This document shows, piece by piece, positions 1 through 64,000 of a stretch of DNA of 64,000 bases. Both the position numbers and the translations under genes were made by a program. The notes below the pieces were generated by a model that was not told the DNA's origin, did no database searches, and saw only the letters and a list, made by a program, of their open reading frames with translations. Source of the stretch: Chloroflexota bacterium (GTDB lineage Bacteria > Chloroflexota > Anaerolineae > CG2-30-64-16); assembly GCA_026389845.1 (NCBI GenBank), contig JAPLHB010000052.1, forward strand, positions 1 through 64,000, read 5' to 3'. How positions within the stretch are numbered: position 1 is the first letter of the stretch; each line of letters opens with the position of its first letter.

Positions 1-1816
1 CTGTCCATTCGCTGAAATGATTCTGACTTTGCTCAATTCTCCGCCAGTCGGGTGTACACGCCCGGTGACAAGCCGAGCAATTCCAGGATGCGTATCTGCA
101 AGGCTGACAGGGGCGTGACGTGCCGGATGATCTGCCCGGGCAACTGGACGATGGTCAGCGTGATATCGTCAAACGCCTTGAGCAGCCGCTCCGTGGTCGG
201 GTTATCCATGCCTTTCTTCGGATTGTTGGCGATCAAGCCGACCAGGTGTTCCTGGTTTTGCTTGAGTTGGCGGCGGACGACGAATTCGAGCAACGTCAGC
301 AAGCGCACGGCGATGCTGAGCAAGTTCGTCAGGCCGATGACCTGGTCATCGCGCTTGACGAACAGCGGGTCTAGCGATAAAGGGGTCCCTTTCAAGCGAT
401 GAAAGCCGCGTTCGATCAACCATTCATCCCGGTAGGTCAAGACGGCGTCGGCCAGGGTCAGTTGCGGGGCGGGGGCGTTGGTCACGTAGGCCCGCCAGCC
501 CAGAGTCGCCTGCTGGGCGGCCATGGCGTCCGCTTGCCGACTGACTGCGGTGATCTGATACCGTACCGTGACGAGCGTGCGGTACGGTCGGTCGGGGCCA
601 CCGCGCCCACGACCGAGATACTTCGTTTGGCGCTGCTCTTGCCGCTCGTAGGCGTAGGTGAGCAACCCCGTCACCGCCTGTCCATCCAGGATGGCGTTGG
701 CGGCCAACACCAGGGCGCCGGCGGTCTGCATTTGCCGTTTACCGCGGCCGGGCGTCGGGGTCAACGCCCGCAGTTGCGCCGTGGCCCGCTGCAAGCGCCG
801 TTCCAGGTCCGCTTGCTGCGCCTTGCGGTAGCTCTCCGACCGCACCAGCAACACCCGCTCGGTCCAGGTGTGCTCCGTGTCGGCCACGATGGCCGTCAGA
901 CTGCGCTCAAAGGTGTAGCCTTCAGCGCACAACTGCCGTTTCCCCTGATCAGCCGTCGTGTAGACCGCGGCCAGGGGCTGTTCAGCCGTGCCGGCCGCGG
1001 CAATCCAGGTCGGCAAATCCTGCACCGTCGCACCGGTCAAGGGCAACGGGCACAGGTAATAGTGCTGCCGATGCGCAATGTGCGCCCGTGTGGCCAGCGC
1101 ACTCATCTTGCAGTCGCCGACAAACAACAAGCCGATCCCATCAATGATCTGCAGCACCCGGTCGACCGCCGGCACATAGAGCGGATCATCGGCGGCGTTG
1201 CCGGCCACGACTTCCGTTACCAACGGCAGACCCAACGGATCCAACGCCGCCACCATCACTTTGACCTGGCGCAGGGTCGGGTCATCCTTGCTGTGCCCGA
1301 ACTGGAACACACTGTCGGCGCCGCCCGCATGGTAGCCCGAGACGGTCGTCGCATCCAAGCGTACCCGCTCCGGCGTCAACTGGTAGACCCGCAGAATGTT
1401 CCGACCCAGATCCTGCTCGATCGCGTCCCAGGTGTCCGGCACACTCAAACGGCGCAACACGATCGTCAAACGATCATCGGTGAAGTCCAACTCCGTCAGG
1501 TCGGCCAGCCCGGTGATGCGCATGATTGTGGCGCCGGCCTGGCGCACCCAGGCTCGCACCGGCAGTTTGCGGTGATCGCCCTGCGACAAGATATGCGCCA
1601 GCCAGATCGTCGCAATCCAGCCCCAACTCAGGCCTTGTTGCAGGCCATGGCGCACCAAGTGGCGATCCAGGATCGCCGGTAGTTCCAACCGCTGCATGGC
1701 AGCCAGCAGCAGCGGAAAATCGTCAATACGTTCGCTGGTAATCGTAAGCTCAGTTGTCATGCCCTGAGCTTACCAGCTAATTCGCGATTACGCTAGAAAT
1801 TCCAGCGAATGGACAG
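1..1816 (-). mobile_element. Complete IS1634-type insertion sequence
   Basis: The element is bounded by perfect 14-bp inverted repeats, CTGTCCATTCGCTG at 1-14 and its reverse complement at 1803-1816, with weaker similarity further inward. It carries one transposase gene on the minus strand filling nearly the whole element. The right end lies 19 bp from the stop codon of mevalonate kinase, inside a degenerate heptamer repeat. The left flank lies outside the window, so a target-site duplication cannot be checked. The left inverted repeat begins exactly at base 1, which suggests a contig broken at a multicopy element. Confidence 0.88.
33..1760 (-). CDS. IS1634/IS4-like DDE transposase
   Basis: This 575-residue protein should cut and rejoin the ends of the surrounding insertion sequence. 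A D-D-E set fits the family: Asp136 in RLDATTVSG, Asp216 in VGDCKMSA, and a Glu near residue 460 in LIERGFHRLKG, the E-x-x-F-R/H-x-x-K pattern of IS4/IS1634 enzymes. The N-terminal 100 residues resemble the DUF4277 region found on these transposases. Length is normal for the family and no frameshift is seen, so the element may be active. The start ATG is at 1760, with the inverted repeat 43 bp beyond it. The long open frames on the opposite strand are shadows. Family assignment is from recognition, not a search. Confidence 0.9.
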   Translation of the reverse strand: MTTELTITSERIDDFPLLLAAMQRLELPAILDRHLVRHGLQQGLSWGWIATIWLAHILSQGDHRKLPVRAWVRQAGATIMRITGLADLTELDFTDDRLTIVLRRLSVPDTWDAIEQDLGRNILRVYQLTPERVRLDATTVSGYHAGGADSVFQFGHSKDDPTLRQVKVMVAALDPLGLPLVTEVVAGNAADDPLYVPAVDRVLQIIDGIGLLFVGDCKMSALATRAHIAHRQHYYLCPLPLTGATVQDLPTWIAAAGTAEQPLAAVYTTADQGKRQLCAEGYTFERSLTAIVADTEHTWTERVLLVRSESYRKAQQADLERRLQRATAQLRALTPTPGRGKRQMQTAGALVLAANAILDGQAVTGLLTYAYERQEQRQTKYLGRGRGGPDRPYRTLVTVRYQITAVSRQADAMAAQQATLGWRAYVTNAPAPQLTLADAVLTYRDEWLIERGFHRLKGTPLSLDPLFVKRDDQVIGLTNLLSIAVRLLTLLEFVVRRQLKQNQEHLVGLIANNPKKGMDNPTTERLLKAFDDITLTIVQLPGQIIRHVTPLSALQIRILELLGLSPGVYTRLAEN

Positions 1817-1835
1817 CTACGTAGTACGCAATACG

Positions 1836-2891
1836 TCAATCCCCGCCAACCGTGCTCACAATCACCCTCACGGCCCCCGCCGCGGCCAGCGCGTCCGCCA
1901 CCCGCGGCGCGGTCTCCTCCGTCACCAGCGCGATCAGATTCCCGCCGCGGCCACCGCCGGAGAGCTTGGCGCCGAGCGCGCCGGCCGAGCGCGTGGCTGC
2001 GGCCAAGGCATCCAGCTCCGGGCACGAAACGCCGATCTGCCGGAGCAAGGCGTGGTTGGCATCCATCAGTTGCCCCAACTGCTCCACCTCGCCGCGACTG
2101 ATGACCGTGGCCGCGTCTTCGACGATGGCCGCCACCGCGTCGAAGAGCCACTCGAACCGGGCGCGATCTTGCTCCCACGCCCGCCGCACGTCCCCCACCG
2201 CGATTCTGGTGGGGCTGGCGATGCCGCTGTCGGCAATCGCCAGCATGAAGGGCCGGCCAATCGGGAAGGGCCGAGGAGGTTGGCCGCGCACGAAGTAGAC
2301 CGGTTGGCCGTAGGCGATGACCGTGTTGTCCACCCCGCTCGGCGTGCCGTGGTGGAGCTTTTCGACTTCGTAAACGAGCGCGGAGACGTCGGCGGGAGTT
2401 ATTGCGCACTGCGTATTGCGTATTGCGTATTGCCGGTTCGCTGGTTCGCCGTTCGCTGATTTGCTGATTTGCCGATTTGCCGATTTGCCGATTTGCCGAT
2501 TTGCCGACACCGCCACCGCACGCACGATGGCCGCGGACACCGCCGCGCCGCTGCCCATGCCGCTGGCGATGGGGATGGTCGAGCGGACGGTGACGCGCCA
2601 GTCGAGGCTCCCCTGCTCCCCTGCTCCCCTGCTCCCCTGCCTCCCCGCGGCCGCCAACGCCAGCCGGACGGCCGCGGCCAGGGGGTCATCGGCCGCGGCG
2701 TCCCGCAGCGCGATCTCCTCGCCCAGGTCGGCCGCGCAAATGACCAGCCCCGAACCGGGCGCGCCGGCCTCCACGATCGCTTCGGCCTGCACCTGCGTCA
2801 CCGGCACGGCCAGCGCGGGCCGGCCGTAGACGACGGCGTGCTCACCGAACAGGATCACCTTGCCGGGCGCGCGGCCGACGCCGAGGATCAT
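1836..2891 (-). CDS. mvk: Mevalonate kinase with repeat-derived insertions
   Basis: This GHMP-family kinase of 351 residues phosphorylates mevalonate with ATP in the cytosolic mevalonate route to isoprenoids. Visible motifs are the N-terminal APGKVILFGEHAVVYG, the ATP-binding loop PIASGMGSGAAVSAA, HGTPSGVDN, and the C-terminal KLSGGGRGGN. The start is the ATG at 2891, where similarity begins; it overlaps the stop of the upstream TIR-STAND gene as ATGA, implying coupled translation. Residues about 128-164 are a surplus block with the SANRQIGK period, encoded by an octamer/heptamer array. Residues about 83-95 (GSRGAGEQGS) come from a run of 10-bp CTCCCCTGCT-like units. Both sit in loops, so the enzyme may still fold. 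A mevalonate pathway is known in several Chloroflexota. An IS lies just downstream. Confidence 0.92.
   Translation of the reverse strand: MILGVGRAPGKVILFGEHAVVYGRPALAVPVTQVQAEAIVEAGAPGSGLVICAADLGEEIALRDAAADDPLAAAVRLALAAAGRQGSRGAGEQGSLDWRVTVRSTIPIASGMGSGAAVSAAIVRAVAVSANRQIGKSANRQISKSANGEPANRQYAIRNTQCAITPADVSALVYEVEKLHHGTPSGVDNTVIAYGQPVYFVRGQPPRPFPIGRPFMLAIADSGIASPTRIAVGDVRRAWEQDRARFEWLFDAVAAIVEDAATVISRGEVEQLGQLMDANHALLRQIGVSCPELDALAAATRSAGALGAKLSGGGRGGNLIALVTEETAPRVADALAAAGAVRVIVSTVGGD
2402..2508. repeat. Heptamer + octamer array inside mvk
   Basis: About 30 bp of GCGTATT heptamers (2402-2433) runs into degenerate octamers and then five exact copies of GATTTGCC (2466-2505). The array is read in frame by mvk and adds about 36 residues. 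The octamer contains no stop codon in any of six frames, and because 8 is not a multiple of 3 every frame on one strand gives the same 8-residue repeat. Confidence 0.95.
2608..2645. repeat. CTCCCCTGCT decamer repeat inside mvk
   Basis: Three to four near-identical 10-bp units of the form CTCCCCTGCT lie in frame within mevalonate kinase and encode a Gly/Ser/Arg/Gln-rich loop. Confidence 0.8.
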
Positions 2892-5800
2892 GCGGCCTCC
2901 AACTTCGCCAGCAGCGTGCTCGCCTCGTCGTACGCCACCTTGTACGTGCCGTCCGGCGGCCCATCGCACTCCGCCAGCCGCCGCGCGGCCTGCGCATGTC
3001 GCAACGCCTCCGCTCGATCTCCCCGCGCCATCTCGATCTCCGCCAGGAACAGGTGTACGTCCGCGCCCTGCAGCACATACCCGCTGCGCTCGGTGATGAC
3101 TAGCGCCTCCCCCGCCAACCGCAACGCCTCGGCACGCAACTCATCTCCCCCGCCCCCCTGCTCCCTTTCTCCCTCTCTCCCCTCGTCCCACCGCACCCGC
3201 GCCAGATCGAGCAGGATGTCCGCCTCGTGATCCACCAGGTTGATCCCCCGGCAGCGGGCCAGCGCCTCGGTCAGATGGCGGTCGGCTTCATCCGGATCGC
3301 CGGCCGCTCGCAGCGCCGCGCCCAGCAGCCAGTGGGCACGGACGTAGTCGCGTTCGGACGGGAATCGGACGCGAGCTGTCTCATCCGCCAGCTCCAGCGC
3401 GCGGCGGGCGGCTCGGACCCCCTCCCCTGCCCCTCCCCCGTTGCGACGGGGGAGGGATCGGGTGGGGGTAAGATCCCGCGCCATCAGCAGCGCGGCCAGG
3501 GCACGGTAGGCCCATGTCACGCCAACACCCTGCACTGCCTTCTTCTTCTCAAACGCCCCCAACGCCGCATCCAGCTCCCGCTTCGATTCCGCCAACGCGC
3601 CCCGATAGGCCAGCAGCTGGCCCAACGCGGCGTGCCCGACCGCCTCCCGGAACTCGTCTCCGATCTCCCGGCACAGGGCGATCTCGCGGCGCAGGTTGGC
3701 CTCGGCCGCGGCCAGCGCACCGAGAGGCATGTAGGCCACGGTGGCTACGGCCCCCAGGCCGATGGCGAGGTTCTCCTTGTCGCCGCGTTTTTCGTCAATG
3801 GCGTTGCCTCCTTCGAATAGCGGCACCGCCCGGGCCGGCTGGCCGCTGAGGCTGTAGGAGTTGGCCAGCGCGGTCAGCGTCCAGGCCTGGTCGCTCTCCT
3901 TCGTCAGCCGCGGCGGTTTGTCCTCACCGTCGGGGAAGAGACCGGCCAGGAGCTCGATGCGCAACTGGTAGGCGCCAAACTGGTAGTAGGTGGCCTGGCT
4001 GATACGGTCTCGGAACAGCGTGATCGCCTCATCATACTGCCCTGCGGCCACCGTGTGGTGGTACAGCTCGATCACGGGCGCCAGGTCGTCCAGCGTCCGC
4101 ACCTGCTCCGGCGGCGGCACCGCGGCGAAGTAGTCGCGCAGGCGGCGGTGGGCCGCGGCGCGGTCATCACCGGCCAGGCGGTCGTATGCGTAGCGCCGTA
4201 CGATGGGGTGAAGGTCGAAGCGGTTGGTCCGGTGGTCGCGGTGGAGGAGGCCGCGGGAGAGGAGGTCGTGTAAATCCGCGTCTAGGTCGTAGGGGCGGGT
4301 CTCCGGCGCATCTGTCCCGGAACGCCCGCGCTCCACGGATGCCTGTTCGTCGGCGAACGATTCGCTGCCACGTGACCCGCCCAATGTCGCATCCGCGGCG
4401 ACACGTCCATCCGCGCGTCCACCGCGACCAAACAGGCGGTTCAGGACGCCGGGGCGCGGGGGGCGGGTTTGGTTGGCCGGTTGTGCGTCGCTTGCCGTTG
4501 ATGTCACGGTCGCCGCGCCGCCGCGTTCGCCGGGCATCACAAACCCGCCCCTACGGTCGGCCAACGCGGCCAGGGCCTCGTACCCCACCGGCCCGCGGAA
4601 GCAGGCGATGCGGCTCAACAGCCGTCGGCGGTCGGGGGGCAGGCTCTCGTAGGCCTGTTCCAGGACGTGGTGCTGGCGCTGCACGAGGTAGGGGCGACCT
4701 TCGCGGTCGCCCCCGGCCACGTCCAGCCGCCGCGCGGCCGCGATGTCGCCGGGCTGGCGCAGGTCGTTGGTGACCAGGCCGGCCAGCAGGCGCAGGCTCA
4801 ACGGGTGGTAGCCGTAGGGCGCGCAGGCGGCCTCGATCTCGGCGCGGCCGCCGCGGATGCCCTGGCCGCGGAAGAACGCCACCGCATCGCCGGGATCCAT
4901 CTGCGTCAGCTCCCGCTCACAGCAGCCCAGCAGCAGCTCCTCCCCATGCCCCTCCACGATCCGCGGCCGCAGCCGGGTCGTCATCAGCACCTTGCCGCGT
5001 AGGCCGGGCAGGGTAGCCAGGGAGCGGAGGAAGTGCTCGGCGACGGGGGAGACGCAGTCGCGTTCGGATTGCGGATTGCGGATTGCGGATTGCGGATTGC
5101 GTATTTGGCTCTTTGCTGATTCGCTGATTCGCTGATTCGCCGATTCGCTGATTTGCCGATTTGCCGATTTGCCGATTTGCCGATTTGCCGATTTGCCGAT
5201 TTGCCGATTTGCCGATTTGCCGATTTGTTGATTCGTCTCATCCCCCTGGTACGCGGCCATCAGGCTGCTGAAGGCGCGGAGGGCGCGCTCGAAGCCGTCG
5301 AGGATGAGGAGGGTGCCGGGCTGGCGCAGGAGGGTGAGCAGCGCGTCGGCCTGCTGCCGCGGGCCGGGGAAGCGACGGAGGTCGGCGCCCAGGTAGGTCA
5401 GCGTCTCACGCAGGAAGCTGTCGAACTGGTTATCCCCTTCGTAGAAGCTCCACCAGACCGCGCGGGGCCAGCGGGCCGCGTCCACGTCGTGACTCAGCCA
5501 GTGCCAGGCCAGCGCGCTCTTGCCGAACCCGCCCAGCGCACGCAGCATCAGCAGCGGGTGGCCGGGATCGCGTTCCAGCCAGCCGCTCAGCATCTCCCGC
5601 TCGGCGGCACGGCCGGTGAAGTTGGGCTGCGCACCGTAGGGGTGCGGCAGGAACCAGCCGGGCCGCTCGGGCGCGGGCGGCGGTTCCTGGATGGGCGCCG
5701 CGCCGAGCGCGGTCAGGAGTTGGGTCCACGGCCAGGCCGGGTCGTCGGGGTCGGCGAAGTTGACGTAGGTGAGCGCCCGCAGGCGCGGCGGGAGATCGCA

Positions 5801-6115
5801 CCGCTCCTTCAACACGGGGATCAGCCGGAACATCTCGTTCATCGGGTCGAGCGTCTGGAGCATGACGTTCTCGAACTCGCCCCACCGGCTGCTTGCGTAG
5901 TTCGGCGTCAGGATCAGGAGCGTGTTCCGGCTCTCGAGCACCGCGCGTTCCATCTCCTTGACGCTGAACGCGCCCGGCCGGAAGTCACGCCAGTCAATGC
6001 TGACCTTCAGCCCGGCCCCTTCCAGCCGCGGCAGCAACGTCCGCCTCACCCACTCACTGTCCGCGTGGCTGTAGGAGATGAAGACGTCGTAGGTGTAGGC
6101 GGTTGGGTCAGGCAT
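2888..6115 (-). CDS. TIR-STAND (NB-ARC-like) NTPase with TPR C-terminus
   Basis: This 1075-residue protein has the layout of a bacterial NLR-like immune or signalling switch. Residues 1-135 form a TIR domain (YDVFISYSHADSEW near the start; SSRWGEFE carries a Glu four residues after Trp, where TIR NADases have their catalytic Glu). A STAND NTPase follows, with Walker A in LGGFGKSALAW near residue 197 and Walker B TLLILDGFERAL. A winged-helix segment (YDLDADLHDLLSR) and about 400 residues of TPR-like helices complete it. NAD cleavage is inferred from the TIR fold. Four repeat elements lie in frame, at residues about 294-351, 467-476, 521-610 and 881-900. The stop codon overlaps the mvk start (ATGA). 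The leader is made of heptamer repeats. Such proteins are often antiphage effectors, but no other defence gene is adjacent. Confidence 0.88.
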   Translation of the reverse strand: MPDPTAYTYDVFISYSHADSEWVRRTLLPRLEGAGLKVSIDWRDFRPGAFSVKEMERAVLESRNTLLILTPNYASSRWGEFENVMLQTLDPMNEMFRLIPVLKERCDLPPRLRALTYVNFADPDDPAWPWTQLLTALGAAPIQEPPPAPERPGWFLPHPYGAQPNFTGRAAEREMLSGWLERDPGHPLLMLRALGGFGKSALAWHWLSHDVDAARWPRAVWWSFYEGDNQFDSFLRETLTYLGADLRRFPGPRQQADALLTLLRQPGTLLILDGFERALRAFSSLMAAYQGDETNQQIGKSANRQIGKSANRQIGKSANRQISESANQRISESAKSQIRNPQSAIRNPQSERDCVSPVAEHFLRSLATLPGLRGKVLMTTRLRPRIVEGHGEELLLGCCERELTQMDPGDAVAFFRGQGIRGGRAEIEAACAPYGYHPLSLRLLAGLVTNDLRQPGDIAAARRLDVAGGDREGRPYLVQRQHHVLEQAYESLPPDRRRLLSRIACFRGPVGYEALAALADRRGGFVMPGERGGAATVTSTASDAQPANQTRPPRPGVLNRLFGRGGRADGRVAADATLGGSRGSESFADEQASVERGRSGTDAPETRPYDLDADLHDLLSRGLLHRDHRTNRFDLHPIVRRYAYDRLAGDDRAAAHRRLRDYFAAVPPPEQVRTLDDLAPVIELYHHTVAAGQYDEAITLFRDRISQATYYQFGAYQLRIELLAGLFPDGEDKPPRLTKESDQAWTLTALANSYSLSGQPARAVPLFEGGNAIDEKRGDKENLAIGLGAVATVAYMPLGALAAAEANLRREIALCREIGDEFREAVGHAALGQLLAYRGALAESKRELDAALGAFEKKKAVQGVGVTWAYRALAALLMARDLTPTRSLPRRNGGGAGEGVRAARRALELADETARVRFPSERDYVRAHWLLGAALRAAGDPDEADRHLTEALARCRGINLVDHEADILLDLARVRWDEGREGEREQGGGGDELRAEALRLAGEALVITERSGYVLQGADVHLFLAEIEMARGDRAEALRHAQAARRLAECDGPPDGTYKVAYDEASTLLAKLEAA
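3418..3475. repeat. C-rich palindrome inside the TIR-STAND gene
   Basis: A palindrome built on CCCTCCCCCG / CGGGGGAGGG sits in frame in the TPR region and encodes a Pro/Arg/Gly segment (LTPTRSLPRRNGGG). It resembles the composite palindrome inside queA at 44046-44130. Confidence 0.8.
4288..4555. repeat. MITE-like in-frame segment with 13-bp inverted ends
   Basis: CGTAGGGGCGGGT at 4288-4300 is matched by its exact reverse complement at 4543-4555, enclosing 268 bp that encode a low-complexity Ser/Gly/Asp/Arg-rich stretch (residues about 521-610) between the NTPase and the winged-helix region. No direct repeat was identified at the ends. Confidence 0.65.
4691..4713. repeat. Short palindrome inside the TIR-STAND gene
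   Basis: GGGGCGACC and GGTCGCCCC form a perfect 9-bp stem around a TTCGC loop. It is in frame and encodes GDREGRPYL. Confidence 0.85.
5063..5235. repeat. Heptamer/octamer array inside the TIR-STAND gene
   Basis: Heptamers of GCGGATT (5063-5100) pass through degenerate GCTGATTC octamers into nine exact GATTTGCC copies at 5150-5221. The array adds about 57 residues between Walker B and the LMTTRLRP segment of the STAND domain without breaking the frame. It uses the same octamer, in the same orientation, as the array in mvk. Confidence 0.95.
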
Positions 6116-6120
6116 GGGCA

Positions 6121-6250
6121 GTTCCCCGTATTGCGTACTGCGTGTTGCGTACTGCGTGTTGCGTACTGCGTGTTGCGTACTGCGTGTTGCGTACTGCGTA
6201 CTGCGTATTGCGTACAGTCACGGGATACGAAATACGTAGTACGCAGTACA
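6121..6250. repeat. Heptamer array forming the TIR-STAND gene leader
   Basis: Alternating TGCGTAC and TGCGTGT heptamers run from about 6125 to 6216 and are followed by inverted-sense units (TACGTAGTACGCAGTAC) to 6250. Together they occupy most of the 5' leader of the minus-strand TIR-STAND gene. A related GCGAATGGCGAGTA / GAAGGAC array lies at about 6311-6353. Confidence 0.9.
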
Positions 6251-6267
6251 TTTCCTCGTTGGGGCGG

Positions 6268-6297
6268 AGTATAGCACGGAAGTGGAGAAGGAAACAA
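6268..6297 (-). promoter_or_regulatory. Candidate promoter of the TIR-STAND/mvk operon
   Basis: On the minus strand TTGTTT (6292-6297) and TATACT (6268-6273) are 18 bp apart. Transcription from here would cross the heptamer array before the start codon at 6115. The -35 box is weak. Confidence 0.45.
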
Positions 6298-6355
6298 GTA
6301 AGGAGACGAGTAGCGAATGGCGAGTAGCGAATGGCGAAGGACGAAGGACGAATAT

Positions 6356-6384
6356 TTCGACATGGGGCTGCTGTGGGATATAAT
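6356..6384 (+). promoter_or_regulatory. Promoter of the 6404 lipoprotein gene
   Basis: TTCGAC (6356-6361) and TATAAT (6379-6384) are separated by 17 bp. The ribosome site CGGAGGAG lies at about 6393-6400, just before the ATG at 6404, so the untranslated leader would be very short. Confidence 0.65.
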
Positions 6385-6403
6385 CGCTTTCCCGGAGGAG
6401 CAC

Positions 6404-7858
6404 ATGGTTCACACACTTGTTCGCTCGCGCAGGGGCTGGATCGCCCTCGTTTTGTTGTTCCTGTTGGCTGCGGTCGCTGGTTGCGGCGGCGGGCTCGCGT
6501 CACGGCCGACGGCGACGACCGCGCCCGCGGAACCCACTGCCGTGGCTTCCGCTGCCCAGCCGGCCGCGGCTACCGCCGCCCCGGCGTCGCCGGCTCCGGC
6601 ACCCGATGACCTGCTGGCTCTGCCGGAGGCGTTCCGCTACGAAGCGACGTTGCGGCCGGCCGGTTCCTCGGCCGGCGCGCCGGCGATCATCAGCGGCCAG
6701 TATCGCCGCGGGGCCTGGACGCAGTCGGCGCAAACGGGTGACGGCCCGGCCGAGGAGTCGGTGGCGGTCGAGGGGGCCACCTACACCCGTCCGGCCGGCG
6801 AGCCGACCCTTCGACAGTCCTTCGACCGCGCTCAGGATGTAGCTCAGGGCAGGCTCTGGACGCGCTGGCCCGGCATCGGCTTCGACGCGGCCTACGGGTT
6901 GGCTTCGCCCTTTGCCGTCCTGCGCCTTTATCCGCTGGCCGATGAAAAGGCGCGCGGCGTGCTGGCGCAAGTATTGGGCGCGCCCGTGGCGACCTTCCGC
7001 CAGCAGACAGCCATTTCCGAGGCGACGGTCAAGCGGCTGCTGTCGGCGGGGATCACCGCGTCCGCGCCCGATGCTTCCAGCCGCGCGGCCCTCGAGACAC
7101 AGATCGCGCCGTTGGCCGTCGGGCAGACGATCACCTATTGGGTCGGCGAGGATGGTCGCATCTACCGGGCGGCCGCCACCTTGCTCGCTGCCGATGCCAC
7201 GGGCCAGCCCGCGCCCTGGCTGGAGGTCATCTGGCGCTTCTGGGGCTACGATGACCCCGCCATCGTGATCGTCGCGCCGGCTGACGTGCGTGATGCGCCC
7301 GGCCCGGCCGCGGCCGACCAACCCGCGCCACCGGCCGCGGCGCCACCGGCCGTGACCGCCGAGGCGAACCTGGTCGTGCGCGTCTTCGCATCTCCCGGCG
7401 TGCCGGCCCAGGAATCGGCGGTGACGGTCTATCCCGCGGGCGAAAAGAACCGTCCGCTCGACTGGCGGGTAGCAGCCGAGTCGCGCTTCATCCTGCCGCC
7501 GGGGCGCTACGACGTACTGGCGCAGATGGACTACGCCGAAGAATGGCTGCGCGGAGTCGAAATCACAGCGGGGAGGGCCGTCGAACGCGACGTGACCTTC
7601 GATTTCGGCACGGTGAAGCTGACCGTGACCCAGGGCGGCAAGCCGATCGCCGCGGAGGTTGTCACCTACCCGGCCGGCGATCGGCAAAACTGGGTGGACT
7701 GGCGCTCCGATAACCCGGCCACCCTCCGCCTGCGCGCCGGCGTCTACGACGTGGAGATCGCGTATAACGACTACAAGGCCAAGCAGATCGTGACTGGGCT
7801 GGTGGTGCGGGCCGGGGAGACGGTGGAGAAAGTCGTGGAAGTAGGGAGTGGATATTAG
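6404..7858 (+). CDS. Exported lipoprotein with tandem beta-sandwich repeats
   Basis: This 484-residue protein starts with a charged n-region, a hydrophobic segment and the lipobox AVAGC, so it is predicted to be lipidated and held outside the membrane. An Ala/Pro/Thr stalk follows. The middle (DLLALPEAFRYEATL onward) resembles LppX/LprAFG-like lipoproteins in layout. The last 160 residues hold two similar modules sharing a YPAG(E/D)..(W)VDWR pattern followed by R-x-G-x-YDV, like carboxypeptidase-regulatory sandwiches. The start at 6404 is chosen for its GGAGG site and because upstream in-frame codons lie in the promoter and repeat. An in-frame CTTCGAC.../CTCAGG repeat at about 6808-6862 encodes RQSFDRAQDVAQG. 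Ligand and function are unknown. Confidence 0.75.
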   Translation: MVHTLVRSRRGWIALVLLFLLAAVAGCGGGLASRPTATTAPAEPTAVASAAQPAAATAAPASPAPAPDDLLALPEAFRYEATLRPAGSSAGAPAIISGQYRRGAWTQSAQTGDGPAEESVAVEGATYTRPAGEPTLRQSFDRAQDVAQGRLWTRWPGIGFDAAYGLASPFAVLRLYPLADEKARGVLAQVLGAPVATFRQQTAISEATVKRLLSAGITASAPDASSRAALETQIAPLAVGQTITYWVGEDGRIYRAAATLLAADATGQPAPWLEVIWRFWGYDDPAIVIVAPADVRDAPGPAAADQPAPPAAAPPAVTAEANLVVRVFASPGVPAQESAVTVYPAGEKNRPLDWRVAAESRFILPPGRYDVLAQMDYAEEWLRGVEITAGRAVERDVTFDFGTVKLTVTQGGKPIAAEVVTYPAGDRQNWVDWRSDNPATLRLRAGVYDVEIAYNDYKAKQIVTGLVVRAGETVEKVVEVGSGY

Positions 7859-8090
7859 GTATTGGGTATTATTCTGCCCACGGGCATAAGCTGCGTCTTT
7901 CGAGTAACTGCAAAAACTGCTTTGTCACCCTGAGCGGGTTGATCCCGTGACGTGCGTTGCGGCGAAAATCCAGCGAAGGGTCTCGTTACGAGGTGAGATT
8001 CTTCGCTGGATGCTCGTCGTCGCGAGAAGTTAGAGGCAAACCCGCTCAGAATGACAGTTATTCCCGATAATCTCTAATACCCAATACCTA
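7852..8090. repeat. 132-bp palindromic element (copy 1) nested in a heptamer hairpin
   Basis: An inner element at 7924-8055 has ends GTCACCCTGAGCGGGTT and AACCCGCTCAGAATGAC and an inner CCAGCGAAG / CTTCGCTGG pair. It is flanked by heptamers of the TATTGGGT type on the left (7852-7870) and their inverse on the right (8070-8090). It fills the gap between two convergent genes. Matching copies are at 20223-20354 and 50310-50467. Confidence 0.9.
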
Positions 8091-8723
8091 TTTTTCCAGC
8101 ATTTCCGCGTCCAGCCGCTCGAAAAACGCCCGCATAAACGCCTGTCGCTCCGCGGCGATGGCGCGGGCCGTGGCCGTGTAGAGGCGGTCTGGAATGCGGT
8201 CGAGCTTATAGACGAACTCGTGGACGGGGGTGTAGTCACCGCCGAGGGTCTTCGGCGCGGCGACCGCGTCGCCGGCCTCGGCCGCGATCTCCCGCCAGGG
8301 CCGGCGCCAGAGGGCTGTGCCGCGAGCGCCGGCGTAGGCAAACACGCGCGCGATGCCGATGGCGCCGATCGCGTCCAGCTTATCCGCATCGGAGAGCACC
8401 TGTGCTTCCAGCGTGTGGGGAGCTGGGTCGGCGCGGAAACGGTGCGCTTCGATGGCGTGGGTCACGGCTGCCACGAACGCCGGCGGCTCGTCCCGCAGCA
8501 GCTCTCGCGCCATCGCCGCGCCGGCCAGGTGATGGTGCTCTCGCCCCCCGTTCTCCCCGACGTCGTGCAGCAACGCCGCGGTGCGGATGACCGCCAGGTC
8601 GGCGCCCTCGGCCCGGCCGATGCGCTCGGCCAGCGCGGTGACGCGGAGCACGTGGTCGAAATCGTGCCCGCCGCCGCTCTTTTCGTAGAGGCCGCGGACG
8701 AAAGAGACCTCAAGTGGCTTCAT
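8088..8723 (-). CDS. HD-domain phosphohydrolase (YedJ-like)
   Basis: This 211-residue cytosolic protein carries the HD metal-binding set: His in GHDFDHVLRV near residue 20, HD in LLHDVGE, a further His in the EHHHLAG stretch, and Asp in SDADKLDA. The order and spacing match the YedJ group of HD hydrolases, whose substrates are phosphate esters or nucleotides; the substrate here cannot be read. The ATG at 8723 overlaps the stop of the upstream membrane-protein gene as ATGA, so the two are likely co-translated. The frame is open further upstream, but that part is a shadow of the membrane-protein gene. The last residues run into the flanking heptamer repeat. Confidence 0.85.
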   Translation of the reverse strand: MKPLEVSFVRGLYEKSGGGHDFDHVLRVTALAERIGRAEGADLAVIRTAALLHDVGENGGREHHHLAGAAMARELLRDEPPAFVAAVTHAIEAHRFRADPAPHTLEAQVLSDADKLDAIGAIGIARVFAYAGARGTALWRRPWREIAAEAGDAVAAPKTLGGDYTPVHEFVYKLDRIPDRLYTATARAIAAERQAFMRAFFERLDAEMLEK

Positions 8724-9688
8724 GGCGCCGGTTTCCCTCGTCCCCTCAGCCAAAATACCCCGCCCGGCAGACTCCCCAGGATGATGACTGCCTGCATCAA
8801 CAACGACACCGCCAACGCATGGCCGGTGGACACGCCGGCCAGACCGTAGAAGAACGGATAGGCGGTCTGGTTGACGCCGAGGCCGCCGATGGACACGGGG
8901 ATCATCAGCACCAGGGCGATCAGCGGGTTGAACAGGGTGATCGCGGCGAGAGACATCAGCCCGCCCATCGCCTGCGAGAGAAACCAGTTGACCAGCGTGG
9001 TGCAGGCGATGCCCAGCAGCGCAACGCCGAACGCCCGCGCCAGCGCACCGTAGCGGAAACGGTAGGCGTTGAACGCGTCGGAAACGCGGTCCCAGGCCGG
9101 CGCCAGGACAGACAAAAAACGCAAAGCAAACAGCCGGCCGATCAGCCCGCGCAGCCGGCGGCTGAGCAGCACGCCGAAGCCGGCCGCCAGCACCGTCAAC
9201 GCCGCCACGGCCACCCATTCGACCCCGCGCAACTCGCCGTGTCCGCCGAGGGTCACGGTGACGAAGGCCGCCACGGCCGCAGTGCTCGTGTAGGCGATCA
9301 GCCCGACGACGCGATCCACGATCACCGAGACCGCGGCGTCGGCGGTGCGATCGGTGTAGCGCGCCAGGCCGTAGCCGCGCATCACATCGCCGCCCACCTG
9401 GGGCAGGAAGTTGTTGAAGAAGAAGCCGACGAACTGGAACCGGAGCAACGCGGCGAATGGGATGGTCACGCCCTGCGCGGCCAGGAGCAATTGCCACTTG
9501 ACCGCGTTGACCCCGATCGCGACCAGGTACGTCGCCAGCCCAGCCCCGAAAAGCCACAGGTTCGCCGTCCGGAGCTGCGCGCCGACCTGCGTCAGATCCA
9601 CGCGGCTGAACGCCCAGGCGATGAGGGCAAGGCTGATGAGGAGCTTGAGGAGGGTGGTGAGTTTGTCGCGCACAGGATGGATTCTCAT
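8720..9688 (-). CDS. LPG-synthase-like membrane protein (UPF0104 family)
   Basis: This 322-residue integral membrane protein has about eight hydrophobic segments and the family motif FFFNNFLPQVGGDVMRGY near residues 88-105. The family corresponds to the flippase-like membrane part of lysylphosphatidylglycerol synthase and occurs alone in many bacteria near glycosyltransferase genes; a role in lipid-linked substrate handling is inferred. The C-terminal half contains NPLIALVLMIPVSIGGLGVNQ, also typical. No ribosome site precedes the ATG at 9688 because a heptamer array abuts it; a downstream GTG at VRDKLTT is an alternative. It forms an operon with the HD hydrolase and has a glycosyltransferase gene upstream. 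Confidence 0.88.
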   Translation of the reverse strand: MRIHPVRDKLTTLLKLLISLALIAWAFSRVDLTQVGAQLRTANLWLFGAGLATYLVAIGVNAVKWQLLLAAQGVTIPFAALLRFQFVGFFFNNFLPQVGGDVMRGYGLARYTDRTADAAVSVIVDRVVGLIAYTSTAAVAAFVTVTLGGHGELRGVEWVAVAALTVLAAGFGVLLSRRLRGLIGRLFALRFLSVLAPAWDRVSDAFNAYRFRYGALARAFGVALLGIACTTLVNWFLSQAMGGLMSLAAITLFNPLIALVLMIPVSIGGLGVNQTAYPFFYGLAGVSTGHALAVSLLMQAVIILGSLPGGVFWLRGRGKPAP

Positions 9689-9838
9689 ACGTGCTGCGTG
9701 ATACGTGCTGCGTGCTGCGTGCTGCGTGCTGCGTGCTGCGTGCTGCGTGATACGTGATACGTGCTGCGTGCTACGTGATACGTGCTACGTGGAAGTCCAC
9801 AACTACCTGGCACCGATCACGTAGCACTCGTCACGTAT
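9689..9838. repeat. ACGTGCTGCGT heptamer array with inverted right arm
   Basis: About 100 bp of GCTGCGT and ATACGTG units is followed by a short inverted arm (CACGTAGCACTCGTCACGTATCACG, split by a non-repeat loop). It fills the whole gap between the glycosyltransferase and the LPG-synthase-like gene, so any co-transcript carries a long hairpin here. Confidence 0.9.
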
Positions 9839-10803
9839 CACGGCTTCTGCGCCAACGCCGTCGGCCGCAGATCATCCTTCGCCGTCGTCTGCTGCCGCTC
9901 CGCGCCCACGTCCGTCTTCTGCGACCAGGCCATGTCCCAGACGACGTGGCGGTCTTTCTTGATGGCGAAATCGTACCAGCCGAGCAGCCGCGACCAGGCT
10001 TCGAGCACCGCCAGCAGAACGAGCGTCCAGATCAGTTGCAGCGCGCCCCAAAGCTCCTTGAGCGCGACCTTTACTACCCGCTGGTTTTGGATGCTGGAGA
10101 CCGCGTAGCCGTACTTGGCCTTCAGATAGAGGTGACCGGCGTGGTTGCGCCGGCGTTGGGTCACGAAGTCGCGGATCGTCGTCGGCCCAGTGTTGTAGAC
10201 CACCGCGTCGGGCGCATAACGGACCGACAGCCCGCGCTGGATGACGAGCGCCTCCACGAACGCCTCGTCCATGGCCACGTCGAGCGGGATGCGGTCGAAC
10301 ACCTTGCGGAAAGCGATCATCTCGCCCAGCCGCGGAATCTCCAGGCACAGTTGGTGTTCCAGTCGCAGCCGCAGGTGGGTGAAGAGGCCGACGATGTGAT
10401 CGGGCGTGTTCACGGGGATCTTGTGCGCGCCGGTCATGCCCACCGTGGGATCGGCGAACATGCGGACGAGATGTTCCACCGCGTCCTCGTCGGGCAGCGT
10501 GTCGCCGCTTTCCAACACGCAGATTTCTTCCTGGGCGTTCGCCAGAAAGACGTTGACGGCTGCGGTCTTGCCCTCGCGTCTGGGCTGGACCAACAGCTTG
10601 ACAGTCGGGTTCTCAGCGGCGTAGGTTTGAACGATGGGCACGGTGTTGTCGGTGCAGCCGCTGGCGACGACGACGATCTCGCCGATCTCCACCGCGCGCA
10701 GATGTTGGTTCAACAGCGCATCCAGCAGCCGGCCGATGTTGGCTTCCTCGTTGTAGGCCGTCACGCCCACGCTGCAACGAATCTTCGGTCGTTGGTGATC
10801 CAA
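9838..10803 (-). CDS. Family 2 glycosyltransferase, membrane-associated
   Basis: The 321-residue protein has a GT-A fold: SVGVTAYNEEANIGRLL at the start, a VVASGCTDNT nucleotide-sugar segment, ESGDTLPDED in the acidic metal-site position, and a late RRRNHAGH stretch resembling the acceptor-side Q/RxxRW motif. One hydrophobic segment (LIWTLVLLAVLEAWSRLLGW) near residue 250 would anchor it to the membrane. Sugar and acceptor are unknown; the adjacent flippase-like gene suggests envelope glycan or glycolipid work. The start is a TTG at 10803 preceded by GAGAGG; a TATAAT-like -10 lies on the same strand at 10834-10839. Confidence 0.85.
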   Translation of the reverse strand: MDHQRPKIRCSVGVTAYNEEANIGRLLDALLNQHLRAVEIGEIVVVASGCTDNTVPIVQTYAAENPTVKLLVQPRREGKTAAVNVFLANAQEEICVLESGDTLPDEDAVEHLVRMFADPTVGMTGAHKIPVNTPDHIVGLFTHLRLRLEHQLCLEIPRLGEMIAFRKVFDRIPLDVAMDEAFVEALVIQRGLSVRYAPDAVVYNTGPTTIRDFVTQRRRNHAGHLYLKAKYGYAVSSIQNQRVVKVALKELWGALQLIWTLVLLAVLEAWSRLLGWYDFAIKKDRHVVWDMAWSQKTDVGAERQQTTAKDDLRPTALAQKP

Positions 10804-10886
10804 GGCAACCTCTCTGAGTTATGATCGGCTGCGATTATACCAGAGCGCGGCGGAAACCCCTAGTCAGAACCGGGCAGTTACGAAGT

Positions 10887-10914
10887 TTGAGTTTCCCCCG
10901 GTTCATGGTATACT
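10887..10914 (+). promoter_or_regulatory. Promoter of dnaN
   Basis: TTGAGT (10887-10892) and TATACT (10909-10914) are 16 bp apart. Transcription would start near 10921, leaving a leader of about 75 nt that includes degenerate CTTGTCTACT-type repeat units before the AGGAGG ribosome site. Confidence 0.7.
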
Positions 10915-10995
10915 GTCCCTGGATTTGTTGACTTCTTGTCTACTCATCCCTTGTTTCCTTATTTGCTTGTCTACCAACACCCAGGAGGTTCCGCC

Positions 10996-12180
10996 GTGCG
11001 CCTATCTGTTTTGCAAGAAAACCTCGCCAAGGGCCTGTCCATCGTCGGACGCGCCGTCTCGTCACGTAGCACGCTGCCGGTGCTCGGCAACATCTTGCTC
11101 AGCACCGATGAAAGCCGGCTCAAGCTGGCTGCCACTAACCTGGAAGTGGGCGTGAGCTGCTGGGTCGGCGGCCAAGTGGAGGACGAGGGCGCGATCACGC
11201 TGCCGGCGCGCTTGCTCACCGACTGGGTGAACTCGGTGCCGGCCGAAAAGATCAACCTGGAGATGGTGGTACGCACGATGAGCGTCAACCTCAAGTGCGC
11301 CCGCTTCGAGTCCAATATCAAGGGAATTGACGCCAGCGAGTTTCCCCTGATCCCCACGGCCGACGGCGAGAACGGCCTGGGGATAGCCCCGGCGACGCTG
11401 CGCAAGATCATTGACCAGGTCACCTTTGCCGCGGCAGACGCCAAGGACACGAGCCGACCCTCCCTCACCGGCGTGCTGATGCGCTTTGAGGGCGATCGCC
11501 TGACCCTGGCTGCTACCGACGGCTACCGCCTTTCCGTCCGCCGCACGGTGTTGCCCGGCCCCGCGCCTGCCGATGCCAGCATCATCGTCCCCGCGCGTTC
11601 CCTGGCCGAAGTCAGCCGCATCAGCGGCGAGGCCGATCCCGACAAGCCGGTGGAGCTGACCGTGGCCGCGTCGCGTAACCAGATCCTCTTCCGCATGATC
11701 GGCAGAGGTGAGGGGGAAAAGGGCGCGTTCCATCAGGTAGACCTGGTGTCGCAGTTGATTGACGCCAAGTTCCCCGATTTCACCGCGATCATGCCCAAGA
11801 GCTACACCACCCGCACCGTGCTGGACACGGTCGCGCTCCAACGGGCGCTGAAGGTGGCCTCGCTCTTCGCCCGCGACGCCTCCGACCGGGTCATGGTCAC
11901 CGTGGCCCCCGGCACCGACACTGCACCGGGCCAACTCACCTTGCGCGCCACCTCGGCCGAGGCCGGCGACAACGTGAGCGAGGTGGACGCGCTGGTCGAG
12001 GGCAACGGGCTGGAGATCGCGTTCAACGCCCGCTACCTGATGGACGTCCTGGCGGTGATTGACACGCCGCAGGTCGTGCTGGAAACCTCTCGCTCCGACC
12101 GCCCCGGCGTGTTCCGCCCCGTCGGCGCCGGGCCGGAGGAGTTCACGCACGTCATCATGCCGATGCAGCTCAACCGGTAG
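10996..12180 (+). CDS. dnaN: DNA polymerase III beta subunit (sliding clamp)
   Basis: The 394-residue protein is the ring-shaped processivity clamp that holds polymerase III on DNA. Sequence landmarks are the N-terminal LSVLQENLAKGLSIVGRAV, SRSTLPVLGNILL, the KLAATNLEVG strand, the domain-2 segment FAAADAKDTSRPSLTGVL with ATDGYRLSVR, and the C-terminal VIMPMQL tail. Length is close to the usual 370-390. The start is the GTG at 10996, with AGGAGG at 10982-10987; an in-frame ATG at 10936 has no ribosome site and adds residues the family lacks. recF follows after a repeat hairpin, a common dnaN-recF order; dnaA is not in the window. Confidence 0.95.
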   Translation: MRLSVLQENLAKGLSIVGRAVSSRSTLPVLGNILLSTDESRLKLAATNLEVGVSCWVGGQVEDEGAITLPARLLTDWVNSVPAEKINLEMVVRTMSVNLKCARFESNIKGIDASEFPLIPTADGENGLGIAPATLRKIIDQVTFAAADAKDTSRPSLTGVLMRFEGDRLTLAATDGYRLSVRRTVLPGPAPADASIIVPARSLAEVSRISGEADPDKPVELTVAASRNQILFRMIGRGEGEKGAFHQVDLVSQLIDAKFPDFTAIMPKSYTTRTVLDTVALQRALKVASLFARDASDRVMVTVAPGTDTAPGQLTLRATSAEAGDNVSEVDALVEGNGLEIAFNARYLMDVLAVIDTPQVVLETSRSDRPGVFRPVGAGPEEFTHVIMPMQLNR

Positions 12181-12182
12181 AT

Positions 12183-12275
12183 CGGTATTAGGTATTGGAT
12201 ATTGGATATTGGCAAGTGGGGTCTTTTCCATCTGCCAATACCCAATATCTAATACCCAATATCCAATATCCCTTA
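12183..12275. repeat. ATTGGAT heptamer hairpin between dnaN and recF
   Basis: A left arm of ATTAGGT/ATTGGAT units (12184-12211) is followed by a 25-nt loop and a right arm of ACCCAAT/ATCCAAT units (12236-12272). The arms pair with few mismatches. The array extends to within 5 bp of the recF start codon and replaces any normal ribosome site. Confidence 0.93.
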
Positions 12276-12277
12276 CT

Positions 12278-13519
12278 GTGCACCTCACCCACCTCTCCCT
12301 CACCAATTTCCGCAACTACGTCCGGCTGGAGCTGAGCCTGCCAGACCGGCTGACCGTGTTGCAAGGAGCCAACGCGCAAGGCAAGACGAACCTGCTGGAG
12401 GCGATCCACCTGCTCGCCACGGCGCGTACGCCGCGCGCGGCGGCCGAGCGCGAGCTGATCAACTGGTTAGCGCTCGAAAGTCCGCTGCCCTATGCGCGGC
12501 TGGTCGGCGAGACCGGTGAAGGACGGGATGCGGAGAAGCTGGAGCTGGTGCTGGAGCTGGCGTCGAACGGCGGCAGCAACGGCCCGGTGGTGCGGAAACA
12601 GGTGCGCGTGAACGGCGCGGCCAGGCGAGCCATTGACTTGGTGGGCCGGCTGCGGGTGGTGCTCTTCCTGCCGGAGGACGTAGACCTGGTGGCGGGCGCG
12701 CCGGGAGAGCGCCGGCGCTACCTGGACATCGCCCTATGCCAGATTGCGCCCACCTACTGCCGCGCGTTGGGCGAATACAACCGCGTGGTGACGCAGCGCA
12801 ACGCCTTGCTCCGGCAGTTGCGTGACTTCGGCGGCGACCAGGGGCAACTTGCCTTCTGGGATGGACAGATGGCCGAGCACGGCAGCGTGCTGATCCACCG
12901 CCGTGGCACGGCCATTCGCGACCTCGATCGCCTGGCCGCGGATCGTCACGCCGGCCTGACCAGCGGCAGCGAGCGATTGCACGTCGGCTATCTGCCCAGC
13001 CCCGACCCCGACGTGCTGATCGGGGCCAGATCGGGCGCGCAGATCGCGGCTCAGCGGCAACGCCTGGCCGAAGCGCGCCCGGCCTACGCCGCGGTCTCGC
13101 AAGACGAAGTGCGCGAGCGTTTCTTGGCGGCCCTGTGCGGGAGCCACGCCCGCGAGATCGCGGCCGGTGCGTCGCTGCTCGGTCCGCACCGCGACGACAT
13201 GGCCTTCACCGTGGACGGCCGCGACCTGCGGCCATTCGGCTCGCGTGGGCAGCAGCGCACCGCCGCGTTGGCGCTCAAGCTGGCCGAGGTGCAGTTGATG
13301 CGCGAGGAAACCGGGGAAAGCCCGCTGCTGCTCCTGGACGACGTGATGTCGGAGCTGGACGAAATCCGTCGGCACGCGTTGCTCGACGCGCTGGCAGGGG
13401 TGGATCAGGCGATCGTCACGACGACCGATTGGGGAGATTTCAGCCCGGAGTTATTGGGGCAGGCGCGGACGCTGAGGGTGGAGAGGGGGACGCTTCTCCT
13501 GGTCGAACCAGTTCTTTGA
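12278..13519 (+). CDS. recF: RecF recombination mediator ATPase
   Basis: RecF is an SMC-like ATPase that helps load RecA at gaps. The 413-residue protein has Walker A in GANAQGKTNLLEAI near residue 30, the signature FGSRGQQRTAALALKLAE, and Walker B with D-loop in LLLDDVMSELD. NFRNYVRLEL at the start is typical. The start chosen is the GTG at 12278, where similarity begins; no ribosome site is visible because the heptamer hairpin runs up to it, so initiation may rely on coupling to dnaN or on an unstructured leader. The stop codon overlaps the -35 box of the following promoter. Confidence 0.94.
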   Translation: MHLTHLSLTNFRNYVRLELSLPDRLTVLQGANAQGKTNLLEAIHLLATARTPRAAAERELINWLALESPLPYARLVGETGEGRDAEKLELVLELASNGGSNGPVVRKQVRVNGAARRAIDLVGRLRVVLFLPEDVDLVAGAPGERRRYLDIALCQIAPTYCRALGEYNRVVTQRNALLRQLRDFGGDQGQLAFWDGQMAEHGSVLIHRRGTAIRDLDRLAADRHAGLTSGSERLHVGYLPSPDPDVLIGARSGAQIAAQRQRLAEARPAYAAVSQDEVRERFLAALCGSHAREIAAGASLLGPHRDDMAFTVDGRDLRPFGSRGQQRTAALALKLAEVQLMREETGESPLLLLDDVMSELDEIRRHALLDALAGVDQAIVTTTDWGDFSPELLGQARTLRVERGTLLLVEPVL

Positions 13520-13545
13520 CCCGCTAACTGCAATTCTGCTACAAT
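13516..13545 (+). promoter_or_regulatory. Promoter of the 13564 small gene
   Basis: TTGACC (13516-13521) overlaps the recF stop codon and TACAAT (13540-13545) follows after 18 bp. Confidence 0.7.
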
Positions 13546-13563
13546 AGCCGCGGGCGGTGAGAA

Positions 13564-13875
13564 ATGGGGAAAAAGATGATGGACGAGTTTTATCAAACCA
13601 AGTTAGAGGAACTACTGAGAGAGTTTACGTACTATCTGATAGAGCACCCCGAGTTTTCTGAAAACATCCCAGATCAAGCCCAAGTGGTGTTATTGGATCA
13701 ACACGACCCGCAATACAGCCGACATGCTATTGAGAACGCTCAACGGGCCAAGTTGACCGACGATGTGCCCGACCGGCCGATTGCCTATATTGCCGTAGAT
13801 GAAATGGCCCCCATCCGGTCGCGTTTGCGCGGCCTCCGGGTACTCGAATCACCGCCGGTGTATGTGACAGCCTAA
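13564..13875 (+). CDS. Small conserved protein (DUF5647-like)
   Basis: This 103-residue cytosolic protein begins with a helical region (FYQTKLEELLREFTYYLIEHPEF), followed by IPDQAQVVLLDQHDPQYSRHAIENAQ and a C-terminal strand-rich part. The HPEF...IPD..QVVLL layout resembles the DUF5647 group, often encoded near small regulatory or toxin genes; no biochemical role is known to me. It has its own promoter and ends at a strong bidirectional terminator. The start could be the ATG at 13564 or either ATG of the pair at 13576/13579. Confidence 0.7.
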   Translation: MGKKMMDEFYQTKLEELLREFTYYLIEHPEFSENIPDQAQVVLLDQHDPQYSRHAIENAQRAKLTDDVPDRPIAYIAVDEMAPIRSRLRGLRVLESPPVYVTA

Positions 13876-13904
13876 GAATTGAACTGCAATTCGCATCAAG
13901 ACGA

Positions 13905-13934
13905 CAAAGCCCCGAGCATCTGCCCGGGGCTTTG
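13905..13934. terminator. Bidirectional intrinsic terminator
   Basis: CAAAGCCCCG (13905-13914) and CGGGGCTTTG (13925-13934) form a perfect 10-bp stem with a 10-nt loop. Short A and T runs flank it, and it lies between convergent genes. Confidence 0.85.
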
Positions 13935-13966
13935 TAAATCTATTGACCTACGCACCACGCACCACG

Positions 13967-15730
13967 CTAAAACGTCTTCTGGAACACCAGGTTGAACGAG
14001 TTGTGGAAGAGTGTATTGCCGCCTCCGCCCTCGCTGCAAGCGGCCTCGTCGGTGAAGTTCGAGTGCACCGGCTGGGCAATGTCGCTGCTGGCGGGATTGA
14101 CGCCATCCTGCGAGACGTACACGCCATATTCCGCGCCCTTCCACAAGACGAATTCGGCCAGCCCGGGCCCCTTCGTGCCCGAGACCGTTTTGTCCAACAC
14201 GTTGCCAGGTTGACCGGCCGGCGTCTGTACCAGGATCACGCCATCCACCGGGTTGCCGGCCGCGTCTACGATCTTGATGAAGACGTTGTGCTTGCCGCGA
14301 TTCTCGCACGGCGTCATCCGTCGCATCTCGACCAGCTTGAACTGGACTGAGGGCTTTGCGGGCGCGGCAGCCGCGGCGGCGACCACGGGCGCTTCCTGCA
14401 CCACAATCGGCGCCGGGACCGGCGTCGGTGGGATCGGTGTCGCGGTCGGCGGGATCGGCGTGGCCGTGGGTGTGAAGGTCGGCGTCGGCGTCGGCGTATT
14501 CGTGGGCGTCGGCGTCGGCGTGAAGGTCGGCGTCGGGATGGGGGTCTCGGTCGGCCAGGGCGTGTAAACGGGGGTGGCCTGCACGGGCAGGTCGGCTGCC
14601 ATCGCCACCTTCACCACGCGATCGCGGACCCCGGCGCGGGCGACCGAGCTGGTGGCCTGTGAGGCGACGCTGTTGGCAGAAAGCAGCGAGAGGATCGCCG
14701 ACGGTGCAACGACCCCCAGCAGCCAGATCAACAGGATGATGACCGCGACCAGGCGCAGCTTGGCGCCCGTGCTGCGCGCCCCGAACCAACTGGTGGCGGT
14801 GTTGGCCGCGTGGCCCATGCCCATCACCGCGCCGGTTACATCGGTCGTCCGCCTGACTTGCGCCTCCGAGGGCATGGTGTAGGCAGTAGGCGCCGGCGCG
14901 GGGGCCATGACGACGCTGGTCACAGCACGCTCGGTATTCTCACGCAGGCGTTGGCTCAACAGACGGCTCAAGTTCAACGCCAGGCTGGGATAGCGGAGGA
15001 CGAGGGTCTCGAAATCGGTCCGGCCCAGTGACCACGCAACGACATCTGTCTGCGCCACCACGTAGGTGCCGTGCGCCTCGCCGGTGAGCAGCGACGTCTC
15101 CCCGAAAAATTCGCCCGGCCCCAAGGTCCCCAGGGTCTGGATGGCCCCATTGGCCATGCGGGCCTCCACACTGACCTGGCCCGACTCGATCAGGTGGAGC
15201 GCCTCTCCCGGCTCGCCGCGGCGATAGATCGCCCGGCCGGCCGCGAACTGCTCCGGGCGCAGGTGGCTGGCGACCTCGCCGACCTGCTCGCGCGTCAGCC
15301 CGTTCATCAGGGTTAGTCGGCGCAGATGCCGTTCGGTGAATTGGTCGTCGGTGACGCCCGCCGCCGATTTCAGCAATCGGCCCATCTGTGGGTCCTGCGC
15401 CACCAGCCCGGCCAGGTCGAGCGCGCTGAACGCGAATAGCTCGACGTTAGTCGCCGCCTCGGCCGAGAGGGTGTAGTTGCGGCCCACCAGCACATCGGCT
15501 TCGCCCAACACGCTACCCGGCCCCAGGGTTGCCAGCACCGCGTACTGGTCGTTGATCAACCGCACCCGGCCCGAATTGACCAGATACATGGCCGCGGCGG
15601 TCTGGCCCTCGGCAAAGACCGTGTCGCCGGCGCGCCGGGTCTCCGATGTCATCCGGCACGCGATCAAGTCGCGCTGACCGTCGGTCAGCTCCGCAAACAG
15701 CGGGGCGTTAGCGATCATGTCTTCTTTCAC
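13967..15730 (-). CDS. Membrane protein: twin cNMP-binding-like domains inside, stalked domain outside
   Basis: The 587-residue protein starts with two Crp-like cNMP-binding folds (residues about 8-125 and 130-255; LGPGSVLGEADVL and LGPGEFFGETSLL are the phosphate-cassette positions). The Arg that binds cyclic phosphate appears replaced by Tyr in the first and His in the second, so ligand binding is doubtful or altered. A single membrane helix (about 325-345) leads to a Thr/Pro stalk (about 385-445) and a roughly 120-residue outer domain (DAAGNPVDGV, GTKGPGLAEFVL, DGVNPASSD, ending VFQKTF) shared with the next gene upstream. No signal peptide is seen, so the N-terminus should be cytosolic. 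The GTG start at 15730 has AGGGGAG in front. A signal-out sensor or a regulated surface protein are possible; function unknown. Confidence 0.8.
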   Translation of the reverse strand: MKEDMIANAPLFAELTDGQRDLIACRMTSETRRAGDTVFAEGQTAAAMYLVNSGRVRLINDQYAVLATLGPGSVLGEADVLVGRNYTLSAEAATNVELFAFSALDLAGLVAQDPQMGRLLKSAAGVTDDQFTERHLRRLTLMNGLTREQVGEVASHLRPEQFAAGRAIYRRGEPGEALHLIESGQVSVEARMANGAIQTLGTLGPGEFFGETSLLTGEAHGTYVVAQTDVVAWSLGRTDFETLVLRYPSLALNLSRLLSQRLRENTERAVTSVVMAPAPAPTAYTMPSEAQVRRTTDVTGAVMGMGHAANTATSWFGARSTGAKLRLVAVIILLIWLLGVVAPSAILSLLSANSVASQATSSVARAGVRDRVVKVAMAADLPVQATPVYTPWPTETPIPTPTFTPTPTPTNTPTPTPTFTPTATPIPPTATPIPPTPVPAPIVVQEAPVVAAAAAAPAKPSVQFKLVEMRRMTPCENRGKHNVFIKIVDAAGNPVDGVILVQTPAGQPGNVLDKTVSGTKGPGLAEFVLWKGAEYGVYVSQDGVNPASSDIAQPVHSNFTDEAACSEGGGGNTLFHNSFNLVFQKTF

Positions 15731-15749
15731 AACGATTCTCCCCTCACAA

Positions 15750-15800
15750 GCAGCAAATCAGCGAATCAGCGAATCAGCGAATTGGCGAATCAACGAATCA
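15750..15800. repeat. GAATCAGC octamer array
   Basis: Units of GCGAATCA fill the gap between two minus-strand genes. The stop codon of the upstream SH3 protein (15798-15800) lies inside the last unit. Confidence 0.85.
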
Positions 15801-17147
15801 GTAGGCTCGTTGAAAAACGACGTCCCACGAGTAGTGCCCGTGGCAACCGTTTTGCCTCACGAAATGAGCGCAATCCTCGGCGTTCTTGCAGAATCCGCTC
15901 CCCATCAGAATTTCTGTGGGGATCGCCGCTGGGTCGGTACTCATGCCGCGGGCATAGTCGCTGCTGGGCTGATGACCGTCCACATCGCGCACGATGAAAG
16001 CGTCTTGACCACCGCCGAGAATGAATTCTGCCACCCCCGACCCTTTGCTGCCGGTCACATCTTCTTCCTGATTGCCGTAGGCAACTTTGACGGTGACGCC
16101 GTTAAGCGGATTGCCCGCAGCATCCTTTACCAACACCCGCAACTGGCGTTTCTCGCCGCAGTGCACCGATGAGCCGTCGAGAAAGCCGCCATTTTCTTCT
16201 ACGCCCCAAAGTCGCTTGCTCACGAATCGGAACTCTGGTCCGGCCGGCTTGGGCGTCGCCGTGGGCGGCGCGGGGGTGAAGGTGGCCGGCGGAGCCGGAA
16301 TATCCTTGGCGACCGGGACCGCGTCAATCGGCCCCTGCACCTTGACTACGGTGCCGGCGACCCACGCCTGGCCGGCGCCTTCCACGGCTACCTGCCACCA
16401 ATCGCTGCCCGCGGTGCGGCCGATGATGTTTACTTCCTGCCCGGTTTGCAGTTCACCCACCAGTGGGTAGTTCACGCCGGGGCCGCCGCGTAGATTGGCC
16501 GCGCTCGGAGCTACGACGTGCGGCCGCGGCGTCGGCGAGGGTGAGGCGGTCGGCGCGATGGTCGGCGGGATGGCGGTCGGCGTGGCGGTGGGTGGCAAAG
16601 GTGTCGCGGTCGGCGGCGTTGTGGGACTGGGCGGCGCCGGAGTCGGCGACGGCGGGACGGCAGTGGCAGTCGGCGCCAGGTAGGCGATCAGCCGGGAGCT
16701 GTGTGCGCCCAGGGCTTCAGCCAGGCGGGCCAGCGGGATGATCTCCGCGGACGGCCGGCCTTCGTTGACGCTTTGCTCGGCTAGAGTGACCAGCAGTTGC
16801 GTGGGATTCGCCAGCCCCAGTTTGTCCAGGCTGGCTTGTGCCGTGGCAAGATCGGCATCGCGTGCGTAATCGGCCGCGATGCGCTGCAGGCTGGCATCGC
16901 GTTCGGCCTGCGACAGCGATGTGCGTTTATCGGTCTGCGCGCAACTCGTCAACATCAGGCTGACGAGCAGCAGGATGCTGAACGCAAGGAACAGCAAACC
17001 AGGCCAACGGCCCTGGCTCGTGCGGCGGACTCGCCGGTCTATTCTGAGCATACGATCATCATGGGGCAAAAAATGAGGGGCGTTGTCATCTTGCGTGAGC
17101 GAGTCTGTGCGCTCCGTAAGCGATCCTGCCCCGGTGGTCTCATTCAT
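15798..17147 (-). CDS. Membrane-anchored SH3b protein with the shared exported C-terminal domain
   Basis: The 449-residue protein has a 47-residue charged N-terminus, one hydrophobic helix (LLFLAFSILLLVSLMLTSC), a helical region, a Pro/Thr stalk (about 160-205), a bacterial SH3 domain (ANLRGGPGVNYPLVGELQTGQ... WWQVAVEG, about 212-270), another stalk, and a final 130-residue domain. That last domain matches the one in the following cNMP-like protein (DAAGNPLNGV, TGSKGSGVAEF, DGHQPSSD, ending VFQRAY). SH3b domains often bind cell-wall peptides. The Cys after LMLTS could be a lipidation site if a later start such as ATG 17051 is used; the start at 17147 is provisional. It is co-directional with the cNMP-like gene and separated only by an octamer array. 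Confidence 0.78.
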   Translation of the reverse strand: MNETTGAGSLTERTDSLTQDDNAPHFLPHDDRMLRIDRRVRRTSQGRWPGLLFLAFSILLLVSLMLTSCAQTDKRTSLSQAERDASLQRIAADYARDADLATAQASLDKLGLANPTQLLVTLAEQSVNEGRPSAEIIPLARLAEALGAHSSRLIAYLAPTATAVPPSPTPAPPSPTTPPTATPLPPTATPTAIPPTIAPTASPSPTPRPHVVAPSAANLRGGPGVNYPLVGELQTGQEVNIIGRTAGSDWWQVAVEGAGQAWVAGTVVKVQGPIDAVPVAKDIPAPPATFTPAPPTATPKPAGPEFRFVSKRLWGVEENGGFLDGSSVHCGEKRQLRVLVKDAAGNPLNGVTVKVAYGNQEEDVTGSKGSGVAEFILGGGQDAFIVRDVDGHQPSSDYARGMSTDPAAIPTEILMGSGFCKNAEDCAHFVRQNGCHGHYSWDVVFQRAY

Positions 17148-17233
17148 TTGGATTCACCCATGCGCTGCATCCGTTCTTTGGGATAGAATAGGATCACTGC
17201 TATAATGCCGCCGCATGAGTTTAGCATAGTGAG

Positions 17234-17316
17234 TGCCGAAGGTGGGAATCGAACCCACATGGGGCAACCCCCAACGGTGTTTGAGACCGTCGCGTCTACC
17301 TTTCCGCCACTTCGGC
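17234..17316 (-). tRNA. tRNA-Leu (CAA)
   Basis: On the minus strand the 83-nt sequence folds with acceptor GCCGAAG/CTTCGGC, anticodon stem ACGGT/ACCGT around CTCAAAC giving anticodon CAA, a long variable arm, and T arm GTGGGTTCGATTCCCAC. It reads UUG leucine codons. The discriminator is A, and CCA is not encoded. Confidence 0.95.
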
Positions 17317-17329
17317 ACGTACAGAGGCA

Positions 17330-17358
17330 AGTATACCCGAAGAGGAACAGATCGTCAA
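17330..17358 (-). promoter_or_regulatory. Promoter of tRNA-Leu
   Basis: TTGACG (17353-17358) and TATACT (17330-17335) on the minus strand are exactly 17 bp apart and end 14 bp before the tRNA 5' end. Confidence 0.85.
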
Positions 17359-17408
17359 GTTCGTTTAGGCACAGAGACTCGTGCCCCTGAATAGGCGATT
17401 AACGAGCC

Positions 17409-18146
17409 ATGTTGCTGCTACGCTTCCTATCCCCGGCCGCGCCGGCCCCGATTCAGCAGGCGCTTCGCCTGTTGGGCCTATCGTCGCGAATGCCGGTTCT
17501 CTTCGCCTCCTGGGACGGCTGGGGCGACCGCGCCACGCGTCCTACGCCGCCGCGCCGGCCGGAATACGACGAGCAGACGCTCATCGCAGCCGCCCGCCGT
17601 GGCGATCTGCCGGCCTTCAACCAGATCATCCTCCACTACCAGGGCCTGGCCTACAACGTGGCCTATCGCATCCTCGGTGACGGCGACTCGGCCTCCGACG
17701 CAACCCAGGATGGCTTCATCAAGGCGTTCCAGCGGCTCAATCAATATCGCGGCGGGTCGTTCAAGGCGTGGATGTTGCGCATCGTCACCAACACCTGCTA
17801 CGACACCCTGCGCGCCCACAAGCGCCGGCCCACGACTTCGCTGGAAAAAGAGGATGAAGACCCCGAGCACGACAGCAAGCTGCAAGACCCGGCCGAGCGG
17901 CCCGACGCCTATGCGCTGCGCCACGAGTTGGCGGTCGCGATCCAGGCGGCCATCGTTAAACTGCCGCCGGATCAGCGCGCCACGCTCGTACTTTCCGACA
18001 TCGAGGGGCTGGATTACCAGGAGATCGCCGCGGCCACCGGCGCGGCGCTGGGCACGGTGAAATCGCGCCTCAGCCGCGCCCGCGCCAAGCTGCGCGACCT
18101 GCTGCTGGCCCAGGGGGAACTATTGCCCGCGCGGTATCGTCTGTGA
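17409..18146 (+). CDS. ECF-type RNA polymerase sigma factor
   Basis: The protein (up to 245 residues) directs RNA polymerase to a stress or envelope regulon. Region 2 is seen in FNQIILHYQGLAYNVAYRILGD and ASDATQDGFIKAFQRLNQYRGGSFKAWMLRI (split here by family convention), and region 4 in LPPDQRATLVLSDIEGLDYQEIAAATGAALGTVKSRLSRARAKLR. An acidic linker (KEDEDPEHD) separates them. Conserved sequence begins around residue 50, so the ATG at 17490 is as likely a start as 17409. The cognate anti-sigma gene follows after a perfect hairpin, and the pair should form one transcript. Confidence 0.9.
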   Translation: MLLLRFLSPAAPAPIQQALRLLGLSSRMPVLFASWDGWGDRATRPTPPRRPEYDEQTLIAAARRGDLPAFNQIILHYQGLAYNVAYRILGDGDSASDATQDGFIKAFQRLNQYRGGSFKAWMLRIVTNTCYDTLRAHKRRPTTSLEKEDEDPEHDSKLQDPAERPDAYALRHELAVAIQAAIVKLPPDQRATLVLSDIEGLDYQEIAAATGAALGTVKSRLSRARAKLRDLLLAQGELLPARYRL

Positions 18147-18148
18147 CG

Positions 18149-18226
18149 TGATTGGAGATTGGGTATTGGGTATTAGGTATTGGAGATCGGCCTCCCAATC
18201 TCCAATACCTAATACCCAATACCTGG
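18149..18226. repeat. ATTGGGT heptamer hairpin between sigma and anti-sigma genes
   Basis: 18162-18187 and 18198-18223 are exact reverse complements over 26 bp, with a 10-nt loop. The arms are made of ATTGGGT, ATTAGGT and ATTGGAG units. It lies immediately downstream of the sigma-factor stop and 13 bp before the anti-sigma start. Confidence 0.96.
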
Positions 18227-18236
18227 AAACACGACC

Positions 18237-20198
18237 ATGAGATTCTCGATAACCAACCCGCAACGTGCGCACGTGAGCGCCGACCTGCTCTCGGCCTACC
18301 TGGACAACCAGGCGACGGCCGCAGAGCGGGCGCGGGTTGACGCGCACCTGGCGACCTGCGCCGCCTGCCGGACCGAGCTGGACAGCCTGCGGCAGACGGT
18401 GGCGCTGGTGCGCGCTCTGCCCCGCGTGGCTGTCCCGCGCGCCTTCACCCTGTCGGAGGCGCGGGTCGGCATCCGCCGGCCGGCGACGCAGCCGGGGTGG
18501 TTCGGCGGCGCGCTGCGCGGGCTGGTCGCGGCGACCGCGGTCGCCTTGGTGGTCGTGGTCGCAGGGACGCTGCTGCGCCAGATCGGGAGCAGACCGACCG
18601 GCCAGCTCGCCCTGGCGCCCGCGGCCACGGCCGCCCCGGCCGCGCTTTCCTCCGAGGCCGGACCGGCCGCCGCACCCAAGCCGATGATGGCCGCCCCGCC
18701 CCAGCCCACTGCCGCTCCGACGGTCGCGGTCGAGAAGGTCGTAGAGATGCCATCCCAGGCGCCCGCGCCAGCCGCCGTCAAGCCGCAGGCGCTCGCGCCG
18801 CGGCCCACGCCGGCGCCTGCGATCATCCCAACGCCGACGACTGCCCCCGCAGCCAAGGCTGCGGCGCCGGTCGCGCCGATCCCTGGGAAGCCCACGACGG
18901 CCGCCGCGGCCCCGACGGCGACCGCGGCGGTCATGGCGGCGGCCGCCGCGGCCACCACTGCGCCCGCGCGTGCCATGCCGGCCGCCGATCTTGGCGCCCG
19001 CGAAGGCGGCGGAGCGAATCAGGCTGCTCTCACCCCGGAGGCGGCACCCGCGCCCGCGGCCATCACCGCCACCCTGCCGGCTGGTGCGGGTGTCGCTTAC
19101 GCGGATCTTAAGGGGCTATGGACGCTCGACCGCGAGACCGGCGCCCGGCAGATCGTGAGCGGCGAGGGGATCAGCAGCCCAGCCATTTCGTTGGATCGGG
19201 CGTGGATCGCCTACCGCGTGCTCCGGGGCGACCATTTCGAGCTGTGGGCCGTGCGTTGGGACGGCAAGGACGCGCGCCTGCTGCTCGCCGAGCGCGATCT
19301 GCCGAAGGATGACCTGGCCGCGGGCTACAGCGAGCGGCGCTTCGGCGACGTGCGTTGGATCCCCGGCGCAGCAACCCTGGCGCTCAACGTGACCGTCATC
19401 CCGACTGCCGGCGATGTGCCGCCCACGTTCGAGCTTTGGATGGTGGACGCCCGGACCGGCGCGCGGCGCCTGGCGGTCAAGATGGACGCCGCCGCCCGGC
19501 CCATCTTCTCGCCCGACGGCCAACGCTTCGCCTTGCTTCAGCCCGCCACCGAAAAGACTCGCGAGGGCAGCCTGGCGATCTACAACGCCGACGGCACGGC
19601 CGGCCGCGTTCTGCTTAAGTTCGCTCGCGGCCTCGCCCCGCGCTTCTACGAAACGCAGGCGAGCTGGCTGCCCGACGGCAAGACCCTCCTGGCCGCGGTC
19701 ACCGACCCGGCCGACTCGCCGGAGCAGCTCAACGGCATCACGCTTTACCGCATCGGCGCGGACGGGCAGGCCAAGTCTGCCGGACACGTGGATGCGTTCG
19801 ACTCCTTCTGGTCACCCGATGGGACGCGACTGGCGTACACGCGGGCGGTGAATAACTCGGTGGACACGCGCGAGTTGTGGATCGCCAATGCCGACGGGAC
19901 GAATCCTCGACAGTACGCGATGTTGCGCAACGGCGTCTTCGTCAACTGGTCGCCCGACAACGTCCACTTCATCTATGCGGATGCTAATCAGGTCTACCTG
20001 GGCGGGATCAGCCAGGCCCCGCGCTGCATGGGCAACGCGGCCAGCGTGTTCGATCCGCGCTGGATCGGGCCGGGCCAATTCGTACACCTCCACGACCAGA
20101 ACACCGGTTGGATGCTGGTCTCGCGTACGGTGAACGATCAAGCTGCCAGCCTGCTACTGCTGCCCCGCGAAGCCACCTACGACGTGACGCGACCGTAG
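18237..20198 (+). CDS. Transmembrane anti-sigma factor with outer beta-propeller
   Basis: This 653-residue protein has an N-terminal zinc-finger anti-sigma domain: HVSADLLSAYLDNQAT, then HLATCAACRTEL, the H-x3-C-x2-C of ZAS/zf-HC2 proteins. A membrane helix (GLVAATAVALVVVVAGTLL, about 98-117) is followed by a roughly 160-residue Ala/Pro/Thr linker. The C-terminal 350 residues have repeats like WSPDGTRLAY, FSPDGQRFALL and WSPDNVHFIY, the TolB/PD40 propeller signature, predicted to be outside. Signals sensed by the propeller would release the sigma factor encoded just upstream. The two genes are separated by a 26-bp perfect hairpin that could lower anti-sigma output relative to sigma. Confidence 0.88.
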   Translation: MRFSITNPQRAHVSADLLSAYLDNQATAAERARVDAHLATCAACRTELDSLRQTVALVRALPRVAVPRAFTLSEARVGIRRPATQPGWFGGALRGLVAATAVALVVVVAGTLLRQIGSRPTGQLALAPAATAAPAALSSEAGPAAAPKPMMAAPPQPTAAPTVAVEKVVEMPSQAPAPAAVKPQALAPRPTPAPAIIPTPTTAPAAKAAAPVAPIPGKPTTAAAAPTATAAVMAAAAAATTAPARAMPAADLGAREGGGANQAALTPEAAPAPAAITATLPAGAGVAYADLKGLWTLDRETGARQIVSGEGISSPAISLDRAWIAYRVLRGDHFELWAVRWDGKDARLLLAERDLPKDDLAAGYSERRFGDVRWIPGAATLALNVTVIPTAGDVPPTFELWMVDARTGARRLAVKMDAAARPIFSPDGQRFALLQPATEKTREGSLAIYNADGTAGRVLLKFARGLAPRFYETQASWLPDGKTLLAAVTDPADSPEQLNGITLYRIGADGQAKSAGHVDAFDSFWSPDGTRLAYTRAVNNSVDTRELWIANADGTNPRQYAMLRNGVFVNWSPDNVHFIYADANQVYLGGISQAPRCMGNAASVFDPRWIGPGQFVHLHDQNTGWMLVSRTVNDQAASLLLLPREATYDVTRP

Positions 20199-20222
20199 AA
20201 CTACTCTTGAGCTTCGATGACT

Positions 20223-20354
20223 GTCACTCTGAGCGGGTTAGCGATGGACAGTACATCACAGCGTGACACCAGCGAAGAGTCTCGATGTCACGCGGGATGC
20301 TTCGCTGGAATCTCGCCGTACCGCAAGAGACGGGGCCGACCCGCTCAGCATGAC
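20223..20354. repeat. 132-bp palindromic element (copy 2)
   Basis: The ends GTCACTCTGAGCGGGTT and GACCCGCTCAGCATGAC and the inner CCAGCGAAG / CTTCGCTGG pair match copy 1 at 7924-8055, with the same total length. It lies between the anti-sigma gene and mutM. Confidence 0.93.
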
Positions 20355-20408
20355 GCGCACGAGAGTTTCTCGCTCTGGGAATGCCTCTGCGCGGCGTAAA
20401 GGATGCCA

Positions 20409-21239
20409 ATGCCTGAACTCCCCGAAGTCGAAACCATCGCGACCGATCTGCGCCCCTTGCTGATCGGCCGGCGCTTCACCGACGCCCACGTCGCATGGCC
20501 CCGCACGTTGGCCGAGCCTGATCCCGTCGCCCTTGCCGAACGGATGCGCGACCGACAGGTGATTGACGTGGGCCGCCGCGGCAAATACCTGTTGATTCCC
20601 CTGGACTCCGGCGAGACGCTGATTATCCATCTGCGCATGACCGGCCACCTGGCGGTCGTACCAGCCGGCAGCCCCGCGCTGGCCGATACGCATCTGCGGG
20701 CCTGGTTCGACCTGGCGGGTGACGAGCACCTGGTCTTCACCGATGCGCGCAAGTTCGGCCGCGTCTGGCTGGTGGATGATGTGGCGCGGGTGGTGGGCAA
20801 GCTGGGACCGGAGCCGTTGGATTGGACCTTCACGGCCGAAGTGCTGGCCGGGCGCTTGCACGGCCGTCGCGTCGCGATCAAGGCCGCGCTGCTCGATCAG
20901 ACCGTGGTAGCCGGCGTGGGCAACATCTACGCCGACGAAGCGCTCTTCCGGGCCAGCATCCACCCCCTGCGCCGGGCCGCCAGCCTGACCGCCGGCGAAA
21001 TCGAGCGGCTGCGCGACGCCATCCGCCAGGTGATGCGTGAGTCCATTGACCAGCGTGGCACCCTGCTGCGGGATTATCGCACCCCCTACGGCGCGGATGG
21101 CGCCTTTCAGGCGCGGCTGCGCGTCTACCAGCAAACCGGCCGGCCCTGCCCCCGCTGCGGCGCGGCCATCGAGCGCATCCGCGTGACCCAACGCAGCACG
21201 CACTTCTGCCCCCAATGTCAGCTCGCGAAGGTTCTCTGA
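20409..21239 (+). CDS. mutM: Formamidopyrimidine-DNA glycosylase
   Basis: MutM/Fpg removes oxidised purines such as 8-oxoguanine and nicks the abasic site. The 276-residue protein must begin MPELPEVET, because Pro2 is the catalytic nucleophile and Glu3 the acid; this fixes the start at 20409 and not the ATG two codons earlier. Other landmarks are the RRGKYLL segment with the conserved Lys, the DARKFGRVWL strand, the NIYADEALF helix and the C-terminal zinc finger CPRCGAAI...HFCPQCQ. AAGGA precedes the start. The stop overlaps the next gene as TGATG, so the two are translationally coupled. Confidence 0.96.
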   Translation: MPELPEVETIATDLRPLLIGRRFTDAHVAWPRTLAEPDPVALAERMRDRQVIDVGRRGKYLLIPLDSGETLIIHLRMTGHLAVVPAGSPALADTHLRAWFDLAGDEHLVFTDARKFGRVWLVDDVARVVGKLGPEPLDWTFTAEVLAGRLHGRRVAIKAALLDQTVVAGVGNIYADEALFRASIHPLRRAASLTAGEIERLRDAIRQVMRESIDQRGTLLRDYRTPYGADGAFQARLRVYQQTGRPCPRCGAAIERIRVTQRSTHFCPQCQLAKVL

Positions 21240-22624
21240 TGACGCAAACTCTCATCATCCTCCACACCAACGACATTCACGGCAACGTCGAGGGTCTGGC
21301 GCGGATCGCGACGCTGGTCGCACAGGTCAAGGCTGAGGACCCTGATACCCCCGTATTCTACTTCGACTGCGGCGACGTCGAGGAGCCTTCCAGCCGTTTG
21401 AGCAACGTCACCAAGGGAACGGCCATGCACCGGCTGCTCAACGCGGCCGGCTGTGATGCGGCCGTGGCCGGCAACGGCGCCTGGCTGCGCTACGGGCCGC
21501 AGGTGTTGGCCGAACACGGCGCCGCGGCGCGCTATCCGTTGCTGGCGGCAAACCTGCGCACCCATGCCGGCGATCCGCTGGCGGGCGTGCAACCGGCTGT
21601 GCTCCTCCAGGCCGGCTCATTGCGCCTGGGCGTGATCGGCGTCACTACCGACATGCCGGAATACACCGCCTTCTTCAACCTGCAAGCGGTTCCCACGGCG
21701 CCCCTGGTACGGGAGCTGGCCGCGGCGCTCCGGCAGGACGGCGCGGACGCGGTGGTCGTCCTCTCGCATCTGGGCCTGGCCGCCGATCGCGAGCTGGCTG
21801 CCGATCTTCAAGAGGACGTGGTCGCCATCCTCGGCGGGCATAGTCACGACCTGCTGCCTGAAGGCGAGCGAATCGGCCGCGTGTTCGTGGCGCAGGCGGG
21901 GCAATACGCGGGGCACGTGGGCCGGCTCGACCTGGCCTGGGACGACGAACAGGCGATGGTGACGGCCGCGGCTGCGCTGCCCGTCCCCGAAACGATGCCA
22001 CCCTCGGCAACGGTGCTGGCCGAGGCGCAGGCCATCGAAGCCGCAGGGGTGCAATTCCTGGCCGAGATCATCGGCGAGCTGGCGGAGTCGTTGGACTTCG
22101 CCACCGACCGAGAGTGCGCCGCCGGGAACCTGATGGCCGACGTCCTGCAGGAGCGGATGGGGGGCCAGGTCGCGGTGACGACGGGAGGGCACGCGTTCAT
22201 CGGGCCGCTGCCCGGCGGGCCGGTGTCCCGCGGCGCGCTGTGGGAGGTTTGCACGTCCACGGCCAACCCGGCCGTCGTGACGATGACGGGCGCGCAACTG
22301 GCTGCGCTCGTGGCGAAGGGGTTGGATCTGACGTTTGCGGCCGAGCGGCCCCACACACTGCGCGGTAACGCGCGCGGCCTGATCCACCTGAGCGGCGCGA
22401 CCGTGCGCGGGGGGCAACTGCTGGTCGGCGGTGAGCCGGTCGAGCCGGGCCGCGAATACCTGGTAGCGGGCAGCGATTGGGAGTTCGAGTCCTATGGCGG
22501 CTACGTGGAGCGCGCCTGGGATCTGCGCCCGCGCTACGAAGTGCCGACGATCCTGCGCGAAGCCCTGGAGGAATACCTGGCGACGCACCGGCCGGTCAGG
22601 GTGCAGATGGGGCGGCTGGGATAG
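21239..22624 (+). CDS. 5'-nucleotidase/UshA-like metallophosphatase, cytosolic
   Basis: The 461-residue protein has the two-domain layout of the 5'-nucleotidase family: an N-terminal metallophosphatase (HTNDIHGN, FDCGDVEE, LSHLG, GGHSHD) and a C-terminal nucleotidase-like domain (NLMADVLQERMGGQVAVTTGG, EVCTSTANPAVVTMTG, WEFESYGGYV). Two active-site features are unusual. The GNHE motif reads GNGAW, losing the catalytic His, and GDxxD reads GDVEE. The protein has no signal peptide although the family is mostly exported. The ATG at 21239 shares a base with the mutM stop. It may act on damaged nucleotides alongside MutM (inference from coupling only) or be a non-catalytic relative. Confidence 0.82.
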   Translation: MTQTLIILHTNDIHGNVEGLARIATLVAQVKAEDPDTPVFYFDCGDVEEPSSRLSNVTKGTAMHRLLNAAGCDAAVAGNGAWLRYGPQVLAEHGAAARYPLLAANLRTHAGDPLAGVQPAVLLQAGSLRLGVIGVTTDMPEYTAFFNLQAVPTAPLVRELAAALRQDGADAVVVLSHLGLAADRELAADLQEDVVAILGGHSHDLLPEGERIGRVFVAQAGQYAGHVGRLDLAWDDEQAMVTAAAALPVPETMPPSATVLAEAQAIEAAGVQFLAEIIGELAESLDFATDRECAAGNLMADVLQERMGGQVAVTTGGHAFIGPLPGGPVSRGALWEVCTSTANPAVVTMTGAQLAALVAKGLDLTFAAERPHTLRGNARGLIHLSGATVRGGQLLVGGEPVEPGREYLVAGSDWEFESYGGYVERAWDLRPRYEVPTILREALEEYLATHRPVRVQMGRLG

Positions 22625-22740
22625 CTGATTTGAGCGCAAAAAGCCCCTGGTCCAGCGCGCCTCACCTGCACACTTTGGACCTGGGTCGAGCCTTCCCTCG
22701 CCAGGCGCCCGGCCGTTGCATGCGCCGGTCGCTTCTCCCA

Positions 22741-22938
22741 TCAGGTACAGACCGACCCGGCCGACGTGCTGAGCGGCCCCAGGAACCCGGCGAGAGGCGA
22801 CGGGTCGGCGCCGCCGGGCAGCAGGCCCTGCGCCTTCGCTTCCAGCAACCGCTCCAGGACGATGCGCGGCTCGTCCTACGCCTGGCGGTTGACCTCTGTC
22901 TTCACTCCGGTGCGATCGGGAGCAACCTTGGCGTCCAT
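22741..22938 (-). pseudogene. Small broken gene remnant with an internal TAG
   Basis: In the 22625-22973 gap the minus strand has AGGAGG, then an ATG at 22938, 20 codons, a TAG at 22876-22878, and 44 more codons in the same frame (DEPRIVLERLLEAKAQGLL...) to a TGA at 22741-22743. The translated pieces look protein-like but I do not recognise them. It could be a decayed 65-codon gene, a sequence error or chance. The rest of the gap shows nothing clear. Confidence 0.35.
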
Positions 22939-22973
22939 GATACCTCCTGTTCAACCTTAACCTCAGCCTGAAC

Positions 22974-25900
22974 TCACCACCCCACCCACGGCAGCCACAG
23001 CCGCGGCGCCGCGGCGGTCGGACGCACCGTCACGCTCGTCAGGCCGAGCGCCTGAATGCCTCCGGCCAGGTCCACCGCTTCCAATCGGTACCAGTAGGTT
23101 CGGCCTCCTTGCACATCGCGATCGCTAAACGCGTAGGTGTGCCCGTTTGCGGAGCCGGGGGCCGCGCTGGGGATCAGCCCCGCGTCCAGCCGCTGCCACG
23201 GCCCCGCGGCGCTTTCCGCCCGGTACAGGTGGAAGCCCTGCACGTCCAGCTCGCTGACCGTCTCCCACGTCACCACCACTTGGTGGCCGGCGACCGTGGC
23301 CTGGAAGTTCGCCAGCCGCACCGCCAGCGGCCCCTTGCTGCTATCCCCCACCGCCCAGTCCGAGAGGGTCGTCAATTCGGTGCGCGTGACCGTGTTGGCC
23401 GTGGCCGAGGTACGGCCGCACATCCAATTCGTGCCGCCGGTGTTGCGGCAGACGTAGGCGTTGGTGCCAGGGGTGGAGACGTTGTGCGGCAACGTCAGGT
23501 CAATGGTATAGCTGCTGCCGGTGGGTGTAATGCTCCAGTAGCGACCGGTCTGGGTGGCAGCGACGGCATTGGGATGGTTGCTGTCCACCCGATCCACCTG
23601 GAGCTGGCTCAGGCTGCCCTGCGTCGTCACGTTGACGCTCAGGTCGGCGCCATTGTAGCGCCCGGCCAGGCCGAAGGTCTTGCTCCCAGCGCCGGAGACG
23701 CTCTGTGTCTTGCGGATCGTGCCGCTGTTGGTCAGCGTGCCGGCCACGGTGACGTTATCCGCCGAGACGGTTTCCACCAACGTCACGCCGCTGTTGACGG
23801 TCAGGTTGTTGAAGGTGGTAGCAACGCTGGCGTCCAGGTTTTGCGCGCCGCTGCCGCTGAAGATCACCGTGCCAGAGTTGTGATTGAGCGTCCCGCCGCT
23901 GTTCGTGAGATTGCCCGTGAGCGAGAAGGTGTTCGCGCTCGGCGCGTTGAACGTTCCTGCGGAGAGGGTCAGGTTGCCGCTGAGCGTCGTCGCGCCGAGC
24001 AAGGTCAGGTTGACGCCCGAATCGAGTGAGACACTTTCGTTGTAGGTGCCAGCATGCACGTCCACACTCCCATTGACCATCACCGCATTGAGCGCGCCGC
24101 CGATGGTGGTATAGCAGGGGAGATTGCTGCCGCATGCTCCTCACTTTAGCCACGAACGCGTCTCGAATGCCGCCGTTGTGGGTGAGGTCGGGTCCGATGG
24201 TCACGGGGAAGGTCGCCTCGGTCGAGGCGGTGAAGCCCGTGACGTAGGCGTTGCCTGCTGAGTCCACCGCAATGCCCCTGCCATAGTCGTCGCCGCTGCC
24301 GCCGATGTAGCCCGCATAAACCAACGCGCTACCGCTGGCGTTCACCTTCGCCACGAATGCGTCCCCGATGCCGTTGTAGGTGACGTCGGGTCCCACCGCC
24401 ACAGGGAAGGTCGCTTCGGTCGACCAGGTGTTGCCCGTGACGTAGGCGTTGCCCGCCGTGTCCACTGCTATCCCATAGCTATTGTCGTAGTCGCTGCCGC
24501 CGATGTAGCCCGCATAAACCAACGCGCTACCGCTGGCATTCACCTTCGCCACGAATGCGTCCCAGCCGCCGTTGTGGGTGAGGTCGGGTCCCACCGTCTC
24601 AGGGAAGGTCGCTTCGGTCGAGGAGGTGTAGCCTGTGACGTAGGCGTTGCCCGCCGCGTCCACCGCAATGCCGATGCCATAGTCGGTGTCGCTGCCGCCG
24701 ATGTAGCCCGCATAAACCAACTCGGTACCACTGGCATTCACCTTCGCCGCGAATGCGTCCCCGCCGCCGTTGTAGATGAGGTCGGGTCCCATCGTCTCAG
24801 GGAAGGTCGCTTCGGTCGAGTAGGTGTCGCCCATGACGTAGGCGTTGCCCGCCGTGTCCACCGCGATGCCGTAGCCATTCTCGCCGCCGCTGCCGCCGAT
24901 GTAGCCCGCATACACCAACGCCGTGCCACTGGCATCCACCTTCGCCACGAATGCATCACTGCTGCCGTTGTGGGTGAGGTCGGGTCCGATGGTCACGGGG
25001 AAGGTCGCCTCGGTCGAGTAGGTGTTGCCCGTGACGTAGGCGTTGCCTGCTGAGTCCACCGCAATGCCGTAGCCCGATTCATAGTTGTTGCCGCCGATGT
25101 AGCCCGCATACACCAACGCCGTGCCACTGGCATTCACCTTCGCCACGAACGCGCACCTTCGCCACGAACGCGTCCCACGGGCCGCCGTTGTAGGTGAGGT
25201 CGGGTCCGACGGTCACTGGGAAGGTCGCCTGGGTCGAGTTGGTATCGCCCGTGACGTAGGCGTTGCCCGCCGAGTCCACCGCAATGCCGAAGCCACGGTC
25301 GTCAGCGCTGCCGCCGATGTAGCCCGCATAAACCAACGCGCTACCGCTGGCGTTCACCTTCGCCACGAATGCGTCTTCGCCGTCGTTGTGGGTGACGTCG
25401 GGTCCCACCGTCTCAGGGAAGGTCGCCTCGGTCGAGGCGGTGTCGCCCGTGACGTAGGCGTTGCCCGCCGCGTCCACCGCAATGCCGTAGCCATAGTCGT
25501 CGCCGCCGCCGCCGATGTAGCCACAGTAGACCAGCACGGTCGGGTCAATCACCAGCGGCAGTGCGGGGTTGTATGCGCCCACGTGGAATCCGTAGGGGCG
25601 CGGCTCGTCTGTGCCCACCTCGTCCGCGCCCCACCGCGCGGCATCCTCCAGCGCATAAGCCACTGCCACTGGCACACGCTGCCCCGCCACCTCTTGATAC
25701 GCCACAGGCGCGTCGTCCTGGAAGCCGCCCGCAGGCGTACTCACTTCCAACTGCCCCGCGTCGTTCACCCGCACCGTCGCGCCGCGATAGGCAAGGCGAA
25801 TGGCGGCGGGGTCAGCGCCGGGCTTGACCACGAATTCGTACTTCAAGCGATTGACCGTCCCGCTGTACACCAGGTCAATCCCCTCCCACAAATCGGGGTA

Positions 25901-26386
25901 GACGATTTGGGAGTAGGTCGGCAAGCCGGTGCGCCACTCGTCACGCGAGCCCTTGAAGTACGAGATGACCGCCTCGGTCTGCGCCTGCCCGCTGGGGCGC
26001 ACCGCATTCGCGTCCACGAAATCCAGTTTGACAATCCAACGACTCGATTCGTTGGGCGCGCTTGAGTACGCTTCTTGGGCGCTGAAGCGCCTACTACGAG
26101 CATCTGCAGACACCTTCTGGGTCAGCGCGAACGTGACGCCTTCGGACGCAAAGTAGAGTGTCTTGTCGCTGCCCTGGACGTAGTACGCGACACGGTCGTC
26201 CATCTGCCCCTGGTTGGCGATGAAGTAGAGGGGCATCTTGCCCCAATCGGGTTGGACGCGCGTGGTCGCGTAGTCGAATGGTCGCGTAGTCGCCGTGTGC
26301 GCGGCCGGCGCGCCCCACGCGCCCACCACCAGCGTCAGGGCGGTGATGAGCAACAAGCTTCTGCGTACGAGATGATAGGTGTTCAT
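22974..26386 (-). pseudogene. Exported SBBP beta-propeller protein, two frameshifts
   Basis: Read across two frame changes, this is one gene of about 1,130 codons. It starts at ATG 26386 (GGAGAGGAAC ribosome site) with a signal peptide (SLLLITALTLVVGAWGAPAAHT). An N-terminal domain (PDWGKMPLYFIANQGQMD) precedes at least seven SBBP repeats (GGS..D.GYGIAVDSAGNAYVTG) with an exact 198-bp period between 24301 and 25511. A beta-helix-like region, a fibronectin-like domain (YAFSDRDVQGGRTYWYRLEAVD) and the tail PRLWLPWVGW end it. The first frame change coincides with a tandem duplication: 17 identical bases at 25137-25153 and 25156-25172, spaced 19 bp. The second lies at about 24120-24150, between the last SBBP unit and GSNLPCYTTIGGALNA. 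Either both are assembly errors in a repetitive gene or the gene is inactivated. Confidence 0.8.
24301..25520. repeat. 198-bp tandem repeats encoding SBBP blades
   Basis: The marker GCCGATGTAG starts at 24301, 24499, 24697, 24895, 25093, 25313 and 25511. Spacing is 198 bp every time except one 220-bp interval, which holds the 19-bp duplication. Confidence 0.95.
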
Positions 26387-26439
26387 TTGTTCCTCTCCTT
26401 GTATCAGCGTGCCCCCTCGCCGGAGGGTGGATTCGCGTC

Positions 26440-26892
26440 TCAAATGCTATGAGCGGCACTGGTTCCATTGGATGGGAGCGCTACCAGTTGACGGAATTTG
26501 ACAGCATTTCCACCCGGAATCGCGGCATGATGGGTGCAATCGTGCTGGAAAGGCCAGCATTTTAGCCGATTCACGGCTTGGCGGCTGGAGAGGACGGTCA
26601 ACCCACTGTGGTTGGGGTCGCGGCCGATCATCAGCAGACACCGCTCTGAGGGGTTGAAGCCCGAAGGATCGGGATGGTCGTGCAGCAGGGAAAGGATGAA
26701 GCTGTCGCCACCCGCCTCGCCGCGCTCCACCAGCGCCACGTCCGGCCGGCGCGCGGCGAATTGGGTCAGTGCAGCGGGTTGGCGCGGGGCGAGGCGTGTC
26801 ACAGCCTGGTCGGGGCGGACGCCCAGGCTCTCGGCGAGGATGGTCAGCAACAGGGAGTCGCCGCAGCCGGCGACGCGGTGGGGTAAGATCAC
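26440..26892 (-). CDS. Small protein of unknown function, possibly receiver-like
   Basis: This 150-residue protein is supported by a strong promoter and by AAGGAG eight bases before the GTG at 26892. The N-terminal half (RVAGCGDSLLLTILAESLGV, then FAARRPDVALVERG) alternates strands and helices somewhat like a degenerate response-regulator receiver, with the PDVALVERG strand where the phosphorylated Asp would be; no Asp is at that place. The C-terminal half includes a Cys/His-rich piece (CWPFQHDCTHHAAIPGG). I do not recognise a family. It lies 53 bp upstream of the SBBP gene in the same direction and could be co-transcribed with it. Confidence 0.6.
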   Translation of the reverse strand: MILPHRVAGCGDSLLLTILAESLGVRPDQAVTRLAPRQPAALTQFAARRPDVALVERGEAGGDSFILSLLHDHPDPSGFNPSERCLLMIGRDPNHSGLTVLSSRQAVNRLKCWPFQHDCTHHAAIPGGNAVKFRQLVALPSNGTSAAHSI

Positions 26893-26929
26893 GGCAATCA
26901 CTCCTTCGTTGGGTTTGCCGCGTACGCTC

Positions 26930-26957
26930 ATCATAGCATAAAGGGGGAGCTTGTCAA
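26930..26957 (-). promoter_or_regulatory. Near-consensus promoter of the 26440-26892 gene
   Basis: On the minus strand TTGACA (26952-26957) and TATGAT (26930-26935) are 16 bp apart. It fires away from the LysM-protein promoter about 70 bp to the right. Confidence 0.8.
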
Positions 26958-27027
26958 TAGCTACTTTTCCATGGAGGAGTAATTGTAAGCGGAAGTGCCG
27001 GGCGCGCAACACGGAGTGCACATTTGC

Positions 27028-27057
27028 TTGACGGTTTCCCCTCGCGTGTGGTATCAT
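27028..27057 (+). promoter_or_regulatory. Promoter of the LysM lipoprotein gene
   Basis: TTGACG (27028-27033) and TATCAT (27052-27057) are 18 bp apart. The transcribed leader at 27062-27110 is made of GATTTGCC-like octamers (TTGCTGATTTGCCAATTTGCC, then ATTCGCTGATTCGC). Confidence 0.7.
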
Positions 27058-27061
27058 AGTT

Positions 27062-27110
27062 TTGCTGATTTGCCAATTTGCCGCCATTCGCTGATTCGCT
27101 ACTCGCCGCT
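27062..27110. repeat. Degenerate GATTTGCC/GATTCGCT octamers in a leader
   Basis: About five octamer-like units lie between the promoter and the GGAGGT ribosome site of the LysM lipoprotein gene. Confidence 0.7.
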
Positions 27111-27124
27111 CTGGAGGTCTGCCC

Positions 27125-27967
27125 ATGAAAAACCGTCCCTGGCTCCTGGTCATCATTGTCGCACTCGTTTTGCTTTCGCTGATCCTGGCTGGCTGCGAGC
27201 GCGATCGTCCGGCCCCTGCGCCAGCGCAGGCTACGACGACTCCGAAGGGTACGACGGCGCCGGCAGCGCGCGGGACAACCTCGCCCACGCCGCCGGCGGT
27301 CCAGACGAAGGTTTCCCTGCCGGCCGCCGGCAGTCAGACGCCTGCCGCACTGGCCCCGGCCGGGGCCGCAACCACGATCCCGCCGGCCAGGCTGACGCCG
27401 CCCACCCCGGCGCCTCCCACGTCCAAGCCGCCGGCGGCCCTGACGCCGGCGCCGCAAGGCAGTCAGACCGGCAGTGACAAGTGGTTCCCGTACACCGTCA
27501 AGGTGGGCGACACCCTGGGCGAGATCGCCGACACGTTCAAGACGACGCCGCAGGCGATCCTGGCCCTCAACCCGCTGGCCGACCCCGATTTGCTGATGGC
27601 CGGTAAAGAACTGAAGATCCCCGGCGAGCTGCCCGTGGAGATGGGCGGGCTGCGCACCTACACCGTCCAGCACGGGGACACGTTGTCAGGCATCGCAGCG
27701 CGCTATACGGTCGCCCTGTCCGAGCTGATGAAGCTCAACAACATCGCCGATGCCGACGCGATCTATCCGGGCCAGCAGTTGCGCATCCCCGGCTCGACCG
27801 CCGTCGTGCCGACGCCCGGTCAGCCGCGCACCTACACTGTTCAGCGCGGCGACACGCTGTTCTCCGTCGCCACGCGCTTCGGGGTAACGGTGTGGGCGCT
27901 GCAAGTCGCCAATAACATCTCCAACCCGAACGCGATTTACGTGGGGCAGGAACTCAAGATCCCGTAA
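27125..27967 (+). CDS. LysM lipoprotein with three LysM domains
   Basis: The 280-residue protein has a lipoprotein signal (LVIIVALVLLSLILAGC) and a Pro/Thr/Ala linker to about residue 118. Three LysM domains follow, near 120-165 (YTVKVGDTLGEIADTF), 178-222 (YTVQHGDTLSGIAARY) and 236-280 (YTVQRGDTLFSVATRF). LysM binds N-acetylglucosamine polymers, so the protein should sit on the outer face of the membrane and touch peptidoglycan. No catalytic domain is present, unlike many LysM hydrolases. GGAGGT lies eight bases before the ATG. Its promoter diverges from that of the 26440-26892 gene. Confidence 0.9.
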   Translation: MKNRPWLLVIIVALVLLSLILAGCERDRPAPAPAQATTTPKGTTAPAARGTTSPTPPAVQTKVSLPAAGSQTPAALAPAGAATTIPPARLTPPTPAPPTSKPPAALTPAPQGSQTGSDKWFPYTVKVGDTLGEIADTFKTTPQAILALNPLADPDLLMAGKELKIPGELPVEMGGLRTYTVQHGDTLSGIAARYTVALSELMKLNNIADADAIYPGQQLRIPGSTAVVPTPGQPRTYTVQRGDTLFSVATRFGVTVWALQVANNISNPNAIYVGQELKIP

Positions 27968-27988
27968 AGTAGCCTGGCCTCAACACGG

Positions 27989-28105
27989 TTCAGATATACC
28001 TGGAGTAGAGCCTTCAGGCGGAGCGCCTCCGGCTAAAGCCTCGACTCCGGAACACTATCTGAAATTGCCCAGACCTGACAGGCCGCGAGAGCCTGTCAGG
28101 TCTGG
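27989..28105. repeat. Two nested palindromes downstream of the LysM gene
   Basis: TTCAGATA at about 27990 and TATCTGAA at about 28055 enclose TCAGGCGGAGCGCCTCCGG and GGAGTAGAGCC/GGCTAAAGCC units. Next to it 28069-28083 and 28091-28105 form a perfect 15-bp stem (CCAGACCTGACAGGC / GCCTGTCAGGTCTGG). The second stem recurs, inside out, in the subtilase gene at 31066-31094. A TATACT -10 for the next gene is at 28179-28184 without a clear -35. Confidence 0.85.
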
Positions 28106-28249
28106 CCTTGTTAGCGGCGGTCAGCCTGGCGGGGGTGAGAAGTCAAGGTCGCGTCCGCACCGGAAGCGCCGCCTGGCGTATACTAAACTCGCCGTTTTGC
28201 GCGATACGGTCAATCACCGCGCAGTCACGTCTCTAAGGAGGACACTCAG

Positions 28250-29326
28250 ATGGGATCTTTAGTTGGTGCGTTTGTCACCGCCCTCGCTGTGGGCATCGTG
28301 GTCGCAATCTTGATCGGCGCGGCGACCGCTCGCCGCGGCCACGGAAACTACCGCTCGGCCAGCATCGCCGGCCTGGTGGTGACGCTGCTCATGTTCCTGG
28401 GCGCCGCAGTCATGGATTCCTTCACCCAGGTGGAGGCCGGCTCGGTGGCCGTGGTGAAGCAGTTCGGCCAGGTGGTCGGCGTTTTCAATCCGGGCCTGAA
28501 TTGGAAGGCGCCGTTCATCCAGCAGACGGTGCTCTATCGGACGCAGGAAATTCTCTACGAAACCTCCGAAGATCCGAAGACCAGCCAGGCCGACTATAAG
28601 GACGTGGAAGTAGATACCGCGACCGCCGACGGGCAACAAATCCTGGCACGTTACACCATCCGCTTCCGCATTGACCCCACCAAAGCGACCGACATCGTCA
28701 ACAATCTGGGCACCGAAGCCGAGGTCGTGGAAAAGGTGATCAAGGCCAACAGTCGGGTGCACGTCCGCAACATCCTCAAGCAGCACACCGCCACCGATCT
28801 CTACTCCGGCAACGTCGAGAAAGCGCAAGAGGACATCCGGGCGCGGCTGGAGACGGAGTTCACCAAGGAAGGGCTCCAGCTTGTTTTCTTCGGTCTGCGC
28901 TCGATCCACTTCGAGGACGACTACCGCAAGGCGGTGGAGCAGAAGCAGATCGAGAAGGAAAACATCACCACCAAGGAGAATCTGGCGAAGCAGGCCGAGT
29001 TCGAGAAGCAGCGGACGATCACCCAGGCGCAGGGTGAGGCCGAACGGCAGAGGCTCGAGCGCATCGGCGTGGCCGAGGGCGAGGCGGAGTCCATCCGCGT
29101 GAAGGCCATTGCCGACGCCGAGGCGACTCGCATCAAAGCGCAGGCTCAGGCTGAGGCCAACAAGCTGATCTCGCAGAGTCTCGACGCCAACGTCATCAGT
29201 TGGCAGGCGATCCAGAGTTGGAGCGGCAATTACCCGATGGTGCTGGGCGGCGGCGGCAGCTACATCCTGCCGGGCGAGTTGTTCACCCAACCGGCGGCCA
29301 CGCCCGCGCCGACGCCGAAGCCGTGA
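28250..29326 (+). CDS. SPFH/Band-7 (prohibitin-like) membrane protein
   Basis: The 358-residue protein has two N-terminal hydrophobic helices (about 5-24 and 37-56), then the SPFH domain (SVAVVKQFGQVVGVFNPGLNWKAPF) and a long coiled coil rich in Glu/Gln/Ala (KQIEKENITTKENLAKQAEFEKQ and the AEGEAESIRVKAIADAEA stretch). It ends with QAIQSWSGNYPMVLGG and a Pro tail. Such proteins form large ring or cage assemblies at the membrane and act with proteases or as microdomain scaffolds (HflC, prohibitin, stomatin). No FtsH or NfeD gene is adjacent, so its partner is unknown. AAGGAGGA precedes the ATG. A strong terminator follows 20 bp after the stop. Confidence 0.9.
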   Translation: MGSLVGAFVTALAVGIVVAILIGAATARRGHGNYRSASIAGLVVTLLMFLGAAVMDSFTQVEAGSVAVVKQFGQVVGVFNPGLNWKAPFIQQTVLYRTQEILYETSEDPKTSQADYKDVEVDTATADGQQILARYTIRFRIDPTKATDIVNNLGTEAEVVEKVIKANSRVHVRNILKQHTATDLYSGNVEKAQEDIRARLETEFTKEGLQLVFFGLRSIHFEDDYRKAVEQKQIEKENITTKENLAKQAEFEKQRTITQAQGEAERQRLERIGVAEGEAESIRVKAIADAEATRIKAQAQAEANKLISQSLDANVISWQAIQSWSGNYPMVLGGGGSYILPGELFTQPAATPAPTPKP

Positions 29327-29346
29327 CGCGAGGGATTGGGGATTAG

Positions 29347-29390
29347 AACGGCCCGTCTTCGACCACGGAAGCGATCGGAGACGGGCCGTT
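29347..29390. terminator. Bidirectional intrinsic terminator
   Basis: AACGGCCCGTCT (29347-29358) and AGACGGGCCGTT (29379-29390) form a perfect 12-bp stem with a 20-nt loop between convergent genes. Confidence 0.8.
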
Positions 29391-29420
29391 GTTTACCTGT
29401 TGTAGTCCAGCTTCCAGCCC

Positions 29421-31382
29421 CTACTTGTACATCACCGGAAACAACCGCCCATACCCTCCCTTCACGCACAACCGCACCGCGTCGATCCAGAAATCGGTCG
29501 GCAGGGTGTCACCATCGTTGCCGGCCGCGAAGACCAGTTCCACCGAAGACGCGAGGCGCAAGGGGAGCCGCAGATCCGCGAACTGCATCCGGTAAAGGTA
29601 GCGATCCCACGGCAGGCCGCTGGTGGCGGTGTCGGCCGAGTTGCCGGTGCGCAGAAGCGAGACGATCTCGCCGCCGTCTGTGCCCTTCAGGTCAGCCGTG
29701 GCCCAATCGTCGTAGGGCGCTTGGGGCGTCGTGCCCCAACCCATGTCCTGGTTCTCGATGCGATAGGCGAACCAGAGGGTGGCCTCCTGCGGGAAGAGCG
29801 GCAGGGTGATCGTGCGGGTCAGGACGCCGGCTGAGTTTGGCCCACCGGGGAAGTGCGCCGCGTGCGTGCCGGAGTAGGCGCGCGAGGTGTCTAGCGACAC
29901 AGCCCCGCTGGCCTGCCACCCACCCAGGCCGGTCTCGAAGTCGCCGTCCGCGATCACGTCCTGGCAGTTGGCCGGCCACTCGGTCAGCGGCGGATGCGGC
30001 GTGGGGGAGGGCAAGGGCCCGGGGGCCGGCACGGCCGCAGCCAGCGCCTTGCGGCCATTGATCCGGCCGAAGCCGAACATAGGATCCCACCCCACCGCGC
30101 CCAGGTCGTCGGCGTTGTTCTGGATCAGGCCGCGCACCTGGTCGGGGGTTAGAGCGGGGTTCAGCGAGAGGAGCAACGCGGCCAGCCCGGACACGTGCGG
30201 AGTCGCCATGCTGGTGCCGCTCATCGAGCCGTAGCGGTTGCCAGGATACGTTGACCAGACGCTCACCCCCGGCGCGGCCACGTCCACGAAATCGCCGCGG
30301 GTCGAGAAGCTCGCCAGATTGTCGCTCGCGTCGGTGGCGGCTACCGCGATGACGTGCTGATGAGCCGCCGGATAATGGTAGCTGGTGCGTCCGGTATTGC
30401 CCGCCGCCGCCACGACCACGACGTCGTGCGACCAGGCGTAATCTACCGCAGCCTCCTCGCCTTTGCTGTAGGACGTGGCCCCCAGGCTCAGGTTGATCAC
30501 GCGCGCGCCGTTGTCGCTGGCGTAGATCATCGCCATGAGAAGGTCTTCATAGGTGCCGTAGCCGCTGCGCGGAAAGACGTCCACCGGCATGATCGTGACG
30601 TTGCCGGCCATCCCCGCGATGCCGATCCCGTTATTGATCCGCCCGGCCGCGATCCCCGCGACGTGCGTGCCGTGGCCGTAGTCGTCGTAGATGACATTGT
30701 TGCCGTCGGCGAAATTCCACCCGTTCACGTCATCCACGTAGCCGTTGCCGTCGTCGTCTACGCCGTTGCCGGGGATCTCGCCCGCGTTGATCCAGATTCC
30801 CTTGCGCAGATCCTCGTGATTGGTGTCCACACCGGTATCCACGATCGCCACGATGATATCGAGTCGGCCGGTCGTGAAGTCCCAGGCTGCGGGCATCTCC
30901 AGCCGGCTCAGATAGGGGGACTGGCGGGAGGCGTAGTTGGGGTCGTCGGGGATGAAGTCGGGCCGGACGACGAAATTCGGCTCAGCCCATTCGGCGCCGC
31001 CGGCCGCGACCAGCCCGGCCGCTGCGCTCGCCAACACTGCGCCCGCCTCCGCGCCTTCAGCGAAGCCTGACAGGTCTCCCGAAGACCTGTCAGGTCGGGT
31101 TTCATCGGTTGACACGGCCACGACCGCCAGCCCCAGTTGGGGGATGACGCGCACGACGAAGGCTCCGGCCGCTTCCAGCCGCGCCTGAGCCGAGGCGGGA
31201 TCGCCGGACGGCAGCTTAACCAGCAGCTCGCCGGCCACGTGCGGCGCGGCCCATTCAGGCGGCGGCGCCGCCGGCGCGGAAGTGGGTCGGCCGGCCGAGA
31301 CCAGCGCAGTCCCGGCGAGAGTCAGCAGGAGAACGACAACAGTTGTCAGGCGCCAGGCCTGGCTGAGGCGATGAAACACCAT
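29421..31382 (-). CDS. Secreted subtilisin-like serine protease
   Basis: The 653-residue protein has a signal peptide (LTTVVVLLLTLAGTALVSAG) and a propeptide-like N-domain. The S8 catalytic triad is complete: Asp in IVAIVDTGVDTNHED, His in DDYGHGTHVAGIAAG, Ser in SGTSMATPHVSGLAA, with oxyanion Asn in AAAGNTG. A Ca-site-like NGVDDDGNGYVDDVNGW is typical of thermostable subtilases. After a Pro linker comes a carbohydrate-binding-like domain (DFETGLGGWQASG) and the tail YGRLFPVMYK. The start at ATG 31382 has GGGAG in front. A palindrome at 31066-31094 is read in frame (RPDRSSGDLSGF, residues about 97-107). It lies last in the MoxR-DUF58-subtilase run and ends at the shared terminator. Confidence 0.92.
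   Translation of the reverse strand: MVFHRLSQAWRLTTVVVLLLTLAGTALVSAGRPTSAPAAPPPEWAAPHVAGELLVKLPSGDPASAQARLEAAGAFVVRVIPQLGLAVVAVSTDETRPDRSSGDLSGFAEGAEAGAVLASAAAGLVAAGGAEWAEPNFVVRPDFIPDDPNYASRQSPYLSRLEMPAAWDFTTGRLDIIVAIVDTGVDTNHEDLRKGIWINAGEIPGNGVDDDGNGYVDDVNGWNFADGNNVIYDDYGHGTHVAGIAAGRINNGIGIAGMAGNVTIMPVDVFPRSGYGTYEDLLMAMIYASDNGARVINLSLGATSYSKGEEAAVDYAWSHDVVVVAAAGNTGRTSYHYPAAHQHVIAVAATDASDNLASFSTRGDFVDVAAPGVSVWSTYPGNRYGSMSGTSMATPHVSGLAALLLSLNPALTPDQVRGLIQNNADDLGAVGWDPMFGFGRINGRKALAAAVPAPGPLPSPTPHPPLTEWPANCQDVIADGDFETGLGGWQASGAVSLDTSRAYSGTHAAHFPGGPNSAGVLTRTITLPLFPQEATLWFAYRIENQDMGWGTTPQAPYDDWATADLKGTDGGEIVSLLRTGNSADTATSGLPWDRYLYRMQFADLRLPLRLASSVELVFAAGNDGDTLPTDFWIDAVRLCVKGGYGRLFPVMYK
31066..31094. 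repeat. 12-bp stem palindrome inside the subtilase gene
   Basis: CCTGACAGGTCT (31066-31077) and AGACCTGTCAGG (31083-31094) enclose the loop CCCGA. It is in frame in the propeptide region. The palindrome at 33941-33964 shares the C-C-G-A loop core. Confidence 0.9.
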
Positions 31383-31398
31383 TGGAGCTACTCCCTTC

Positions 31399-31432
31399 GT
31401 TCTGCAATCCGCAATCTGCAATCCGCAATTTC
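31399..31432. repeat. TGCAATCC heptamer array between DUF58 and subtilase genes
   Basis: Four CTGCAAT/CCGCAAT units fill the short gap between the two minus-strand genes. No inverted arm is present. Confidence 0.8.
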
Positions 31433-31434
31433 CT

Positions 31435-32730
31435 CTATCCCGGCCGCCAACTCGCCGTCGGGCCACGGCCGCCGCTGACCGGCCGGCTGAGGACCGTCGC
31501 CAGATCATCGCCGCGCTGCACCAGGTAGGCGGGCAGGCTGCTGGCTTGCAGGTCGGCCAGGGCCGGCGCCCAGTCGGGCGCGGAGCCGAAGGTGCGGCCG
31601 GCCATCAGCACGCCGATGCCCTGCACCCCGCGTGCCCGCAGCCCGCGCAGCGCGGCCACCCACTTGCTATCGGCCGAGGGGGTGATGACAATCAGCGTCG
31701 TGTGGCGAGCCAGGTGCGCGCCCTCGGTCGCCAGTACCTGCTGGAGCGGGATATGTCCTGTGGCCTGGATGACGGCCAAGATCTCCAAAAGACGCGTCAA
31801 TTGTCGCTCGCCGCGGTCGGGCTGCACGATCTCACGGTGGCCGGCATAACTCAGGAAGCCGACCTCGCGATCGTGCAGGATGAAGTGCTGCGCCAGTGAC
31901 GCGGCGATGGTCACACCATACTCGACGGTGCTGGGGGGCAGCTCCAGCCGGTCGGCGCGGCGGAAAAGCCACGACAGCGGCTCCGCCTCCTGTGGCGACC
32001 AGGGTGATTCGGCCTGCGCCTGGTCGTACATGTCCAGGAAAATCCACACGTCGGCCAGTGGATCCAGTTCGAACTCTTTCGAGATCAGCCGGCCGGTGCG
32101 GGCGGTGGAGGGCCAGTGGATGCGGTTGAAGCTGTCGCCGGGGGCGTAATCGCGCACGCCGGCCACGCTGGCAGTGACGTAGGGGGTGCGGCGGCGCATC
32201 GTCTCGCCGCCAGGCAGATAACCGGTGGGCGGCGCGAACTCGGGGATGGTGATCACGGCCGGGGTGATGACCAGCGGCGCGGTTTGGAGGACCTCGCGGC
32301 TGAAGCGGAAGATGCCCAGCGGGTCGCCACTGGTAAGTGTAATCGGCCCCAGCATGTAGCGTCCGCGGTGCTGGCACAACGTCCGCACCTGCCAGCGCGA
32401 GCGTCCCCCGCGGCCCAGGGAGTTGACCACGCGGCCGACGTGGTGGCCGGGTAGATCGGAGAAATCCTGTACCTCGACCCACAGCTTGGGCCAGCGCGAG
32501 CTGTTGATCAATTCCAACGACTCTTCGAAATACTTGCCGACCTGCGAACGTTGAACGCGGATTCCGCGTTTCACCGCCAGCCCGCGCACGTTGGCCCACG
32601 CCCACCAGAGCGCCGCCAGGATCAGGCCCGTGAAGAAGTAGAACAGATTAAACGCCAACTCACGCCCGGTGTTCAACGCGAACACCAGCACGAGCAGCCA
32701 GAGTAAGAAAAGCCCCAAAGCGCGTCGCAC
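31435..32730 (-). CDS. DUF58 domain membrane protein
   Basis: The 431-residue protein has two N-terminal hydrophobic helices (LGLFLLWLLVLVFALN and AFNLFYFFTGLILAALWWAW), a middle beta-rich part, and the DUF58 core VAGVRDYAPGDSFNRIHWPSTARTGRLISKEFE near residues 190-222 (conserved R-x-Y-x-P-G-D and HW-x2-(S/T)AR). The rest has a von Willebrand A-like layout (ADVWIFLDMYD). DUF58 proteins are encoded with MoxR ATPases, as here, and are thought to be assembly clients or metal-dependent partners in envelope or protease maturation. The gene lies directly downstream of moxR, separated by a heptamer hairpin. Confidence 0.9.
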   Translation of the reverse strand: MRRALGLFLLWLLVLVFALNTGRELAFNLFYFFTGLILAALWWAWANVRGLAVKRGIRVQRSQVGKYFEESLELINSSRWPKLWVEVQDFSDLPGHHVGRVVNSLGRGGRSRWQVRTLCQHRGRYMLGPITLTSGDPLGIFRFSREVLQTAPLVITPAVITIPEFAPPTGYLPGGETMRRRTPYVTASVAGVRDYAPGDSFNRIHWPSTARTGRLISKEFELDPLADVWIFLDMYDQAQAESPWSPQEAEPLSWLFRRADRLELPPSTVEYGVTIAASLAQHFILHDREVGFLSYAGHREIVQPDRGERQLTRLLEILAVIQATGHIPLQQVLATEGAHLARHTTLIVITPSADSKWVAALRGLRARGVQGIGVLMAGRTFGSAPDWAPALADLQASSLPAYLVQRGDDLATVLSRPVSGGRGPTASWRPG

Positions 32731-32740
32731 AGTCCGAACC

Positions 32741-32838
32741 TCGTTGCTGGAAGCTGGAAGCTAGAAGCTGGTAGAACCCGATCTCTGCGGCCTCGCACCC
32801 TACTTCCAGTCACCAGTTTCCAGCATCCAGCTTCCAAT
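32741..32838. repeat. CTGGAAG heptamer hairpin between moxR and DUF58 genes
   Basis: A left arm of GCTGGAA/GCTAGAA units (about 32743-32772) and a right arm of CTTCCAG/TTTCCAG/CTTCCAA units (about 32800-32836) pair imperfectly across a loop. The array fills the whole gap between two co-directional genes. Confidence 0.9.
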
Positions 32839-32840
32839 TG

Positions 32841-33806
32841 TCACTTTGTCACCTTGGCGCGCATCCCCGGCACCGGCACCGCCCCGGCGATTTGCTCGAC
32901 GATGGCGCGGGCCTCTACGTTCTTGATGCGCGCCGACGGGCTGATGATCAGCCGGTGCGCGAAGGTGGTCTCCAGCAGCGCCTTCACGTCGTCGGGGATG
33001 ACGTAATTGCGTCCTTGCAGCGCCGCATAGGCCCGGCTGGTCTTGAAAAGCGCCAGGCTGCCGCGCGGGCTGACCCCAAGGTAGACGTCGGGGTGGCGAC
33101 GGGTGGCGTTTGCCAGGTCTACGATGTATTCTTTGATGAGGTCGTCTGCGTAGATCTGCTTTACCGCCGCCTGTGCGGTCAGCAATTCCGCGGCCGTAAC
33201 GACCTGGGTGACGTCTTGGACAGGATGGCGCTCGCGCTGCGATTCCAGGATGCGCATCTCATCGGCCGGCAAGGGGTAGCCCAGGCTCAGGCGCATCATG
33301 AAGCGGTCAATCTGCGCCTCGGGTAGCGGGAAGGTGCCTTCGTACTCGATGGGGTTCTGCGTGGCGAGCACCAGGAAAGGGGCCTCCATCGGGTAGGTCA
33401 CGCCGTCCACAGTGATCTGCCGCTCCTCCATCGCCTCCAGCAGGGCCGACTGGGTCTTGGGGGTGGCCCGGTTGATCTCATCGGCCAGCACGATCTGGGC
33501 CATGATCGGGCCGGGCCGGAACTCGAATTCGAGCGTCTTCTGGTTGAAGACCGAGACGCCGGTGACATCCGAGGGCAGCATGTCGGGCGTGAACTGGAGG
33601 CGCCGAAACGAGCAGCCGATGGAGCGGGCGATCGAGCGCGCCAGCATCGTCTTGCCGACCCCCGGCACGTCTTCGATGAGCAGGTGACCTTCACACAGCA
33701 GGGCGATCAGCGTCATCTGCACCTCGCGCCGCTTGCCGATGATGACCTTTTCGACGTTGTCCGTGACCCGTTGGGCCAGCGCGATGATGATTTCGGTGTT
33801 TTCCAT
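32841..33806 (-). CDS. MoxR-family AAA+ ATPase
   Basis: This 321-residue cytosolic ATPase has Walker A in [16 protein letters not shown] near residue 47, Walker B in VLADEINRA, sensor 1 in [20 protein letters not shown], the arginine-finger region [12 protein letters not shown] and a C-terminal lid ([23 protein letters not shown], split in function). MoxR proteins are chaperone-like ATPases that activate or insert cofactors into partner proteins with DUF58 and VWA proteins; the DUF58 gene is next. GGAGCATC precedes the ATG at 33806. Upstream is a 20-bp perfect inverted repeat. Confidence 0.94.
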
Positions 33807-33821
33807 GATGCTCCTGGTTCT

Positions 33822-33883
33822 GGCACGGTCGGAGACCGGCCAAAGCTGTGAATATGCTGCTGGGGCCGGTCTCCGACCGTGCC
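33822..33883. repeat. 20-bp perfect inverted repeat upstream of moxR
   Basis: 33822-33841 and 33864-33883 are exact reverse complements built on GGCACGGTCGGAGACCGGCC, with a 22-nt loop. Half copies occur at about 56738-56757 and within pcrA at 37957-37982 and 38002-38027. Confidence 0.92.
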
Positions 33884-33940
33884 CCCACCTTGCGGCATTA
33901 TACCAGGGACTTGTGTTTTTGGATAGTTACAGCTCAGACT

Positions 33941-33977
33941 CGCCAGGTTTCCGAAAACCTGGCGAATCTGGTACAAT
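33941..33977 (+). promoter_or_regulatory. Palindrome over the response-regulator promoter
   Basis: CGCCAGGTTT (33941-33950) and AAACCTGGCG (33955-33964) form a 10-bp stem around CCGA, and TACAAT (33972-33977) follows. The place expected for a -35 box (about 33949-33954) lies in the palindrome, which could act as an operator or merely be an inserted repeat. Confidence 0.55.
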
Positions 33978-34009
33978 AGCGGTAGCGAACTACGATGAAT
34001 GGTGGAAAC

Positions 34010-34693
34010 ATGCCTGAATACATCCTTGCCATCGAAGACGATCCGCAAATTGCCGATCTGCTGCGCCGGTGCCTGATCTATGAGGGCTACTCGGTGACGG
34101 TGACGCCCGACGGGGAGGCGGGGCTGGCCGCCGCGCGTGATCGTCAGCCCGACCTGGTGCTGCTCGACCTGATGCTACCCGGCATTGACGGGCTGACCGT
34201 CTGCGGGCGGCTGCGCGCGGCCAGTGACGTACCCATCCTGATCCTGACCGCCAAAGACGCCGTGCCTGACCGCGTGGCCGGGCTGGATGCCGGGGCCGAC
34301 GATTACCTGGTTAAGCCGTTCAACTTCGACGAATTGCTGGCGCGCGTCCGCGCCCTGTTGCGCCGTCGCCAGCCGGCCGCCAGCCAGGAAGTGTTGCGTT
34401 TTGCCGATCTGACCCTGAACCCGCTCACGCACGAGGTCTCCCGCGGCAGCCGCCAGATCGAGCTGACCGCGCGTGAGTTCGAGCTGTTGATGCTCTTCAT
34501 GCAGCATCCGCGGCAAGTGCTCACCCGCGACCTGATCTATGATCGCATCTGGAGCTATGACTTCGGCGGCGAGTCGAACATCATCGAAGTTTACATCCGT
34601 TACCTGCGCTCCAAGCTGGAAGAAGCCGGCGAGCCGCGGTTGATCCAGACCGTGCGCGGAGTGGGGTATGCGTTGCGGACATCGAGTGAGTAG
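34010..34693 (+). CDS. OmpR/PhoB-family response regulator
   Basis: The 227-residue protein has a receiver domain with the acidic pair in LAIEDDP, the phosphorylated Asp in [13 protein letters not shown] near residue 51, and the Lys in [18 protein letters not shown] winged-helix DNA-binding domain follows ([48 protein letters not shown]). The start at 34010 is preferred over an ATG at 33995 because the receiver begins there and GGTGG precedes it. The histidine kinase gene starts two bases after the stop, so the two form a classic operon. Target genes are unknown. Confidence 0.93.
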
Positions 34694-34695
34694 AC

Positions 34696-36132
34696 ATGTC
34701 CATCCGCACCCGGCTGACCATCTGGTATACCAGCCTGCTGGCGATCTCCCTCCTCGTCTTCGGTGCATTGATTTACTCGTTGCTGGCCGGTATCTTGACG
34801 TCGGTCATGGACGACCGGCTGGCAGGCCAGGCGCAGGACGTCATCGGTCTGATCCAAAACGAAAACGACCCGGTGGCGGTGATGCTCTCGGGCCGCGTTC
34901 AACTGCCTTCGATTGACGTCTTCGCCTCGCAATACTTCATCCAGATCGTCCAGGCCGACGGCGAGCCGGTGCAGCTCTCCGAGAACCTTCAGGGGCAACG
35001 ACTTCCCATGCCGGACGGGATCGCCGGCGACATTGCCAACGGTCGGACTCACGCCTACACGATTGACGCCAGCGGCGGAGTGCGTCTGCGCGTTGCCAGC
35101 GTGCCCTTCGTCGTCGCCAGGCGGCCGGTGGGAGCCGTGTTAGTGGCCCAAAGTCTGACCGACCTGGACGCCGCGCTGACCGTAGTTCGTTCCGCTCTCC
35201 TGATCGGCGCGCTCACGTCGTTGTTGCTGGCCGCAGTCGGAGGCGTCATCCTGGCGCGGGCGGCGCTCCGGCCGATCCAGGCCATCACCACGACCGCCCG
35301 GCAGATCACGCAAGCCCAGGACTTGAGTCAGCGCATCCCCGTCGCCGTGCCGAACGACGAGGTGGGACGGCTCACCAGTACCATCAACGACATGTTGGCC
35401 CGCCTGGAGACGCTGTTCCAGGCTCAACAACGCCTGGTGGCCGATGTGAGCCACGAGCTGCGCACGCCGCTGACGACCATCCAGGGCAACCTCGACCTGC
35501 TGCGCCGCGGGGCGGCCGCAGACCCGGCCATGCGCGGCGACGCGCTGCGCGCCATCGGCGACGAAACGGCGCGCATGAGACGCATGGTCAACGACCTGCT
35601 GCTGCTGGCTCAAGCCGATGCCGGTCTCAAGCTGCGCCTGGAGCCGGTGGAGTTGGACACTTTGCTGTTGGAAGTCTATCGCCAGACGCAGGTGCTGGCT
35701 TCGAGCGTGACGGTGCGCCTGGGTGCCGAGGATCAGGCTACGGTGATGGGCGATCAGGATCGGCTGCGCCAACTACTGCTGAACCTGGTAGACAATGCCA
35801 TGAAGTATACGCCGGCCGGCGGGACGGTCACACTCGGCCTGAGCCGGCGCGACGGCTGGGCGCAGGTGGCGGTCAGCGATACCGGCATGGGCATCGCGGC
35901 CGAAGACCTGCCCCACATCTTCGAGCGGTTCTATCGCGCCGACCGCAGCCGCGGGCGTTCGGGCGGCTCGGGCCTGGGCCTGCCTATTGCCGGTTGGATC
36001 GCTCAGGCGCACGGTGGCCGGATCGAGGTGACCAGCCAGATGGGCCAGGGGAGCATCTTTACGATGTGGCTGCCGGAGCTGACGGCCGATGAGGGACGAA
36101 GGACAAACGAGCAGATGGGTTACTCGTCTTGA
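34696..36132 (+). CDS. Sensor histidine kinase with HAMP domain
   Basis: The 478-residue membrane kinase pairs with the regulator encoded just upstream. It has a first helix (TSLLAISLLVFGALIYSLL), a roughly 130-residue outer sensing region, a second helix (about 168-188), a HAMP domain (RPIQAITTTARQI), the HisKA box VSHELRTPLTTIQGNLDLL with phospho-acceptor His near residue 252, and the ATPase boxes N (LLLNLVDNAMKYTP), G1 (VSDTGMGI), F (FERFYR) and G2 (GSGLGLPIAGWIAQAHGG). The last residues (DEGRRTNEQ) read through a GACGAAGGACAAACGA repeat. The 3' end overlaps that of the TumE-like gene by 13 bp tail to tail. Confidence 0.93.
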   Translation: MSIRTRLTIWYTSLLAISLLVFGALIYSLLAGILTSVMDDRLAGQAQDVIGLIQNENDPVAVMLSGRVQLPSIDVFASQYFIQIVQADGEPVQLSENLQGQRLPMPDGIAGDIANGRTHAYTIDASGGVRLRVASVPFVVARRPVGAVLVAQSLTDLDAALTVVRSALLIGALTSLLLAAVGGVILARAALRPIQAITTTARQITQAQDLSQRIPVAVPNDEVGRLTSTINDMLARLETLFQAQQRLVADVSHELRTPLTTIQGNLDLLRRGAAADPAMRGDALRAIGDETARMRRMVNDLLLLAQADAGLKLRLEPVELDTLLLEVYRQTQVLASSVTVRLGAEDQATVMGDQDRLRQLLLNLVDNAMKYTPAGGTVTLGLSRRDGWAQVAVSDTGMGIAAEDLPHIFERFYRADRSRGRSGGSGLGLPIAGWIAQAHGGRIEVTSQMGQGSIFTMWLPELTADEGRRTNEQMGYSS

Positions 36133-36527
36133 TCGAGCGGCTGGTTGGCGAGCCACGTCTCGATTTCGGCGATCACCGCGGCGAGCGTGGGAGGGCGCTG
36201 GGGGATGACAGTCGTCTCGTCGCCGACGTGTTTGTGGTGGGGAAAGAAAGGCAGGCCGAAGAAGTGCCTGGTATTGTCGTAACGGAAGATGAGCGACTGG
36301 TCAGCGCGCTGATAGTGATAGGCGTACATCGAGCGCCCGTCAACCCTGCGCAAGTCAATCAGTTCGCGGAAGTGCAGTAGTGAACCATCCGCAAAGTAGA
36401 GGTCGCCGCGAACAAATCCGATGTACACGTTGCGCTTCTCGAAGGCGATGTTCGAGGTCGTGATGCTGGTCGCTGCGGCGATCACCTTCTGAAGCGCCTG
36501 AAAGTAGCCGTCAATTGAAGCGTGCAT
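36120..36527 (-). CDS. TumE-type toxin (DUF6516)
   Basis: The 135-residue protein matches the layout I know for DUF6516/TumE toxins: an N-terminal helix ([15 protein letters not shown]), then [38 protein letters not shown], and a His-rich [12 protein letters not shown] near residue 95. The conserved RYDN and HKH residues are probable active-site residues of an RNase-like toxin, but the mechanism is not something I can show. The ATG at 36527 lies inside the end of the upstream antitoxin gene (17-bp overlap), the usual coupling in such pairs. Confidence 0.8.
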
Positions 36528-36801
36528 GTTTCAGCGCCTGATACTGTTCGTTGAGCAGCCGCAACGCCTCGATCTCCATGAGCCAGTCAATAATGTCCAG
36601 CGTCTCGTTGATTTCGCCAACCTCAAAGCGCTGCTTGAACTCGTCCGAACTCATGCCGAACTGCTTCTCGAACATGGTCAGGCGCTCTTTCGTTCGCTTG
36701 ATGCCGTGTGCAAGTTGCCTGGCCTCATTCTGCATTGCGGCTTTGAGCAACGGCTTGAGGATCGCCGGCGACTCGGTCATAACCATCACCTGTTCCAACA
36801 T
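36511..36801 (-). CDS. TumA-type antitoxin
   Basis: This helical 96-residue protein ([35 protein letters not shown], written by position: residues 14-48) contains the [17 protein letters not shown] stretch common to antitoxins paired with DUF6516 toxins. It is the first gene of the pair, and its last 17 bases overlap the toxin start. ATG 36801 lacks a clear ribosome site; ATG 36786 or 36780, behind GGAACAGGTG, may be the true start. It should neutralise the toxin and may repress the promoter at 36849-36877. Confidence 0.75.
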
Positions 36802-36848
36802 CGTGCGCCCCCCTTGTGGACCCGAAATCGCTTACCCATACAGATGCG

Positions 36849-36877
36849 AGTATATCACACAAATCGGAAAGAGACAA
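36849..36877 (-). promoter_or_regulatory. Promoter of the toxin-antitoxin pair
   Basis: On the minus strand TTGTCT (36872-36877) and TATACT (36849-36854) are 17 bp apart. The -35 box overlaps the ribosome-site region and first base of cinA on the other strand, so repressor binding here could also affect cinA. Confidence 0.65.
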
Positions 36878-37395
36878 TGACCTACACCGAATCTGATGAC
36901 CTGCATTCCACGTCAGCGTTGGCCGAGCAAGTCGGCCGGCTGCTGACCGCGACCGACCAAACCCTGGCCCTGGCCGAATCCTGCACTGGCGGGCTGATCG
37001 GCAGTCTGATCACCGACGTGCCGGGCAGCTCCGCCTACTTCCTGGGCAGCGCGGTCTGCTATGCCTACAGCGCCAAGGAGAACATCCTGGGCGTGCGCCA
37101 CGAGACGCTGCTGGCGCACGGCGCGGTCAGCGCGGAATGCGCGGCCGAGATGGCCCAGGGCGCGCGCCGGCTCTTTGGCGTAGACGTGGCCGTATCGGTC
37201 ACGGGGATTGCGGGGCCGGGCGGCGGGCTGCCCAACAAGCCCACGGGTACGACCTTCATCCACCTCTCCGCGGCCGATACCGAGATCGGCGAGCACCACG
37301 TCTGGGGCGCCGATCGGCTGGGGAACAAGCGGCTATCGGCCGAGGCGGTGTTGGGGTTGGTGATACGGTACCTGGGGAAACGAGTAGACAAGTAG
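36877..37395 (+). CDS. CinA C-terminal domain protein (NMN amidohydrolase, PncC-like)
   Basis: The 172-residue protein corresponds to the stand-alone CinA C-terminal domain, which deamidates nicotinamide mononucleotide to nicotinate mononucleotide in pyridine-nucleotide recycling. Hallmarks are [24 protein letters not shown] near the start (SCTGG), [28 protein letters not shown] and [12 protein letters not shown]. Length is normal for the single-domain form. The ATG at 36877 follows GGAAAGAGAC. The 3' end runs into AGACAAG repeats before the next small gene. Confidence 0.92.
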
Positions 37396-37408
37396 ACAAG
37401 GAGACAAG

Positions 37409-37681
37409 ATGTCTCTTCCTGAATTCATCGTCGAGCCGGTGCTTGTCCAGGTCCGCTTCCTGCCCGATGGCACGGTGCAGCCGACCGCCTTCATCTGGCG
37501 CGAGCGCACCCGCTACATCGCCGACACGGGCCGCCGGTGGCAAGAGGAAGCCGACGGCGTCATCTGGCGCTGCTACCTGGTTCGCACGCCAGCGTCGGAG
37601 ACGTTCGAGTTGCGCTATGCGCCGGCCGAGGGACGATGGGTGCTGTGGCGGACGTGGGGTGACGTGACACGTGATGCGTGA
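37409..37681 (+). CDS. Small conserved protein (DUF6504-like)
   Basis: The 90-residue protein has a strand-rich layout with FIWRERTRYIADTGRRW, WRCYLVRTPASETFELRYAPAEGRWVLWR (split by position: residues 53-80). The R/W-rich pattern resembles DUF6504 proteins, often found next to DNA-repair genes; here PcrA is convergent. No function is known. Upstream is a run of GTAGACAAG/GGAGACAAG units ending at the ATG, and the last codons (GDVTRDA) are encoded by a GACACGTGATGCGTGA repeat. Confidence 0.6.
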   Translation: MSLPEFIVEPVLVQVRFLPDGTVQPTAFIWRERTRYIADTGRRWQEEADGVIWRCYLVRTPASETFELRYAPAEGRWVLWRTWGDVTRDA

Positions 37682-37742
37682 TACGTGAGAGCGGGAAAGC
37701 ATCTCTCGCAGATCACGTAGCACGCATTCCGCATCACGATAC
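37665..37742. repeat. ATGCGTGATACGTG hairpin between convergent genes
   Basis: The left arm ACGTGATGCGTGATACGTGAGAG and the right arm CTCGCAGATCACGTAGCACGCATTCCGCATCACG (each split by mismatches) pair around GCGGGAAAGCAT. Both flanking genes end inside the arms. Confidence 0.85.
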
Positions 37743-40094
37743 TTTTCGCAGCCGCGCAAAACTCACCAACAACGTCTTCGTCCCTTTCCCCGGAAACGCC
37801 ACGGTTACTTCCTCATCGTCGGCGGTCAGTTCTGCTTTGAGCACGATGCCCGTGCCGAAGAGGCCGTGGTCAACCCGGTCGCCGGGCTTGAATTGGGTGG
37901 AACGTGTTACGGCGTCCGTGTTGCGTGTTGCGTGTTCCGTGCCGCGCGATGAGTCAGGGCTGGCACGATCGGGAGACCGGCCTGAGCCGACCGAAGAAGC
38001 GGGGCTGGCACGATCAGGAGACCGGCCCGGCGCGACCGGTCGGCTGCCCCATTCAACGTTTGTCGTCGTTCGTCGTTCGTCGTTCGTCGTTCGTCGTTCG
38101 TCCGTCATCCCCTTCGCCGCGGCCGGCACGTCGCGCAAAAACCGCGACGGCTCATTGACCGCGCTGCGGCCGTAAAGGGTCCGGCGGAAGGCGCGGATCA
38201 AGAAGAGCCGGTCTTTCGCCCGCGTCACGCCGACGTACATCAGCCGGCGCTCTTCTTCCATGCCGTCGGGGTCTTCGAGACTGCGGCTATGCGGGAAGAT
38301 GTTTTCCTCCAGGCCGGTGATGAAGACCGTCGGAAACTCCAGCCCCTTGGCCGAGTGCAACGTCAGCAGCGTCACGCGGTCCTTTTCCTCGATCAACTCG
38401 TCCTGATCCGAGACCAGCGCGATCTCTTCCAGGAACGCGGTCAGGCGCAGCTCCGGCGGGAAGTCGTCATAATGCGTCGCCACGCTGCGCAATTCCTGGA
38501 GGTTGTTCCAGCGGTCCTCGCCTTCCTCGGTGCCATCGCGCAGCCAGGCCGCGTAGCTCGACTCTTCGGTCACTTTGTCCAGCAAGGCCGCCACGGTCAG
38601 ATTGGCCTTCGCAGCGATCCAACCAGCCAGCATTTTGTAGAAAGCGACTAGCGACTTTTGTGCGCCGCTGCCGAACGGGTGCTCGGGCGGCTTGGGAAAG
38701 CGCGCGGCCACATCGGCCGCCAGGAGTTGGCTCTTGAGGTCGCCCGCGACCAACGCCAGGGCGGCGGCCATCGGCACGCCCAACTCCGTGCTCCAGGTCG
38801 CCAGCGCGCTCACCGACTTCTCGCCGATGTTGCGCGGGGGCACGTTGATGATCCGGCCCAGCCCGACGTTGTCGGCCGGGTTGTGCGTCACCCGCAGATA
38901 GGCCAGCGCGTCCTTGATCTCCTTACGCTGGTAGAACCGCGTCCCGCCGACCAGCCGATAGGGCATCCCGTGCGCCACAAACGCGTCTTCGATGGGGCGA
39001 GATTGGGCGTTGGTGCGATACATCACCGCACAATCGGCCAACTTCGCCTCGCCCCGGCTCACCAGGCGTTGGATCGTGCTCGCCACGAACGCGGCTTCGT
39101 CCGCCTCGTCGTAGGCTTCGTGCGTGGTGATGTTGAGCCCGCGCCCGCGGTCGGTGCGTAACGTCTTCGGTGTGCGGTGTGCGTTCCGGGCGATGATCGC
39201 GTTGGCTGTGTCGAGGATCGTCTGGGTGGAGCGGTAGTTCTGCTCCAACAGGATGACCCTGGCCTCCGGAAAACTTTCACGGAAGCGCATAACGTTGCGG
39301 TAGTCGGCGCCTCTCCAGCCATAAACAGACTGGTCTTCGTCGCCTACGGCAAAGATATTGTGATGCTTTTCGGCCAACATCCGCACCAGGTCGTACTGCG
39401 CCGTGTTGGTATCCTGAAACTCGTCCACCAGGACGTACCGGTAGCGTTCCTGATAATGGCTCAGCACCGCGGGGACCTCGTGGAAGAGATAGACCGTGCG
39501 GCAGAGCAGATCGTCGAAGTCCAGCGCGCCGTTGGCTGCCATGATCTCTTCGTAGCGGGTGTAGACGCGGCGTGCAACCTCAGCCCAATAGGTGTCGGCC
39601 TGGAAGTCGGCCGGCTTGACCAGCTCGTTCTTGGCCTTGGAAATGGCCGCGCGCATCGCCTCGGGCCGGTAGAGCTTCTCATCCAGCTTGAGGTCGCGCA
39701 GCGCCTGGCGGATGGCGGTCAACTGCTCCCCGTCATCGTAAATCACGTAGTTCGGGTTCAGGCCGATTGCTGCAGCTTCCTGGCGGAGGATGCGCGCACA
39801 AATGCTGTGAAACGTGCCGATGGTCAGCCCGCGCCAGCCAGTGCTGGTGGGCACGGCCTCGCCGAGCAGCCGGTTGATGCGCTCGCGCATCTCCTGGCTG
39901 GCCTTGTTGGTGAAAGTAACGGCCATCACCGAGCGCGGGGACGCCTCGGCCGCCCGCAACAGGTAGGCCACCCGATGGGCCAGCACCCGCGTCTTGCCTG
40001 AGCCGGGGCCGGCGAGCACCAACACCGGGCCGTTGACCGTCGTCACTGCTTGAGTTTGGGCCGGGTTCAAGCCGGCCAGGAGGTCTTCATGCAT
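37734..40094 (-). CDS. pcrA: PcrA/UvrD-type superfamily 1 DNA helicase
   Basis: The 786-residue helicase unwinds DNA 3'-5' in repair and clears stalled forks. Motifs in order: Q-motif LNPAQTQAVTT, I GPGSGKTRVLAHR, II DEFQDTN, III VGDEDQSVYGWRGAD, IV LEQNYRSTQ, V LTLHSAKGLEFPTVF, VI EERRLMYVGVTRAKDRL. The C-terminus (FKPGDRVDHGLFGTGIVLK) is the Tudor-like RNA-polymerase-binding domain of PcrA. Between motif VI and this domain, residues about 663-729 are a surplus Arg/Ser/Thr-rich linker made entirely of DNA repeats (37910-38106). The linker is variable in the family, so activity is probably kept. Confidence 0.94.
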   Translation of the reverse strand: MHEDLLAGLNPAQTQAVTTVNGPVLVLAGPGSGKTRVLAHRVAYLLRAAEASPRSVMAVTFTNKASQEMRERINRLLGEAVPTSTGWRGLTIGTFHSICARILRQEAAAIGLNPNYVIYDDGEQLTAIRQALRDLKLDEKLYRPEAMRAAISKAKNELVKPADFQADTYWAEVARRVYTRYEEIMAANGALDFDDLLCRTVYLFHEVPAVLSHYQERYRYVLVDEFQDTNTAQYDLVRMLAEKHHNIFAVGDEDQSVYGWRGADYRNVMRFRESFPEARVILLEQNYRSTQTILDTANAIIARNAHRTPKTLRTDRGRGLNITTHEAYDEADEAAFVASTIQRLVSRGEAKLADCAVMYRTNAQSRPIEDAFVAHGMPYRLVGGTRFYQRKEIKDALAYLRVTHNPADNVGLGRIINVPPRNIGEKSVSALATWSTELGVPMAAALALVAGDLKSQLLAADVAARFPKPPEHPFGSGAQKSLVAFYKMLAGWIAAKANLTVAALLDKVTEESSYAAWLRDGTEEGEDRWNNLQELRSVATHYDDFPPELRLTAFLEEIALVSDQDELIEEKDRVTLLTLHSAKGLEFPTVFITGLEENIFPHSRSLEDPDGMEEERRLMYVGVTRAKDRLFLIRAFRRTLYGRSAVNEPSRFLRDVPAAAKGMTDERRTTNDERRTTTNVEWGSRPVAPGRSPDRASPASSVGSGRSPDRASPDSSRGTEHATRNTDAVTRSTQFKPGDRVDHGLFGTGIVLKAELTADDEEVTVAFPGKGTKTLLVSFARLRKVS
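37910..38106. repeat. Three repeat types inserted in the PcrA linker
   Basis: GTGTTGC heptamers (about 37916-37940), two 26-bp direct repeats differing at one base (37957-37982 and 38002-38027, GGGCTGGCACGATC core) and CGTTCGT heptamers (about 38062-38101) follow one another and keep the pcrA frame open. Confidence 0.92.
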
Positions 40095-40198
40095 GAAGAA
40101 GATTTTAGCATCCTTTTCCGCGACGGGCCAATCCAGGGAGCGCGCCGCCTCACGCCAGCCTCGGATCTGGAAGGCGAGGCGTTAGGCTTAAATTACTA

Positions 40199-40227
40199 TT
40201 GACACGGCGGAACAAGTATGGTACAAT
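40199..40227 (+). promoter_or_regulatory. Consensus promoter of the 40312 gene
   Basis: TTGACA (40199-40204) and TACAAT (40222-40227) are exactly 17 bp apart. The leader of about 80 nt ends in GGAGG five bases before the GTG start. Confidence 0.85.
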
Positions 40228-40311
40228 ATCAATGATGAAGGGCCGCGCGCGCGAGGGTCGTTCCGACAGCCATGATGCGCAGCCAGGGTCGCTTTAGTGA
40301 TGGAGGTCTCT

Positions 40312-42549
40312 GTGTACTGCAAATATCCAATGCTATATTTTGGCGTCGCCTTGCTATTTGTGGCGAGCCTGTTCCTGGCGCCGACCGTTCCCCAGATCGC
40401 CGCGGAAGGACTGCCGCGCGGCGCCACCGCGCTTTTCCCCTCGCCCAACGAGCGTTTCGGCTTCGGCGTGTTGTATGGCATCAACAACTACAACGCGACT
40501 GCGCTCAACGCCGGCTGGTATTACAATTGGGGCAATGCGGCCAGCGCGTCCCATCCAGGTAGCATCAACGCATTCCACACCGCGCGTACCACCGAGACCG
40601 GCCTCGGTCTGACCCCCGCCGTGGCCCAGCAGGTCGCCGAGGGAGACCCCGGCGGGCTTTGGCTGATCGGTAACGAGCCGGACATGTACAAACAGGATAA
40701 CATCACGCCCGTCCAGTATGCCATCCTGTACCGTCAGGCCTACTTCATGATTAAGGCATCCGATCCTACGGCCGTGGTAGCTGCTGGCGGCCTCGTGCAG
40801 CCCACCCCCCTCCGCTTGGGCTGGCTGTCAGCAGTGTGGGACGCTTATCAAGAACTCTATGGCAGCCCCATGCCGGCCGATGCCTGGAATATCCACAATT
40901 ACATCTTGCAAGAAGCGCCCGGCCAGTGGGGCTGCGGCATTCCGCCGGGCTACTTCGGCGCACGGCCCGCAACCTACCCATTCACCAGCCATGACGATCT
41001 GACGATCTTTCAGGATCACGTCCTGGCGATGCGGCAGTGGATGGCCGACCACGGCCAGCGCAACAAGCCGCTGGTCATCTCGGAGTTCGGCATCCTCTTC
41101 CCAGAATCGAGCGGGTTCGACCTGGCGCGGGTGCGGAATTTTTTCGTCAACGCCACCAATTGGCTGCTGACCGCCAACGACCCATTGCTCGGCTATGAGG
41201 CCGACGAGAACCATCTGGCGCAGATCTGGTCATGGTATAGCCTGGACGATACGAACTTCGCCGAGGCCGGGGTCACGATCGCCGCGTTGATGGACCCCAG
41301 CACGCGGCAGATGCGGGACATGGGCCAGGCGTTTGCCGATCAGGTGACGCCGTTGCGCCGGCCCTACGTGAACCTCATCCCCGGGCGTGTTCGCATCCAG
41401 CCAGCCAACGCCGGCGCCGCTCTGACAGCCATGAGTGAGCCGGTGGTGATCCGGGCGACCATCCAGAATCGCGGCAACACCGCCACCTCTCGACCGTTCC
41501 GCGTGGTGATCCAGGATCAGCAAGGCAACCTGATCCATGCTGAGACTGTCAACGGGATGCCCGCCCGCTACGGTGGCAATGTGGTGATCCAGGCGGCCTG
41601 GCAGAAACCCGCAGGCACGGATTGGAAGGTGATCGTATTGGTGGACCCCGACAACACCGTGAGCGAGTCGAACGAAGATGATAACCGGTGGGAAGTGACG
41701 CCGTCGGCCGACCTGGATGTGATCTCCCTGGCGATCCGAGAACAGGCCAGTGGCTCGCTCGATCTGACGGCCAGCATCGTTTACCATGGCGTGTTCCCGC
41801 TGACCGGCGCTCAGATCCGTTTCTGGAAGCGTGACCAACTTCTGGCCCAGCGCGCCTTGCCCGATATGCTGCCGGGCGACCAGACCGAAACCACCTTTAC
41901 CTGGATAGCGCCGCCGGTGGGTGTACATAATTTGGCCGCGGACGTTGTGCTGCCGCCGGGCATCAGCGACCCGGTTCCAGACAACAATCGTATCGGCCGC
42001 GATTACCTGGTCGCCAGCCATCGCGCCTACGTGCCATCCATCTCTGGTCCGCAGTTCCAGTCGGGCGCCACGGCGGGCATACAATGTCGCAATGACCTGG
42101 TCAACCCGGGGTTCGAGGCCGGCAATCTGAGTGGTTGGACCACTTCACCGTTTGCCACCGTGATGAACGCCGGCTGTTTCGATGGGAGCTATTGTCTCTA
42201 CATCGGGCGGGGGTTCAACCTGGACGACGATGTCTCCCAGGTCATCGAAATCCGGCCGTCGGCCACGGTGCATCTGAACTTCGCCTGGGCGATTGTGACC
42301 GCCGAGACGGCGCAAGTTCAGCGCGATACATTTACGGTGGAGATTCGTTCGCTGGATGGGCAGCTCCTGCGCACGGTGCAGACGCTCGACAACCGAGACG
42401 CGCACTCATTCTGGTACACATCCGATTTTAGCCTGGATGAATTCGCCGGCCAGGCGATTCGGCTGCACCTCCACGCCCACAACGACGGCGCCAATGTCAC
42501 GGCCTTCTTTGTGGACAAGGTCAACCTGGAAGTGTGCGAGAAACGGTGA
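40312..42549 (+). CDS. Exported clan-A glycosidase-like protein with CARDB and CBM-like domains
   Basis: The 745-residue protein starts at GTG 40312 with a signal peptide (LYFGVALLFVASLFLAPTV). A TIM-barrel-like domain to about residue 350 carries GGLWLIGNEPDMYK and PLVISEFGILF, the Asn-Glu acid/base and Glu nucleophile pairs of clan GH-A enzymes; the substrate cannot be read. Two CARDB-like sandwiches follow (VIRATIQNRGNTATSRPF; VDPDNTVSESNEDDNRW), then an internal SHRAYVPSI segment and a C-terminal carbohydrate-binding-like domain (LVNPGFEAGNLSGWTTSP). It resembles other Chloroflexota proteins annotated as glycosyl-hydrolase-like. It is alone behind its promoter. Confidence 0.8.
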   Translation: MYCKYPMLYFGVALLFVASLFLAPTVPQIAAEGLPRGATALFPSPNERFGFGVLYGINNYNATALNAGWYYNWGNAASASHPGSINAFHTARTTETGLGLTPAVAQQVAEGDPGGLWLIGNEPDMYKQDNITPVQYAILYRQAYFMIKASDPTAVVAAGGLVQPTPLRLGWLSAVWDAYQELYGSPMPADAWNIHNYILQEAPGQWGCGIPPGYFGARPATYPFTSHDDLTIFQDHVLAMRQWMADHGQRNKPLVISEFGILFPESSGFDLARVRNFFVNATNWLLTANDPLLGYEADENHLAQIWSWYSLDDTNFAEAGVTIAALMDPSTRQMRDMGQAFADQVTPLRRPYVNLIPGRVRIQPANAGAALTAMSEPVVIRATIQNRGNTATSRPFRVVIQDQQGNLIHAETVNGMPARYGGNVVIQAAWQKPAGTDWKVIVLVDPDNTVSESNEDDNRWEVTPSADLDVISLAIREQASGSLDLTASIVYHGVFPLTGAQIRFWKRDQLLAQRALPDMLPGDQTETTFTWIAPPVGVHNLAADVVLPPGISDPVPDNNRIGRDYLVASHRAYVPSISGPQFQSGATAGIQCRNDLVNPGFEAGNLSGWTTSPFATVMNAGCFDGSYCLYIGRGFNLDDDVSQVIEIRPSATVHLNFAWAIVTAETAQVQRDTFTVEIRSLDGQLLRTVQTLDNRDAHSFWYTSDFSLDEFAGQAIRLHLHAHNDGANVTAFFVDKVNLEVCEKR

Positions 42550-42551
42550 TC

Positions 42552-42611
42552 GGTAGTTGGAAGTTGGAGGTTAGAAGTTGGAGCGAGTCTCCAATCTCTA
42601 ACTTCCAGCAA
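42552..42611. repeat. AGTTGGA heptamer hairpin
   Basis: A left arm of AGTTGGA/GGTTAGA units and a right arm TCTCCAATCTCTAACTTCC pair around GCGAG. It lies between the convergent glycosidase-like gene and maf and includes the maf stop codon. Confidence 0.9.
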
Positions 42612-43230
42612 AGCCACGCAAGCAACATCGTCCCCCGATACCCTCGCACGTCGCCGCGACATCGCCCGGCACAAGCACGCCGGCTTCCCGCAGTAGATCG
42701 GCGGCCACGCCCAGCGGCAGCCCCATGATGGCCGTGTAGCACCCAGTCCACCCCGCCACCGGCGCAAAGAGGGGATGTTGGATGGCGTAGGCGCCGGCCT
42801 TGTCCAGCGGATCGCCGCTGGCGACGTAGGTCGCGATTTCGGCGTCGCTGTAGGGCCGCATGGTCACGTCGCTGATCGAGAGCCGCGAACACGGAGCGCC
42901 AGCGCGCGTCACAGTGACAGCCGTGTAGACTTGGTGGGTCCGGCCGCGCAAAGCATGCAACATGGCCCACGCCTCAGCGGGGTCTACGGGCTTGCCTAGC
43001 AGCGTGCCATCGAGAACCACCACCGTATCCGCCGCCAGCACCACTGCGCGGGGATGACGCGCCGCTACCGCCACCGCCTTTATCCGGCCCAGCCGGCAGA
43101 CCAGGTCGGCGGGCGCCTCGTCTGGCCGCGGCGTCTCATCCACATCGGCCGCGTCCACAGTGAAAGTCAGCCCCAGCGCGGCCAGCAAGGAGCGGCGGCG
43201 GGGCGATTGGGAAGCTAGAATTAATTGCAC
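42598..43230 (-). CDS. maf: Maf-type nucleotide pyrophosphatase
   Basis: Maf proteins hydrolyse dTTP, UTP or modified nucleotides to monophosphates as a house-cleaning step. The 210-residue protein shows the N-terminal LILASQSPRRRSLL (S-x-S-P-R-R) motif, ADTVVVLDGTLLGKP (the D-T-V metal/base motif), an RTHQVYTAVTV strand and GDPLDKAGAYAIQ. The final 15 residues (CEGIGGRCCLRGFAGS) are unlike the family and are partly encoded by the adjacent repeat, suggesting an altered C-terminus. It lies 10 bp downstream of queA in a ruvB-queA-maf run. Confidence 0.92.
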   Translation of the reverse strand: MQLILASQSPRRRSLLAALGLTFTVDAADVDETPRPDEAPADLVCRLGRIKAVAVAARHPRAVVLAADTVVVLDGTLLGKPVDPAEAWAMLHALRGRTHQVYTAVTVTRAGAPCSRLSISDVTMRPYSDAEIATYVASGDPLDKAGAYAIQHPLFAPVAGWTGCYTAIMGLPLGVAADLLREAGVLVPGDVAATCEGIGGRCCLRGFAGS

Positions 43231-43240
43231 GGCTTATGAA

Positions 43241-44383
43241 TCACACGAGCAACATCGCGTCCCCGAAGCTGTAAAACCGGTATCGCTCCCGAATGGCCTC
43301 GGCGTAAGCGCGATCCATCAGTTCCTTTCCCGCGAACGCGCTGACCAGCATCAGCAGGGTGGAACGGGGTAGGTGGAAGTTCGTTACCATCACGTCCACG
43401 GCCCGGAACGCATAGCCGGGACGGATGAAGAGATCGGTCTCGCCGGTGAAGGCGGCTACCGTCTGCCAGCCGCAGACCGCGCCGGCAGGAACGTCATCGC
43501 AGGGGCGGTAGCCCAGGGCGATCACCGCCGCGCTCTCCAGCGTGCGGACGACCGTAGTGCCGATGGCGATCACGCGACCGCCGGCCAGCCGCGTCTCGTT
43601 GATCCGCAGCGCGGTCTCCGCGCTCAACTCCGCCCACTCGCGATGAATACGGTGCTGTTCGATCTCCTCCACCTGCACCGGCCGGAAGGTATCCAGCCCG
43701 ATGTGCAATGTGACGAAGGCCATGTTGACCCCGCGCTCGCGTAATTGCAGCAGCAGTTCCGGCGTGAAGTGCAGCCCGGCCGTGGATGAAGCCACTGAAC
43801 CCTCGATGCGGCTGTAGACGGTCTGGTAGCGCTCCGGGTCGGCCAGCGGCGTGTGGATGTAGGGCGGCAGCGGTACCTGGCCGGCGTTCCACAGCCACGC
43901 TTCCACCGGCGGATCGAACGCTACCAGCCGGCCGCCGCTCTCGGTTTCGGCCAGGATGGTCGCGATGATGCTGCCCGCCGTGCCTTCGCTTTGGACGTGC
44001 ACCTGCACGCCGGGCCGCAGCCCTTTGCCGCCGACAAGACATTCCCACCTCACCCCCGGCCCTTCCCCTGTGCGGGGAAGGGGAGTCCCCCCCTTCCCTT
44101 GCAGGGAAGGGGACCGGGGGGTTAGGTGTGGCCGCAATAAAAAAATCTCCACCGCGCCCCCGGTCGGCTTGACCCCGTGCAGCCGCGCAGGGATCACCCG
44201 GCTGTTGTTGCCCACCAACAGATCGCCCGGGCGCAGGTATTCGACGATGTCCCGAAAGATGCGGTGGCGAAGCTGTCCCATGCCGCGATTCACCACCAAC
44301 AGCCGCGAGGCATCGCGCGGCTCGATGGGGGTTTGGGCGATCAGCTCGGGGGGAAGGTGGTAATCGAAGTCGCTGGTTTTCAT
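43241..44383 (-). CDS. queA: tRNA preQ1 ribosyltransferase-isomerase, with repeat insertion
   Basis: QueA transfers the ribosyl group of S-adenosylmethionine to preQ1 at tRNA position 34 in queuosine synthesis. The 380-residue protein has FDYHLPPELIAQTPIEPRDASRLL, LLVGNNSRVIPARLHG, SVASSTAGLHFTPELL, VTLHIGLDTFRPV and the C-terminal TNFHLPRSTLLMLVSAFAG, all typical. Residues about 85-112 (RPHLTPRSPSLQGKGG...) are extra and are encoded by a composite C/G-rich palindrome at 44046-44130. The family is about 340-350 long, so the excess matches the insertion. The ATG at 44383 marks the conserved start; its ribosome site is weak. Confidence 0.94.
   Translation of the reverse strand: MKTSDFDYHLPPELIAQTPIEPRDASRLLVVNRGMGQLRHRIFRDIVEYLRPGDLLVGNNSRVIPARLHGVKPTGGAVEIFLLRPHLTPRSPSLQGKGGTPLPRTGEGPGVRWECLVGGKGLRPGVQVHVQSEGTAGSIIATILAETESGGRLVAFDPPVEAWLWNAGQVPLPPYIHTPLADPERYQTVYSRIEGSVASSTAGLHFTPELLLQLRERGVNMAFVTLHIGLDTFRPVQVEEIEQHRIHREWAELSAETALRINETRLAGGRVIAIGTTVVRTLESAAVIALGYRPCDDVPAGAVCGWQTVAAFTGETDLFIRPGYAFRAVDVMVTNFHLPRSTLLMLVSAFAGKELMDRAYAEAIRERYRFYSFGDAMLLV
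44046..44130. repeat. Composite palindrome inside queA
   Basis: Two inner hairpins (CCTTCCCC/GGGGAAGG at about 44061-44081 and CCCCTTCCC/GGGAAGGGG at about 44090-44112) lie inside an outer pair CACCTCACCCCCGG / CCGGGGGGTTAGGTG. The frame stays open. Confidence 0.9.
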
Positions 44384-44477
44384 CGTGCCACAAGATATGG
44401 ATCCGCCGGATGTAGCGGAGCGGTCATTGCCAGCCCGCGTCCTTCGACTCCGACCGGCAAACGACGCCGGTCTCCGC

Positions 44478-45515
44478 TCAGGATGCTCCATTTTCGGTAA
44501 GCAAGGACGGCTGCGCTGGCTCGGGATACGGCTCGCCCAGGTGTTCGTAGGCGCGGCGGGTGGCGACGCGGCCGCGCGGGGTGCGGTCGAGGAAGCCCAA
44601 CTGTAGCAGGTACGGCTCCACCACGTCCATGATCGTATCCGATTCCTCGGCGACGGCCGCGGCGATGGTCTCCAGCCCCACCGGCCCGCCGCGGAAATCG
44701 CGGATAAGCCGGCCGAGCACCTGCCGGTCGAGGGTGTCCAGCCCCAACCCGTCAACCTCCATCAGCGCCAGCGCCTCTTTGGCGACCGTCACGGTGATCG
44801 TGCCGCCGGCCTTCACCTGGGCGAAATCGCGCACGCGGCGCAGCAGGCGGAGCGCCACGCGCGGCGTCCCCCGGCCGCGACGCGCGATCTCGGCCACGCC
44901 GTCATCGGTGATAGGAACTTGGAGCAGCCCGGCCGCCCGGCGGACGATCTTCTCCACCGCGGCCACCTCGTAGAAGTCGAACCGGTAAACCGCGCCGAAG
45001 CGGGCGCGCAGGGGCGCAGTCATCAGCGCCAGTCGCGTCGTCGCGCCGACCAGGGTAAAGCGCGGCAGCTTCAGCCGGATGTTGCGGGCGCTCGGCCCCT
45101 TGCCGACGACAATGTCCAGCGCGTAGTCTTCCATCGCCGGGTAGAGCACCTCTTCCACTGCGCGGCCCAGGCGGTGCACCTCGTCAATGAACAGGATGTC
45201 GCCCTGGCGCAGGTTGGTCAGGATGGCCGCCAGGTCGCCGGCGCGCTCGATGGCCGGGCCGGCCGTGACTTTCAGGCCGACGCCCATCTCGGTGCTCAAC
45301 ACATGGGCCAGCGTGGTTTTGCCGAGGCCCGGGGGGCCGTAAAACAAAACGTGATCGAGCGCCTCGTTGCGGCCGCGCGCGGCCTGAATCAAGATGGTCA
45401 GGTTCTCCCGCAGCCGGTCCTGGCCGATCATCTCGGCCAGCGTGCGCGGGCGCAACGCGGCATCCACGATGATCTCTTCCGGGCGGCTCTGTGGCGCAAT
45501 GGTGCGTTCGGGCAT
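44478..45515 (-). CDS. ruvB: Holliday junction helicase subunit RuvB
   Basis: RuvB is the hexameric AAA+ motor that drives branch migration with RuvA. The 345-residue protein has [19 protein letters not shown], Walker [16 protein letters not shown] near residue 60, Walker [11 protein letters not shown], sensor 1 [19 protein letters not shown] with the arginine finger, and a winged-helix C-terminus ([13 protein letters not shown]). The start at ATG 45515 has GGAAGGAAT in front; upstream in-frame residues are encoded by a repeat and are not conserved. queA follows after 94 bp that contain a GCCAGCCCG...GCCGGTCTCC repeat fragment. Confidence 0.95.
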
Positions 45516-45579
45516 GGATTCCTTCCGGCGAATGGCGGATGACAGATGGCAGGTCGCAAATCGCAGGGGCATTATACCC

Positions 45580-45700
45580 GGAGAAAAACGAAAAACGTAA
45601 AACGAAAGGATGTCGCGCGGCGCCCTTTCGTTTTACGTTTTGCCTTTGCGTCTTGCGTTTTTCGCCTTGCGTTTTTCGCCTTGCGTTTTGCGCTTTCCGC
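45580..45700. repeat. AAAACG-type repeat hairpin upstream of the DksA-like gene
   Basis: GAAAAACGTAAAACGAAAGG on the left pairs with CCCTTTCGTTTTACGTTTTGC on the right (paired arms split by GATGTCGCGCGGCG), and the right arm continues as TTGCGTTTTTCGCC units to about 45695. It fills the gap between the divergent ruvB and DksA-like genes. Confidence 0.88.
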
Positions 45701-45712
45701 TCCCCGGCCTTG

Positions 45713-45741
45713 TTGACTTGCCCCACGATCTGTGGTATAAA
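45713..45741 (+). promoter_or_regulatory. Promoter of the DksA-like gene
   Basis: TTGACT (45713-45718) and TATAAA (45736-45741) are 17 bp apart, directly downstream of the repeat hairpin. Confidence 0.75.
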
Positions 45742-45813
45742 AGGCAAACTTGGGATAGGTCCCAAGTCGGAGAAGAAAAGACGCATAGAGTTGTGGCGGA
45801 CAGGAGTCGCATC

Positions 45814-46200
45814 ATGCCTACACGGGAGCAGATTGTCGCCCGGGAACGTCGGAAATTAATCGAGGAACGCGGTCGCATTGCGGGCGCGCTGGAGCGTCTG
45901 CGCGAGGCGCTCAAAGTCGAGGTGGACGTGGACGCCGAAGAGGGCGATCCCGATCTGATCGAGCGCGAGAAGAACGTCGCCTTGGTCAGCCAGCTCGAAC
46001 GCAAAAAGGAAGGGGTCGAGGCGGCCATTCGCTCCATCGAAAAGGGCAAATACGGCATCTGTGAACGCTGTGGCAAGGAGATCCCTACCGAACGGCTGGA
46101 GGTGCGGCCCGATGCCACCCTTTGCGTCCAGTGCCAGGCGGAAGTCGAGAAGTTAATCAAACGCGGCCAAGCGCCAAAGGCCGAGCAGGAAATTCAGTAA
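45814..46200 (+). CDS. DksA/TraR-family zinc-finger protein
   Basis: The 128-residue protein has a long helical N-terminus (ERRKLIEERGRIAGALERL, DPDLIEREKNVALVSQLERK) and a C-terminal four-Cys zinc finger, CERCGKEIP...CVQC, as in DksA/TraR regulators that bind RNA polymerase through the secondary channel and modulate initiation. The acidic coiled-coil tip that would reach the active site cannot be confirmed by eye. The ATG at 45814 follows AGGAG. It is upstream of upp but separated by a hairpin with a T-run. Confidence 0.88.
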   Translation: MPTREQIVARERRKLIEERGRIAGALERLREALKVEVDVDAEEGDPDLIEREKNVALVSQLERKKEGVEAAIRSIEKGKYGICERCGKEIPTERLEVRPDATLCVQCQAEVEKLIKRGQAPKAEQEIQ

Positions 46201-46281
46201 GCTGCTGGCTGGATGGTAGGGACGTCAAGGAGATCGGAAAGTGCCTCGGTCGAGATACCGGGTAACTTGAGTTCGTCAACG

Positions 46282-46325
46282 ACGGGTTTGGTCGGTGCTG
46301 CAAGGCCCGACTTGGCCCGTTTTTT
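46282..46325 (+). terminator. Terminator or attenuator in the upp leader
   Basis: 46282-46295 pairs with 46307-46320 over 14 positions with one mismatch and some G-T pairs, starting ACGGG and ending CCCGT, followed by six Ts (46320-46325). It lies 43 bp before upp and 81 bp after the DksA-like gene, so it either ends that transcript or controls upp. The 168-nt leader has no motif I can assign to PyrR or a known riboswitch. Confidence 0.7.
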
Positions 46326-46368
46326 ATGCCGATGGCCTGAAGTTACATTTGAGAAGAGGGGGTATCGT

Positions 46369-47001
46369 ATGCTGCCCGACAATGTCTTCGTTTCTGGGCA
46401 TCCGTTGATCCAGCACAAGCTTGCCATCCTGCGGGATAAGAGCACCGGCCCCAAGAAATTCCGCGAACTGATCCGGGAGCTTTCGATCCTGCTGGCCTAC
46501 GAGGCCACGGCCGACCTGGGGCTGAAGGATGTGGACGTCGAGACGCCGATGGGCACGGCCCATTGCCGCCAGCTCACCGAGACCATCGGCCTGGTTCCAG
46601 TCCTGCGCGCTGGCCTGGGCATGGTGGAAGGAATTTGGGAGATGATGCCCGGGTCAGAGGTGTGGCACATCGGCCTGTTCCGCGACGAGCGCACCCTGCG
46701 TCCGGTGCACTACTACAATAAGTTGCCCGTGTCTCCTACCGTCCAGGTCTGTCTGATTCTCGATCCCATGCTGGCGACCGGCGGCTCAGCGACCGCGACC
46801 GTGGACATCCTCAAGAAGTGGGGCGCGCAGCGCATCAAGTACGTCGGCATCATCGGTGCGCCCGAGGGCGTGACCCGGCTTCACGCCGCCCACCCCGACG
46901 TGTCCATCCATCTTGCCGCCGTGGATGAGCGGCTGAACGACATCGGCTACATCGTGCCGGGCCTGGGCGACGCCGGGGACCGGCAGTTCGGGACCGCGTG
47001 A
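46369..47001 (+). CDS. upp: Uracil phosphoribosyltransferase
   Basis: Upp makes UMP from uracil and PRPP in pyrimidine salvage. The 210-residue protein begins [23 protein letters not shown] in family style (start at 46369 behind GAGGGGG) and has [15 protein letters not shown], the PRPP loop [13 protein letters not shown] near residue 131, and the uracil-binding C-terminus [16 protein letters not shown]. The length is exact for the family. An open frame extends 52 codons upstream through the leader, but those residues are not conserved. Confidence 0.96.
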
Positions 47002-47067
47002 AGTGTGAAGCGGGGAGCGTGCAGCGATGAAGAACATCGCTCCGCCCTTTACGCCACAGGAGCGACC

Positions 47068-47874
47068 TTGAGCGTCAACCTGCCCATCTGGTATCCTACA
47101 TTGCCTCGCCTGACCGAAATTAGCCGCACCGGGCCGGACGGCGTCAGCCATCGCATCAGCGTGGTCCTGCCGGCCCGCAACGAGGCGATGAACATCCGGC
47201 CGGTGCTGGAGCTTGCCGCGCCCTATGCCGACGAGCTGATGGTCGTGGACGGGCACAGCACCGACGGCACGCGCGAGATCGCTGGCGAGTATGGGGCACG
47301 CGTCATCCTGGACAACGGCAAGGGCAAGGGCGCGGCCATCCGCCAGGCGATGCGCGAAGCCCAGGGCGACATTCTGGTCTTCATTGACGGCGACGGGTCG
47401 CACGATCCGCATGACATCCCCGCGCTGGTCGCGCCGATCATCGAAGGTCGCGCCGACCACGTTTCCGGCTCCCGCATGTTGGGCGGCAGCGACGAGCTGC
47501 ACGCGACTTTCCACCAGTTCATCCGCTTGTTCGGCAGCCAGATCATCACGTTGAGCGTCAACTATACCCAAGACGTCCGCCTGACCGACTGCCAGAACGG
47601 CTTCCGGGCCATCCGGCGCGACGTAGCCCTGGCGCTCGACCCGCAGGAGGACATCACCACCATCGAACAGGAGATGATCATCAAGACCGTGCGCCGCGGC
47701 TACCGCCTGGCCGAAGTGCCTACGCACGAGTACGTGCGCGCCAACGGCGAGTCCCGTTTCCAGGTCAAAAACGTCTGGTTCCGCTACGTGCGCAGTTGGC
47801 TGTACTATCTGCTGTTCTGGCGGCCGCCCCGTCGCCCGGTCGCAAAGATGCCCACATCCGATGTGCGACGTTAA
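47068..47874 (+). CDS. Family 2 glycosyltransferase (polyprenyl-phosphate sugar synthase-like)
   Basis: The roughly 268-residue protein has the GT-A pattern of dolichol- or undecaprenyl-phosphate sugar transferases: [62 protein letters not shown] (DxD region), SRMLGGSDE and a late [13 protein letters not shown]. There is no clear C-terminal membrane helix pair. It probably makes the lipid-linked sugar donor for the membrane glycosyltransferase encoded next, whose ATG overlaps this gene by 14 bp. The start is taken as TTG 47068 behind AGGAG; a GTG at 47005 is possible. Confidence 0.82.
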
Positions 47875-50260
47875 GCCCTATCCGGCAGGGTTGGCGCTGT
47901 TGCTCGGCGCTTTCATCCTGCTGGCCGGCATCTACAGCGTCGTCGTGCCGCCCTTCGAGACGCCCGACGAGATCTGGCATTTCGCGTTCATCCAGCACGT
48001 GGCGACGGGACAGGGATTGCCGGTGTCGGCGCCGAACACGCAGGCGTTGTGGCGGCAACAGGGCGTGCAAGCCCCTCTCTACTACCTGGTCGCGGCCGGC
48101 CTGACCGCCTGGATTGACCAAAGCGATTTTCCCCAGGTCTACGAACGGGCCAATCCCCACGCGGCCATCGGCCGTCCCGACGCGACGAGCAACCGCAACT
48201 ATCTGATCCACCATGCCGACGAAGACTGGCCCTGGCGCGGCTCGCTGCTGGCGCTCTACGGCGCCCGTTTTTTCTCCGTCATCCTGGGCGCCGTGACTCT
48301 GTGGGCCACTTATCGCACTCTGGCCTTGCTCCTCGGCGCCGATCTGGCGTTGCTGGGCACGGCCCTGTTCGCCTTCATTCCGCAGTTCATCTTCATCAGC
48401 GCCGCGGTCAGCAACGACAACGGCATCAACGCCCTGGCCGCGCTGGTGTTGTGGCGGCTGGTGGCGCTGCTGGCGTCCGCCTTTGGGGCGGATGAAACTG
48501 GGCCGCGAATCAACACGGATGGACGCGGATTCTCTCCTTTATCCGCGTTGATCCGCGCACATCCGCGGGCCGTTCTTAGGGCAAGATGCTCCGCTTTCGA
48601 TGACTCCAGCGCGTTTTCGGATGGAGGCCTGGTCATCCTGGGCAGCCTGCTCGGATTGGCCGTCCTATCCAAGTTGAGCGCGCTCGCGTTGATCGCCCTG
48701 GCCGGCCTGACGCTGCTGTTCGTTGCCTGGCGCCTCCGCTCGTGGCGATGGTTGATCCGGAGCGGCCTGGCGGTGGGCTTCCCGGCGCTGACTATCGGCG
48801 GGTGGTGGTACGTCCGCAACTGGCTCCTCTACCGCGATCCGCTGGCCTGGAACGTGTGGCAGGCCAACATCCTCCTGCGCGTGGCTCCGGCCGGCTGGCG
48901 TACCATTACCAATGAGCTGACGAGCCTCGATTCTTCCTTCTGGGGGCTGTTCGGCTGGCTCAACGTATCCTATCCGGCGTGGGTCTACACGGCGTTTCGC
49001 GGTCTGGAGATCGGCTGCGCGCTGGGGCTACTGCTGCTCGTGGCGCGTTGGATCGCGGCGCTGGCGCGCCAACGGCTCATTTGCGATTGGCGTTGGGCCG
49101 GTGGCGGCCTGTTGCTGCTCTGGCTGGCGTTGCTTGGCGTCTCGTGGGTGCGCTTCATGCGCATCGCGCCGGCCGCCCAGGGGCGCTACTTCTTTCCGGC
49201 CGCGCCGGCCATCGCCCTGCTGCTGATCCTGGGGCTGGCGGGCTACAGGACTTTGCGCGTCTCGCCGCGAGCTGTGGCGGGCGCGGGGTGGGCCATCGCC
49301 GCGGGACTGGCGCTCCTCAGCGCGGTCACGCCGTTCTGGATCATCCGGCCGGCATACCAACCGCCGCCCCCGGCGCAGACGGCCGCCGCGATCCCCGTGC
49401 GCGTGGAGCTGGGCGATCGTTTCGCCATCCTGGGCGTGGCCGCCGAGCCGGGCCAGCTCGCCCCCGGCGGGACCGCGGACGTAACGATCGTCTGGCAGGC
49501 GGTCGCGCCCGACTCGACCGACTACTCGGTCTTCATCCACCTGGAAAGCGCGGACGGCCTGACCATCGCCCAGGCCGATACGATGCCGGGCGGCGGATTG
49601 CTGCCCACCAGCCAATGGATGCCCGGCCAGACTCGCGCCGAGCGTTACACCGTGACGATTCCGCCCACGGCCTACACGCCCGACCAAGGGCGCTGGGCCG
49701 CCGGCCTGTACGATCACCGCACCGGCCAACGCCTGCCGGTGCGCCTGGTCAGCGCGGATCCGGCGCTGGCCGCGGGGGTCGAGGCGGAGAGTCTGCGTTT
49801 CGGCGCGGCGGTGGTGGTCGCCGCGCCCGGCACGACCCCCAACCCCGTCCAGGTGGATTTTACGGACAACGTGACCCTGGTGGGCTACAGCTTCAGCAGC
49901 CGGAGCCTGCGCCCCGGCGAGCCGGTGACGGTCACGATCTACTGGCAGGCGCGAGGGCCGGTGACGGGCGACTACACGGCCTTCGCCCACCTGTTGGACG
50001 GCGCGTACCAGACCTTTGGCGGCCAGGACGCCACGCCCCGGCCGCGATCACGCGCGTGGCTGCCCGGCCAGATCATCAGCGACACGCACACCTTCACCGT
50101 TGCGCCCGAAGCGTCGCCGGGCCTCTACCAGGTGGAGGTCGGCCTGTACACCCGGCCTGACTTCGACCGCCTGCGTCTGGTTCAGGCCCCCGGTGCCGAG
50201 GGCGCCGATCGGCTTTTGCTGGGGCCGCTGCAAGTGGACGAAAGTAAGATGTCACCCTGA
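47861..50260 (+). CDS. Polytopic membrane glycosyltransferase (GT39/DUF2142-like)
   Basis: The 799-residue protein has about ten or more hydrophobic helices in its first 500 residues, with an early outer loop containing [14 protein letters not shown] (the acidic loop-1 residues of GT-C enzymes) and an SNRNYLIHH segment. The C-terminal 300 residues are two soluble beta domains ([43 protein letters not shown]), probably outside. It should transfer a sugar from a lipid donor, perhaps made by the preceding GT2. Residues about 213-257 ([19 protein letters not shown]...) are a repeat-derived insert in a loop between helices. The last residues (SKMSP) are read from the start of a GTCACCCTGA repeat. 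Confidence 0.8.
48504..48557. repeat. Inverted repeat inside the membrane glycosyltransferase gene
   Basis: CGCGAATCAACACGGAT (48504-48520) and ATCCGCGTTGATCCGCG (48541-48557) match at 15 of 17 positions as an inverted pair, in frame, and are followed by further repeat-like bases to about 48632. A short related piece (GTTGATCCGCGTCAATCC) is at 56233-56250. Confidence 0.8.
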
Positions 50261-50309
50261 GAACCGCCATGCCACCGGTGGCATTCGTGAGCAAGAAACT
50301 CCGCCGCTT

Positions 50310-50467
50310 GTCATGCTGAGCGGGTCGTTCCCGTGTCTTGCGTTGCGGTGAGCTTCCAGCGAAGCATCCGTCGTTTCACTCAGAGCTTGCCCCGAACACG
50401 ATGAAGGAGATTCTTCGCTGGACTCACGCCGTCGCGAGAGTTTTGGGGCCAACCCGCTCAGAATGAC
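50310..50467. repeat. Palindromic element (copy 3, 158 bp)
   Basis: The ends GTCATGCTGAGCGGGTC and AACCCGCTCAGAATGAC and the inner CCAGCGAAG / CTTCGCTGG pair match the copies at 7924 and 20223. The extra 26 bp lie between the two inner arms (about 50375-50405). Confidence 0.92.
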
Positions 50468-50555
50468 AGACGCCGAAAAGCGCACATTGCGACCGTGCCG
50501 AGTATATCTGGCGCAGAACACCTTTCGGGCTTATAATGGCTGCGGGAGACCGAAC

Positions 50556-51044
50556 ATGGCCGATAGTTCACCTGCCCGTCCCCTTTGGGACGCCTACTTC
50601 ATGGACATCACCCTCCAGGTGGCTCGCCGCAGCACCTGTGAACGGGCGCGGGTGGGCGCGCTCATCGTCAAGGACAAGCGCATCTTGACCACCGGTTACA
50701 ACGGCGCGCCGGCCGGACTGCCTCATTGCGACGAGAGCGGCCATCTGATGATCGGTGGGCATTGCGTCCGCACGCTGCACGCCGAGCAAAATGCGATCAT
50801 CCAGGCGGCGTTGCACGGCGTCAGCGTGGCCGGCGGCACGATGTACGTCACGCACCAGCCATGCCTCACTTGCGCCAAGATGATCATCAACGCCGGCATC
50901 CGCAAGGTGATCTATGCCGGGCACTACCCGGACGAGAACGCCGTGGCGTTTCTGAGCCAGGCCGGCGTGGAGCTGGAGCGCTATCCGTTCCCGGCCGACG
51001 AAACCACCCCGGCCGACCAGACAGATGTGATAAGCCTGGAGTAG
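50556..51044 (+). CDS. Deoxycytidylate (dCMP) deaminase
   Basis: The 162-residue zinc enzyme deaminates dCMP to dUMP for dTTP synthesis. It shows the zinc motif HAEQNAI with catalytic Glu near residue 76, the second motif PCLTCAKMIINAGI, and the family's extra zinc/allosteric segment with Cys and His (GLPHCDESGHLMIGGHCVRTLHAEQ in position 53-77). RSTCERARVGALIVKDKRILTTGYNG is typical. The start is ATG 50556, behind GGAGA; a TATAAT lies at 50532-50537 without a good -35. The last codons (SLE, TAG) are shared with a CTGGAGTAGAGCC repeat that also occurs at 28003. Confidence 0.92.
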   Translation: MADSSPARPLWDAYFMDITLQVARRSTCERARVGALIVKDKRILTTGYNGAPAGLPHCDESGHLMIGGHCVRTLHAEQNAIIQAALHGVSVAGGTMYVTHQPCLTCAKMIINAGIRKVIYAGHYPDENAVAFLSQAGVELERYPFPADETTPADQTDVISLE

Positions 51045-51092
51045 AGCCTCGACTCCAGAGTACTCATGGCATGACAAATCGAAGGAAAAACA

Positions 51093-51875
51093 ATGCACAA
51101 AAACTCGATTCGGCGAAGTTCTCGAGGATGGCTCGTCTTGAGCACGAGCATGGCCGCCATTTTGGCGCTGACGTTGTTGATCTTGAGCGGTTGCGCTTCA
51201 GCTAAGGCTACCCCTAGCCCTACACCAACCAAAACAAAGGTACCGACCTTTACACCGGTTCCGCCGACCGCAACGGCTACGCTGGCGCCCCCGACCGCCA
51301 CCGCGACGCCCCTGCCTTCACCCACAACGGCGCCGACCGCGACTCCGGTACCCCCGACCATCGCGCCCACCGCGCCGCCGCCTACGCCGACGAAGGCGCC
51401 GCCTACGGCCCCGGTCGCGACGCGGCCGCCTGTACCAACGGCCGTGCCGCCAACCCAGGCCCCGCCTGACCCGTGCGCCAACATCGGCGGCGACGGCTGC
51501 AAGTGGAAGGTGGCCGGCGGCCCTGGCTTCGGTGAAAACGGCGGACTGGAGCTCAAGCTGCAATTCCTCTTTATCCATAGCGGCATCGAGGGTGGGCAGC
51601 CGCAAGGCAGCTACTTCGTGGTCCTGGAGAAAGATGGGGTGCGCCTGCCGATCTCCGATAAGGTGCGCAGCGTTCCGCTTACTTCCAGCCAGGGTTCGCT
51701 CGGCAAGTACAACTACGAATATAGCCTGGGCGTGGACAAACTGCCGGGCAACACGGTGGCCGGCAGCTACACCCTCTGGGTGTTGGATGGCAACGGCGAC
51801 CGGGATAGCCGCAACGTCACCTTTAGCGTGCCGGCCAACCAGGGCCTGCTCTGGATCAAGTTCGACCAGGCGTGA
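51093..51875 (+). CDS. Lipoprotein with Pro/Thr stalk and beta-sandwich-like domain
   Basis: The 260-residue protein has a lipoprotein signal ending LILSGC, a roughly 85-residue Thr/Pro/Ala stalk, and a C-terminal domain of about 125 residues beginning [20 protein letters not shown] and containing [20 protein letters not shown] and [19 protein letters not shown]. It should stand off the outer membrane face. The domain is not clearly the one shared by the 13967 and 15798 proteins, though the architecture (anchor, TPTP stalk, end domain) is the same. AAGGAAAAAC precedes the ATG. Function unknown. Confidence 0.78.
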
Positions 51876-51926
51876 GCTTATCGGCTGTTGACGGCGCGAT
51901 GTTGAAATGTCCGTCAGCGTAAGAGT

Positions 51927-51955
51927 TTGCCCGCCATCTTCGCCTGGGCTATAAT
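51927..51955 (+). promoter_or_regulatory. Promoter of the two-gene cassette
   Basis: TTGCCC (51927-51932) and TATAAT (51950-51955) are 17 bp apart, with the first start codon 28 bp downstream. Confidence 0.75.
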
Positions 51956-51982
51956 GCAGCGGGATAGCAAGGAGCAAGGACC

Positions 51983-52453
51983 GTGCGCCAGCCCCTTCCC
52001 TCTGAAGAATACGTCACCATCGTTGACAACAAGGGACGCGAGAAGACCCAGCGCGTCGAGTATGTGGTGTGCGATGTTCGAGGGGAGAACGTGTACGTCA
52101 CAGCCGACGGGTTGACTTATGCCGAGGATTCGCTGACGGCTAAAGGACAACACCATCTTATCGAGAAGTTGAGTGAACTTGCGAACATCTTGGAGCATCC
52201 TGACATCGTAATCTGGGATCCAGCCGAAGCGCCTGGCGACGGTCTGATCTACTACAAGCAGATCTACATCGCCGTTATTCACCGGTACAAGTTGGTGGCG
52301 ACCATTGTGAAGGCCAGACGAGGCATCAAGTTCTTCTACAATTTCCATGTCCAGGACAGCGGCAGGGTAAAAGGCCTTCCCATTGTTCCACCGGCGGAGA
52401 TCAAAATCTGGTACATCGCACCTGGGGTCAAGCGGCGGGAGTTCGGCTTATAG
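51983..52453 (+). CDS. Unknown protein, possible BECR-fold nuclease
   Basis: The 156-residue protein starts at GTG 51983 behind AAGGA. The N-terminal half is beta-rich (YVTIVDNKGREKTQRVEYVVCD). The C-terminal half has HHLIEKLSELANILEHPDIVIWDP, then YYKQIYIAVIHRYKLVATIVKA and KFFYNFHVQDSGRV. The helix followed by a P-x-x-V strand, a KQ strand and a paired hydrophobic strand with late aromatic/His residues recalls Barnase-EndoU-ColicinE5-RelE (BECR) nucleases, but no family is certain. It has its own promoter and is followed 21 bp later by a second unknown gene in the same direction. Confidence 0.6.
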   Translation: MRQPLPSEEYVTIVDNKGREKTQRVEYVVCDVRGENVYVTADGLTYAEDSLTAKGQHHLIEKLSELANILEHPDIVIWDPAEAPGDGLIYYKQIYIAVIHRYKLVATIVKARRGIKFFYNFHVQDSGRVKGLPIVPPAEIKIWYIAPGVKRREFGL

Positions 52454-52474
52454 CGGCAATAAGAGGTGATTCCT

Positions 52475-52888
52475 ATGAGAAAACTAAAGTTTCTGTTTCA
52501 AGAACCGGGATTGGTGGAAGCGATTGCTGCCGATCCAAACACGCCCAGGAGCCAGGCAGCACTTGACACTCCGGGCTACCGTTCACTCTGGGTAGTTGAC
52601 CTCATGGTTGATTACGACCCCCGGACCGACAAACCCTATGCCTTTATGAGTTCCAGCTTTGAGAAAACCTATCCCCTGGTGATCTGGGCGCTGCGATTGT
52701 TCATGGCCGGTGAGCTGTTCGATGTGCCCGAGGCCGGCCTGACGGCCGTGCCTCTGCACGAGGCCTTCAGTTGGGCCTATACCCACTTCATCTTGGAAGA
52801 TCAGGCGCCCGTCCTCCAATCCGAGAAGCCCACTGAGCCGCGCAATCTGACCCGCCAGGTGCTGCGCTACGCGGCTGCCGCAGCATGA
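52475..52888 (+). CDS. Unknown protein, partner of the 51983 gene
   Basis: The 137-residue protein is preceded by AAGAGGTG and starts at ATG 52475. It contains KLKFLFQEPGLVEAIAADP, a strand pair SLWVVDLMVDYDPRTDKPYAF (split in position 36-56), FEKTYPLVIWALRLFMAGELFD and LHEAFSWAYTHFILED, so it is mixed alpha/beta with no signal or membrane segment. I do not recognise a family. Its closeness to the previous gene suggests a two-gene unit such as a toxin with its antidote or a nuclease with its regulator; this is inference from layout only. The GH1 gene starts 36 bp later. Confidence 0.6.
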   Translation: MRKLKFLFQEPGLVEAIAADPNTPRSQAALDTPGYRSLWVVDLMVDYDPRTDKPYAFMSSSFEKTYPLVIWALRLFMAGELFDVPEAGLTAVPLHEAFSWAYTHFILEDQAPVLQSEKPTEPRNLTRQVLRYAAAAA

Positions 52889-52923
52889 CGGGGTTGACGG
52901 AGCCATCTAGCCACAGGACCATC

Positions 52924-54279
52924 ATGTCCGACACTAATCCCGCGATCCTCAAAATGCCTTCCGCCTTCCTCTGGGGCGCGGCGACCGCAGCCCATCAGAA
53001 CGAAGGCGGCAACAGCAACAACCAGTGGGCGGCTTGGGAAGCGCAGCCTGGCCGGATTTTCGGCGGCGGTCACGCCGGCCAGACGACCGGCTGGTGGAAC
53101 CTGGAGTCGGCCGCGGCCGATTTCGACCGCGCCGCCGAGCTGGGGCTGAACAGCCTGCGGCTTTCGGTCGAGTGGAGCCGGATCGAGCCGGCGCCGGGTC
53201 TGTTCGATCAGACCGCGCTGCGGCATTACGCCGCGATGATCGGTTTGCTGCGTGCCCGCGGGCTGGAGCCGATGGTCACGCTGCATCACTTCACCGACCC
53301 ACTCTGGCTGACTGAGTTGGGGGCGTGGGAAAATCCGCAGGTCGAGGACTACTTCGTCCGCTTCGTCACCCGCGTCGTGGAGGCGTTGGGCGACCAGGTG
53401 ACGCTCTGGTGCACGATCAACGAGCCGTTCGTCTACGCCTATATGGGCTTCCTGGATGGCGGCTTCCCGCCGGGGGCCAGTAGCCTCACGCGCATGATCG
53501 GCGTGCTGCGGCGCATGTTGCTGGCTCACGGCCGCGCCTATCGCACGATCCACCGGCTGCAAAACAACGCCCGGGTGGGTGCGGTCCACAACATGCAAGT
53601 CTTCCTCCCGGCGAATCCGGCGCGCCGCACCGATCGTCTCGCCACTGCCGCCACCAACCAGATTGCCAATCATTCGGTCCTGGCGGCTGTTACCAGCGGA
53701 CGGCTGACGCCTCCCCTGGGCGTCGGCCAACAGGTAAGCTACCTGATGGACTCGACCGACTTCATCGGCCTCAACCACTACTCGACCAGCCGCGTGGCAT
53801 TCGATCCGCGGCAGCCCGGCCGCCTGTTCACCCGGCAGTTCTTCGACCCAGACGTCGAGCTGAGCGACATCACCTTCAACGGGCAGCCCTACGGCGAGAT
53901 CAACCCGCACAGCCTCTACCTGGCGCTGAAGGAGTTGGCGCGCTACAAGAAGCCGATTTACATCACCGAGCACGGCCTGCCCGATTGGGACGACGATGCG
54001 CGGCCCGCGTTCACCGCGGCCAGCCTGGCCGAAGCATGGCGCGCGGCGCAAGAAGGGGTAGACCTGCGCGGCTACTACCATTGGACGCTGGTAGACAACT
54101 TCGAGTGGGCGGCCGGCTGGAGCCTGAAGTTCGGACTGATTGACTTCGACCCCGAGACGGGCATCCGCACGCCCAAGACTTCCGCTGCCGTCTATTCCCG
54201 CATCATCCAGGCCAACGGCGTCCCGCGCAGCCTGCTGGAGAAGATCGTTCCAGAGGCGGCAGCAAGGTATTTTACGTAA
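52924..54279 (+). CDS. Family 1 glycoside hydrolase (beta-glucosidase-like)
   Basis: The 451-residue cytosolic enzyme has the GH1 pattern: FLWGAATAAHQNEGG near the start, LRLSVEWSRIEP, LHHFTDPLW, the acid/base Glu in LWCTINEPF, and the nucleophile Glu in IYITEHGLPD, with WTLVDNFEWAAGW near the end. The nucleophile motif is ITEHG, not the usual ITENG. It should cleave beta-linked glucosides or galactosides. The start at ATG 52924 gives the normal N-terminus; an in-frame ATG at 52885 adds 13 unlikely residues. The pgl gene begins at the next base after the stop, so the two form an operon of sugar breakdown. Confidence 0.93.
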   Translation: MSDTNPAILKMPSAFLWGAATAAHQNEGGNSNNQWAAWEAQPGRIFGGGHAGQTTGWWNLESAAADFDRAAELGLNSLRLSVEWSRIEPAPGLFDQTALRHYAAMIGLLRARGLEPMVTLHHFTDPLWLTELGAWENPQVEDYFVRFVTRVVEALGDQVTLWCTINEPFVYAYMGFLDGGFPPGASSLTRMIGVLRRMLLAHGRAYRTIHRLQNNARVGAVHNMQVFLPANPARRTDRLATAATNQIANHSVLAAVTSGRLTPPLGVGQQVSYLMDSTDFIGLNHYSTSRVAFDPRQPGRLFTRQFFDPDVELSDITFNGQPYGEINPHSLYLALKELARYKKPIYITEHGLPDWDDDARPAFTAASLAEAWRAAQEGVDLRGYYHWTLVDNFEWAAGWSLKFGLIDFDPETGIRTPKTSAAVYSRIIQANGVPRSLLEKIVPEAAARYFT

Positions 54280-55035
54280 ATGAAACAACCCGAAATCGTC
54301 ATCCTGCCCGACCCCGTCGCGCTGGCCGAAGCGGCCGGCCGGCGGTTTGTGGCTGCCGCGGCCGAAGCGATTGCCGCATGCGGCCAGTTCAACGTCGCCC
54401 TGGCCGGCGGCTCGACCCCGGCCGGCCTCTACCGGCGATTGGCGCAGCGTCCCTACGTCGAACAGGTGGACTGGCCCCGCGTTTTCGTCTACTTCGGCGA
54501 TGAGCGGTGCGTGCCGGCCGATCATCCTGACAGCAACTATCGCATGGCCCGCGAGACGCTGCTCGACCACGTGCCGCTGCCGCCGGCCAACGTTTTCCGC
54601 ATCGTGGGCGAGCTGCCCCCCCATGAGGCTGCCGACCTTTACGCGCACATCGTTCGTGCAGATCTTGGTCGCTATAGCTTCCGGCCCCGCTTCGACCTCA
54701 TCCTGTTGGGCATGGGCGACGACGGGCACACCGCGTCGCTGTTCCCCGGTACGGTCGGCCTGACCGAACGGTGGCGATTGGCGGTCTCGACCGAGGTCCC
54801 CGCCTACGTCCGGCCGGCCGTCGCGCGCGTCACCCTGACGCTCCGCGCCCTGAACGCGGCCGCGCGGGTCATGTTCCTGGTAGCGGGCGCGGCTAAAGCG
54901 GAGACGGTGCGGGCAGTGCTCACCGGCCCGGAGCCGGCCGAGCCGCTGCCGGCGCGGCGGGTGCGGCTGCGGAATGGCCGTTTGGTGTGGTTGTTGGACG
55001 AAGCCGCGGCCGCGGGATTACGATCGGGGACGTGA
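54280..55035 (+). CDS. pgl: 6-Phosphogluconolactonase
   Basis: Pgl hydrolyses 6-phosphogluconolactone in the oxidative pentose phosphate pathway. The 251-residue protein has FNVALAGGSTPAGLYRRLA, VFVYFGDERCVPADHPDSNYRMA, LILLGMGDDGHTASLFPGT and AARVMFLVAGAAKAETV, all diagnostic. The ATG follows the GH1 stop with no spacer. The stop overlaps the next gene as GTGA. Glucose-6-phosphate dehydrogenase is not in the window. Confidence 0.95.
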   Translation: MKQPEIVILPDPVALAEAAGRRFVAAAAEAIAACGQFNVALAGGSTPAGLYRRLAQRPYVEQVDWPRVFVYFGDERCVPADHPDSNYRMARETLLDHVPLPPANVFRIVGELPPHEAADLYAHIVRADLGRYSFRPRFDLILLGMGDDGHTASLFPGTVGLTERWRLAVSTEVPAYVRPAVARVTLTLRALNAAARVMFLVAGAAKAETVRAVLTGPEPAEPLPARRVRLRNGRLVWLLDEAAAAGLRSGT

Positions 55036-55487
55036 TCGTGTTCAAACGCGGCGAACTCTGGTTCCTGGTCCAACTCCTCCTCTTCGCGCTCATTTTTTTC
55101 CTTCCGCGCGTCGAGCTGTTTCCGTTCCCGTTCTGGCTACGCATCCTGGGTCTGGCGATCATCGCCGTGGGTGGCGTGTTTGGCACGGGCGGCGTGCTGG
55201 CGTTGGGGCGCAACTTCAGTCCCTACCCGAAGCCCATCGAGGGCGGGGCGCTGGTCACGACGGGCGTGTACGGCATCGTCCGCCACCCCATCTACACCGG
55301 ATTGATCCTGGGCACGCTCGGTTGGGGCATTTTTCGCGAGAATCTGCTGGGCGCGGCCCTGGCGGTGGTGCTGTTCGTCTTTTTCGATCTGAAGTCGCGG
55401 CGCGAGGAGCGATGGCTGGTGGAGGCGTATGCGGGGTATGCGGACTATCGGCGGCGGGTGAAGAAGTTGGCGCCATGGGTATATTGA
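55032..55487 (+). CDS. Isoprenylcysteine methyltransferase-like membrane protein
   Basis: The 151-residue protein has three or four hydrophobic helices and the ICMT/PEMT core: FSPYPKPIEGGALVTTGVYGIVRHPIYTGLILGTLGW, with the RHPIY-x-G motif at about residues 91-97, and a late EERWLVEAYAGYADYRRRV. These enzymes methylate lipids or small molecules with S-adenosylmethionine; the bacterial substrates are mostly unknown. The start is GTG 55032, overlapping the pgl stop by four bases (GTGA). Upstream in-frame codons are inside pgl. Confidence 0.88.
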   Translation: MIVFKRGELWFLVQLLLFALIFFLPRVELFPFPFWLRILGLAIIAVGGVFGTGGVLALGRNFSPYPKPIEGGALVTTGVYGIVRHPIYTGLILGTLGWGIFRENLLGAALAVVLFVFFDLKSRREERWLVEAYAGYADYRRRVKKLAPWVY

Positions 55488-55550
55488 CAGGAGACAGGAG
55501 ACAGGAGTCAGATCTGATCCCTGATCCCTGCCTCCTGATCCCTGAACTCA
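55488..55550. repeat. GACAGGA / CTGATCC repeat between convergent genes
   Basis: Three GACAGGA units (about 55489-55509) are followed by CTGATCC/CTGCCTC units (about 55512-55545). The right arm only partly complements the left. Confidence 0.8.
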
Positions 55551-56102
55551 CGCCCACCCCTGCTTGCGCACGAACTCCGAAATGACCGGAATCTCGACCG
55601 CCTTGCCATTGTACGCCTGGAACGCGTAGTAGAGCGCGACCAGGTGCGGCAGGAAGAAGATCACCCAAAGGCAGGCGAACCCGCAGCCCAGGGTGACGGT
55701 GCCCAGGATGGCATAGGCGATGCCGGCCAGGATCTCGTAGCCGATCGCGACCACCCAGAACGCGATGGACGTGACCGCGTGGTAGCGCTGGAACGGCCGA
55801 TCTTTATTGCCCTCGGCCAGTAGCAACACGACCGAGACGATCGGAAGCTGCAAAACTGCCAACGTCACCCACGCGAGCGCGGCCATTAGCCGGTCGTCGC
55901 TGGTGACATCTCCCGTCGCCGGGCGGGTCGGCGCGGGTGCAGGTGACGGGATCATCGGCGGCGTCTCCTGTGGGCCTTCGGCCGGCGGCAGCTCAAAGGA
56001 CGGCGCGGCAGGCACCTCGGCCGCGGGTTCGACCGGCGGTTGGGGCGCGTCAGACGCGACAGGAACCTCCGGCGGGATGATGTTACGCTCTTCTTCGGAC
56101 AT
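55548..56102 (-). CDS. DUF4870-type small membrane protein
   Basis: The 184-residue protein has a Pro/Glu/Ala-rich cytosolic N-terminus of about 65 residues and then four hydrophobic segments (LMAALAWVTLAVLQLPIVSVVLLL; TSIAFWVVAIGYEILAGIAYAI; LGCGFACLWVIFFLPHLVALYYAF, listed by order) with the RPFQRYHAVTSIAFW loop usual in DUF4870/YccF-like proteins. The start is ATG 56102, after GAGGAAGAAG. Function is unknown. It ends at the repeat shared with the convergent methyltransferase gene. Confidence 0.8.
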   Translation of the reverse strand: MSEEERNIIPPEVPVASDAPQPPVEPAAEVPAAPSFELPPAEGPQETPPMIPSPAPAPTRPATGDVTSDDRLMAALAWVTLAVLQLPIVSVVLLLAEGNKDRPFQRYHAVTSIAFWVVAIGYEILAGIAYAILGTVTLGCGFACLWVIFFLPHLVALYYAFQAYNGKAVEIPVISEFVRKQGWA

Positions 56103-56243
56103 GGCTTCTTCCTCCTGGCAATCGCTTGCCCTTGTCTGTTTTCCACACCTCCCGGCCGACACGGTCAGATCGCAAGCCAGCCGGGCATCTCTATCACCCT
56201 TATTACGTTTCCGTGTGCCTGTAGGTTTCAGCGTTGATCCGCG

Positions 56244-56705
56244 TCAATCCACTACCTCCCGCGCCTCCTCCAGATGCGTGATCAAATCCGTATGGCCGAT
56301 GATGCCGACCAGCTTTCCCTCGGACAGCACGGGCAGCGGATTGGCCTTGCCGTCCACCATGATCGTGGCGACCTCCTCCAGGTCGGCATCGGCATCCACG
56401 GTCTTCACCGGCGCGGTCATAATCGCGCGCGCGGTCGTGCCCAGGATGCGACGAACGATCTCCCGGTATTCACGCTGGCCGTGCAGGGGGATTTTCGCAT
56501 CCAGCAGCGGGAGGTAGAGCGGCGAGTGCGGCCGGGCGTGGCGGGCAATCAGATCAATCTCGGTGACGATGCCGATGATCTCGCCGCCCTCCATCACCGG
56601 CGCGCCGCTGATGCCGTGCGCCCGAAACAGGCGCGCGATCTCGCTGATGGGCGCATCAGGAATCAACGTGACCACCTCGGTTTGCATAACCTCGCGGGCT
56701 TTCAT
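56244..56705 (-). CDS. Tandem CBS-domain protein
   Basis: The 153-residue protein is two CBS domains and little else: residues 1-60 (VMQTEVVTLIPDAPISEIARLF, then HGISGAPVMEGGEIIGIVTEIDLI) and 90-150 (IMTAPVKTVDADADLEEVA, PLPVLSEGKLVGIIGHTDLI). Such pairs bind adenine nucleotides and sense energy state; the partner is not evident. GGAGAG precedes the ATG at 56705. A GGTCGGTCTCCGACCGTGC repeat fragment lies upstream at about 56739-56757. Confidence 0.9.
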   Translation of the reverse strand: MKAREVMQTEVVTLIPDAPISEIARLFRAHGISGAPVMEGGEIIGIVTEIDLIARHARPHSPLYLPLLDAKIPLHGQREYREIVRRILGTTARAIMTAPVKTVDADADLEEVATIMVDGKANPLPVLSEGKLVGIIGHTDLITHLEEAREVVD

Positions 56706-56822
56706 TGGTCTCTCCTTTCGGCTGGAATAATTCGTCGGGGTCGGTCTCCGACCGTGCTCCTGACCCTCTCCCCAGATCATACACCAATTTGCCCGCATCT
56801 CAAAGCACCCGACTCCCTCCCT

Positions 56823-56851
56823 TTGCTTCCTCTGTCTGCTTGCGGTACAAT
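56823..56851 (+). promoter_or_regulatory. Promoter of galT
   Basis: TTGCTT (56823-56828) and TACAAT (56846-56851) are 17 bp apart. GGAGGGAAG lies just before the ATG at 56872. Confidence 0.65.
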
Positions 56852-56871
56852 CCCCGTGATGGAGGGAAGCC

Positions 56872-57876
56872 ATGGCTGAAATCCGCCAAAATATCGCGAC
56901 CAAGGAATGGGTCATTATCTCGACGGAACGCGCCCGCCGGCCGCAGGAGTTCGTGCGGCTAGAACGTACGCCGACGGCCGACCGCCCGGAACGATCCGTC
57001 TTCTGCCCGTTCTGCCCAGGCAACGAGGAGCAGCCGCCTGCGGAGCAGATGCGGATTCCGGCCGAAGGCCCCTGGGACGTGCGCGTGGTGCTGAACAAGT
57101 ACCCTGCGCTACACCTGGGGGATGGCGGCTACGAGAGGCACTTCGACGGCGTTTATCGTTGGCTGCCGGGCATCGGCCGGCACGAGGTAATCGTCGAATC
57201 GCGCCAGCACAATACCTGCCTGGGCCTGGTAAGCCCTGCGGAGGCGGCGCGCGTCATCGCCGTGCTCCAGGCGCGGGCCATTGAATTCGCCCGGATTCCC
57301 TACGTCGAGCATGTCATCTGCTTCGAGAACCACGGCCCCCAGGCTGGTACGTCTTTGGATCACCCCCACGCGCAGATCGTGGGGATGCCGGTCGTGCCCC
57401 ATCAAATCCGCGTCCGGATGGAGGAAGCCCGCCGCTATTTCGATGACACGGGCCGGTGCGTCTTCTGCCAGATGTGGCGCGACGAGGTGGCTGCCGGCGA
57501 GCGCCTGATCACCGAAAACGAATACTTCGTCGCCATCATCCCGTACGCGGCGTTCTCGCCGTTCCACACCTGGATCATCCCCCGCCGCCACGGGTCCGAT
57601 TTTCTGAAGGCCACGCCAGACGAGGTGAACGCCCTGGGCGCCATCCTGCGCGACGTACTCGGCCGCCTCTACGTGGGGCTGCGCGATCCGGACTACAACT
57701 ACATGATCCGCTCGGCGCCGCTCCACGACCCTGGCTTGGATTATTTGCACTGGTACGTGACGATTGTCCCCCAGGTGACCAGGACGGCCGGCTTCGAGAT
57801 GGGGAGCGGGATGTTCATCAACACCGCCCTGCCGGAGGAGAGCGCGGCCTTTCTGCGCGGGGTGGAACCGTTCTGA
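56872..57876 (+). CDS. galT: Galactose-1-phosphate uridylyltransferase
   Basis: GalT swaps UMP between UDP-glucose and galactose-1-phosphate in the Leloir pathway. The 334-residue HIT-superfamily protein has the catalytic HPHAQI motif near residue 164, zinc-binding Cys pairs in CPFCPGNE and CVFCQMW, WVIISTERARRPQEF near the start and the second-domain HTWIIPRRHG. Length is normal. The next gene starts two bases after the stop. No galK or galE is visible nearby. Confidence 0.93.
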   Translation: MAEIRQNIATKEWVIISTERARRPQEFVRLERTPTADRPERSVFCPFCPGNEEQPPAEQMRIPAEGPWDVRVVLNKYPALHLGDGGYERHFDGVYRWLPGIGRHEVIVESRQHNTCLGLVSPAEAARVIAVLQARAIEFARIPYVEHVICFENHGPQAGTSLDHPHAQIVGMPVVPHQIRVRMEEARRYFDDTGRCVFCQMWRDEVAAGERLITENEYFVAIIPYAAFSPFHTWIIPRRHGSDFLKATPDEVNALGAILRDVLGRLYVGLRDPDYNYMIRSAPLHDPGLDYLHWYVTIVPQVTRTAGFEMGSGMFINTALPEESAAFLRGVEPF

Positions 57877-57878
57877 CG

Positions 57879-58841
57879 ATGTCACGATCCGCCAAAGAGA
57901 ACTTGCTGCGCGCCATCTATCACCGCTTGCCTTCCTATGTGCCCTACGCCGCCGAGGGGGTCTGGCTGCTGGTGAACCACCGCGGCCGTAAGCCGCCGCG
58001 CGACGGGGTTGACGAGTGGGGTGTGACGTGGGCGCCGCTGCCGGCAAGCTACATGGTCGGGGCGGGCGAGCCGGCCGAGTCGCATCCGGTGGCGCGTCCG
58101 GTCCGCACAGCCGCCGAACTCCTGACTCGTTCCATCCCCGACGGCCGCGATCGCGCCCTCTTCGCTGGCCTGCTAGATGGTATAGACCAGGAACAAACCC
58201 TGGTCATCGGCCAACACGGTCTGGGGCCATTCGAACGCTTCCTGGCCTTGTTGGGGGCAGAACACGGGTTTTCCGCGCTTTTGAGCGAGTCGGAGGCCAG
58301 CTTCGCCGCACTGGAGCGCATCGCCGATTACCACGCTGCCATCGCGGCCGGTTACCTGGCCGCGGGGGTCGAGGCCGGCTGGCTGGCCGATGACTACGCC
58401 GGGACCGACGGACCACTCATCGCGCCGAAGCTGTGGCGGCGCATGGTCTTGCCCGGCCTGGCGCGCATCATCGCCGTCTATCGCGATGCCGGCGCTGCGG
58501 TCTTCTTCCACACCTGCGGTCGCGCCGAGGCATTCATCGGCGACCTGTTGGACGCGGGCGTGACCGTCTTCAACCTGCAAAACGTCGCGTGCGATCTGCC
58601 CGCGCTCAAGGCGCGCTACGGACGGCGCATCGCCTTCTACGGCGGGGTTCCCAGCGAGATTATGCAGTGCGGCAGCCCGGCCGACGTGCGCCGCGCTGCG
58701 CTGGCGGCGATTCAAACCCTGGGCCAGGATGGCGGCCTGATCCTCGCTGCCGATCAACCGTTGGCATATCCGGCCCAGAATGAGGCAGCGTTGGTGGATG
58801 CTGCCCGTCATCAGGGAGATCGAAGGGCGCTTGCGGGGTGA
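57879..58841 (+). CDS. Uroporphyrinogen decarboxylase-fold protein (methyltransferase-like)
   Basis: The 320-residue protein has the UroD TIM-barrel pattern, with GWLADDYAGTDGPLIAPKLWRRMVLPGLARI, VFFHTCGRAEAFIGDLLDAGVTVFNLQ and YGGVPSEIMQCGSPADV. The HTCG and late-barrel motifs match the corrinoid methyltransferase and orphan branch (MtaA/MtbA-like) better than HemE, and the Asp/Arg residues of HemE near the N-terminus are not seen. It starts at ATG 57879, two bases after galT, so it may be co-transcribed; the pairing is unusual. Its stop abuts that of the convergent NUDIX gene. Substrate unknown. Confidence 0.8.
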   Translation: MSRSAKENLLRAIYHRLPSYVPYAAEGVWLLVNHRGRKPPRDGVDEWGVTWAPLPASYMVGAGEPAESHPVARPVRTAAELLTRSIPDGRDRALFAGLLDGIDQEQTLVIGQHGLGPFERFLALLGAEHGFSALLSESEASFAALERIADYHAAIAAGYLAAGVEAGWLADDYAGTDGPLIAPKLWRRMVLPGLARIIAVYRDAGAAVFFHTCGRAEAFIGDLLDAGVTVFNLQNVACDLPALKARYGRRIAFYGGVPSEIMQCGSPADVRRAALAAIQTLGQDGGLILAADQPLAYPAQNEAALVDAARHQGDRRALAG

Positions 58842-59354
58842 TTATCGCGGCAGCGGACGATCCGCCCACTCCCGCAGGAATTGCGCCGTGGACTCGAACG
58901 CCAGCTCATCCCACGGAATCTCCGCCCGGCCGAACCAGCGCGCCTCGCTGGCGTCATCGCGGGGGGTCGGCTCGCCGCTGACCCGCTCGGCGCGATAGAG
59001 CACCAGGATGCCACGGCGTTCGGCCCAGCCCGCGAGCGGCGCGACCGCGTGCAAGGCAGTCACCCGCACAACCACGCCGGTCTCCTCGGCCACTTCCCGT
59101 ACCACAGCCTCATCGGGCAGCTCATCGGCGTCCATGTAGCCGGCCGGCAGCGCCCAGTAGCCGATGGCTGGCACGGCCGCCCGGCGCACCAACAGCACGC
59201 GATCGGCGTCGCTCACCAACGCGGCCACGGCCACCTTCGGCTCGCGGAAATGGATGAAGCCGCAATAGCGACAAAACCGCCTTGTCCGACCGAACTTGAT
59301 CCCCTCGGTCAGCGGCGCGGCACAGCGGGGGCAGTAGGTGAAGTCGTTGGGCAT
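58842..59354 (-). CDS. Zinc-ribbon NUDIX hydrolase
   Basis: The 170-residue protein starts with a four-Cys zinc ribbon (CPRCAAPL...CRYCGF) followed by a NUDIX domain whose box GYMDADELPDEAVVREVAEETGV fits G-x5-E-x7-R-E-x2-E-E-x-G. The ribbon-plus-NUDIX layout is that of NudC-like or ADP-ribose pyrophosphatase proteins; NAD(H) or ADP-ribose is a likely substrate but is not fixed by the sequence. The ATG at 59354 has no ribosome site; a heptamer repeat abuts it. Confidence 0.9.
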   Translation of the reverse strand: MPNDFTYCPRCAAPLTEGIKFGRTRRFCRYCGFIHFREPKVAVAALVSDADRVLLVRRAAVPAIGYWALPAGYMDADELPDEAVVREVAEETGVVVRVTALHAVAPLAGWAERRGILVLYRAERVSGEPTPRDDASEARWFGRAEIPWDELAFESTAQFLREWADRPLPR

Positions 59355-59355
59355 G

Positions 59356-59431
59356 GTGTGTTCCGTGTTGCATGCTGCGTGGAGCGTGGAGCGACATGGG
59401 AATAACACGCACCACGCAATACGCACTACGC
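59356..59431. repeat. GTGTTGC / CACGCAATACGC hairpin-like repeat
   Basis: CCGTGTTGCATGCTGCGTGGAGCGTGG on the left and CACGCACCACGCAATACGCACTACG on the right (described by position 59358-59392 and 59407-59431) lie between two minus-strand genes. The stop of the second UroD-like gene lies in the right arm. Confidence 0.8.
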
Positions 59432-60421
59432 CCCCGGTTCCACGGCCGTGCGCACCGCTCTCAGATTACTGAACGGCGCGTTGACCGGAGCCACGCAGCC
59501 GGAGGAGACGATGAGCCGCCGGCCGGCGGTTTGGGCGAGGGCGTCGGCGACGCGGGCGCGGATGCCTGCCGGGTCGCCCCGGAGCAAGTCATCCCAATGC
59601 TCCAGCCCGCCGGAGACCGCGCCACGGAACCGCCGCATTCCATCGGCCAGGGTGGGGCCGGCCTCGCGGTCGTGCCAGTTGAGCGCCTGGCCGGGGTATT
59701 GCGCCACCAGGTCGAACATCCCGTCGGCGCCGTGCAGGTGGAGCATGTTGAACCAGCCCTTGGCCGCGGCGGCCAGGATGCGCCGGTCATATGGCTCGCC
59801 AAACTCGCGGTACTCCGCCTCAGTCAGGGTGCGATAGCTGGCCCACTGGATCGCGTAGTAGATGCCCGCGATGCCGAGCGGCAGGCAGGCCCGAATGAAG
59901 CGAATCGTGCCCTGCGTGATCGTTTCGAGGGCCTGGTGAACCAGGGCAGGATGCCGGCGCAAGTGAACGAGCAGCAGGTCAGGCCCGGCCAGGTGACGCG
60001 CCTGGGCCAGCGGGCTGAAGATCGTCTGGATGAAGGGCACATCCGTTCCCACGGCGTCGCGGATCAGCGCCAGGCAGTGGAGTTGCCCGCCCAGGACGCC
60101 CGCGGCCGGGTCGAGCACAGCCAGCCGCGCCCAATCTTCCGGCTGCGCAATGACCGTGTTGACGTAGTCGCGCGTCCCCTCGTCTCCGCCCACCCAACGG
60201 GTCTTCACACCCCAGCCGGCCAGGCAGAAGCTGCTGGCGGGAGTCACTTTGATGAAATCCCAGTCGTATTCCCGCTGCCAGGCCACCGTGGCCGCGGCCA
60301 GGTCGGCCGGACGCTGATCGTCACCCGGAAAATGCCGCCAAAGGGCCACGGCCGTCCGGTCGGTTGGCTCCCCGTTGCAGGTGGCGAGCAGGCGCTCGCG
60401 TCTGGTCATCCGTGCGGTCAT
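59426..60421 (-). CDS. Second UroD-family protein
   Basis: The 331-residue protein has MTRRERLLATCNGEPTDRTAVALWRHFPGDD, the UroD-family N-terminal layout (R-E-R-x-L-x-A, then P-D-R). Later it has WDFIKVTPASSFCLAGWG, FIQTIFSPLAQARHL and a C-terminal GCVAPVNAPFSNLRAV. It differs from the 57879 protein and from HemE, so it is probably a corrinoid- or cobalamin-type methyltransferase relative. GGAGATTCCC precedes the ATG at 60421. It is co-directional with the NUDIX gene downstream. Confidence 0.82.
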   Translation of the reverse strand: MTARMTRRERLLATCNGEPTDRTAVALWRHFPGDDQRPADLAAATVAWQREYDWDFIKVTPASSFCLAGWGVKTRWVGGDEGTRDYVNTVIAQPEDWARLAVLDPAAGVLGGQLHCLALIRDAVGTDVPFIQTIFSPLAQARHLAGPDLLLVHLRRHPALVHQALETITQGTIRFIRACLPLGIAGIYYAIQWASYRTLTEAEYREFGEPYDRRILAAAAKGWFNMLHLHGADGMFDLVAQYPGQALNWHDREAGPTLADGMRRFRGAVSGGLEHWDDLLRGDPAGIRARVADALAQTAGRRLIVSSGCVAPVNAPFSNLRAVRTAVEPGA

Positions 60422-60504
60422 GGGAATCTCCGTATGGGTGAAGTTGTAACCACGAGGACACAAGGCACGAAGCAACCCCAAAACGGGTCTGGTGACTTCG
60501 TGGT

Positions 60505-60867
60505 TTAATCAAAAAGCAGAGCCCACACCCGCGGCCCGAAGATCGCGATCCCCACTGCCACTGCCGCGATGGCCGCGATGAGCACTGCGCCCGCGCCGGT
60601 ATCCTTGGCAATCTTCGCCATCGGGTGGAAGCGCTGGGTGAGCAGATCTACCGCCAGCTCAGCGACGGTATTAATCATCTCCGCGCTGAAGACGAACCCT
60701 ATCGTCAGCGTCAGGATCGCCCACTCGACCGCCGTCACCCGAAAGTAGATCCCCGCGACGATCACCAGGCCCGCTACGCCTACATGCACCCGCGCGTTCC
60801 GCTGTGTGCGCAACACGTAGGCGATGCCCTGGAAGGCGTAGCGGAAACCGCGGAGAAAGCGTTTCAT
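60505..60867 (-). CDS. dgkA: Diacylglycerol/undecaprenol kinase (DgkA family)
   Basis: This small integral membrane kinase of 120 residues has three helices and the family stretch IGFVFSAEMINTVAELAVDLL near residues 60-80 (catalytic Glu region N-T-(A/V)-x-E), and an N-terminal RFLRGFRYAFQGIAYVLRTQRNARVH. In Gram-positive-type bacteria it phosphorylates undecaprenol for the cell-wall lipid cycle. Residues upstream of ATG 60867 are encoded by repeats and are not conserved. It lies downstream of ybeY, a common ybeY-dgkA order. Confidence 0.92.
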   Translation of the reverse strand: MKRFLRGFRYAFQGIAYVLRTQRNARVHVGVAGLVIVAGIYFRVTAVEWAILTLTIGFVFSAEMINTVAELAVDLLTQRFHPMAKIAKDTGAGAVLIAAIAAVAVGIAIFGPRVWALLFD

Positions 60868-60879
60868 GGGCGAACGACC

Positions 60880-60986
60880 AACGACGAACGACGAACGACC
60901 GCGGCTCGAAACCGAAAACTGCAATCGCCGATATCAAGCCGCCACCGATCTCCAACTACCAACTTTCAACCTCTAACTTTCACCCT
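60880..60986. repeat. Repeat-filled gap between ybeY and dgkA
   Basis: GAACGACCAACGACGAACGACGAACGACC-type units (about 60871-60901) and CCAACTACCAACTTTCAACCTCTAACTTTC-type heptamers (about 60948-60985) occupy the gap. They belong to the same families as 38062-38101 and 42552-42611. Confidence 0.8.
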
Positions 60987-61442
60987 CTAGCTTTCACCCT
61001 GCAACACTGCATCCTGCTTCGCCCACATGGCCGCCTCCTCCGCTGGCTCGGCGTGGTCATAGCCAAAGAGGTGCAGCGTGCCGTGGACGGCGAGCAGGCG
61101 CAGCTCATCCTGCAGCGATCGGCCTAACTCGGCGGCCTGGCGGCGCGTGAACGGCAGGGCGATGATGACGTCGCCCAGGTAGGCCGCGGCCTCGGGCGCG
61201 CTGACGAAGCCGGGGGTCGGCTCCTGCGCGGCGAACGAGAGCACATCGGTGGAACCTTCGACCCCGCGGTATTGCGCGTTGAGGCCGGCCACTTCCTCGT
61301 CGTCGGTGATGACCACCGTGACTTCGGCGTCGGGTTGGCCCTCAGCCTGCAACACCGCGGCCACGACGGCCGCGAGGTCGGCGGCGTCTACATCGGATTC
61401 GTAGGTCTCGTCTATCTGGATGGCGATGTTGTCGTAGGGCAT
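60987..61442 (-). CDS. ybeY: Endoribonuclease YbeY (rRNA maturation)
   Basis: YbeY is a zinc-dependent RNase needed for 16S rRNA 3'-end processing and ribosome quality control. The 151-residue protein has the metal motif HGTLHLFGYDH (H-x3-H-x5-H) near residue 118 and TDVLSFAAQEP and LGDVIIALPF upstream, all typical. The start at ATG 61442 follows GAGGGGG. It lies 26 bp downstream of the cytochrome-like gene and upstream of dgkA. Confidence 0.94.
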   Translation of the reverse strand: MPYDNIAIQIDETYESDVDAADLAAVVAAVLQAEGQPDAEVTVVITDDEEVAGLNAQYRGVEGSTDVLSFAAQEPTPGFVSAPEAAAYLGDVIIALPFTRRQAAELGRSLQDELRLLAVHGTLHLFGYDHAEPAEEAAMWAKQDAVLQGES

Positions 61443-61468
61443 GAGAACCCCCTCGCGCTCCGATACCG

Positions 61469-62038
61469 TCAATTGTTCGGCGCGCCGGCGTTCACCCACG
61501 CGCTGATCAGATCAATCTGGGCCTGCGGCAGCTTGGCCGCGCGCTGGGGCATCTTCCCGTTGATGATCTGCTGCACCAGGAAGCTGTTGGCGGCGTCACC
61601 GACCTTGATCACCGGGCCGTTCTCGGAACCCTTCATCGTCTGCGCGTAGCCGGTCAAGACCAATCCCGCTTTGGTCTGCTGGCCGCCGTGACACTTGACG
61701 CAGTTCTGCTCGAAAATCGGCAGCACGTCTTTGGCAAAGCTGACCGCGGCGGGCTTGGCCGCGGTTGGGGCTGGCGCGGCGGTCGGGATGGTCTGGTTGG
61801 TGGCCTGAGTGGCAGCGGGCACGGCAGCTTTGGTCGCGGCCGGAGCGGCTTGCGTCGCAGGCGCGGCCGTGGGCGCAGGTGGCTGGGTCGGTTGGGGTAC
61901 GACGGTCGGCGCCGCGGTCGCGGCCGGCGCAGGGGCGGCCGGAGAGCACGCTGCCAGGATGGCGCCAAGTGCAATCAGGGTCAGGGCGACGATCGCCAGT
62001 CGGGAGAGCACGCTGAACTTCGAGAATTGTCGAGCCAT
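61469..62038 (-). CDS. Lipoprotein with one c-type haem site
   Basis: The 189-residue protein has a lipoprotein signal ending ILAAC, a roughly 70-residue Ala/Pro/Thr stalk and a small cytochrome-c-like domain with one haem motif CVKCHGG (C-x2-C-H) and a distal Met candidate in INGKMPQRAAKLP. The layout (DVLPIFEQNCVKCHGG...GLVLTGY) resembles planctomycete-type cytochrome domains. It should sit on the outer membrane face in electron transfer or haem-linked sensing. AGGAAG precedes the ATG. The 270-bp region upstream (62039-62308) contains no gene I can support. Confidence 0.88.
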   Translation of the reverse strand: MARQFSKFSVLSRLAIVALTLIALGAILAACSPAAPAPAATAAPTVVPQPTQPPAPTAAPATQAAPAATKAAVPAATQATNQTIPTAAPAPTAAKPAAVSFAKDVLPIFEQNCVKCHGGQQTKAGLVLTGYAQTMKGSENGPVIKVGDAANSFLVQQIINGKMPQRAAKLPQAQIDLISAWVNAGAPNN

Positions 62039-62308
62039 GGGTTTCTTCCTGTTTTTTTCTTCGGATTAGTGCACGACTTCTGCACTTTCGGTGAATGCAT
62101 GTTTGTCCGCTGACGTAACAGCGGGGCAGAATCTGCCAGAATCAGCCTGTAAAAGCATATACTGGACGGGCAATGCTGTCTGTGATCTATGGCCCAATGG
62201 CACACACAACATACCCCGCGCAACCTGCCGCCCCGCCTTGCGTATAAGAGTCGTGACCGGCGCGCAAACCGGTCTGGCATCTTGCAGAATCACACAAGGG
62301 AGGAGATC

Positions 62309-62941
62309 ATGAAAAGCCAAAAGGGGTACATCGGTCTGGGGATCCTGCTGGTAGCAGTGGGCATCCTGTTCTTGCTGCAGAACTTCAACGTCCTCGGCCC
62401 GTTCGAGAACCTGGTCTGGGTTCTGCTGTTTGGCGCCGGCGGACTGGCATTCCTGTTCGTAGTGCTCACCAACCACGAGCACTGGTGGGCGGTGATCCCC
62501 GGCTTCACGCTGCTGGGCCTCGCCGCGTTGATCGGCTTCGGCGAGCACTTGGGTGCGCTCGGCGGGGCGCTCTTCCTGGGCGCTATCGGGTTGAGCTTCT
62601 GGGTGATCTACGCCATGCGCCGCGAGTTCTGGTGGGCGGTGATCCCCGGCGGGACGCTGCTGACGTTGGCCGTGGTCGCCGCGCTGGGCGAGGTTATTCC
62701 GGGCGAAGTGGTCGGCGGCATCTTCTTCCTGGGCTTGGCCGCGACGTTCGGGCTGGTCTATCTGCTGCCGACGCCGCGGGGCCGGATGAAGTGGGCGTGG
62801 ATTCCCGCCGCCGTGCTGGGCATCATGGGCCTGCTGCTGATCGTGACCCTGGGCGGGTGGATCAACATCATCTGGCCCATCGCACTGATCGCAGCCGGCG
62901 CGTACGTGCTCTACCGAACGTTCGTGGGGCGCCGGTCGTAG
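62309..62941 (+). CDS. Polytopic membrane protein (LiaF/DUF5668-like)
   Basis: The 210-residue protein is almost wholly hydrophobic, with seven or eight short helices. It starts MKSQKGYIGLGILLVAVGILFLLQNFNVLG, a phrase common to DUF5668/LiaF-like proteins (G-x-x-L-x-x-x-G-x-x-x-L-x-x-N). Two WWAVIP segments recur (residues about 58 and 110), suggesting internal duplication. GGGAGGAG precedes the ATG. It begins a three-gene membrane-stress cluster with PspC and a LiaF-like protein; function is inferred from that context. Confidence 0.75.
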   Translation: MKSQKGYIGLGILLVAVGILFLLQNFNVLGPFENLVWVLLFGAGGLAFLFVVLTNHEHWWAVIPGFTLLGLAALIGFGEHLGALGGALFLGAIGLSFWVIYAMRREFWWAVIPGGTLLTLAVVAALGEVIPGEVVGGIFFLGLAATFGLVYLLPTPRGRMKWAWIPAAVLGIMGLLLIVTLGGWINIIWPIALIAAGAYVLYRTFVGRRS

Positions 62942-62965
62942 GTTTCAGGAGGGAGGGAGGGGGAA

Positions 62966-63430
62966 ATGAGCAGTAAACTGTATCGCAGTCGTGGCAACAA
63001 GATGATTGCCGGCGTGTGCGGGGGTATAGGCCAATACCTGCGTATTGATCCGGTGATCGTGCGCCTGTTCTTCCTGCTGTTGGGATTGAGCAGCGGCATC
63101 GGCGTGCCGCTCTACCTGGTGCTGTGGATCATCATTCCCTACGAGGGCGAAGGTGCGACCGGCAGCGCCGAGACGGCCCATACCGGCGGCCAGGAGATCG
63201 CCGACCGGGCACGCGCGATGGGCGAGGAGCTGCGCGAATCGTTGAGCAAGCCGAACCCGCAGGCCGGCATCATCGTCGGCGCGGCGCTGGTCTTCTTCGG
63301 CCTGATCGCGCTGTTGCGGAATCTGGACATCCCGTGGCTGTTCTGGCTGCGCTTCGACGTGCTGTGGCCCTTCTTGCTGATCCTCGGCGGCGTGGTGCTG
63401 ATCTGGCGGCGCGTGGGCGGCAAGGACTGA
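62966..63430 (+). CDS. PspC-domain membrane protein
   Basis: The 154-residue protein has a PspC domain at residues 3-60 (LYRSRGNKMIAGVCGGIGQYLRIDPVIVRL, then LYLVLWIIIP), a charged middle, and a C-terminal pair of helices (IIVGAALVFFGLIALLRNLDIP and FDVLWPFLLILGGVVLIWRR). PspC proteins respond to envelope stress and may bind regulators. It lies 24 bp after the previous gene and is followed by a repeat and the next membrane protein. Confidence 0.9.
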   Translation: MSSKLYRSRGNKMIAGVCGGIGQYLRIDPVIVRLFFLLLGLSSGIGVPLYLVLWIIIPYEGEGATGSAETAHTGGQEIADRARAMGEELRESLSKPNPQAGIIVGAALVFFGLIALLRNLDIPWLFWLRFDVLWPFLLILGGVVLIWRRVGGKD

Positions 63431-63434
63431 CAGA

Positions 63435-63500
63435 TGACGAATGATGAATGACGAAAGACGAATGACGAAATCAGTCGTCGTCGGTCCTTCGTCGTTCGTC
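63435..63500. repeat. GAATGACGAA / TTCGTCGTTCGTC hairpin
   Basis: Left units ATGACGAATG/AAGACGAATG and a right arm GTCGTCGGTCCTTCGTCGTTCGTC (described in two halves) pair imperfectly. It lies between the PspC gene and the LiaF-like gene. Confidence 0.85.
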
Positions 63501-63522
63501 CCAAAAAAGGAGCATCTCATCC

Positions 63523-64000
63523 ATGAACGAACATCATCATCGCAGGGGCGGCCTGGTCTGGCCGGTAATCCTGATCGGCGCGGGCATCGTCTTCCTGTTG
63601 AACAATCTCGGTATGTTGAGCTGGAGCATCTGGGACACTCTGTTCCGGCTCTGGCCGGTGCTTCTGATCGCGGTCGGGCTGGACATCCTGATCGGCCGGC
63701 GATCGGCCTGGGGATCGTTGATCGTGGCGACCCTGCTGCTGGCCGCGCTGGCCGCCGCGATCTGGCTCGGCGTGCCGCAATGGGGCCGTGTGGCGAGTGG
63801 GCCATTGACAACCGAAAGCATCAGCGAGCCGCTGAACGGCGCCACAAGCGCCGATGTGGAGATCGGTTTCGGCGCCGGTGGATTGAACCTCCAGGCGCTG
63901 GACGAGACGGCCGGGCTGATCGAGGGCCAGGTGATGCTCAGCCCCGGCGAGCACTTGGATCGCCAGTACAACAAATCGGGCGACGTGGCGCACTACGAGT
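63523..64000 (+). CDS. LiaF-like membrane protein (partial, cut by window end)
   Basis: The first 159 codons are in the window. Three or four hydrophobic segments (GGLVWPVILIGAGIVFLLNNLGML, then LWPVLLIAVGLDILIG and SLIVATLLLAALAAAIWLGVP) are followed by the start of a beta-rich outer domain (SADVEIGFGAGGLNLQAL), the LiaF/DUF5668 layout in which a toastrack-like domain follows the helices. AAGGAG lies before the ATG at 63523. Together with the two preceding genes it suggests an envelope-stress module. Confidence 0.8.
   Translation, partial: MNEHHHRRGGLVWPVILIGAGIVFLLNNLGMLSWSIWDTLFRLWPVLLIAVGLDILIGRRSAWGSLIVATLLLAALAAAIWLGVPQWGRVASGPLTTESISEPLNGATSADVEIGFGAGGLNLQALDETAGLIEGQVMLSPGEHLDRQYNKSGDVAHYE

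Follow-up and report, generated by a model that had tools for sequence, protein, structure and literature searches.

Short tandem arrays in gene gaps and between protein domains

The window, a 64-kb stretch of DNA from a 6.84-Mb assembly (228 contigs, GC 65%), contains dnaN, recF, ruvB and uvrD together with the other genes listed in Table 1. Its RecF places the nearest named relatives among Chloroflexota MAGs, e.g. HGW-Chloroflexi-1. Arrays of short tandem units, identified with TRF and by direct reading of the sequence, lie mainly in the gaps between genes; examples inside genes sit between domains of the GHMP kinase, the TIR-TPR protein and UvrD. Predicted RNA folding was better than that of shuffled sequence in 10 of 12 gaps in the window (z -3.7 to -8.5), and the only Rfam family found in the window was tRNA.

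The original prediction had placed inverted tandem 7-8 mers in at least ten gaps. These were confirmed near 9.7, 12.2, 18.15, 32.75, 37.7, 42.55, 45.6, 55.5 and 63.45 kb, but not at 60.9 kb, where the left array (GACGAAC) faces an AGTTGGA/GTTAGAG-like array and no hairpin is formed. Inverted tandem arrays were also seen at 6.2 and 59.4 kb, beyond the gaps that had been listed.

Table 1. Tandem arrays and array hairpins in the 64-kb window (p, period in bp; z, predicted folding relative to shuffled sequence)
Position	Strand	Feature	Context	z
2403..2507	+	Two arrays: CGTATTG p7 (2403-2433) and GATTTGCC p8 (2455-2507)	Within GHMP-kinase coding region	
5065..5227	+	Arrays CGGATTG p7 (5065-5105) and TTTGCCGA p8 (5115-5227)	Within TIR-TPR gene	
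6127..6249	.	Hairpin: CGTACTG/CGTGTTG array (6127-6214), opposite arm 6225-6249	Divergent gap	-5.7
7850..8089	.	Facing pair: TATTAGG/TATTGGG (7850-7873) and its complement (8070-8089)	Dispersed palindromic repeat (7960-8019) in the middle	
9690..9842	.	CGTGCTG/CGTGATA array (9690-9791) and C-rich arm ending at 9842	Flanked by minus-strand genes; the left one (8720-9673) matches LPG_synthase_TM	-6.2
12184..12271	.	TATTRGR hairpin, arms 12184-12212 and 12235-12271	Gap between dnaN (stop 12180) and recF (start 12278)	-7.7
18150..18223	.	GATTGGG/TATTGGG hairpin	3 bp past stop of ECF-type sigma factor; next gene zf-HC2/PD40-repeat	-8.5
31404..31429	-	Lone GCAATCC array, + strand C-rich	5 bp from right-hand gene; polarity outward	
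32746..32836	.	GCTGGAA hairpin	Gap between MoxR-type AAA ATPase and DUF58 genes	-6.7
37662..37738	.	CGTGATA hairpin	Convergent gap adjoining uvrD 3' end	-5.9
37917..38102	.	Facing arrays of different families: CGTGTTG (37917-37941), TCGTCGT (38063-38102)	Within uvrD, between helicase C and tudor domains	
42555..42609	.	AGTTGGA hairpin	Convergent gap, 5 bp past stop codon	-5.8
45583..45693	.	AAAACGA hairpin, then TTGCGTC array	Divergent gap upstream of ruvB	-4.0
55486..55545	.	Facing arrays GACAGGA / CTGATCC	Convergent gap	-3.7
59358..59431	.	Facing arrays CGTGGAG / CACGCAC	Weak fold	-1.5
60873..61000	.	Facing arrays of different families: GACGAAC (60873-60900), TTTCAACCTCTAAC (60951-61000)	No hairpin	-0.7
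63434..63500	.	GACGAAT hairpin	3 bp past stop of PspC-domain gene	-5.1

Arrays recur genome-wide in about a dozen unit families

A 1.14-Mb sample of this genome held 237 arrays of period 7, where a Markov control gave 1, and 53 of period 8, where the control gave 0; periods other than 7, 8 and their multiples were far scarcer; because part of the sampled contigs was picked for carrying CGTGCTG arrays, densities derived from these counts are inexact. Inverted repeats were likewise in excess (373 versus 34 in the control). Tandem-unit hairpins numbered 140 over 1.50 Mb; the period was 7 in 119 of them and 8 in the other 21.

The units fall into about a dozen recurring families, including CGTRNTR, GATTNCG, GACGAAN, TATTRGR, GCTGGAA, CAGGAGT, AGGGACT, TGACANGG and ACGAAGRC. 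The earlier impression that the unit changes from locus to locus was thus overstated: three copies of CGTGCTG alone matched the genome 93 times, overlaps included (44 forward, 49 reverse).

In co-directional gaps, hairpins started a median of 4 bp past the upstream stop codon. Among gaps of at least 60 bp between genes from our own codon-usage calls, hairpins occupied 92 of 566 co-directional and 12 of 75 convergent gaps, compared with 3 of 106 divergent ones (P = 7e-5), showing that arrays avoid divergent (promoter) gaps. This placement, together with the strong predicted RNA hairpins, would fit arrays selected as transcription boundaries, acting as two-way terminators, insulators or 3'-end stabilisers: in whichever direction RNA polymerase left a gene, its transcript would be G-rich and prone to pausing, R-loops or hairpins, and the arrays would thereby bound transcription. 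Roles in transcript stability, translational coupling or termination are also proposed for the hairpins of cyanobacterial short tandemly repeated repetitive (STRR) sequences in PMC2670836. Convergent gaps, however, where terminators matter most, were no richer in hairpins than co-directional gaps, and PMC4692102 describes most repeats of a comparable kind in Xanthomonas as transcribed.

The G-rich strand of arrays is directed out of genes

Arrays were catalogued with no requirement for complementarity, each was assigned to whichever strand has more G than C, and consecutive arrays at most 100 bp apart were taken as facing pairs. The order was almost invariably G-rich then C-rich, with ratios to the reverse order of 77:1 in G000, 34:1 in G005 and 6:0 in G009 (117 versus 2 when the three genomes were pooled). 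Lone arrays behaved in the same way: read along the G-rich strand, 121 pointed out of the nearer gene and 34 into it (P = 1e-12). The bias was the same whether the array lay at a 3' or a 5' end, and it appeared in all three gap types (co-directional, convergent and divergent). Across all arrays, outward to inward counts were 239:59 in G000, 122:30 in G005 and 17:3 in G009, exceptions thus amounting to ~20%. The arrays show the placement of polar repeats, with the sense strand past stops, the antisense strand ahead of starts and few copies in divergent gaps. We see no way in which choosing contigs by CGTGCTG could have created the polarity.

A second line of evidence, independent of base counts, came from searching 400 Chloroflexota genomes for the pattern GACGAANGACGAA-N0-30-TTCGTCNTTCGTC. 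The order GACGAA..TTCGTC gave 73 overlapping matches in 6 genomes, including the window's own, and the opposite order, TTCGTC..GACGAA, gave none in the same 400 genomes. General base skew at gene edges was rejected as the source of polarity, since the edges of array-free gaps showed almost no skew and nothing comparable to that of arrays. Ordinary non-tandem inverted repeats in gaps had only a weak bias (64:46).

Nor did polarity depend on runs of G. Arrays lacking GG kept the outward bias (88:24 and 25:7), and GGG occurred in only 50 of 298 gap arrays, so most arrays here do not consist of the GGG-bearing units that characterize G-quadruplex repeats. Polarity is therefore independent of both gene direction and G-runs. 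The original prediction did not mention the strict polarity of the arrays.

These counts bear on two alternatives. A transcription boundary would account for the polarity of 3' ends, but something further is required for 5' ends, which were equally polar (111:24, versus 128:35 at 3' ends). A second possibility is that the hairpin came first, fold-back copying at a replication fork inserting a mirror image whose arms then drifted by slippage, so that facing arms would owe their geometry to that event. Near-perfect stems such as 18150-18223 are what such an event would leave, yet fold-back of the C-rich strand should then yield the reverse order equally often (observed, 2 versus 117 and 0 versus 73), and lone arrays follow the outward rule too.

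Facing arms change independently between sister species

We compared G005 and G009, two genomes of the same genus whose aligned DNA is ~88% identical. At C97:11970 both carry a hairpin with identical right arms, whereas the left arm is GATTGCA in one species and GATTGCG/GATTGCC in its sister. At C356:12880 the left arm was AAGTTGGT versus AACTTGGG and the right arm was conserved; at C193:8946 the family had switched in the left array only, and at C151:10965 the same gap held different array families. Arrays at C193:12288, C97:13646 and C73:301 were present in G005 and absent from G009, through either gain or loss, and C193:12288 is a clean present/absent site for an entire hairpin. More widely, the dnaN-recF gap holds pairs of the 7-mer TATTRGR in the window genome, 8-mers in G005 and G006, the 7-mer GTAATGA in G001 and none in G003. 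Arrays thus turn over between sister species, by presence or absence and by replacement. As a separate observation from a single case, the C193:12288 insert opens with what we read as a diverged copy of the adjacent Shine-Dalgarno region.

The original prediction held that both arms of a locus share their unit, which it took to suggest copying between arms or selection for pairing; independent change of the arms in relatives would speak against it. Sharing was found at the level of the family and for part of the facing pairs only. In G000, 11 of 77 pairs mixed periods 7 and 8 and a further 9 had unrelated units (20/77 in total); in G005 the corresponding counts were 11 and 8 of 34 (19/34). The comparison of G005 with G009 showed arms altered independently rather than together. 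Arm-to-arm copying had appeared supported by a first swap test (z up to 7.5), which was biased because its hairpins had been selected for pairing; when unbiased array pairs were swapped within a family, an arm matched its own partner no better than a swapped one (z -1.2 and 0.1), overturning that result.

Signs of function as RNA were also sought. Mismatches in the transcribed strand of stems showed no wobble preference (79 G.U versus 76 A.C), and no U-tract followed the hairpins, T per 10 nt being 2.16 after and 2.2 before them. Intrinsic terminators were rejected, there being neither a U-tract nor transcript-strand asymmetry, as was a structured RNA element, for which the G.U and A.C counts gave no compensatory or wobble signature and whose arms vary independently. 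The two sides evolve separately and pairing is not required. Many facing pairs are unable to pair at all, which, with the lack of wobble preference and U-tract, speaks against selected transcription boundaries; we regard these as rather unlikely to be the source of the arrays.

The two sides are nonetheless related. Facing arms were of the same family in 40 of 60 pairs, against 15.5 expected, and the two sides were therefore not wholly independent at birth. This excess would be expected from fold-back copying, as would the clean presence or absence of the whole hairpin at C193:12288, but mixed-period pairs cannot begin as mirror images, and with the polarity data this makes a hairpin-first origin unlikely in our judgement.

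A dispersed mobile palindrome of the REP or MITE type, spread by a transposase and owing its chirality to the founder copies, would also be intergenic, hairpin-like and present or absent between sister species. We consider it highly improbable. REP/BIME and MITE elements have a conserved palindromic core and target duplications; the units and loops here are variable, no conserved core or loop was found, loop composition resembled that of gaps, and there was no signal of target-site duplication (4.84 versus 4.71, sd 0.09). It is likewise difficult to derive from such an element a single polarity that unites numerous unit families with no relation to one another and both periods.

A possible origin in the extension of break ends

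Polarity is strict even though the arms have not kept their pairing and G-runs are unnecessary. Several hundred short, degenerate tandem arrays are scattered through the genome, 7-mers and fewer 8-mers from about a dozen families, each running with its G-rich strand (purine-rich in a few families) 5' to 3' outward from the adjoining gene. Facing arrays are therefore ordered G-rich then C-rich, and a pair drawn from one family resembles a hairpin. We propose that this geometry reflects a break whose two flanks each present a DNA 3' end. Both ends could have been lengthened with G-rich repeats, by slippage on themselves or by copying another array, before the extended ends were joined. Slippage would later have altered the arrays, which may have been retained where an insertion is harmless, chiefly just past stop codons; hairpin formation, like any influence on transcripts, would then be a secondary matter.

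In eukaryotic head-to-head telomere fusions, each flank has its G-rich strand running outward, and the arrays meet mid-way. The outward G-rich geometry is the same here, but the likeness is geometric only, the present arrays being bacterial and having no fixed RNA-templated unit.

Extension of break ends appears the simplest process that would give outward G-rich polarity, including at loci that are one-sided or mismatched. We hold tentatively, at somewhat less than even confidence, that the arrays originate as 3' ends extended on both sides of a break and that hairpins are mostly a by-product. Several observations weigh against it. The extension step is one that we infer, and no gradient of unit decay along the arrays betrayed a growing end. 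Same-family facing arms exceed chance, and the genome-wide recurrence of families calls for a shared source or for copying from one locus to another. About one array in five breaks the outward rule, and the polarity could instead have been selected through transcription. It is more doubtful whether several bacterial phyla heal breaks by self-templated, telomere-like extension of 3' ends with G-rich 7-8 nt units, of which the arrays would be the scars.

Relation to known heptamer repeats

To our knowledge, the cyanobacterial heptamer repeats, reported since 1990, have no agreed origin or function. Heptamer repeats have so far been interpreted either as hairpins or as G-quadruplexes. Here these readings separate, polarity persisting with neither maintained pairing nor G-runs, and the polarity of one unit family (GACGAA) holds across the phylum Chloroflexota. 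The question thereby shifts from the role of the hairpin to what generates repeats directed out of genes.

The closest counterparts are the Xanthomonas GGGAATC and Nostoc PCC 7120 GGGGAYT repeats, described in PMC4692102 as polar G-rich heptamers that are intergenic and rare between divergent genes, with the sense strand just past stops and the antisense strand just ahead of starts. In Xanthomonas, 70-75 convergent pairs per genome form inverted repeats; the study centred on G-quadruplexes and left function open. The arrays here share the heptamer unit, intergenic placement, polarity and scarcity in divergent gaps. Whereas that study treated one G-quadruplex-forming unit type per genome, about a dozen families of 7 and 8 bp occur here, many units without GG are polar in the same way, facing arms can come from different families, and independent change of arms was shown between species.

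STRRs of filamentous cyanobacteria are degenerate 7-bp intergenic tandem repeats reported to form hairpins (Mazel 1990, as cited in PMC2670836). The predicted likeness to cyanobacterial short tandem repeats was borne out, the arrays being degenerate tandem heptamers in many copies and mostly intergenic. They differ in that the host belongs to another phylum, its RecF relatives being Chloroflexota MAGs and not filamentous cyanobacteria, and in their high GC and common 8-mers; for STRRs, the passages of PMC2670836 consulted give no rule of polarity. Hairpins, which had been put forward as the point of contrast, do not distinguish them, as STRRs are themselves reported to form hairpins (PMC2670836 and PMC4476775, the latter for the Nostoc trnL P6b stem). 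The P6b stem is built from either of the heptamer motifs TDNGATT and NNTGAGT, and it varies in steps of 7 nt, at times on a single side and at times on both (PMC4476775). It belongs to a functional intron in which pairing is thought to matter, in contrast to the pairing here, which is not maintained.

The arrays are thus STRR-like polar repeats of a kind known in Nostoc and Xanthomonas, here of many families and mostly without G-runs; what is new is the multi-family, G-quadruplex-independent polarity and the independence of the arms. Our literature search found no reports of such repeats in Chloroflexota, which is not proof of their absence. In the single plasmid that served as cyanobacterial control, plasmid A of Trichormus variabilis, two arrays were found in 50 kb.

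Dispersed palindromes and further repeats

In the window, two heptamer arrays, at 7.85 and 8.08 kb, face each other across a non-tandem palindromic repeat, CGGCGAGAATCCAGCGAAG ... CTTCGCTGGATTCTCGCCG. This repeat is dispersed, with several further copies in the window's own genome. Another dispersed palindrome of this genome, ACGTGCCAGGCACTT ... AAGTGCCTGGCACGT, has a loop of 3-4 bp. Other contigs of this genome bear hairpins built of octamers, with the pattern ACCACCAAGACACGAAGG ... CTTCGTGTCTTCGTGGT; similar sequences probably occur in unrelated environmental genomes.

Between the sister species G005 and G009, a palindromic element with the ends GTATCTTCTC / GAGAAGATAC was present at two G005 loci, and the G009 sites that align with them lack it; one of the insertions lies within a tandem array.

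Open reading frames in the window also house heptamer and octamer arrays, at interdomain stretches; the two arrays in UvrD face each other, yet their families differ. Long tandem repeats with a unit of ~198 bp overlap the called gene starting at 25079.

Coordinates of palindromes, hairpins and repeats
Feature	Position	Location
CGGCGAGAATCCAGCGAAG ... CTTCGCTGGATTCTCGCCG palindrome	7960-8019	window
Further copies	C1:11207, C1:14897, C1:86346, C18:23627, C18:39681, C3:12644, C17:51460	own contigs
ACGTGCCAGGCACTT ... AAGTGCCTGGCACGT palindrome	C1:3495, C1:34264, C1:95262, C17:53937	own contigs
Octamer hairpins	C12:1108-1833, C15:5504, C153:3745, C8:3769	own contigs
GTATCTTCTC / GAGAAGATAC element	C356 12971-13227; C151 7341-7466	G005
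Intragenic arrays	2403-2640	window; GHMP kinase, interdomain
Intragenic arrays	5065-5227	window; TIR-TPR protein, interdomain
Intragenic arrays	37917-38102	window; UvrD, interdomain
Long tandem repeats	24141-25522	window

Follow-up and report, generated by a model that had tools for sequence, protein, structure and literature searches.

Receptors of the LapD type consist of a degenerate GGDEF-EAL receptor, a HAMP domain and a periplasmic domain held between two membrane helices. LapD demonstrates that inside-out receptors exist (PMC3032553, PMC3032545). Cytosolic nucleotide-receptor domains have also been described with altered pockets: in the PKA regulatory subunits (PKA-R) of kinetoplastids a Glu at the Ala202-equivalent position, together with loss of the phosphate-binding Arg, accompanies the binding of inosine, guanosine or adenosine (PMC10959531), and the Arg position is held by the small residues V, T, A or N (PMC6440977). 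Chloroflexota such as Litorilinea possess multilayered envelopes and lack outer-membrane markers (PMC13319060). Here we report that a 64,000-nucleotide stretch of a Chloroflexota genome (contig JAPLHB010000052.1; hereafter the window) contains a gene cluster that is undescribed, no paper on its architecture having been found in the open-access literature, and that recurs across the class Anaerolineae. The cluster encodes P_A, in which PKA-R-like CNB domains are joined to a membrane helix and a stalked outer domain, and P_B, a stalked protein with an outer domain of the same kind.

Two stalked proteins in a conserved Anaerolineae locus

The features of the locus are as follows:

13967..15730, minus: P_A, 587 aa; two CNB-like domains, linker, membrane helix, stalk and C-terminal beta-domain (ORF, Pfam, AlphaFold2 (AF2) whole-protein model)
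15350..15730, minus: P_A CNB domain 1 (CNB1), residues 1-127; orthologue of D1 of four; model pLDDT about 90
14927..15349, minus: P_A CNB domain 2 (CNB2), residues 128-268; orthologue of D4 of four
14771..14926, minus: P_A predicted cytosolic linker, residues 269-320; 274-307 modelled as disorder (pLDDT <50)
14681..14770, minus: P_A single membrane helix, residues 321-350 (hydropathy peak and AF2)
14354..14680, minus: P_A Thr/Pro-rich stalk, residues 351-459; 42% P+T
13970..14353, minus: P_A C-terminal beta-domain, A type, residues 460-587; AF2 pLDDT 94.4, pTM 0.87
15798..17147, minus: P_B, 449 aa; signal/lipobox, helical region, stalk, SH3b, stalk and C-terminal beta-domain
16941..16997, minus: P_B hydrophobic signal, residues 51-69, ending in lipobox-like LTSC
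16677..16931, minus: P_B helical region, residues 73-157; no Pfam family
16338..16517, minus: P_B SH3b domain; Pfam SH3_3 (PF08239), E 3.3e-9, 37.2 bits against a gathering cut-off of 27
15801..16241, minus: P_B C-terminal beta-domain, B type, residues 303-449; hhalign to A type 99.9%
17233..17316, minus: tRNA-Leu (anticodon CAA), just upstream of P_B on the same strand (ARAGORN)
17409..18146, plus: ECF sigma factor, divergent; Pfam Sigma70_r2 and r4_2
18237..20198, plus: anti-sigma factor (zf-HC2) with C-terminal PD40 propeller repeats (Pfam)

The first-pass annotation described a possible family of inside-out sensors in which neighbouring proteins share an exported C-terminal domain. Both open reading frames are present, and their C-terminal domains match each other in BLASTP (E 7e-11) and in profile-profile comparison of the A and B types (E 8e-33), values that rule out chance likeness. 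The proposed domain composition is also borne out. Pfam matched a single family in P_A, cNMP_binding (PF00027), with two matches (E 1.8e-38; 130.8 bits against a curated cut-off of 27.5), and the SH3b domain was found in P_B; Thr/Pro stalks occur in both proteins, residues 158-210 of P_B being 64% P+T. In Foldseek searches the top matches of the P_A CNB array were the tandem CNBs of PKA-R and PKG (E 1.8e-22 to PKA RIalpha). The lipobox-like sequence suggests that P_B is probably a lipoprotein, and its helical region has sequence similarity to the N-terminal portions of further B-type proteins and of third-paralogue proteins.

The C-terminal domain falls under every Pfam cut-off. The B type scores 20.9 to 22.9 bits against Big_1 (PF02369), below the gathering cut-off of 34.9, and sequence searches of the PDB returned only weak invasin-like or intimin-like matches (E 0.003 to 0.06). 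AlphaFold2 modelled the A type with high confidence as a beta-sandwich, possibly of the CNA-B/prealbumin-like kind, and the best Foldseek matches of this model are surface adhesin and pilin domains (FbaB, E 2.8e-3, TMt 0.56; CnaB2, TMt 0.63), a weak likeness with TM about 0.5 and none under E 1e-3. Lying under these cut-offs, the domain is not assigned to any established family of settled function, although its fold, as modelled, is of the familiar adhesin/stalk type. The signature is CENxGKH...DxxGN...GxxxF...C...N..xHxS..V.F, with two nearly invariant Cys. With regard to the Lys-Asn/Asp isopeptide bond of CNA-B domains, for which Glu is catalytic, a Lys is nearly invariant in the A type and, by eye, not conserved in the B type. 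It should be noted that a wider relative of the domain is also carried by proteins that lack an evident signal peptide, showing that the superfamily is not exclusively extracellular.

P_A contains one strong hydrophobic segment (residues 328-346, mean hydropathy 2.72), and the AF2 model has a helix spanning residues 321-356, so that the predicted membrane helix holds. All 44 A-type proteins examined have such a segment between the CNB array and the stalk, and 38 of the 44 show a positive-inside bias. By these topology rules the CNB domains are predicted to be cytosolic and the C-terminal domain to lie outside, which supports the earlier view that cytosolic CNB-like domains are wired to an outer stalked domain. 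The linker ends in a juxtamembrane WFxxxSxGAKxRL motif present in nearly all orthologues, and the juxtamembrane and membrane segment as a whole is conserved (WFxxxSxGAKxRL...G...P). The flanking regions vary, the CNB-to-membrane linker from 50 to 368 aa and the stalk from 82 to 147 aa among the 44 proteins, and the P_A stalk is modelled with pLDDT <50 over most of residues 356-455. As these connections are variable in length and apparently disordered on either side of a single helix, rigid conformational transmission through the helix, as in a LapD-like switch, is unlikely.

That the two proteins represent a family is supported by the many relatives of each type and by a single conserved locus across Anaerolineae. 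Relatives of the A-type C-terminal domain occur in 91 of 298 genomes of the class and those of the B-type domain in 74 of 298. The tRNA-Leu(CAA) comes first, followed by between one and three stalked B-type genes and lastly by A, so that a locus may encode as many as three sibling stalk proteins. Where 400 nt or more of upstream sequence was available, 40 of 41 A genes come after a gene with the same C-terminal domain. A tRNA with the same anticodon occupies the same place in 24 of the 27 loci for which the upstream sequence reached 4.5 kb or more. In the window the protein with Sigma70 regions 2 and 4 adjoins the zf-HC2 protein, forming an ECF sigma/anti-sigma pair; of the loci in which a sigma was identified, nearly all have it divergent and adjoining the first gene, and in relatives a zf-HC2 anti-sigma lies beside it. 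The neighbouring sigmas of 24 loci form a single group (support 98), distinct from eight further ECFs in the window's genome, and are orthologous by this grouping. Other neighbours of A vary between loci, with no kinase or enzyme partner constantly encoded among them. The locus is apparently ancient and vertically inherited in the class. A phage or plasmid origin was rejected, as relatives of the C-terminal domain were unmatched in phages and plasmids and the locus is instead conserved class-wide. Spaced GGAAC/GGAAT...GTC pairs are apparently enriched, but nearly all of them lie in the D-loop of the tRNA-Leu gene, and they were set aside as evidence for an ECF promoter common to the sigma and B genes.

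Substituted sites and lost domains in the CNB array

The phosphate-binding cassette (PBC) of CNB1 is GSVLGEADVLVGRNYTLSAEA and that of CNB2 is GEFFGETSLLTGEAHGTYVVA. The PBC Glu (E200 of PKA RIalpha) is present in both domains. Read by comparison with PKA regulatory subunits and CRP, the position of the phosphate-binding Arg (R209/R333) is occupied by Tyr in CNB1 and by His in CNB2, in agreement with the replacement noted on first reading; the Ala202-equivalent is Asp in CNB1 and Ser in CNB2. Substitution of both Arg sites argues against cNMP sensing by the window's P_A, in which cyclic-nucleotide binding has probably been lost.

The usual number of CNB domains in P_A orthologues is four. CNB1 falls with D1 and CNB2 with D4 of these relatives, indicating that the middle pair, D2 and D3, was lost in the window's family. 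Of the 37 four-domain proteins, 34 have the canonical PBC Arg in D3, compared with 15/37 for D1, 10/37 for D4 and 0/37 for D2, and D3 also has the Glu in 35/37, a near-canonical site, although these proteins share ancestry and the counts are non-independent. The Ala202-equivalent of D1 is acidic in 29/37 four-domain and 6/6 two-domain proteins; the two-domain proteins have Tyr or Phe in place of the D1 Arg, and Asp and Arg occur together in D1 of 11 of the 37. Within the window's own family, one relative (L107) has Tyr at the Arg position of domain 3. In a co-occurrence comparison bearing on cAMP as the ligand and covering class III cyclases, 11 of 16 genomes had such a cyclase, and its presence showed no clear tie to an intact D3.

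Candidate roles of the array

The function that we infer, with a probability of about 0.4, is that of an envelope tether clustering a PKA-R-like CNB array, which ancestrally was possibly gated by cyclic nucleotides and in the window's branch is not. P_A would be a single-pass protein with its N-terminus in the cytosol, its flexible stalk linking the array to an outer CNA-B/prealbumin-like domain, and P_B a stalked lipoprotein that presents a domain of the same kind together with SH3b. The outer domains may bind the wall, an outer protein layer or one another, so anchoring and clustering the cytosolic array. Where orthologues have kept the third CNB intact, ligand binding would probably alter self-association of the array or docking of a partner, and any signal would travel by clustering or recruitment instead of a rigid push across the membrane. 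With the canonical site gone, P_A of the window's family would be a constitutive tether or respond to a ligand other than cAMP or cGMP. Against the tether stand the weak fold likeness of the outer domain, the occurrence of its wider relative on proteins with no evident signal, and the conservation of the juxtamembrane and membrane segment, for which a passive anchor would have no use.

A purely structural anchor is possible but unlikely. Here the CNBs would be decayed, non-binding scaffolds, and P_A, P_B and their siblings would build or hold a multilayered envelope, with the ECF pair perhaps setting expression. This is consistent with the absence of any canonical site from the window's family, with the Tyr in domain 3 of L107, with the number of sibling stalk proteins and with the multilayered envelopes of Chloroflexota such as Litorilinea. 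Decay would not, however, be expected to leave D3 near-canonical in four-domain orthologues, and the Glu is still present in both window domains.

The strict inside-out sensor, in which a cytosolic ligand alters, by way of the membrane helix, the shape of the outer domain, which in turn acts on P_B or the envelope, as in LapD, is improbable. Although the topology, the conserved membrane segment, the near-canonical D3 and the LapD precedent favour such a route, the first-pass proposal is not supported in that form, as the window's sites are substituted, its canonical domain 3 is deleted and the linkers flanking the helix are long, variable and apparently disordered. In addition, the 94% complete genome G056, whose D3 (L079) is intact by sequence, yielded no class III cyclase. 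Signalling in the opposite direction, whereby a surface cue met by the outer domain causes the array to dock, inhibit or release a cytosolic partner, is just as doubtful: PKA-R and PKG tandem CNBs are the best likeness of the array and the adjoining sigma/anti-sigma pair is by class an envelope signalling system, but A has no constant partner gene beside it. More doubtful still is a class-wide receptor in which an array of mixed pockets, one of cyclic-nucleotide type and others directed towards nucleosides or other ligands, controls, through clustering across the membrane, stalked outer domains that sibling lipoproteins also have, the window's branch having dispensed with cyclic nucleotides. 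Least probable is that the D1-type pocket of CNB1 binds a purine nucleoside or other non-phosphorylated ligand as in kinetoplastid PKA-R, an idea suggested by the acid and Arg loss common to both but opposed by the Asp and Tyr found here instead of Glu and small residues, by the D1 domains that keep Arg with Asp and by the lack of an acid in CNB2.

If the tether reading is right, the locus is an undescribed, conserved envelope system in a widespread and poorly understood bacterial class, in which surface proteins are coupled to a nucleotide-receptor array of PKA-R type. Since versions with four sites, with substituted sites and with deleted sites all occur in nature, the role of a CNB array after ligand loss becomes testable, as does the possibility that CNB domains were redirected to other ligands in bacteria as they were in kinetoplastids.

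Comparison with described systems

The closest likeness of P_A is to the tandem PF00027 proteins, the PKA regulatory subunits and PKG, with which it shares tandem CNB folds, the best sequence and fold matches and the PBC Glu. It differs from these in the replacement of Arg in both domains, in having relatives with usually four domains, and in being joined to a membrane helix and exported domain with no kinase. With LapD-type receptors P_A shares an arrangement in which cytosolic domains of nucleotide-receptor type are connected through the membrane with an outer domain; in contrast to LapD it has one membrane helix and flexible linkers, lacks GGDEF and EAL domains in the Pfam scan and has no recognised protease partner. 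The cAMP-independent PKA-R of kinetoplastids (PDB 6FTF, 6FLO) are among the best fold matches and resemble CNB1 in the lost Arg and the acid at the Ala202-equivalent, whereas CNB1 combines Asp with Tyr and the kinetoplastid proteins Glu with small residues, and CNB2 (Ser, His) has no such acid.

The C-terminal domain shares with CNA-B/prealbumin-like and Big_1-like domains (FbaB CnaB2, BcpA, SpaC; PF02369; PF24025) the character of a stalked beta-sandwich of exported proteins, a likeness that is weak in fold and sub-threshold in profile; it differs in lying under all Pfam cut-offs and in its own signature with two nearly invariant Cys. P_B, finally, shares a lipobox-like signal, a stalk and SH3_3 with SH3b lipoproteins that have Thr/Pro stalks, but adds to these a helical region and the C-terminal beta-domain that it has in common with the CNB protein.

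A stalked protein pair with a common C-terminal domain

The window carries an envelope locus that recurs across the class, is undescribed and combines its domains in a new way. The first-pass annotation had proposed that two neighbouring proteins, here P_A and P_B, end in the same domain, and both are present:

13967-15730, minus strand: P_A, 587 aa, two cNMP_binding domains (Pfam E 1.8e-38)
15798-17147, minus strand: P_B, 449 aa, SH3b domain (Pfam E 3.3e-9)

The two share a homologous C-terminal domain (BLASTP E 7e-11; profile-profile 99.9%, E 8e-33). P_A displays a single membrane helix (residues about 328-346), which separates the CNB part from a Thr/Pro stalk, and P_B has a signal with a lipobox-like end.

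A Pfam scan of the C-terminal domain returned no model above its cut-off, the weak matches being Big_1, PF24025, DUF7382 and CarboxypepD_reg. The AlphaFold2 model of the domain (63 sequences; pLDDT 94.4, pTM 0.87) found only weak Foldseek neighbours (best E 2.8e-3, TM about 0.5 to 0.6), mainly CNA-B/prealbumin-like domains of surface adhesins and pilins. In the alignment Cys17, Glu18, Asn19, His23, Tyr77, His118 and Ser120 are invariant and Cys107 nearly so; a disulphide is likely.

The A-type (P_A) version also occurs away from the main locus in short proteins of about 240-300 aa comprising one membrane helix, a Thr/Pro stalk and the domain (L147, L153, L154, L156, L157, L159, L162, L165, L166, L169-L172). 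Several adjoin a larger protein belonging to a common cluster; the one member scanned (L142 5128-6909) had no Pfam match. A broader version of the domain, which matches the A type at 99.6% in profile-profile comparison, is found in the same genomes on a lipoprotein and on proteins adjoining TIM-barrel, hydrolase-like proteins; some carriers lack an evident signal peptide. At L183 3405-7956, L190, L191, L192, L194-L196, L202 and L205 this form lies on proteins lacking an evident signal peptide beside or on the TIM-barrel proteins, which contain CarboxypepD_reg repeats and a common C-terminal YVLFGP...VTIIG region.

Conservation of the locus

With the C-terminal domains as queries, relatives of the A and B types were found in 91 and 74, respectively, of 298 genomes of the class. 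A phylum-wide search, which scored ten candidates per genome at most and may undercount, matched at least 9 of 400 genomes, at least 5 of these outside the class; relatives outside the class are thus few among the candidates scored. Nearly all named relatives are from Anaerolineae or Chloroflexota.

Where upstream sequence sufficed, a gene encoding the same domain precedes the A gene in 40 of 41 cases, with up to three such genes ahead of it. Of the 27 loci with 4.5 kb or more of upstream sequence, 24 have a tRNA-Leu (anticodon CAA) ahead of these genes on the same strand. Beyond the tRNA comes a divergent ECF sigma gene and then a zf-HC2 anti-sigma gene. In the window these include:

17233-17316, minus strand: tRNA-Leu (anticodon CAA), just upstream of the B gene
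18237-20198, plus strand: anti-sigma factor, in which a long Ala/Pro-rich stretch leads to PD40 propeller repeats at the C-terminus

In a tree, the sigma factors neighbouring the locus group together (support 98), apart from eight other ECFs encoded in the window's genome; several long branches occur among those others. The persistent association of the tRNA, the B-type genes and the orthologous sigma/anti-sigma pair argues for old vertical inheritance. The tRNA keeps this place beside the B gene across the class. A candidate promoter motif at the sigma and B genes, considered as a sign of sigma control, was rejected as evidence for it, as nearly all occurrences of the motif lie in the tRNA gene. 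No PD40 match was obtained for those anti-sigmas of other Anaerolineae families that were scanned. At 22974-26443 (minus strand), neighbouring ORFs with AKVNASGTALVYAGYIGG-type repeats overlap in different frames; they may be pieces of a single surface protein broken up by frameshifts.

The CNB array and its ligand

Most orthologues contain four CNB domains (D1-D4). The phosphate-binding Arg is present in D3 of 34/37, in D1 of 15/37, in D4 of 10/37 and in D2 of none of the 37, where His or Tyr predominates. P_A has Tyr and His at these positions, bearing out the proposed replacement of both arginines. Its two domains group with D1 and D4, so the middle pair, including the sole steadily canonical site, was lost in the window's family. 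L107, a locus from that family encoding at least three CNB domains, has Tyr at the Arg position of the last-but-one domain. An outlying genome from another family of the phylum (G307) encodes two adjacent proteins of the same build:

L186 1874-3709: stalked two-CNB protein with an A-type domain; Arg kept in CNB1, His in CNB2
L186 3736-5463: stalked two-CNB protein with an A-type domain

As class III cyclases are patchy among the orthologues' genomes (11/16), and none was found in G056, where D3 is intact in sequence, cAMP is not secured as the ligand even for the orthologues.

Possible signal transmission and known systems

Transmission by proximity, clustering or recruitment fits better than a rigid push. 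The linker between the CNB part and the membrane helix varies from 50 to 368 aa and the stalk from 82 to 147 aa (44 orthologues); at L091, L095, L132 and others a very long Pro-rich linker of up to 368 aa joins the array to the membrane. The AlphaFold2 model of whole P_A (pLDDT 74.3, pTM 0.32) predicts, after the two CNB folds, a disordered stretch at 274-307, a helix at 302-318, a membrane helix at 321-356 and a disordered stalk before the beta-domain. A wholly passive anchor is at odds with the conserved juxtamembrane and membrane segment of the orthologues. A rigid push through the single helix is unlikely because loose linkers flank it on both sides. The first interpretation is supported in part, for the common domain, membrane topology and substituted Arg sites, but not as regards an inside-out sensor. 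Acting by clustering, P_A would be a tether for a PKA-R-like array, which may be ligand-gated in some orthologues and, in the window's branch, is probably not gated by cyclic nucleotides.

The comparison with known relatives drew on Pfam, on PDB searches by sequence and by fold, and on open-access papers; the literature searches there found no description of the architecture, an absence that is not proof of novelty. An acidic residue occupies the position equivalent to Ala202 of PKA RIalpha in D1 of 29/37 orthologues and in 6/6 of the two-domain group. Binding of nucleosides rather than cAMP by the PKA regulatory subunits of kinetoplastids is associated with Glu at this position and loss of the Arg (PMC10959531, PMC6440977). 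CNB1 of the window likewise has an acid there and no Arg, but with Asp and Tyr where the kinetoplastid proteins have Glu and small residues, and in CNB2 the acid is absent; this is a parallel with the kinetoplastid proteins rather than membership of their group.

Follow-up and report, generated by a model that had tools for sequence, protein, structure and literature searches.

A promoter that lies within a sigma factor gene and serves only the anti-sigma gene has been reported in Corynebacterium glutamicum, where the SigH-dependent promoter PrshA, located inside sigH, transcribes the anti-sigma gene alone and sigH itself is made from other promoters (PMC3489674). An intragenic ECF-type promoter is likewise reported for Caulobacter sigV, in this case inside cabp (PMC13171946). 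In Thermoanaerobacter tengcongensis, the gene for the ECF sigma factor Tt-RpoE1 is followed by that of a TolB-type membrane anti-sigma factor, Tt-TolB, and the -10 element reads CGTC (PMC3397946). With regard to repeated DNA, arrays of the heptamers GGGAATC and GGGGA(C/T)T in Xanthomonas and Nostoc were described as often forming inverted pairs that converge (70 and 75 cases), the upstream ORF being 28 nt away and the downstream one 160 nt away (PMC4692102). The nearest report of repeats within the clade considered here concerns the GATAGRA satellites of Chloroflexus aurantiacus (PMC6749651). Beyond the papers cited, searches of open-licence PMC papers yielded neither heptamer arrays nor internal anti-sigma promoters in this clade.

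The locus under study lies in a window of 64,000 nucleotides (the whole stretch of Chloroflexota DNA that was analyzed) and comprises two genes on the forward strand. The upstream gene (17409..18146) encodes an ECF sigma factor, as indicated by the ORF list, the coding score, its orthologues and the presence in its product of Sigma70_r2 and Sigma70_r4_2 domains (Pfam PF04542 and PF08281); its start codon is uncertain, 17409 corresponding to the longest ORF and 17490 being favored by the coding score. The downstream gene (18237..20198) encodes a membrane anti-sigma factor of the zf-HC2/PD40 type, with an N-terminal zf-HC2 domain, one hydrophobic segment (residues 95-113) and C-terminal PD40 repeats. 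The sigma stop codon (18144-18146) is separated from the anti-sigma ATG at 18237 by a gap of 90 nt, and the best named relatives of the sigma factor, on which the assignment to the phylum is based, were found in Chloroflexi/Anaerolineae MAGs. The window shares with Tt-RpoE1/Tt-TolB an ECF sigma gene followed by a TolB-type membrane anti-sigma gene as well as a CGTC -10 element; the T. tengcongensis system differs in having an autoregulated promoter upstream of sigma, a -35 element reading tGTTAC and a gap of 2 bp.

The original prediction for this locus was that a hairpin in the gap could set the sigma:anti-sigma ratio. The conserved candidate for control turned out instead to be an element which that prediction did not name, namely a promoter sequence in the 3′ end of the sigma gene. 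It consists of a -35 element, GGAAC (18116..18120, forward strand; codons GGG GAA CTA TTG of the sigma coding sequence), and a -10 element, CGTC (18138..18141, forward strand; codons CGT CTG), separated by 17 nt, the final sigma codons (18116-18141) reading GGAACTATTGCCCGCGCGGTATCGTC, which corresponds to the ECF-type motif GGAAC-N17-CGTC. This motif was present in all 33 loci of a first set (three of them second records of genomes already counted) and at 46 of 50 sigma 3′ ends chosen by homology, or 48 of 50 when the -10 element was counted as CGT. With spacers of 10 to 25 nt allowed, the 17-nt spacing recurred in 46 cases, the only others being one at N24 and one at N25, against a chance background of 0.0014 per 240-nt window. 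The two loci of the 50 that are devoid of it, L164 and L176, showed no anti-sigma-like ORF adjoining the sigma gene. Only one of 20 paralogous ECF control loci (L196) displayed a match, located after the stop codon. Among named sigma homologues, the motif occurred at four of 29 loci, three of which are Chloroflexota/Anaerolineae records; the match in the fourth (L014) was taken as chance. A search of 301 genomes of the phylum with a pattern built from DNA only returned 17 matches in 17 genomes, compared to two for the reversed control, and 16 of the 17 fell where a homologous sigma gene (42-58% identity) ends, the last one (L202) being without a sigma match. This pattern is strict and gave no match in the genome of the window either, so that absence of a match is uninformative.

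The elements coincide with the codons of a C-terminal peptide, ELLPxxYRL, which is conserved in most sigma orthologues and could in itself account for the recurrence of GGAAC and CGTC with no promoter being involved. The synonymous sites, however, appear fixed against codon preference: with shared ancestry ignored in the counts, GAA was used in 30 of 30 cases compared to 35% elsewhere in genes, CGT in 30 of 30 compared to 10%, and CTT in 25 of 30 compared to 4%. Silent sites of the last sigma codons were conserved at 15 of 15 positions in G005 and 11 of 11 in G008, and the motif conforms to the ECF consensus in both sequence and spacing. Moreover, at L163 and L165, two loci of one family that count as one event, ELLPxxYRL has been lost while GGAAC-N17-CGTC is kept, with the sigma stop codon falling within the spacer; the exact spacer speaks against out-of-phase chance matches at these loci. 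The paralogue at L196 (in G003) shows the opposite, in that ELLP is retained with GAG as the Glu codon and the motif is missing from the gene; its GGAAC-N17-CGTC lies 17 nt beyond the stop codon of sigma, in the interval that precedes a different gene. Altogether, the silent-site bias, L196 and L163/L165 favor a DNA site over a peptide, and we regard the motif as very improbably a mere by-product of protein sequence. This suggests that the constraint of a regulatory DNA site can hold a peptide motif constant throughout a phylum.

A score matrix derived from 30 of the sites assigned 25-34 bits to the embedded elements and at most 8.3 to any position within about 450 nt upstream of each of the 30 sigma genes, the shuffled maximum being 7.1. 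No comparable site was thus present in this upstream interval at any of the 30 loci, and an autoregulatory promoter upstream of sigma was rejected on these scores. High embedded scores together with upstream scores close to those of shuffled DNA suggest that the sigma factor drives its inhibitor and not itself. The strong motif was found once in the genome of the window, and a site-score search of 419 kb of G000 disclosed a single further strong site, which lies within a gene; a wider regulon sharing the same strong site is thus not visible in the genome of the window. The predicted layout is that of PrshA, an ECF-type promoter in the sigma coding region serving the anti-sigma gene only. It differs in that PrshA was established experimentally in one species, whereas the present element was found by computation, reads GGAAC-N17-CGTC and is held in codons across many genomes of the phylum. 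Such fixation of a promoter in the sigma factor's own codons is new as far as the literature searched is concerned. Searches for target promoters confined to the region upstream of sigma operons would miss embedded sites of this type.

Placing CGTC at positions -13 to -10, where it lies in the case of Tt-RpoE1 (PMC3397946), we infer from its position a transcription start for the anti-sigma gene at 18151 (plus or minus 2 nt, forward strand), five bases past the sigma stop codon and on the first base of the first heptamer of the repeat array described below. The resulting leader would be of equal length, 86 nt, in G000 and G005. Predicted leaders at other loci, for which start codons were assigned only crudely, span -3 to 240 nt, and the values of -3 or -1 obtained at four of them would require either errors in the start codons or leaderless messages. 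By a crude test, HxxxCxxC was detected in only 39 of 60 downstream ORFs.

The predicted leader is occupied by the hairpin that had first drawn attention to this gap. Its arms, a G-rich left arm (18162..18187) and a C-rich right arm (18198..18223), are indeed exact reverse complements over 26 bp on the forward strand, flanking a 10-nt loop (18188..18197) whose center is identical in the orthologous leader of G005; with one mismatch allowed, they lengthen to 29 nt each (18162-18190 and 18195-18223). Their composition in heptamers, also noted originally, was confirmed, the units being of the type AT[T/C][A/G]G[A/G/C][T/G/A]. The outer left units (18151..18163, forward strand; inverted repeat I11) could adopt another register by pairing with 18194-18206. 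RNA folding of 18130-18250 gave -57.6 kcal/mol compared to -31.2 ± 3.5 in dinucleotide shuffles (z = -7.5), none of 200 shuffles reaching this value. Six hairpins of the 64-kb window exceeded the threshold, this one ranking highest, compared to none in three mononucleotide shuffles of the same DNA; a second heptamer hairpin of the same repeat family lies between tandem genes at 12187..12267 (forward strand). An Rfam scan of the hairpin returned no family at gathering score, and its identity as a known Rfam RNA was dropped, the only matches being sub-threshold ones to miRNA hairpins.

Whether such a structure regulates the anti-sigma gene was assessed in its relatives. A close sigma orthologue was present in eight genomes of the family, of which only G000 and G005 carried this element in the gap, and the G005 leader folded at -28.3 kcal/mol; the comparison of the gap in relatives thus revealed largely no conservation of pairing. 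The proposal that pairing has been retained to fix the sigma:anti-sigma ratio is therefore not supported, the hairpin being present in two of eight orthologues, weaker in G005 and made of repeats dispersed genome-wide, and the hairpin as a conserved part of the sigma/anti-sigma module was rejected. What stands of the original claim is that the hairpin, situated in the predicted 5′ leader of the anti-sigma gene, could alter translation or stability. A leader regulator under selection, lowering anti-sigma translation or stabilizing the messenger, would be consistent with several observations: the hairpin would fill the leader, opening of the region from -20 to +15 would cost 16.7 kcal/mol in G000 compared to 5.8 in G005, the non-array part of the gap is identical in G000 and G005 when the sigma third positions are 68% identical, and G008 (z = -4.8) and, to a weak degree, G003 (z = -1.7) have structured leaders of an unrelated kind. 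Yet the hairpin is missing from six of the eight family orthologues, its pairing in G005 is much weaker, the same repeats are found at many unrelated genes, and the region from -13 to +15 opens about as readily as that of the five relatives folded (5.6 kcal/mol compared to 4.4-8.5), which makes selection of the hairpin for this role unlikely. The hairpin ends 13 nt before the ATG, and the folding models make mild translational damping or protection of the 5′ end possible and do not predict strong occlusion of the anti-sigma start; G007 is apparently leaderless. A role of the hairpin in terminating transcription or in RNase processing, which a strong stem between co-oriented genes and the location of members of the repeat family close behind stop codons might evoke, is a very improbable reading, as the intergenic members are mostly found between tandem genes and only one of 25 between convergent ones, and the stem is not followed by a T-run. 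On this last ground an intrinsic terminator was ruled out, and a terminator scan of 17000-18400 found none at the hairpin.

The stem is built of ATTRGRK heptamers that recur throughout the genome of the window (6.84 Mb), in which triple units with one mismatch allowed were matched 126 times in forward and 136 times in reverse orientation, compared to five and two times for the reversed control pattern; BLAST with the 80-bp hairpin element gave 94 matches, and intergenic autocorrelation in sampled DNA peaked at lags of 7, 14, 21 and 28 nt. Among ten genomes of the family, exact triples were abundant in G000, G005 and G009, numbered six in G004 and were absent from six; they also occur in some other families of the class. 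Opposite-strand neighbors within 80 bp were convergent (G-rich then C-rich) in 39 of 40 cases, the sole exception involving a different unit, and the G-rich arm is therefore read first on both strands. Once the 14 of 39 convergent pairs lying inside predicted genes had been excluded from the gene-distance count, 21 of 22 pairs between tandem genes were closer to the upstream stop than to the downstream start. Dispersed, intergenic, inverted and present in many copies, the arrays call to mind mobile palindromic elements such as REPs or MITEs, dispersed through the action of a transposase; this, however, is quite improbable considering that copies vary in the number and order of units, have no fixed ends or length, and change by whole units at orthologous sites. 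The closest described kind is that of the Xanthomonas and Nostoc arrays, which are likewise heterogeneous, G-rich, 7 nt in period, scattered between genes, convergent and nearer the upstream ORF. The present family differs in its unit, ATTRGRK (the ATTGGGG form being the Nostoc GGGGATT in another register), in its phylum, in that one pair forms a perfect 26-bp stem, and in that more than one genus offers orthologous arrays for comparison.

The explanation that we consider probable is thus that of a heptamer-born hairpin acting as the leader of an anti-sigma messenger made from an ECF promoter embedded in the sigma gene. Convergent heptamer arrays dispersed in the genome would have arisen in the sigma/anti-sigma gap within a single lineage of a Chloroflexota family of the Anaerolineae type, just downstream of GGAAC-N17-CGTC in the last sigma codons. 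Polymerase loaded with sigma would start near 18151 and produce an anti-sigma messenger with an 86-nt leader consisting almost entirely of the hairpin. Free sigma would thereby raise the amount of its own inhibitor while not being made from such a promoter itself, providing a built-in brake, and the hairpin would not be the conserved control element but a structure of the 5′ leader peculiar to this lineage, with a possible part in stabilizing the messenger or in slightly reducing its translation. The broader proposition has, in our estimation, an even chance of being right: that in much of Chloroflexota one ECF sigma lineage carries its inhibitor's promoter inside its own coding sequence, that ELLPxxYRL is largely due to the DNA GGAACTTTT...TATCGTC, that the sigma factor transcribes the anti-sigma gene from this site and, as far as is visible, hardly anything else, and that a repeat-born hairpin tunes the brake in the lineage of the window. 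Taken by itself, the hairpin is nothing unusual for a genome rich in repeats; of greater importance is the embedded promoter, predicting as it does the target promoter, start site and wiring of an uncharacterized pair in uncultured Chloroflexota.

With two aligned lineages bearing the hairpin, the maintenance of perfect inverted repeats can be examined in a natural setting. In the alignment of the G000 and G005 gaps, the ends and loop are identical and the arrays differ by whole units, the left arm of G005 being one unit shorter and its right arm one unit longer, and one unit is changed in both arms (TATTAGG/CCTAATA against TATCAGG/CCTGATA). Turnover of units was also seen at three other orthologous array loci of G000 and G005; between L123 and L080 the unit type differs in both arms (GGT/GGG in G005, GAG in G000). 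Arms matched each other better than swapped pairs in G000, where six of 5000 permutations reached the observed value; arm matching as a general rule was contradicted by G005 (4685 of 5000) and G009 (4990 of 5000), whose arrays are uniform and long. Template switching, described as a source of hairpins and of their repair (PMC8794818 and PMC8604942), would explain both the perfect arms and the paired changes, and arm-to-arm correction by template switching at the inverted repeat would be the simplest account of perfect arms of mixed units, plausible at this locus. The present case differs from that model in concerning bacterial heptamer arrays and in a mixed outcome of the arm test.

Other repeats were observed alongside this family. 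Heptamer hairpins apparently lying within genes (L120/L146 and L123/L080) have kept orthologous positions while their units turned over. The window contains further arrays of period 7 or 8 and unrelated sequence (6127-6215, 9690-9791, 5112-5227 and 45583-45693, among others), and the habit is therefore one of period rather than of unit. An octamer array with units of the GCGAATCA type, situated where a reading frame begins (15749-15802), draws many of the 150 G005 matches of window positions 15000-24000, and a tandem repeat of about 198 nt extends over nearly seven copies at 24141-25522. In G009, positions 5344-5544 of L139 hold a 100-bp perfect palindrome near a contig end, possibly an assembly artefact. 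Finally, a separate family of near-perfect palindromes of 27-29 bp (GCTGTGGCCGGTCTCCTGACCGAGCCAC) is common in G005, as at L117 and L116, and has a relative in the window at 33822-33883.
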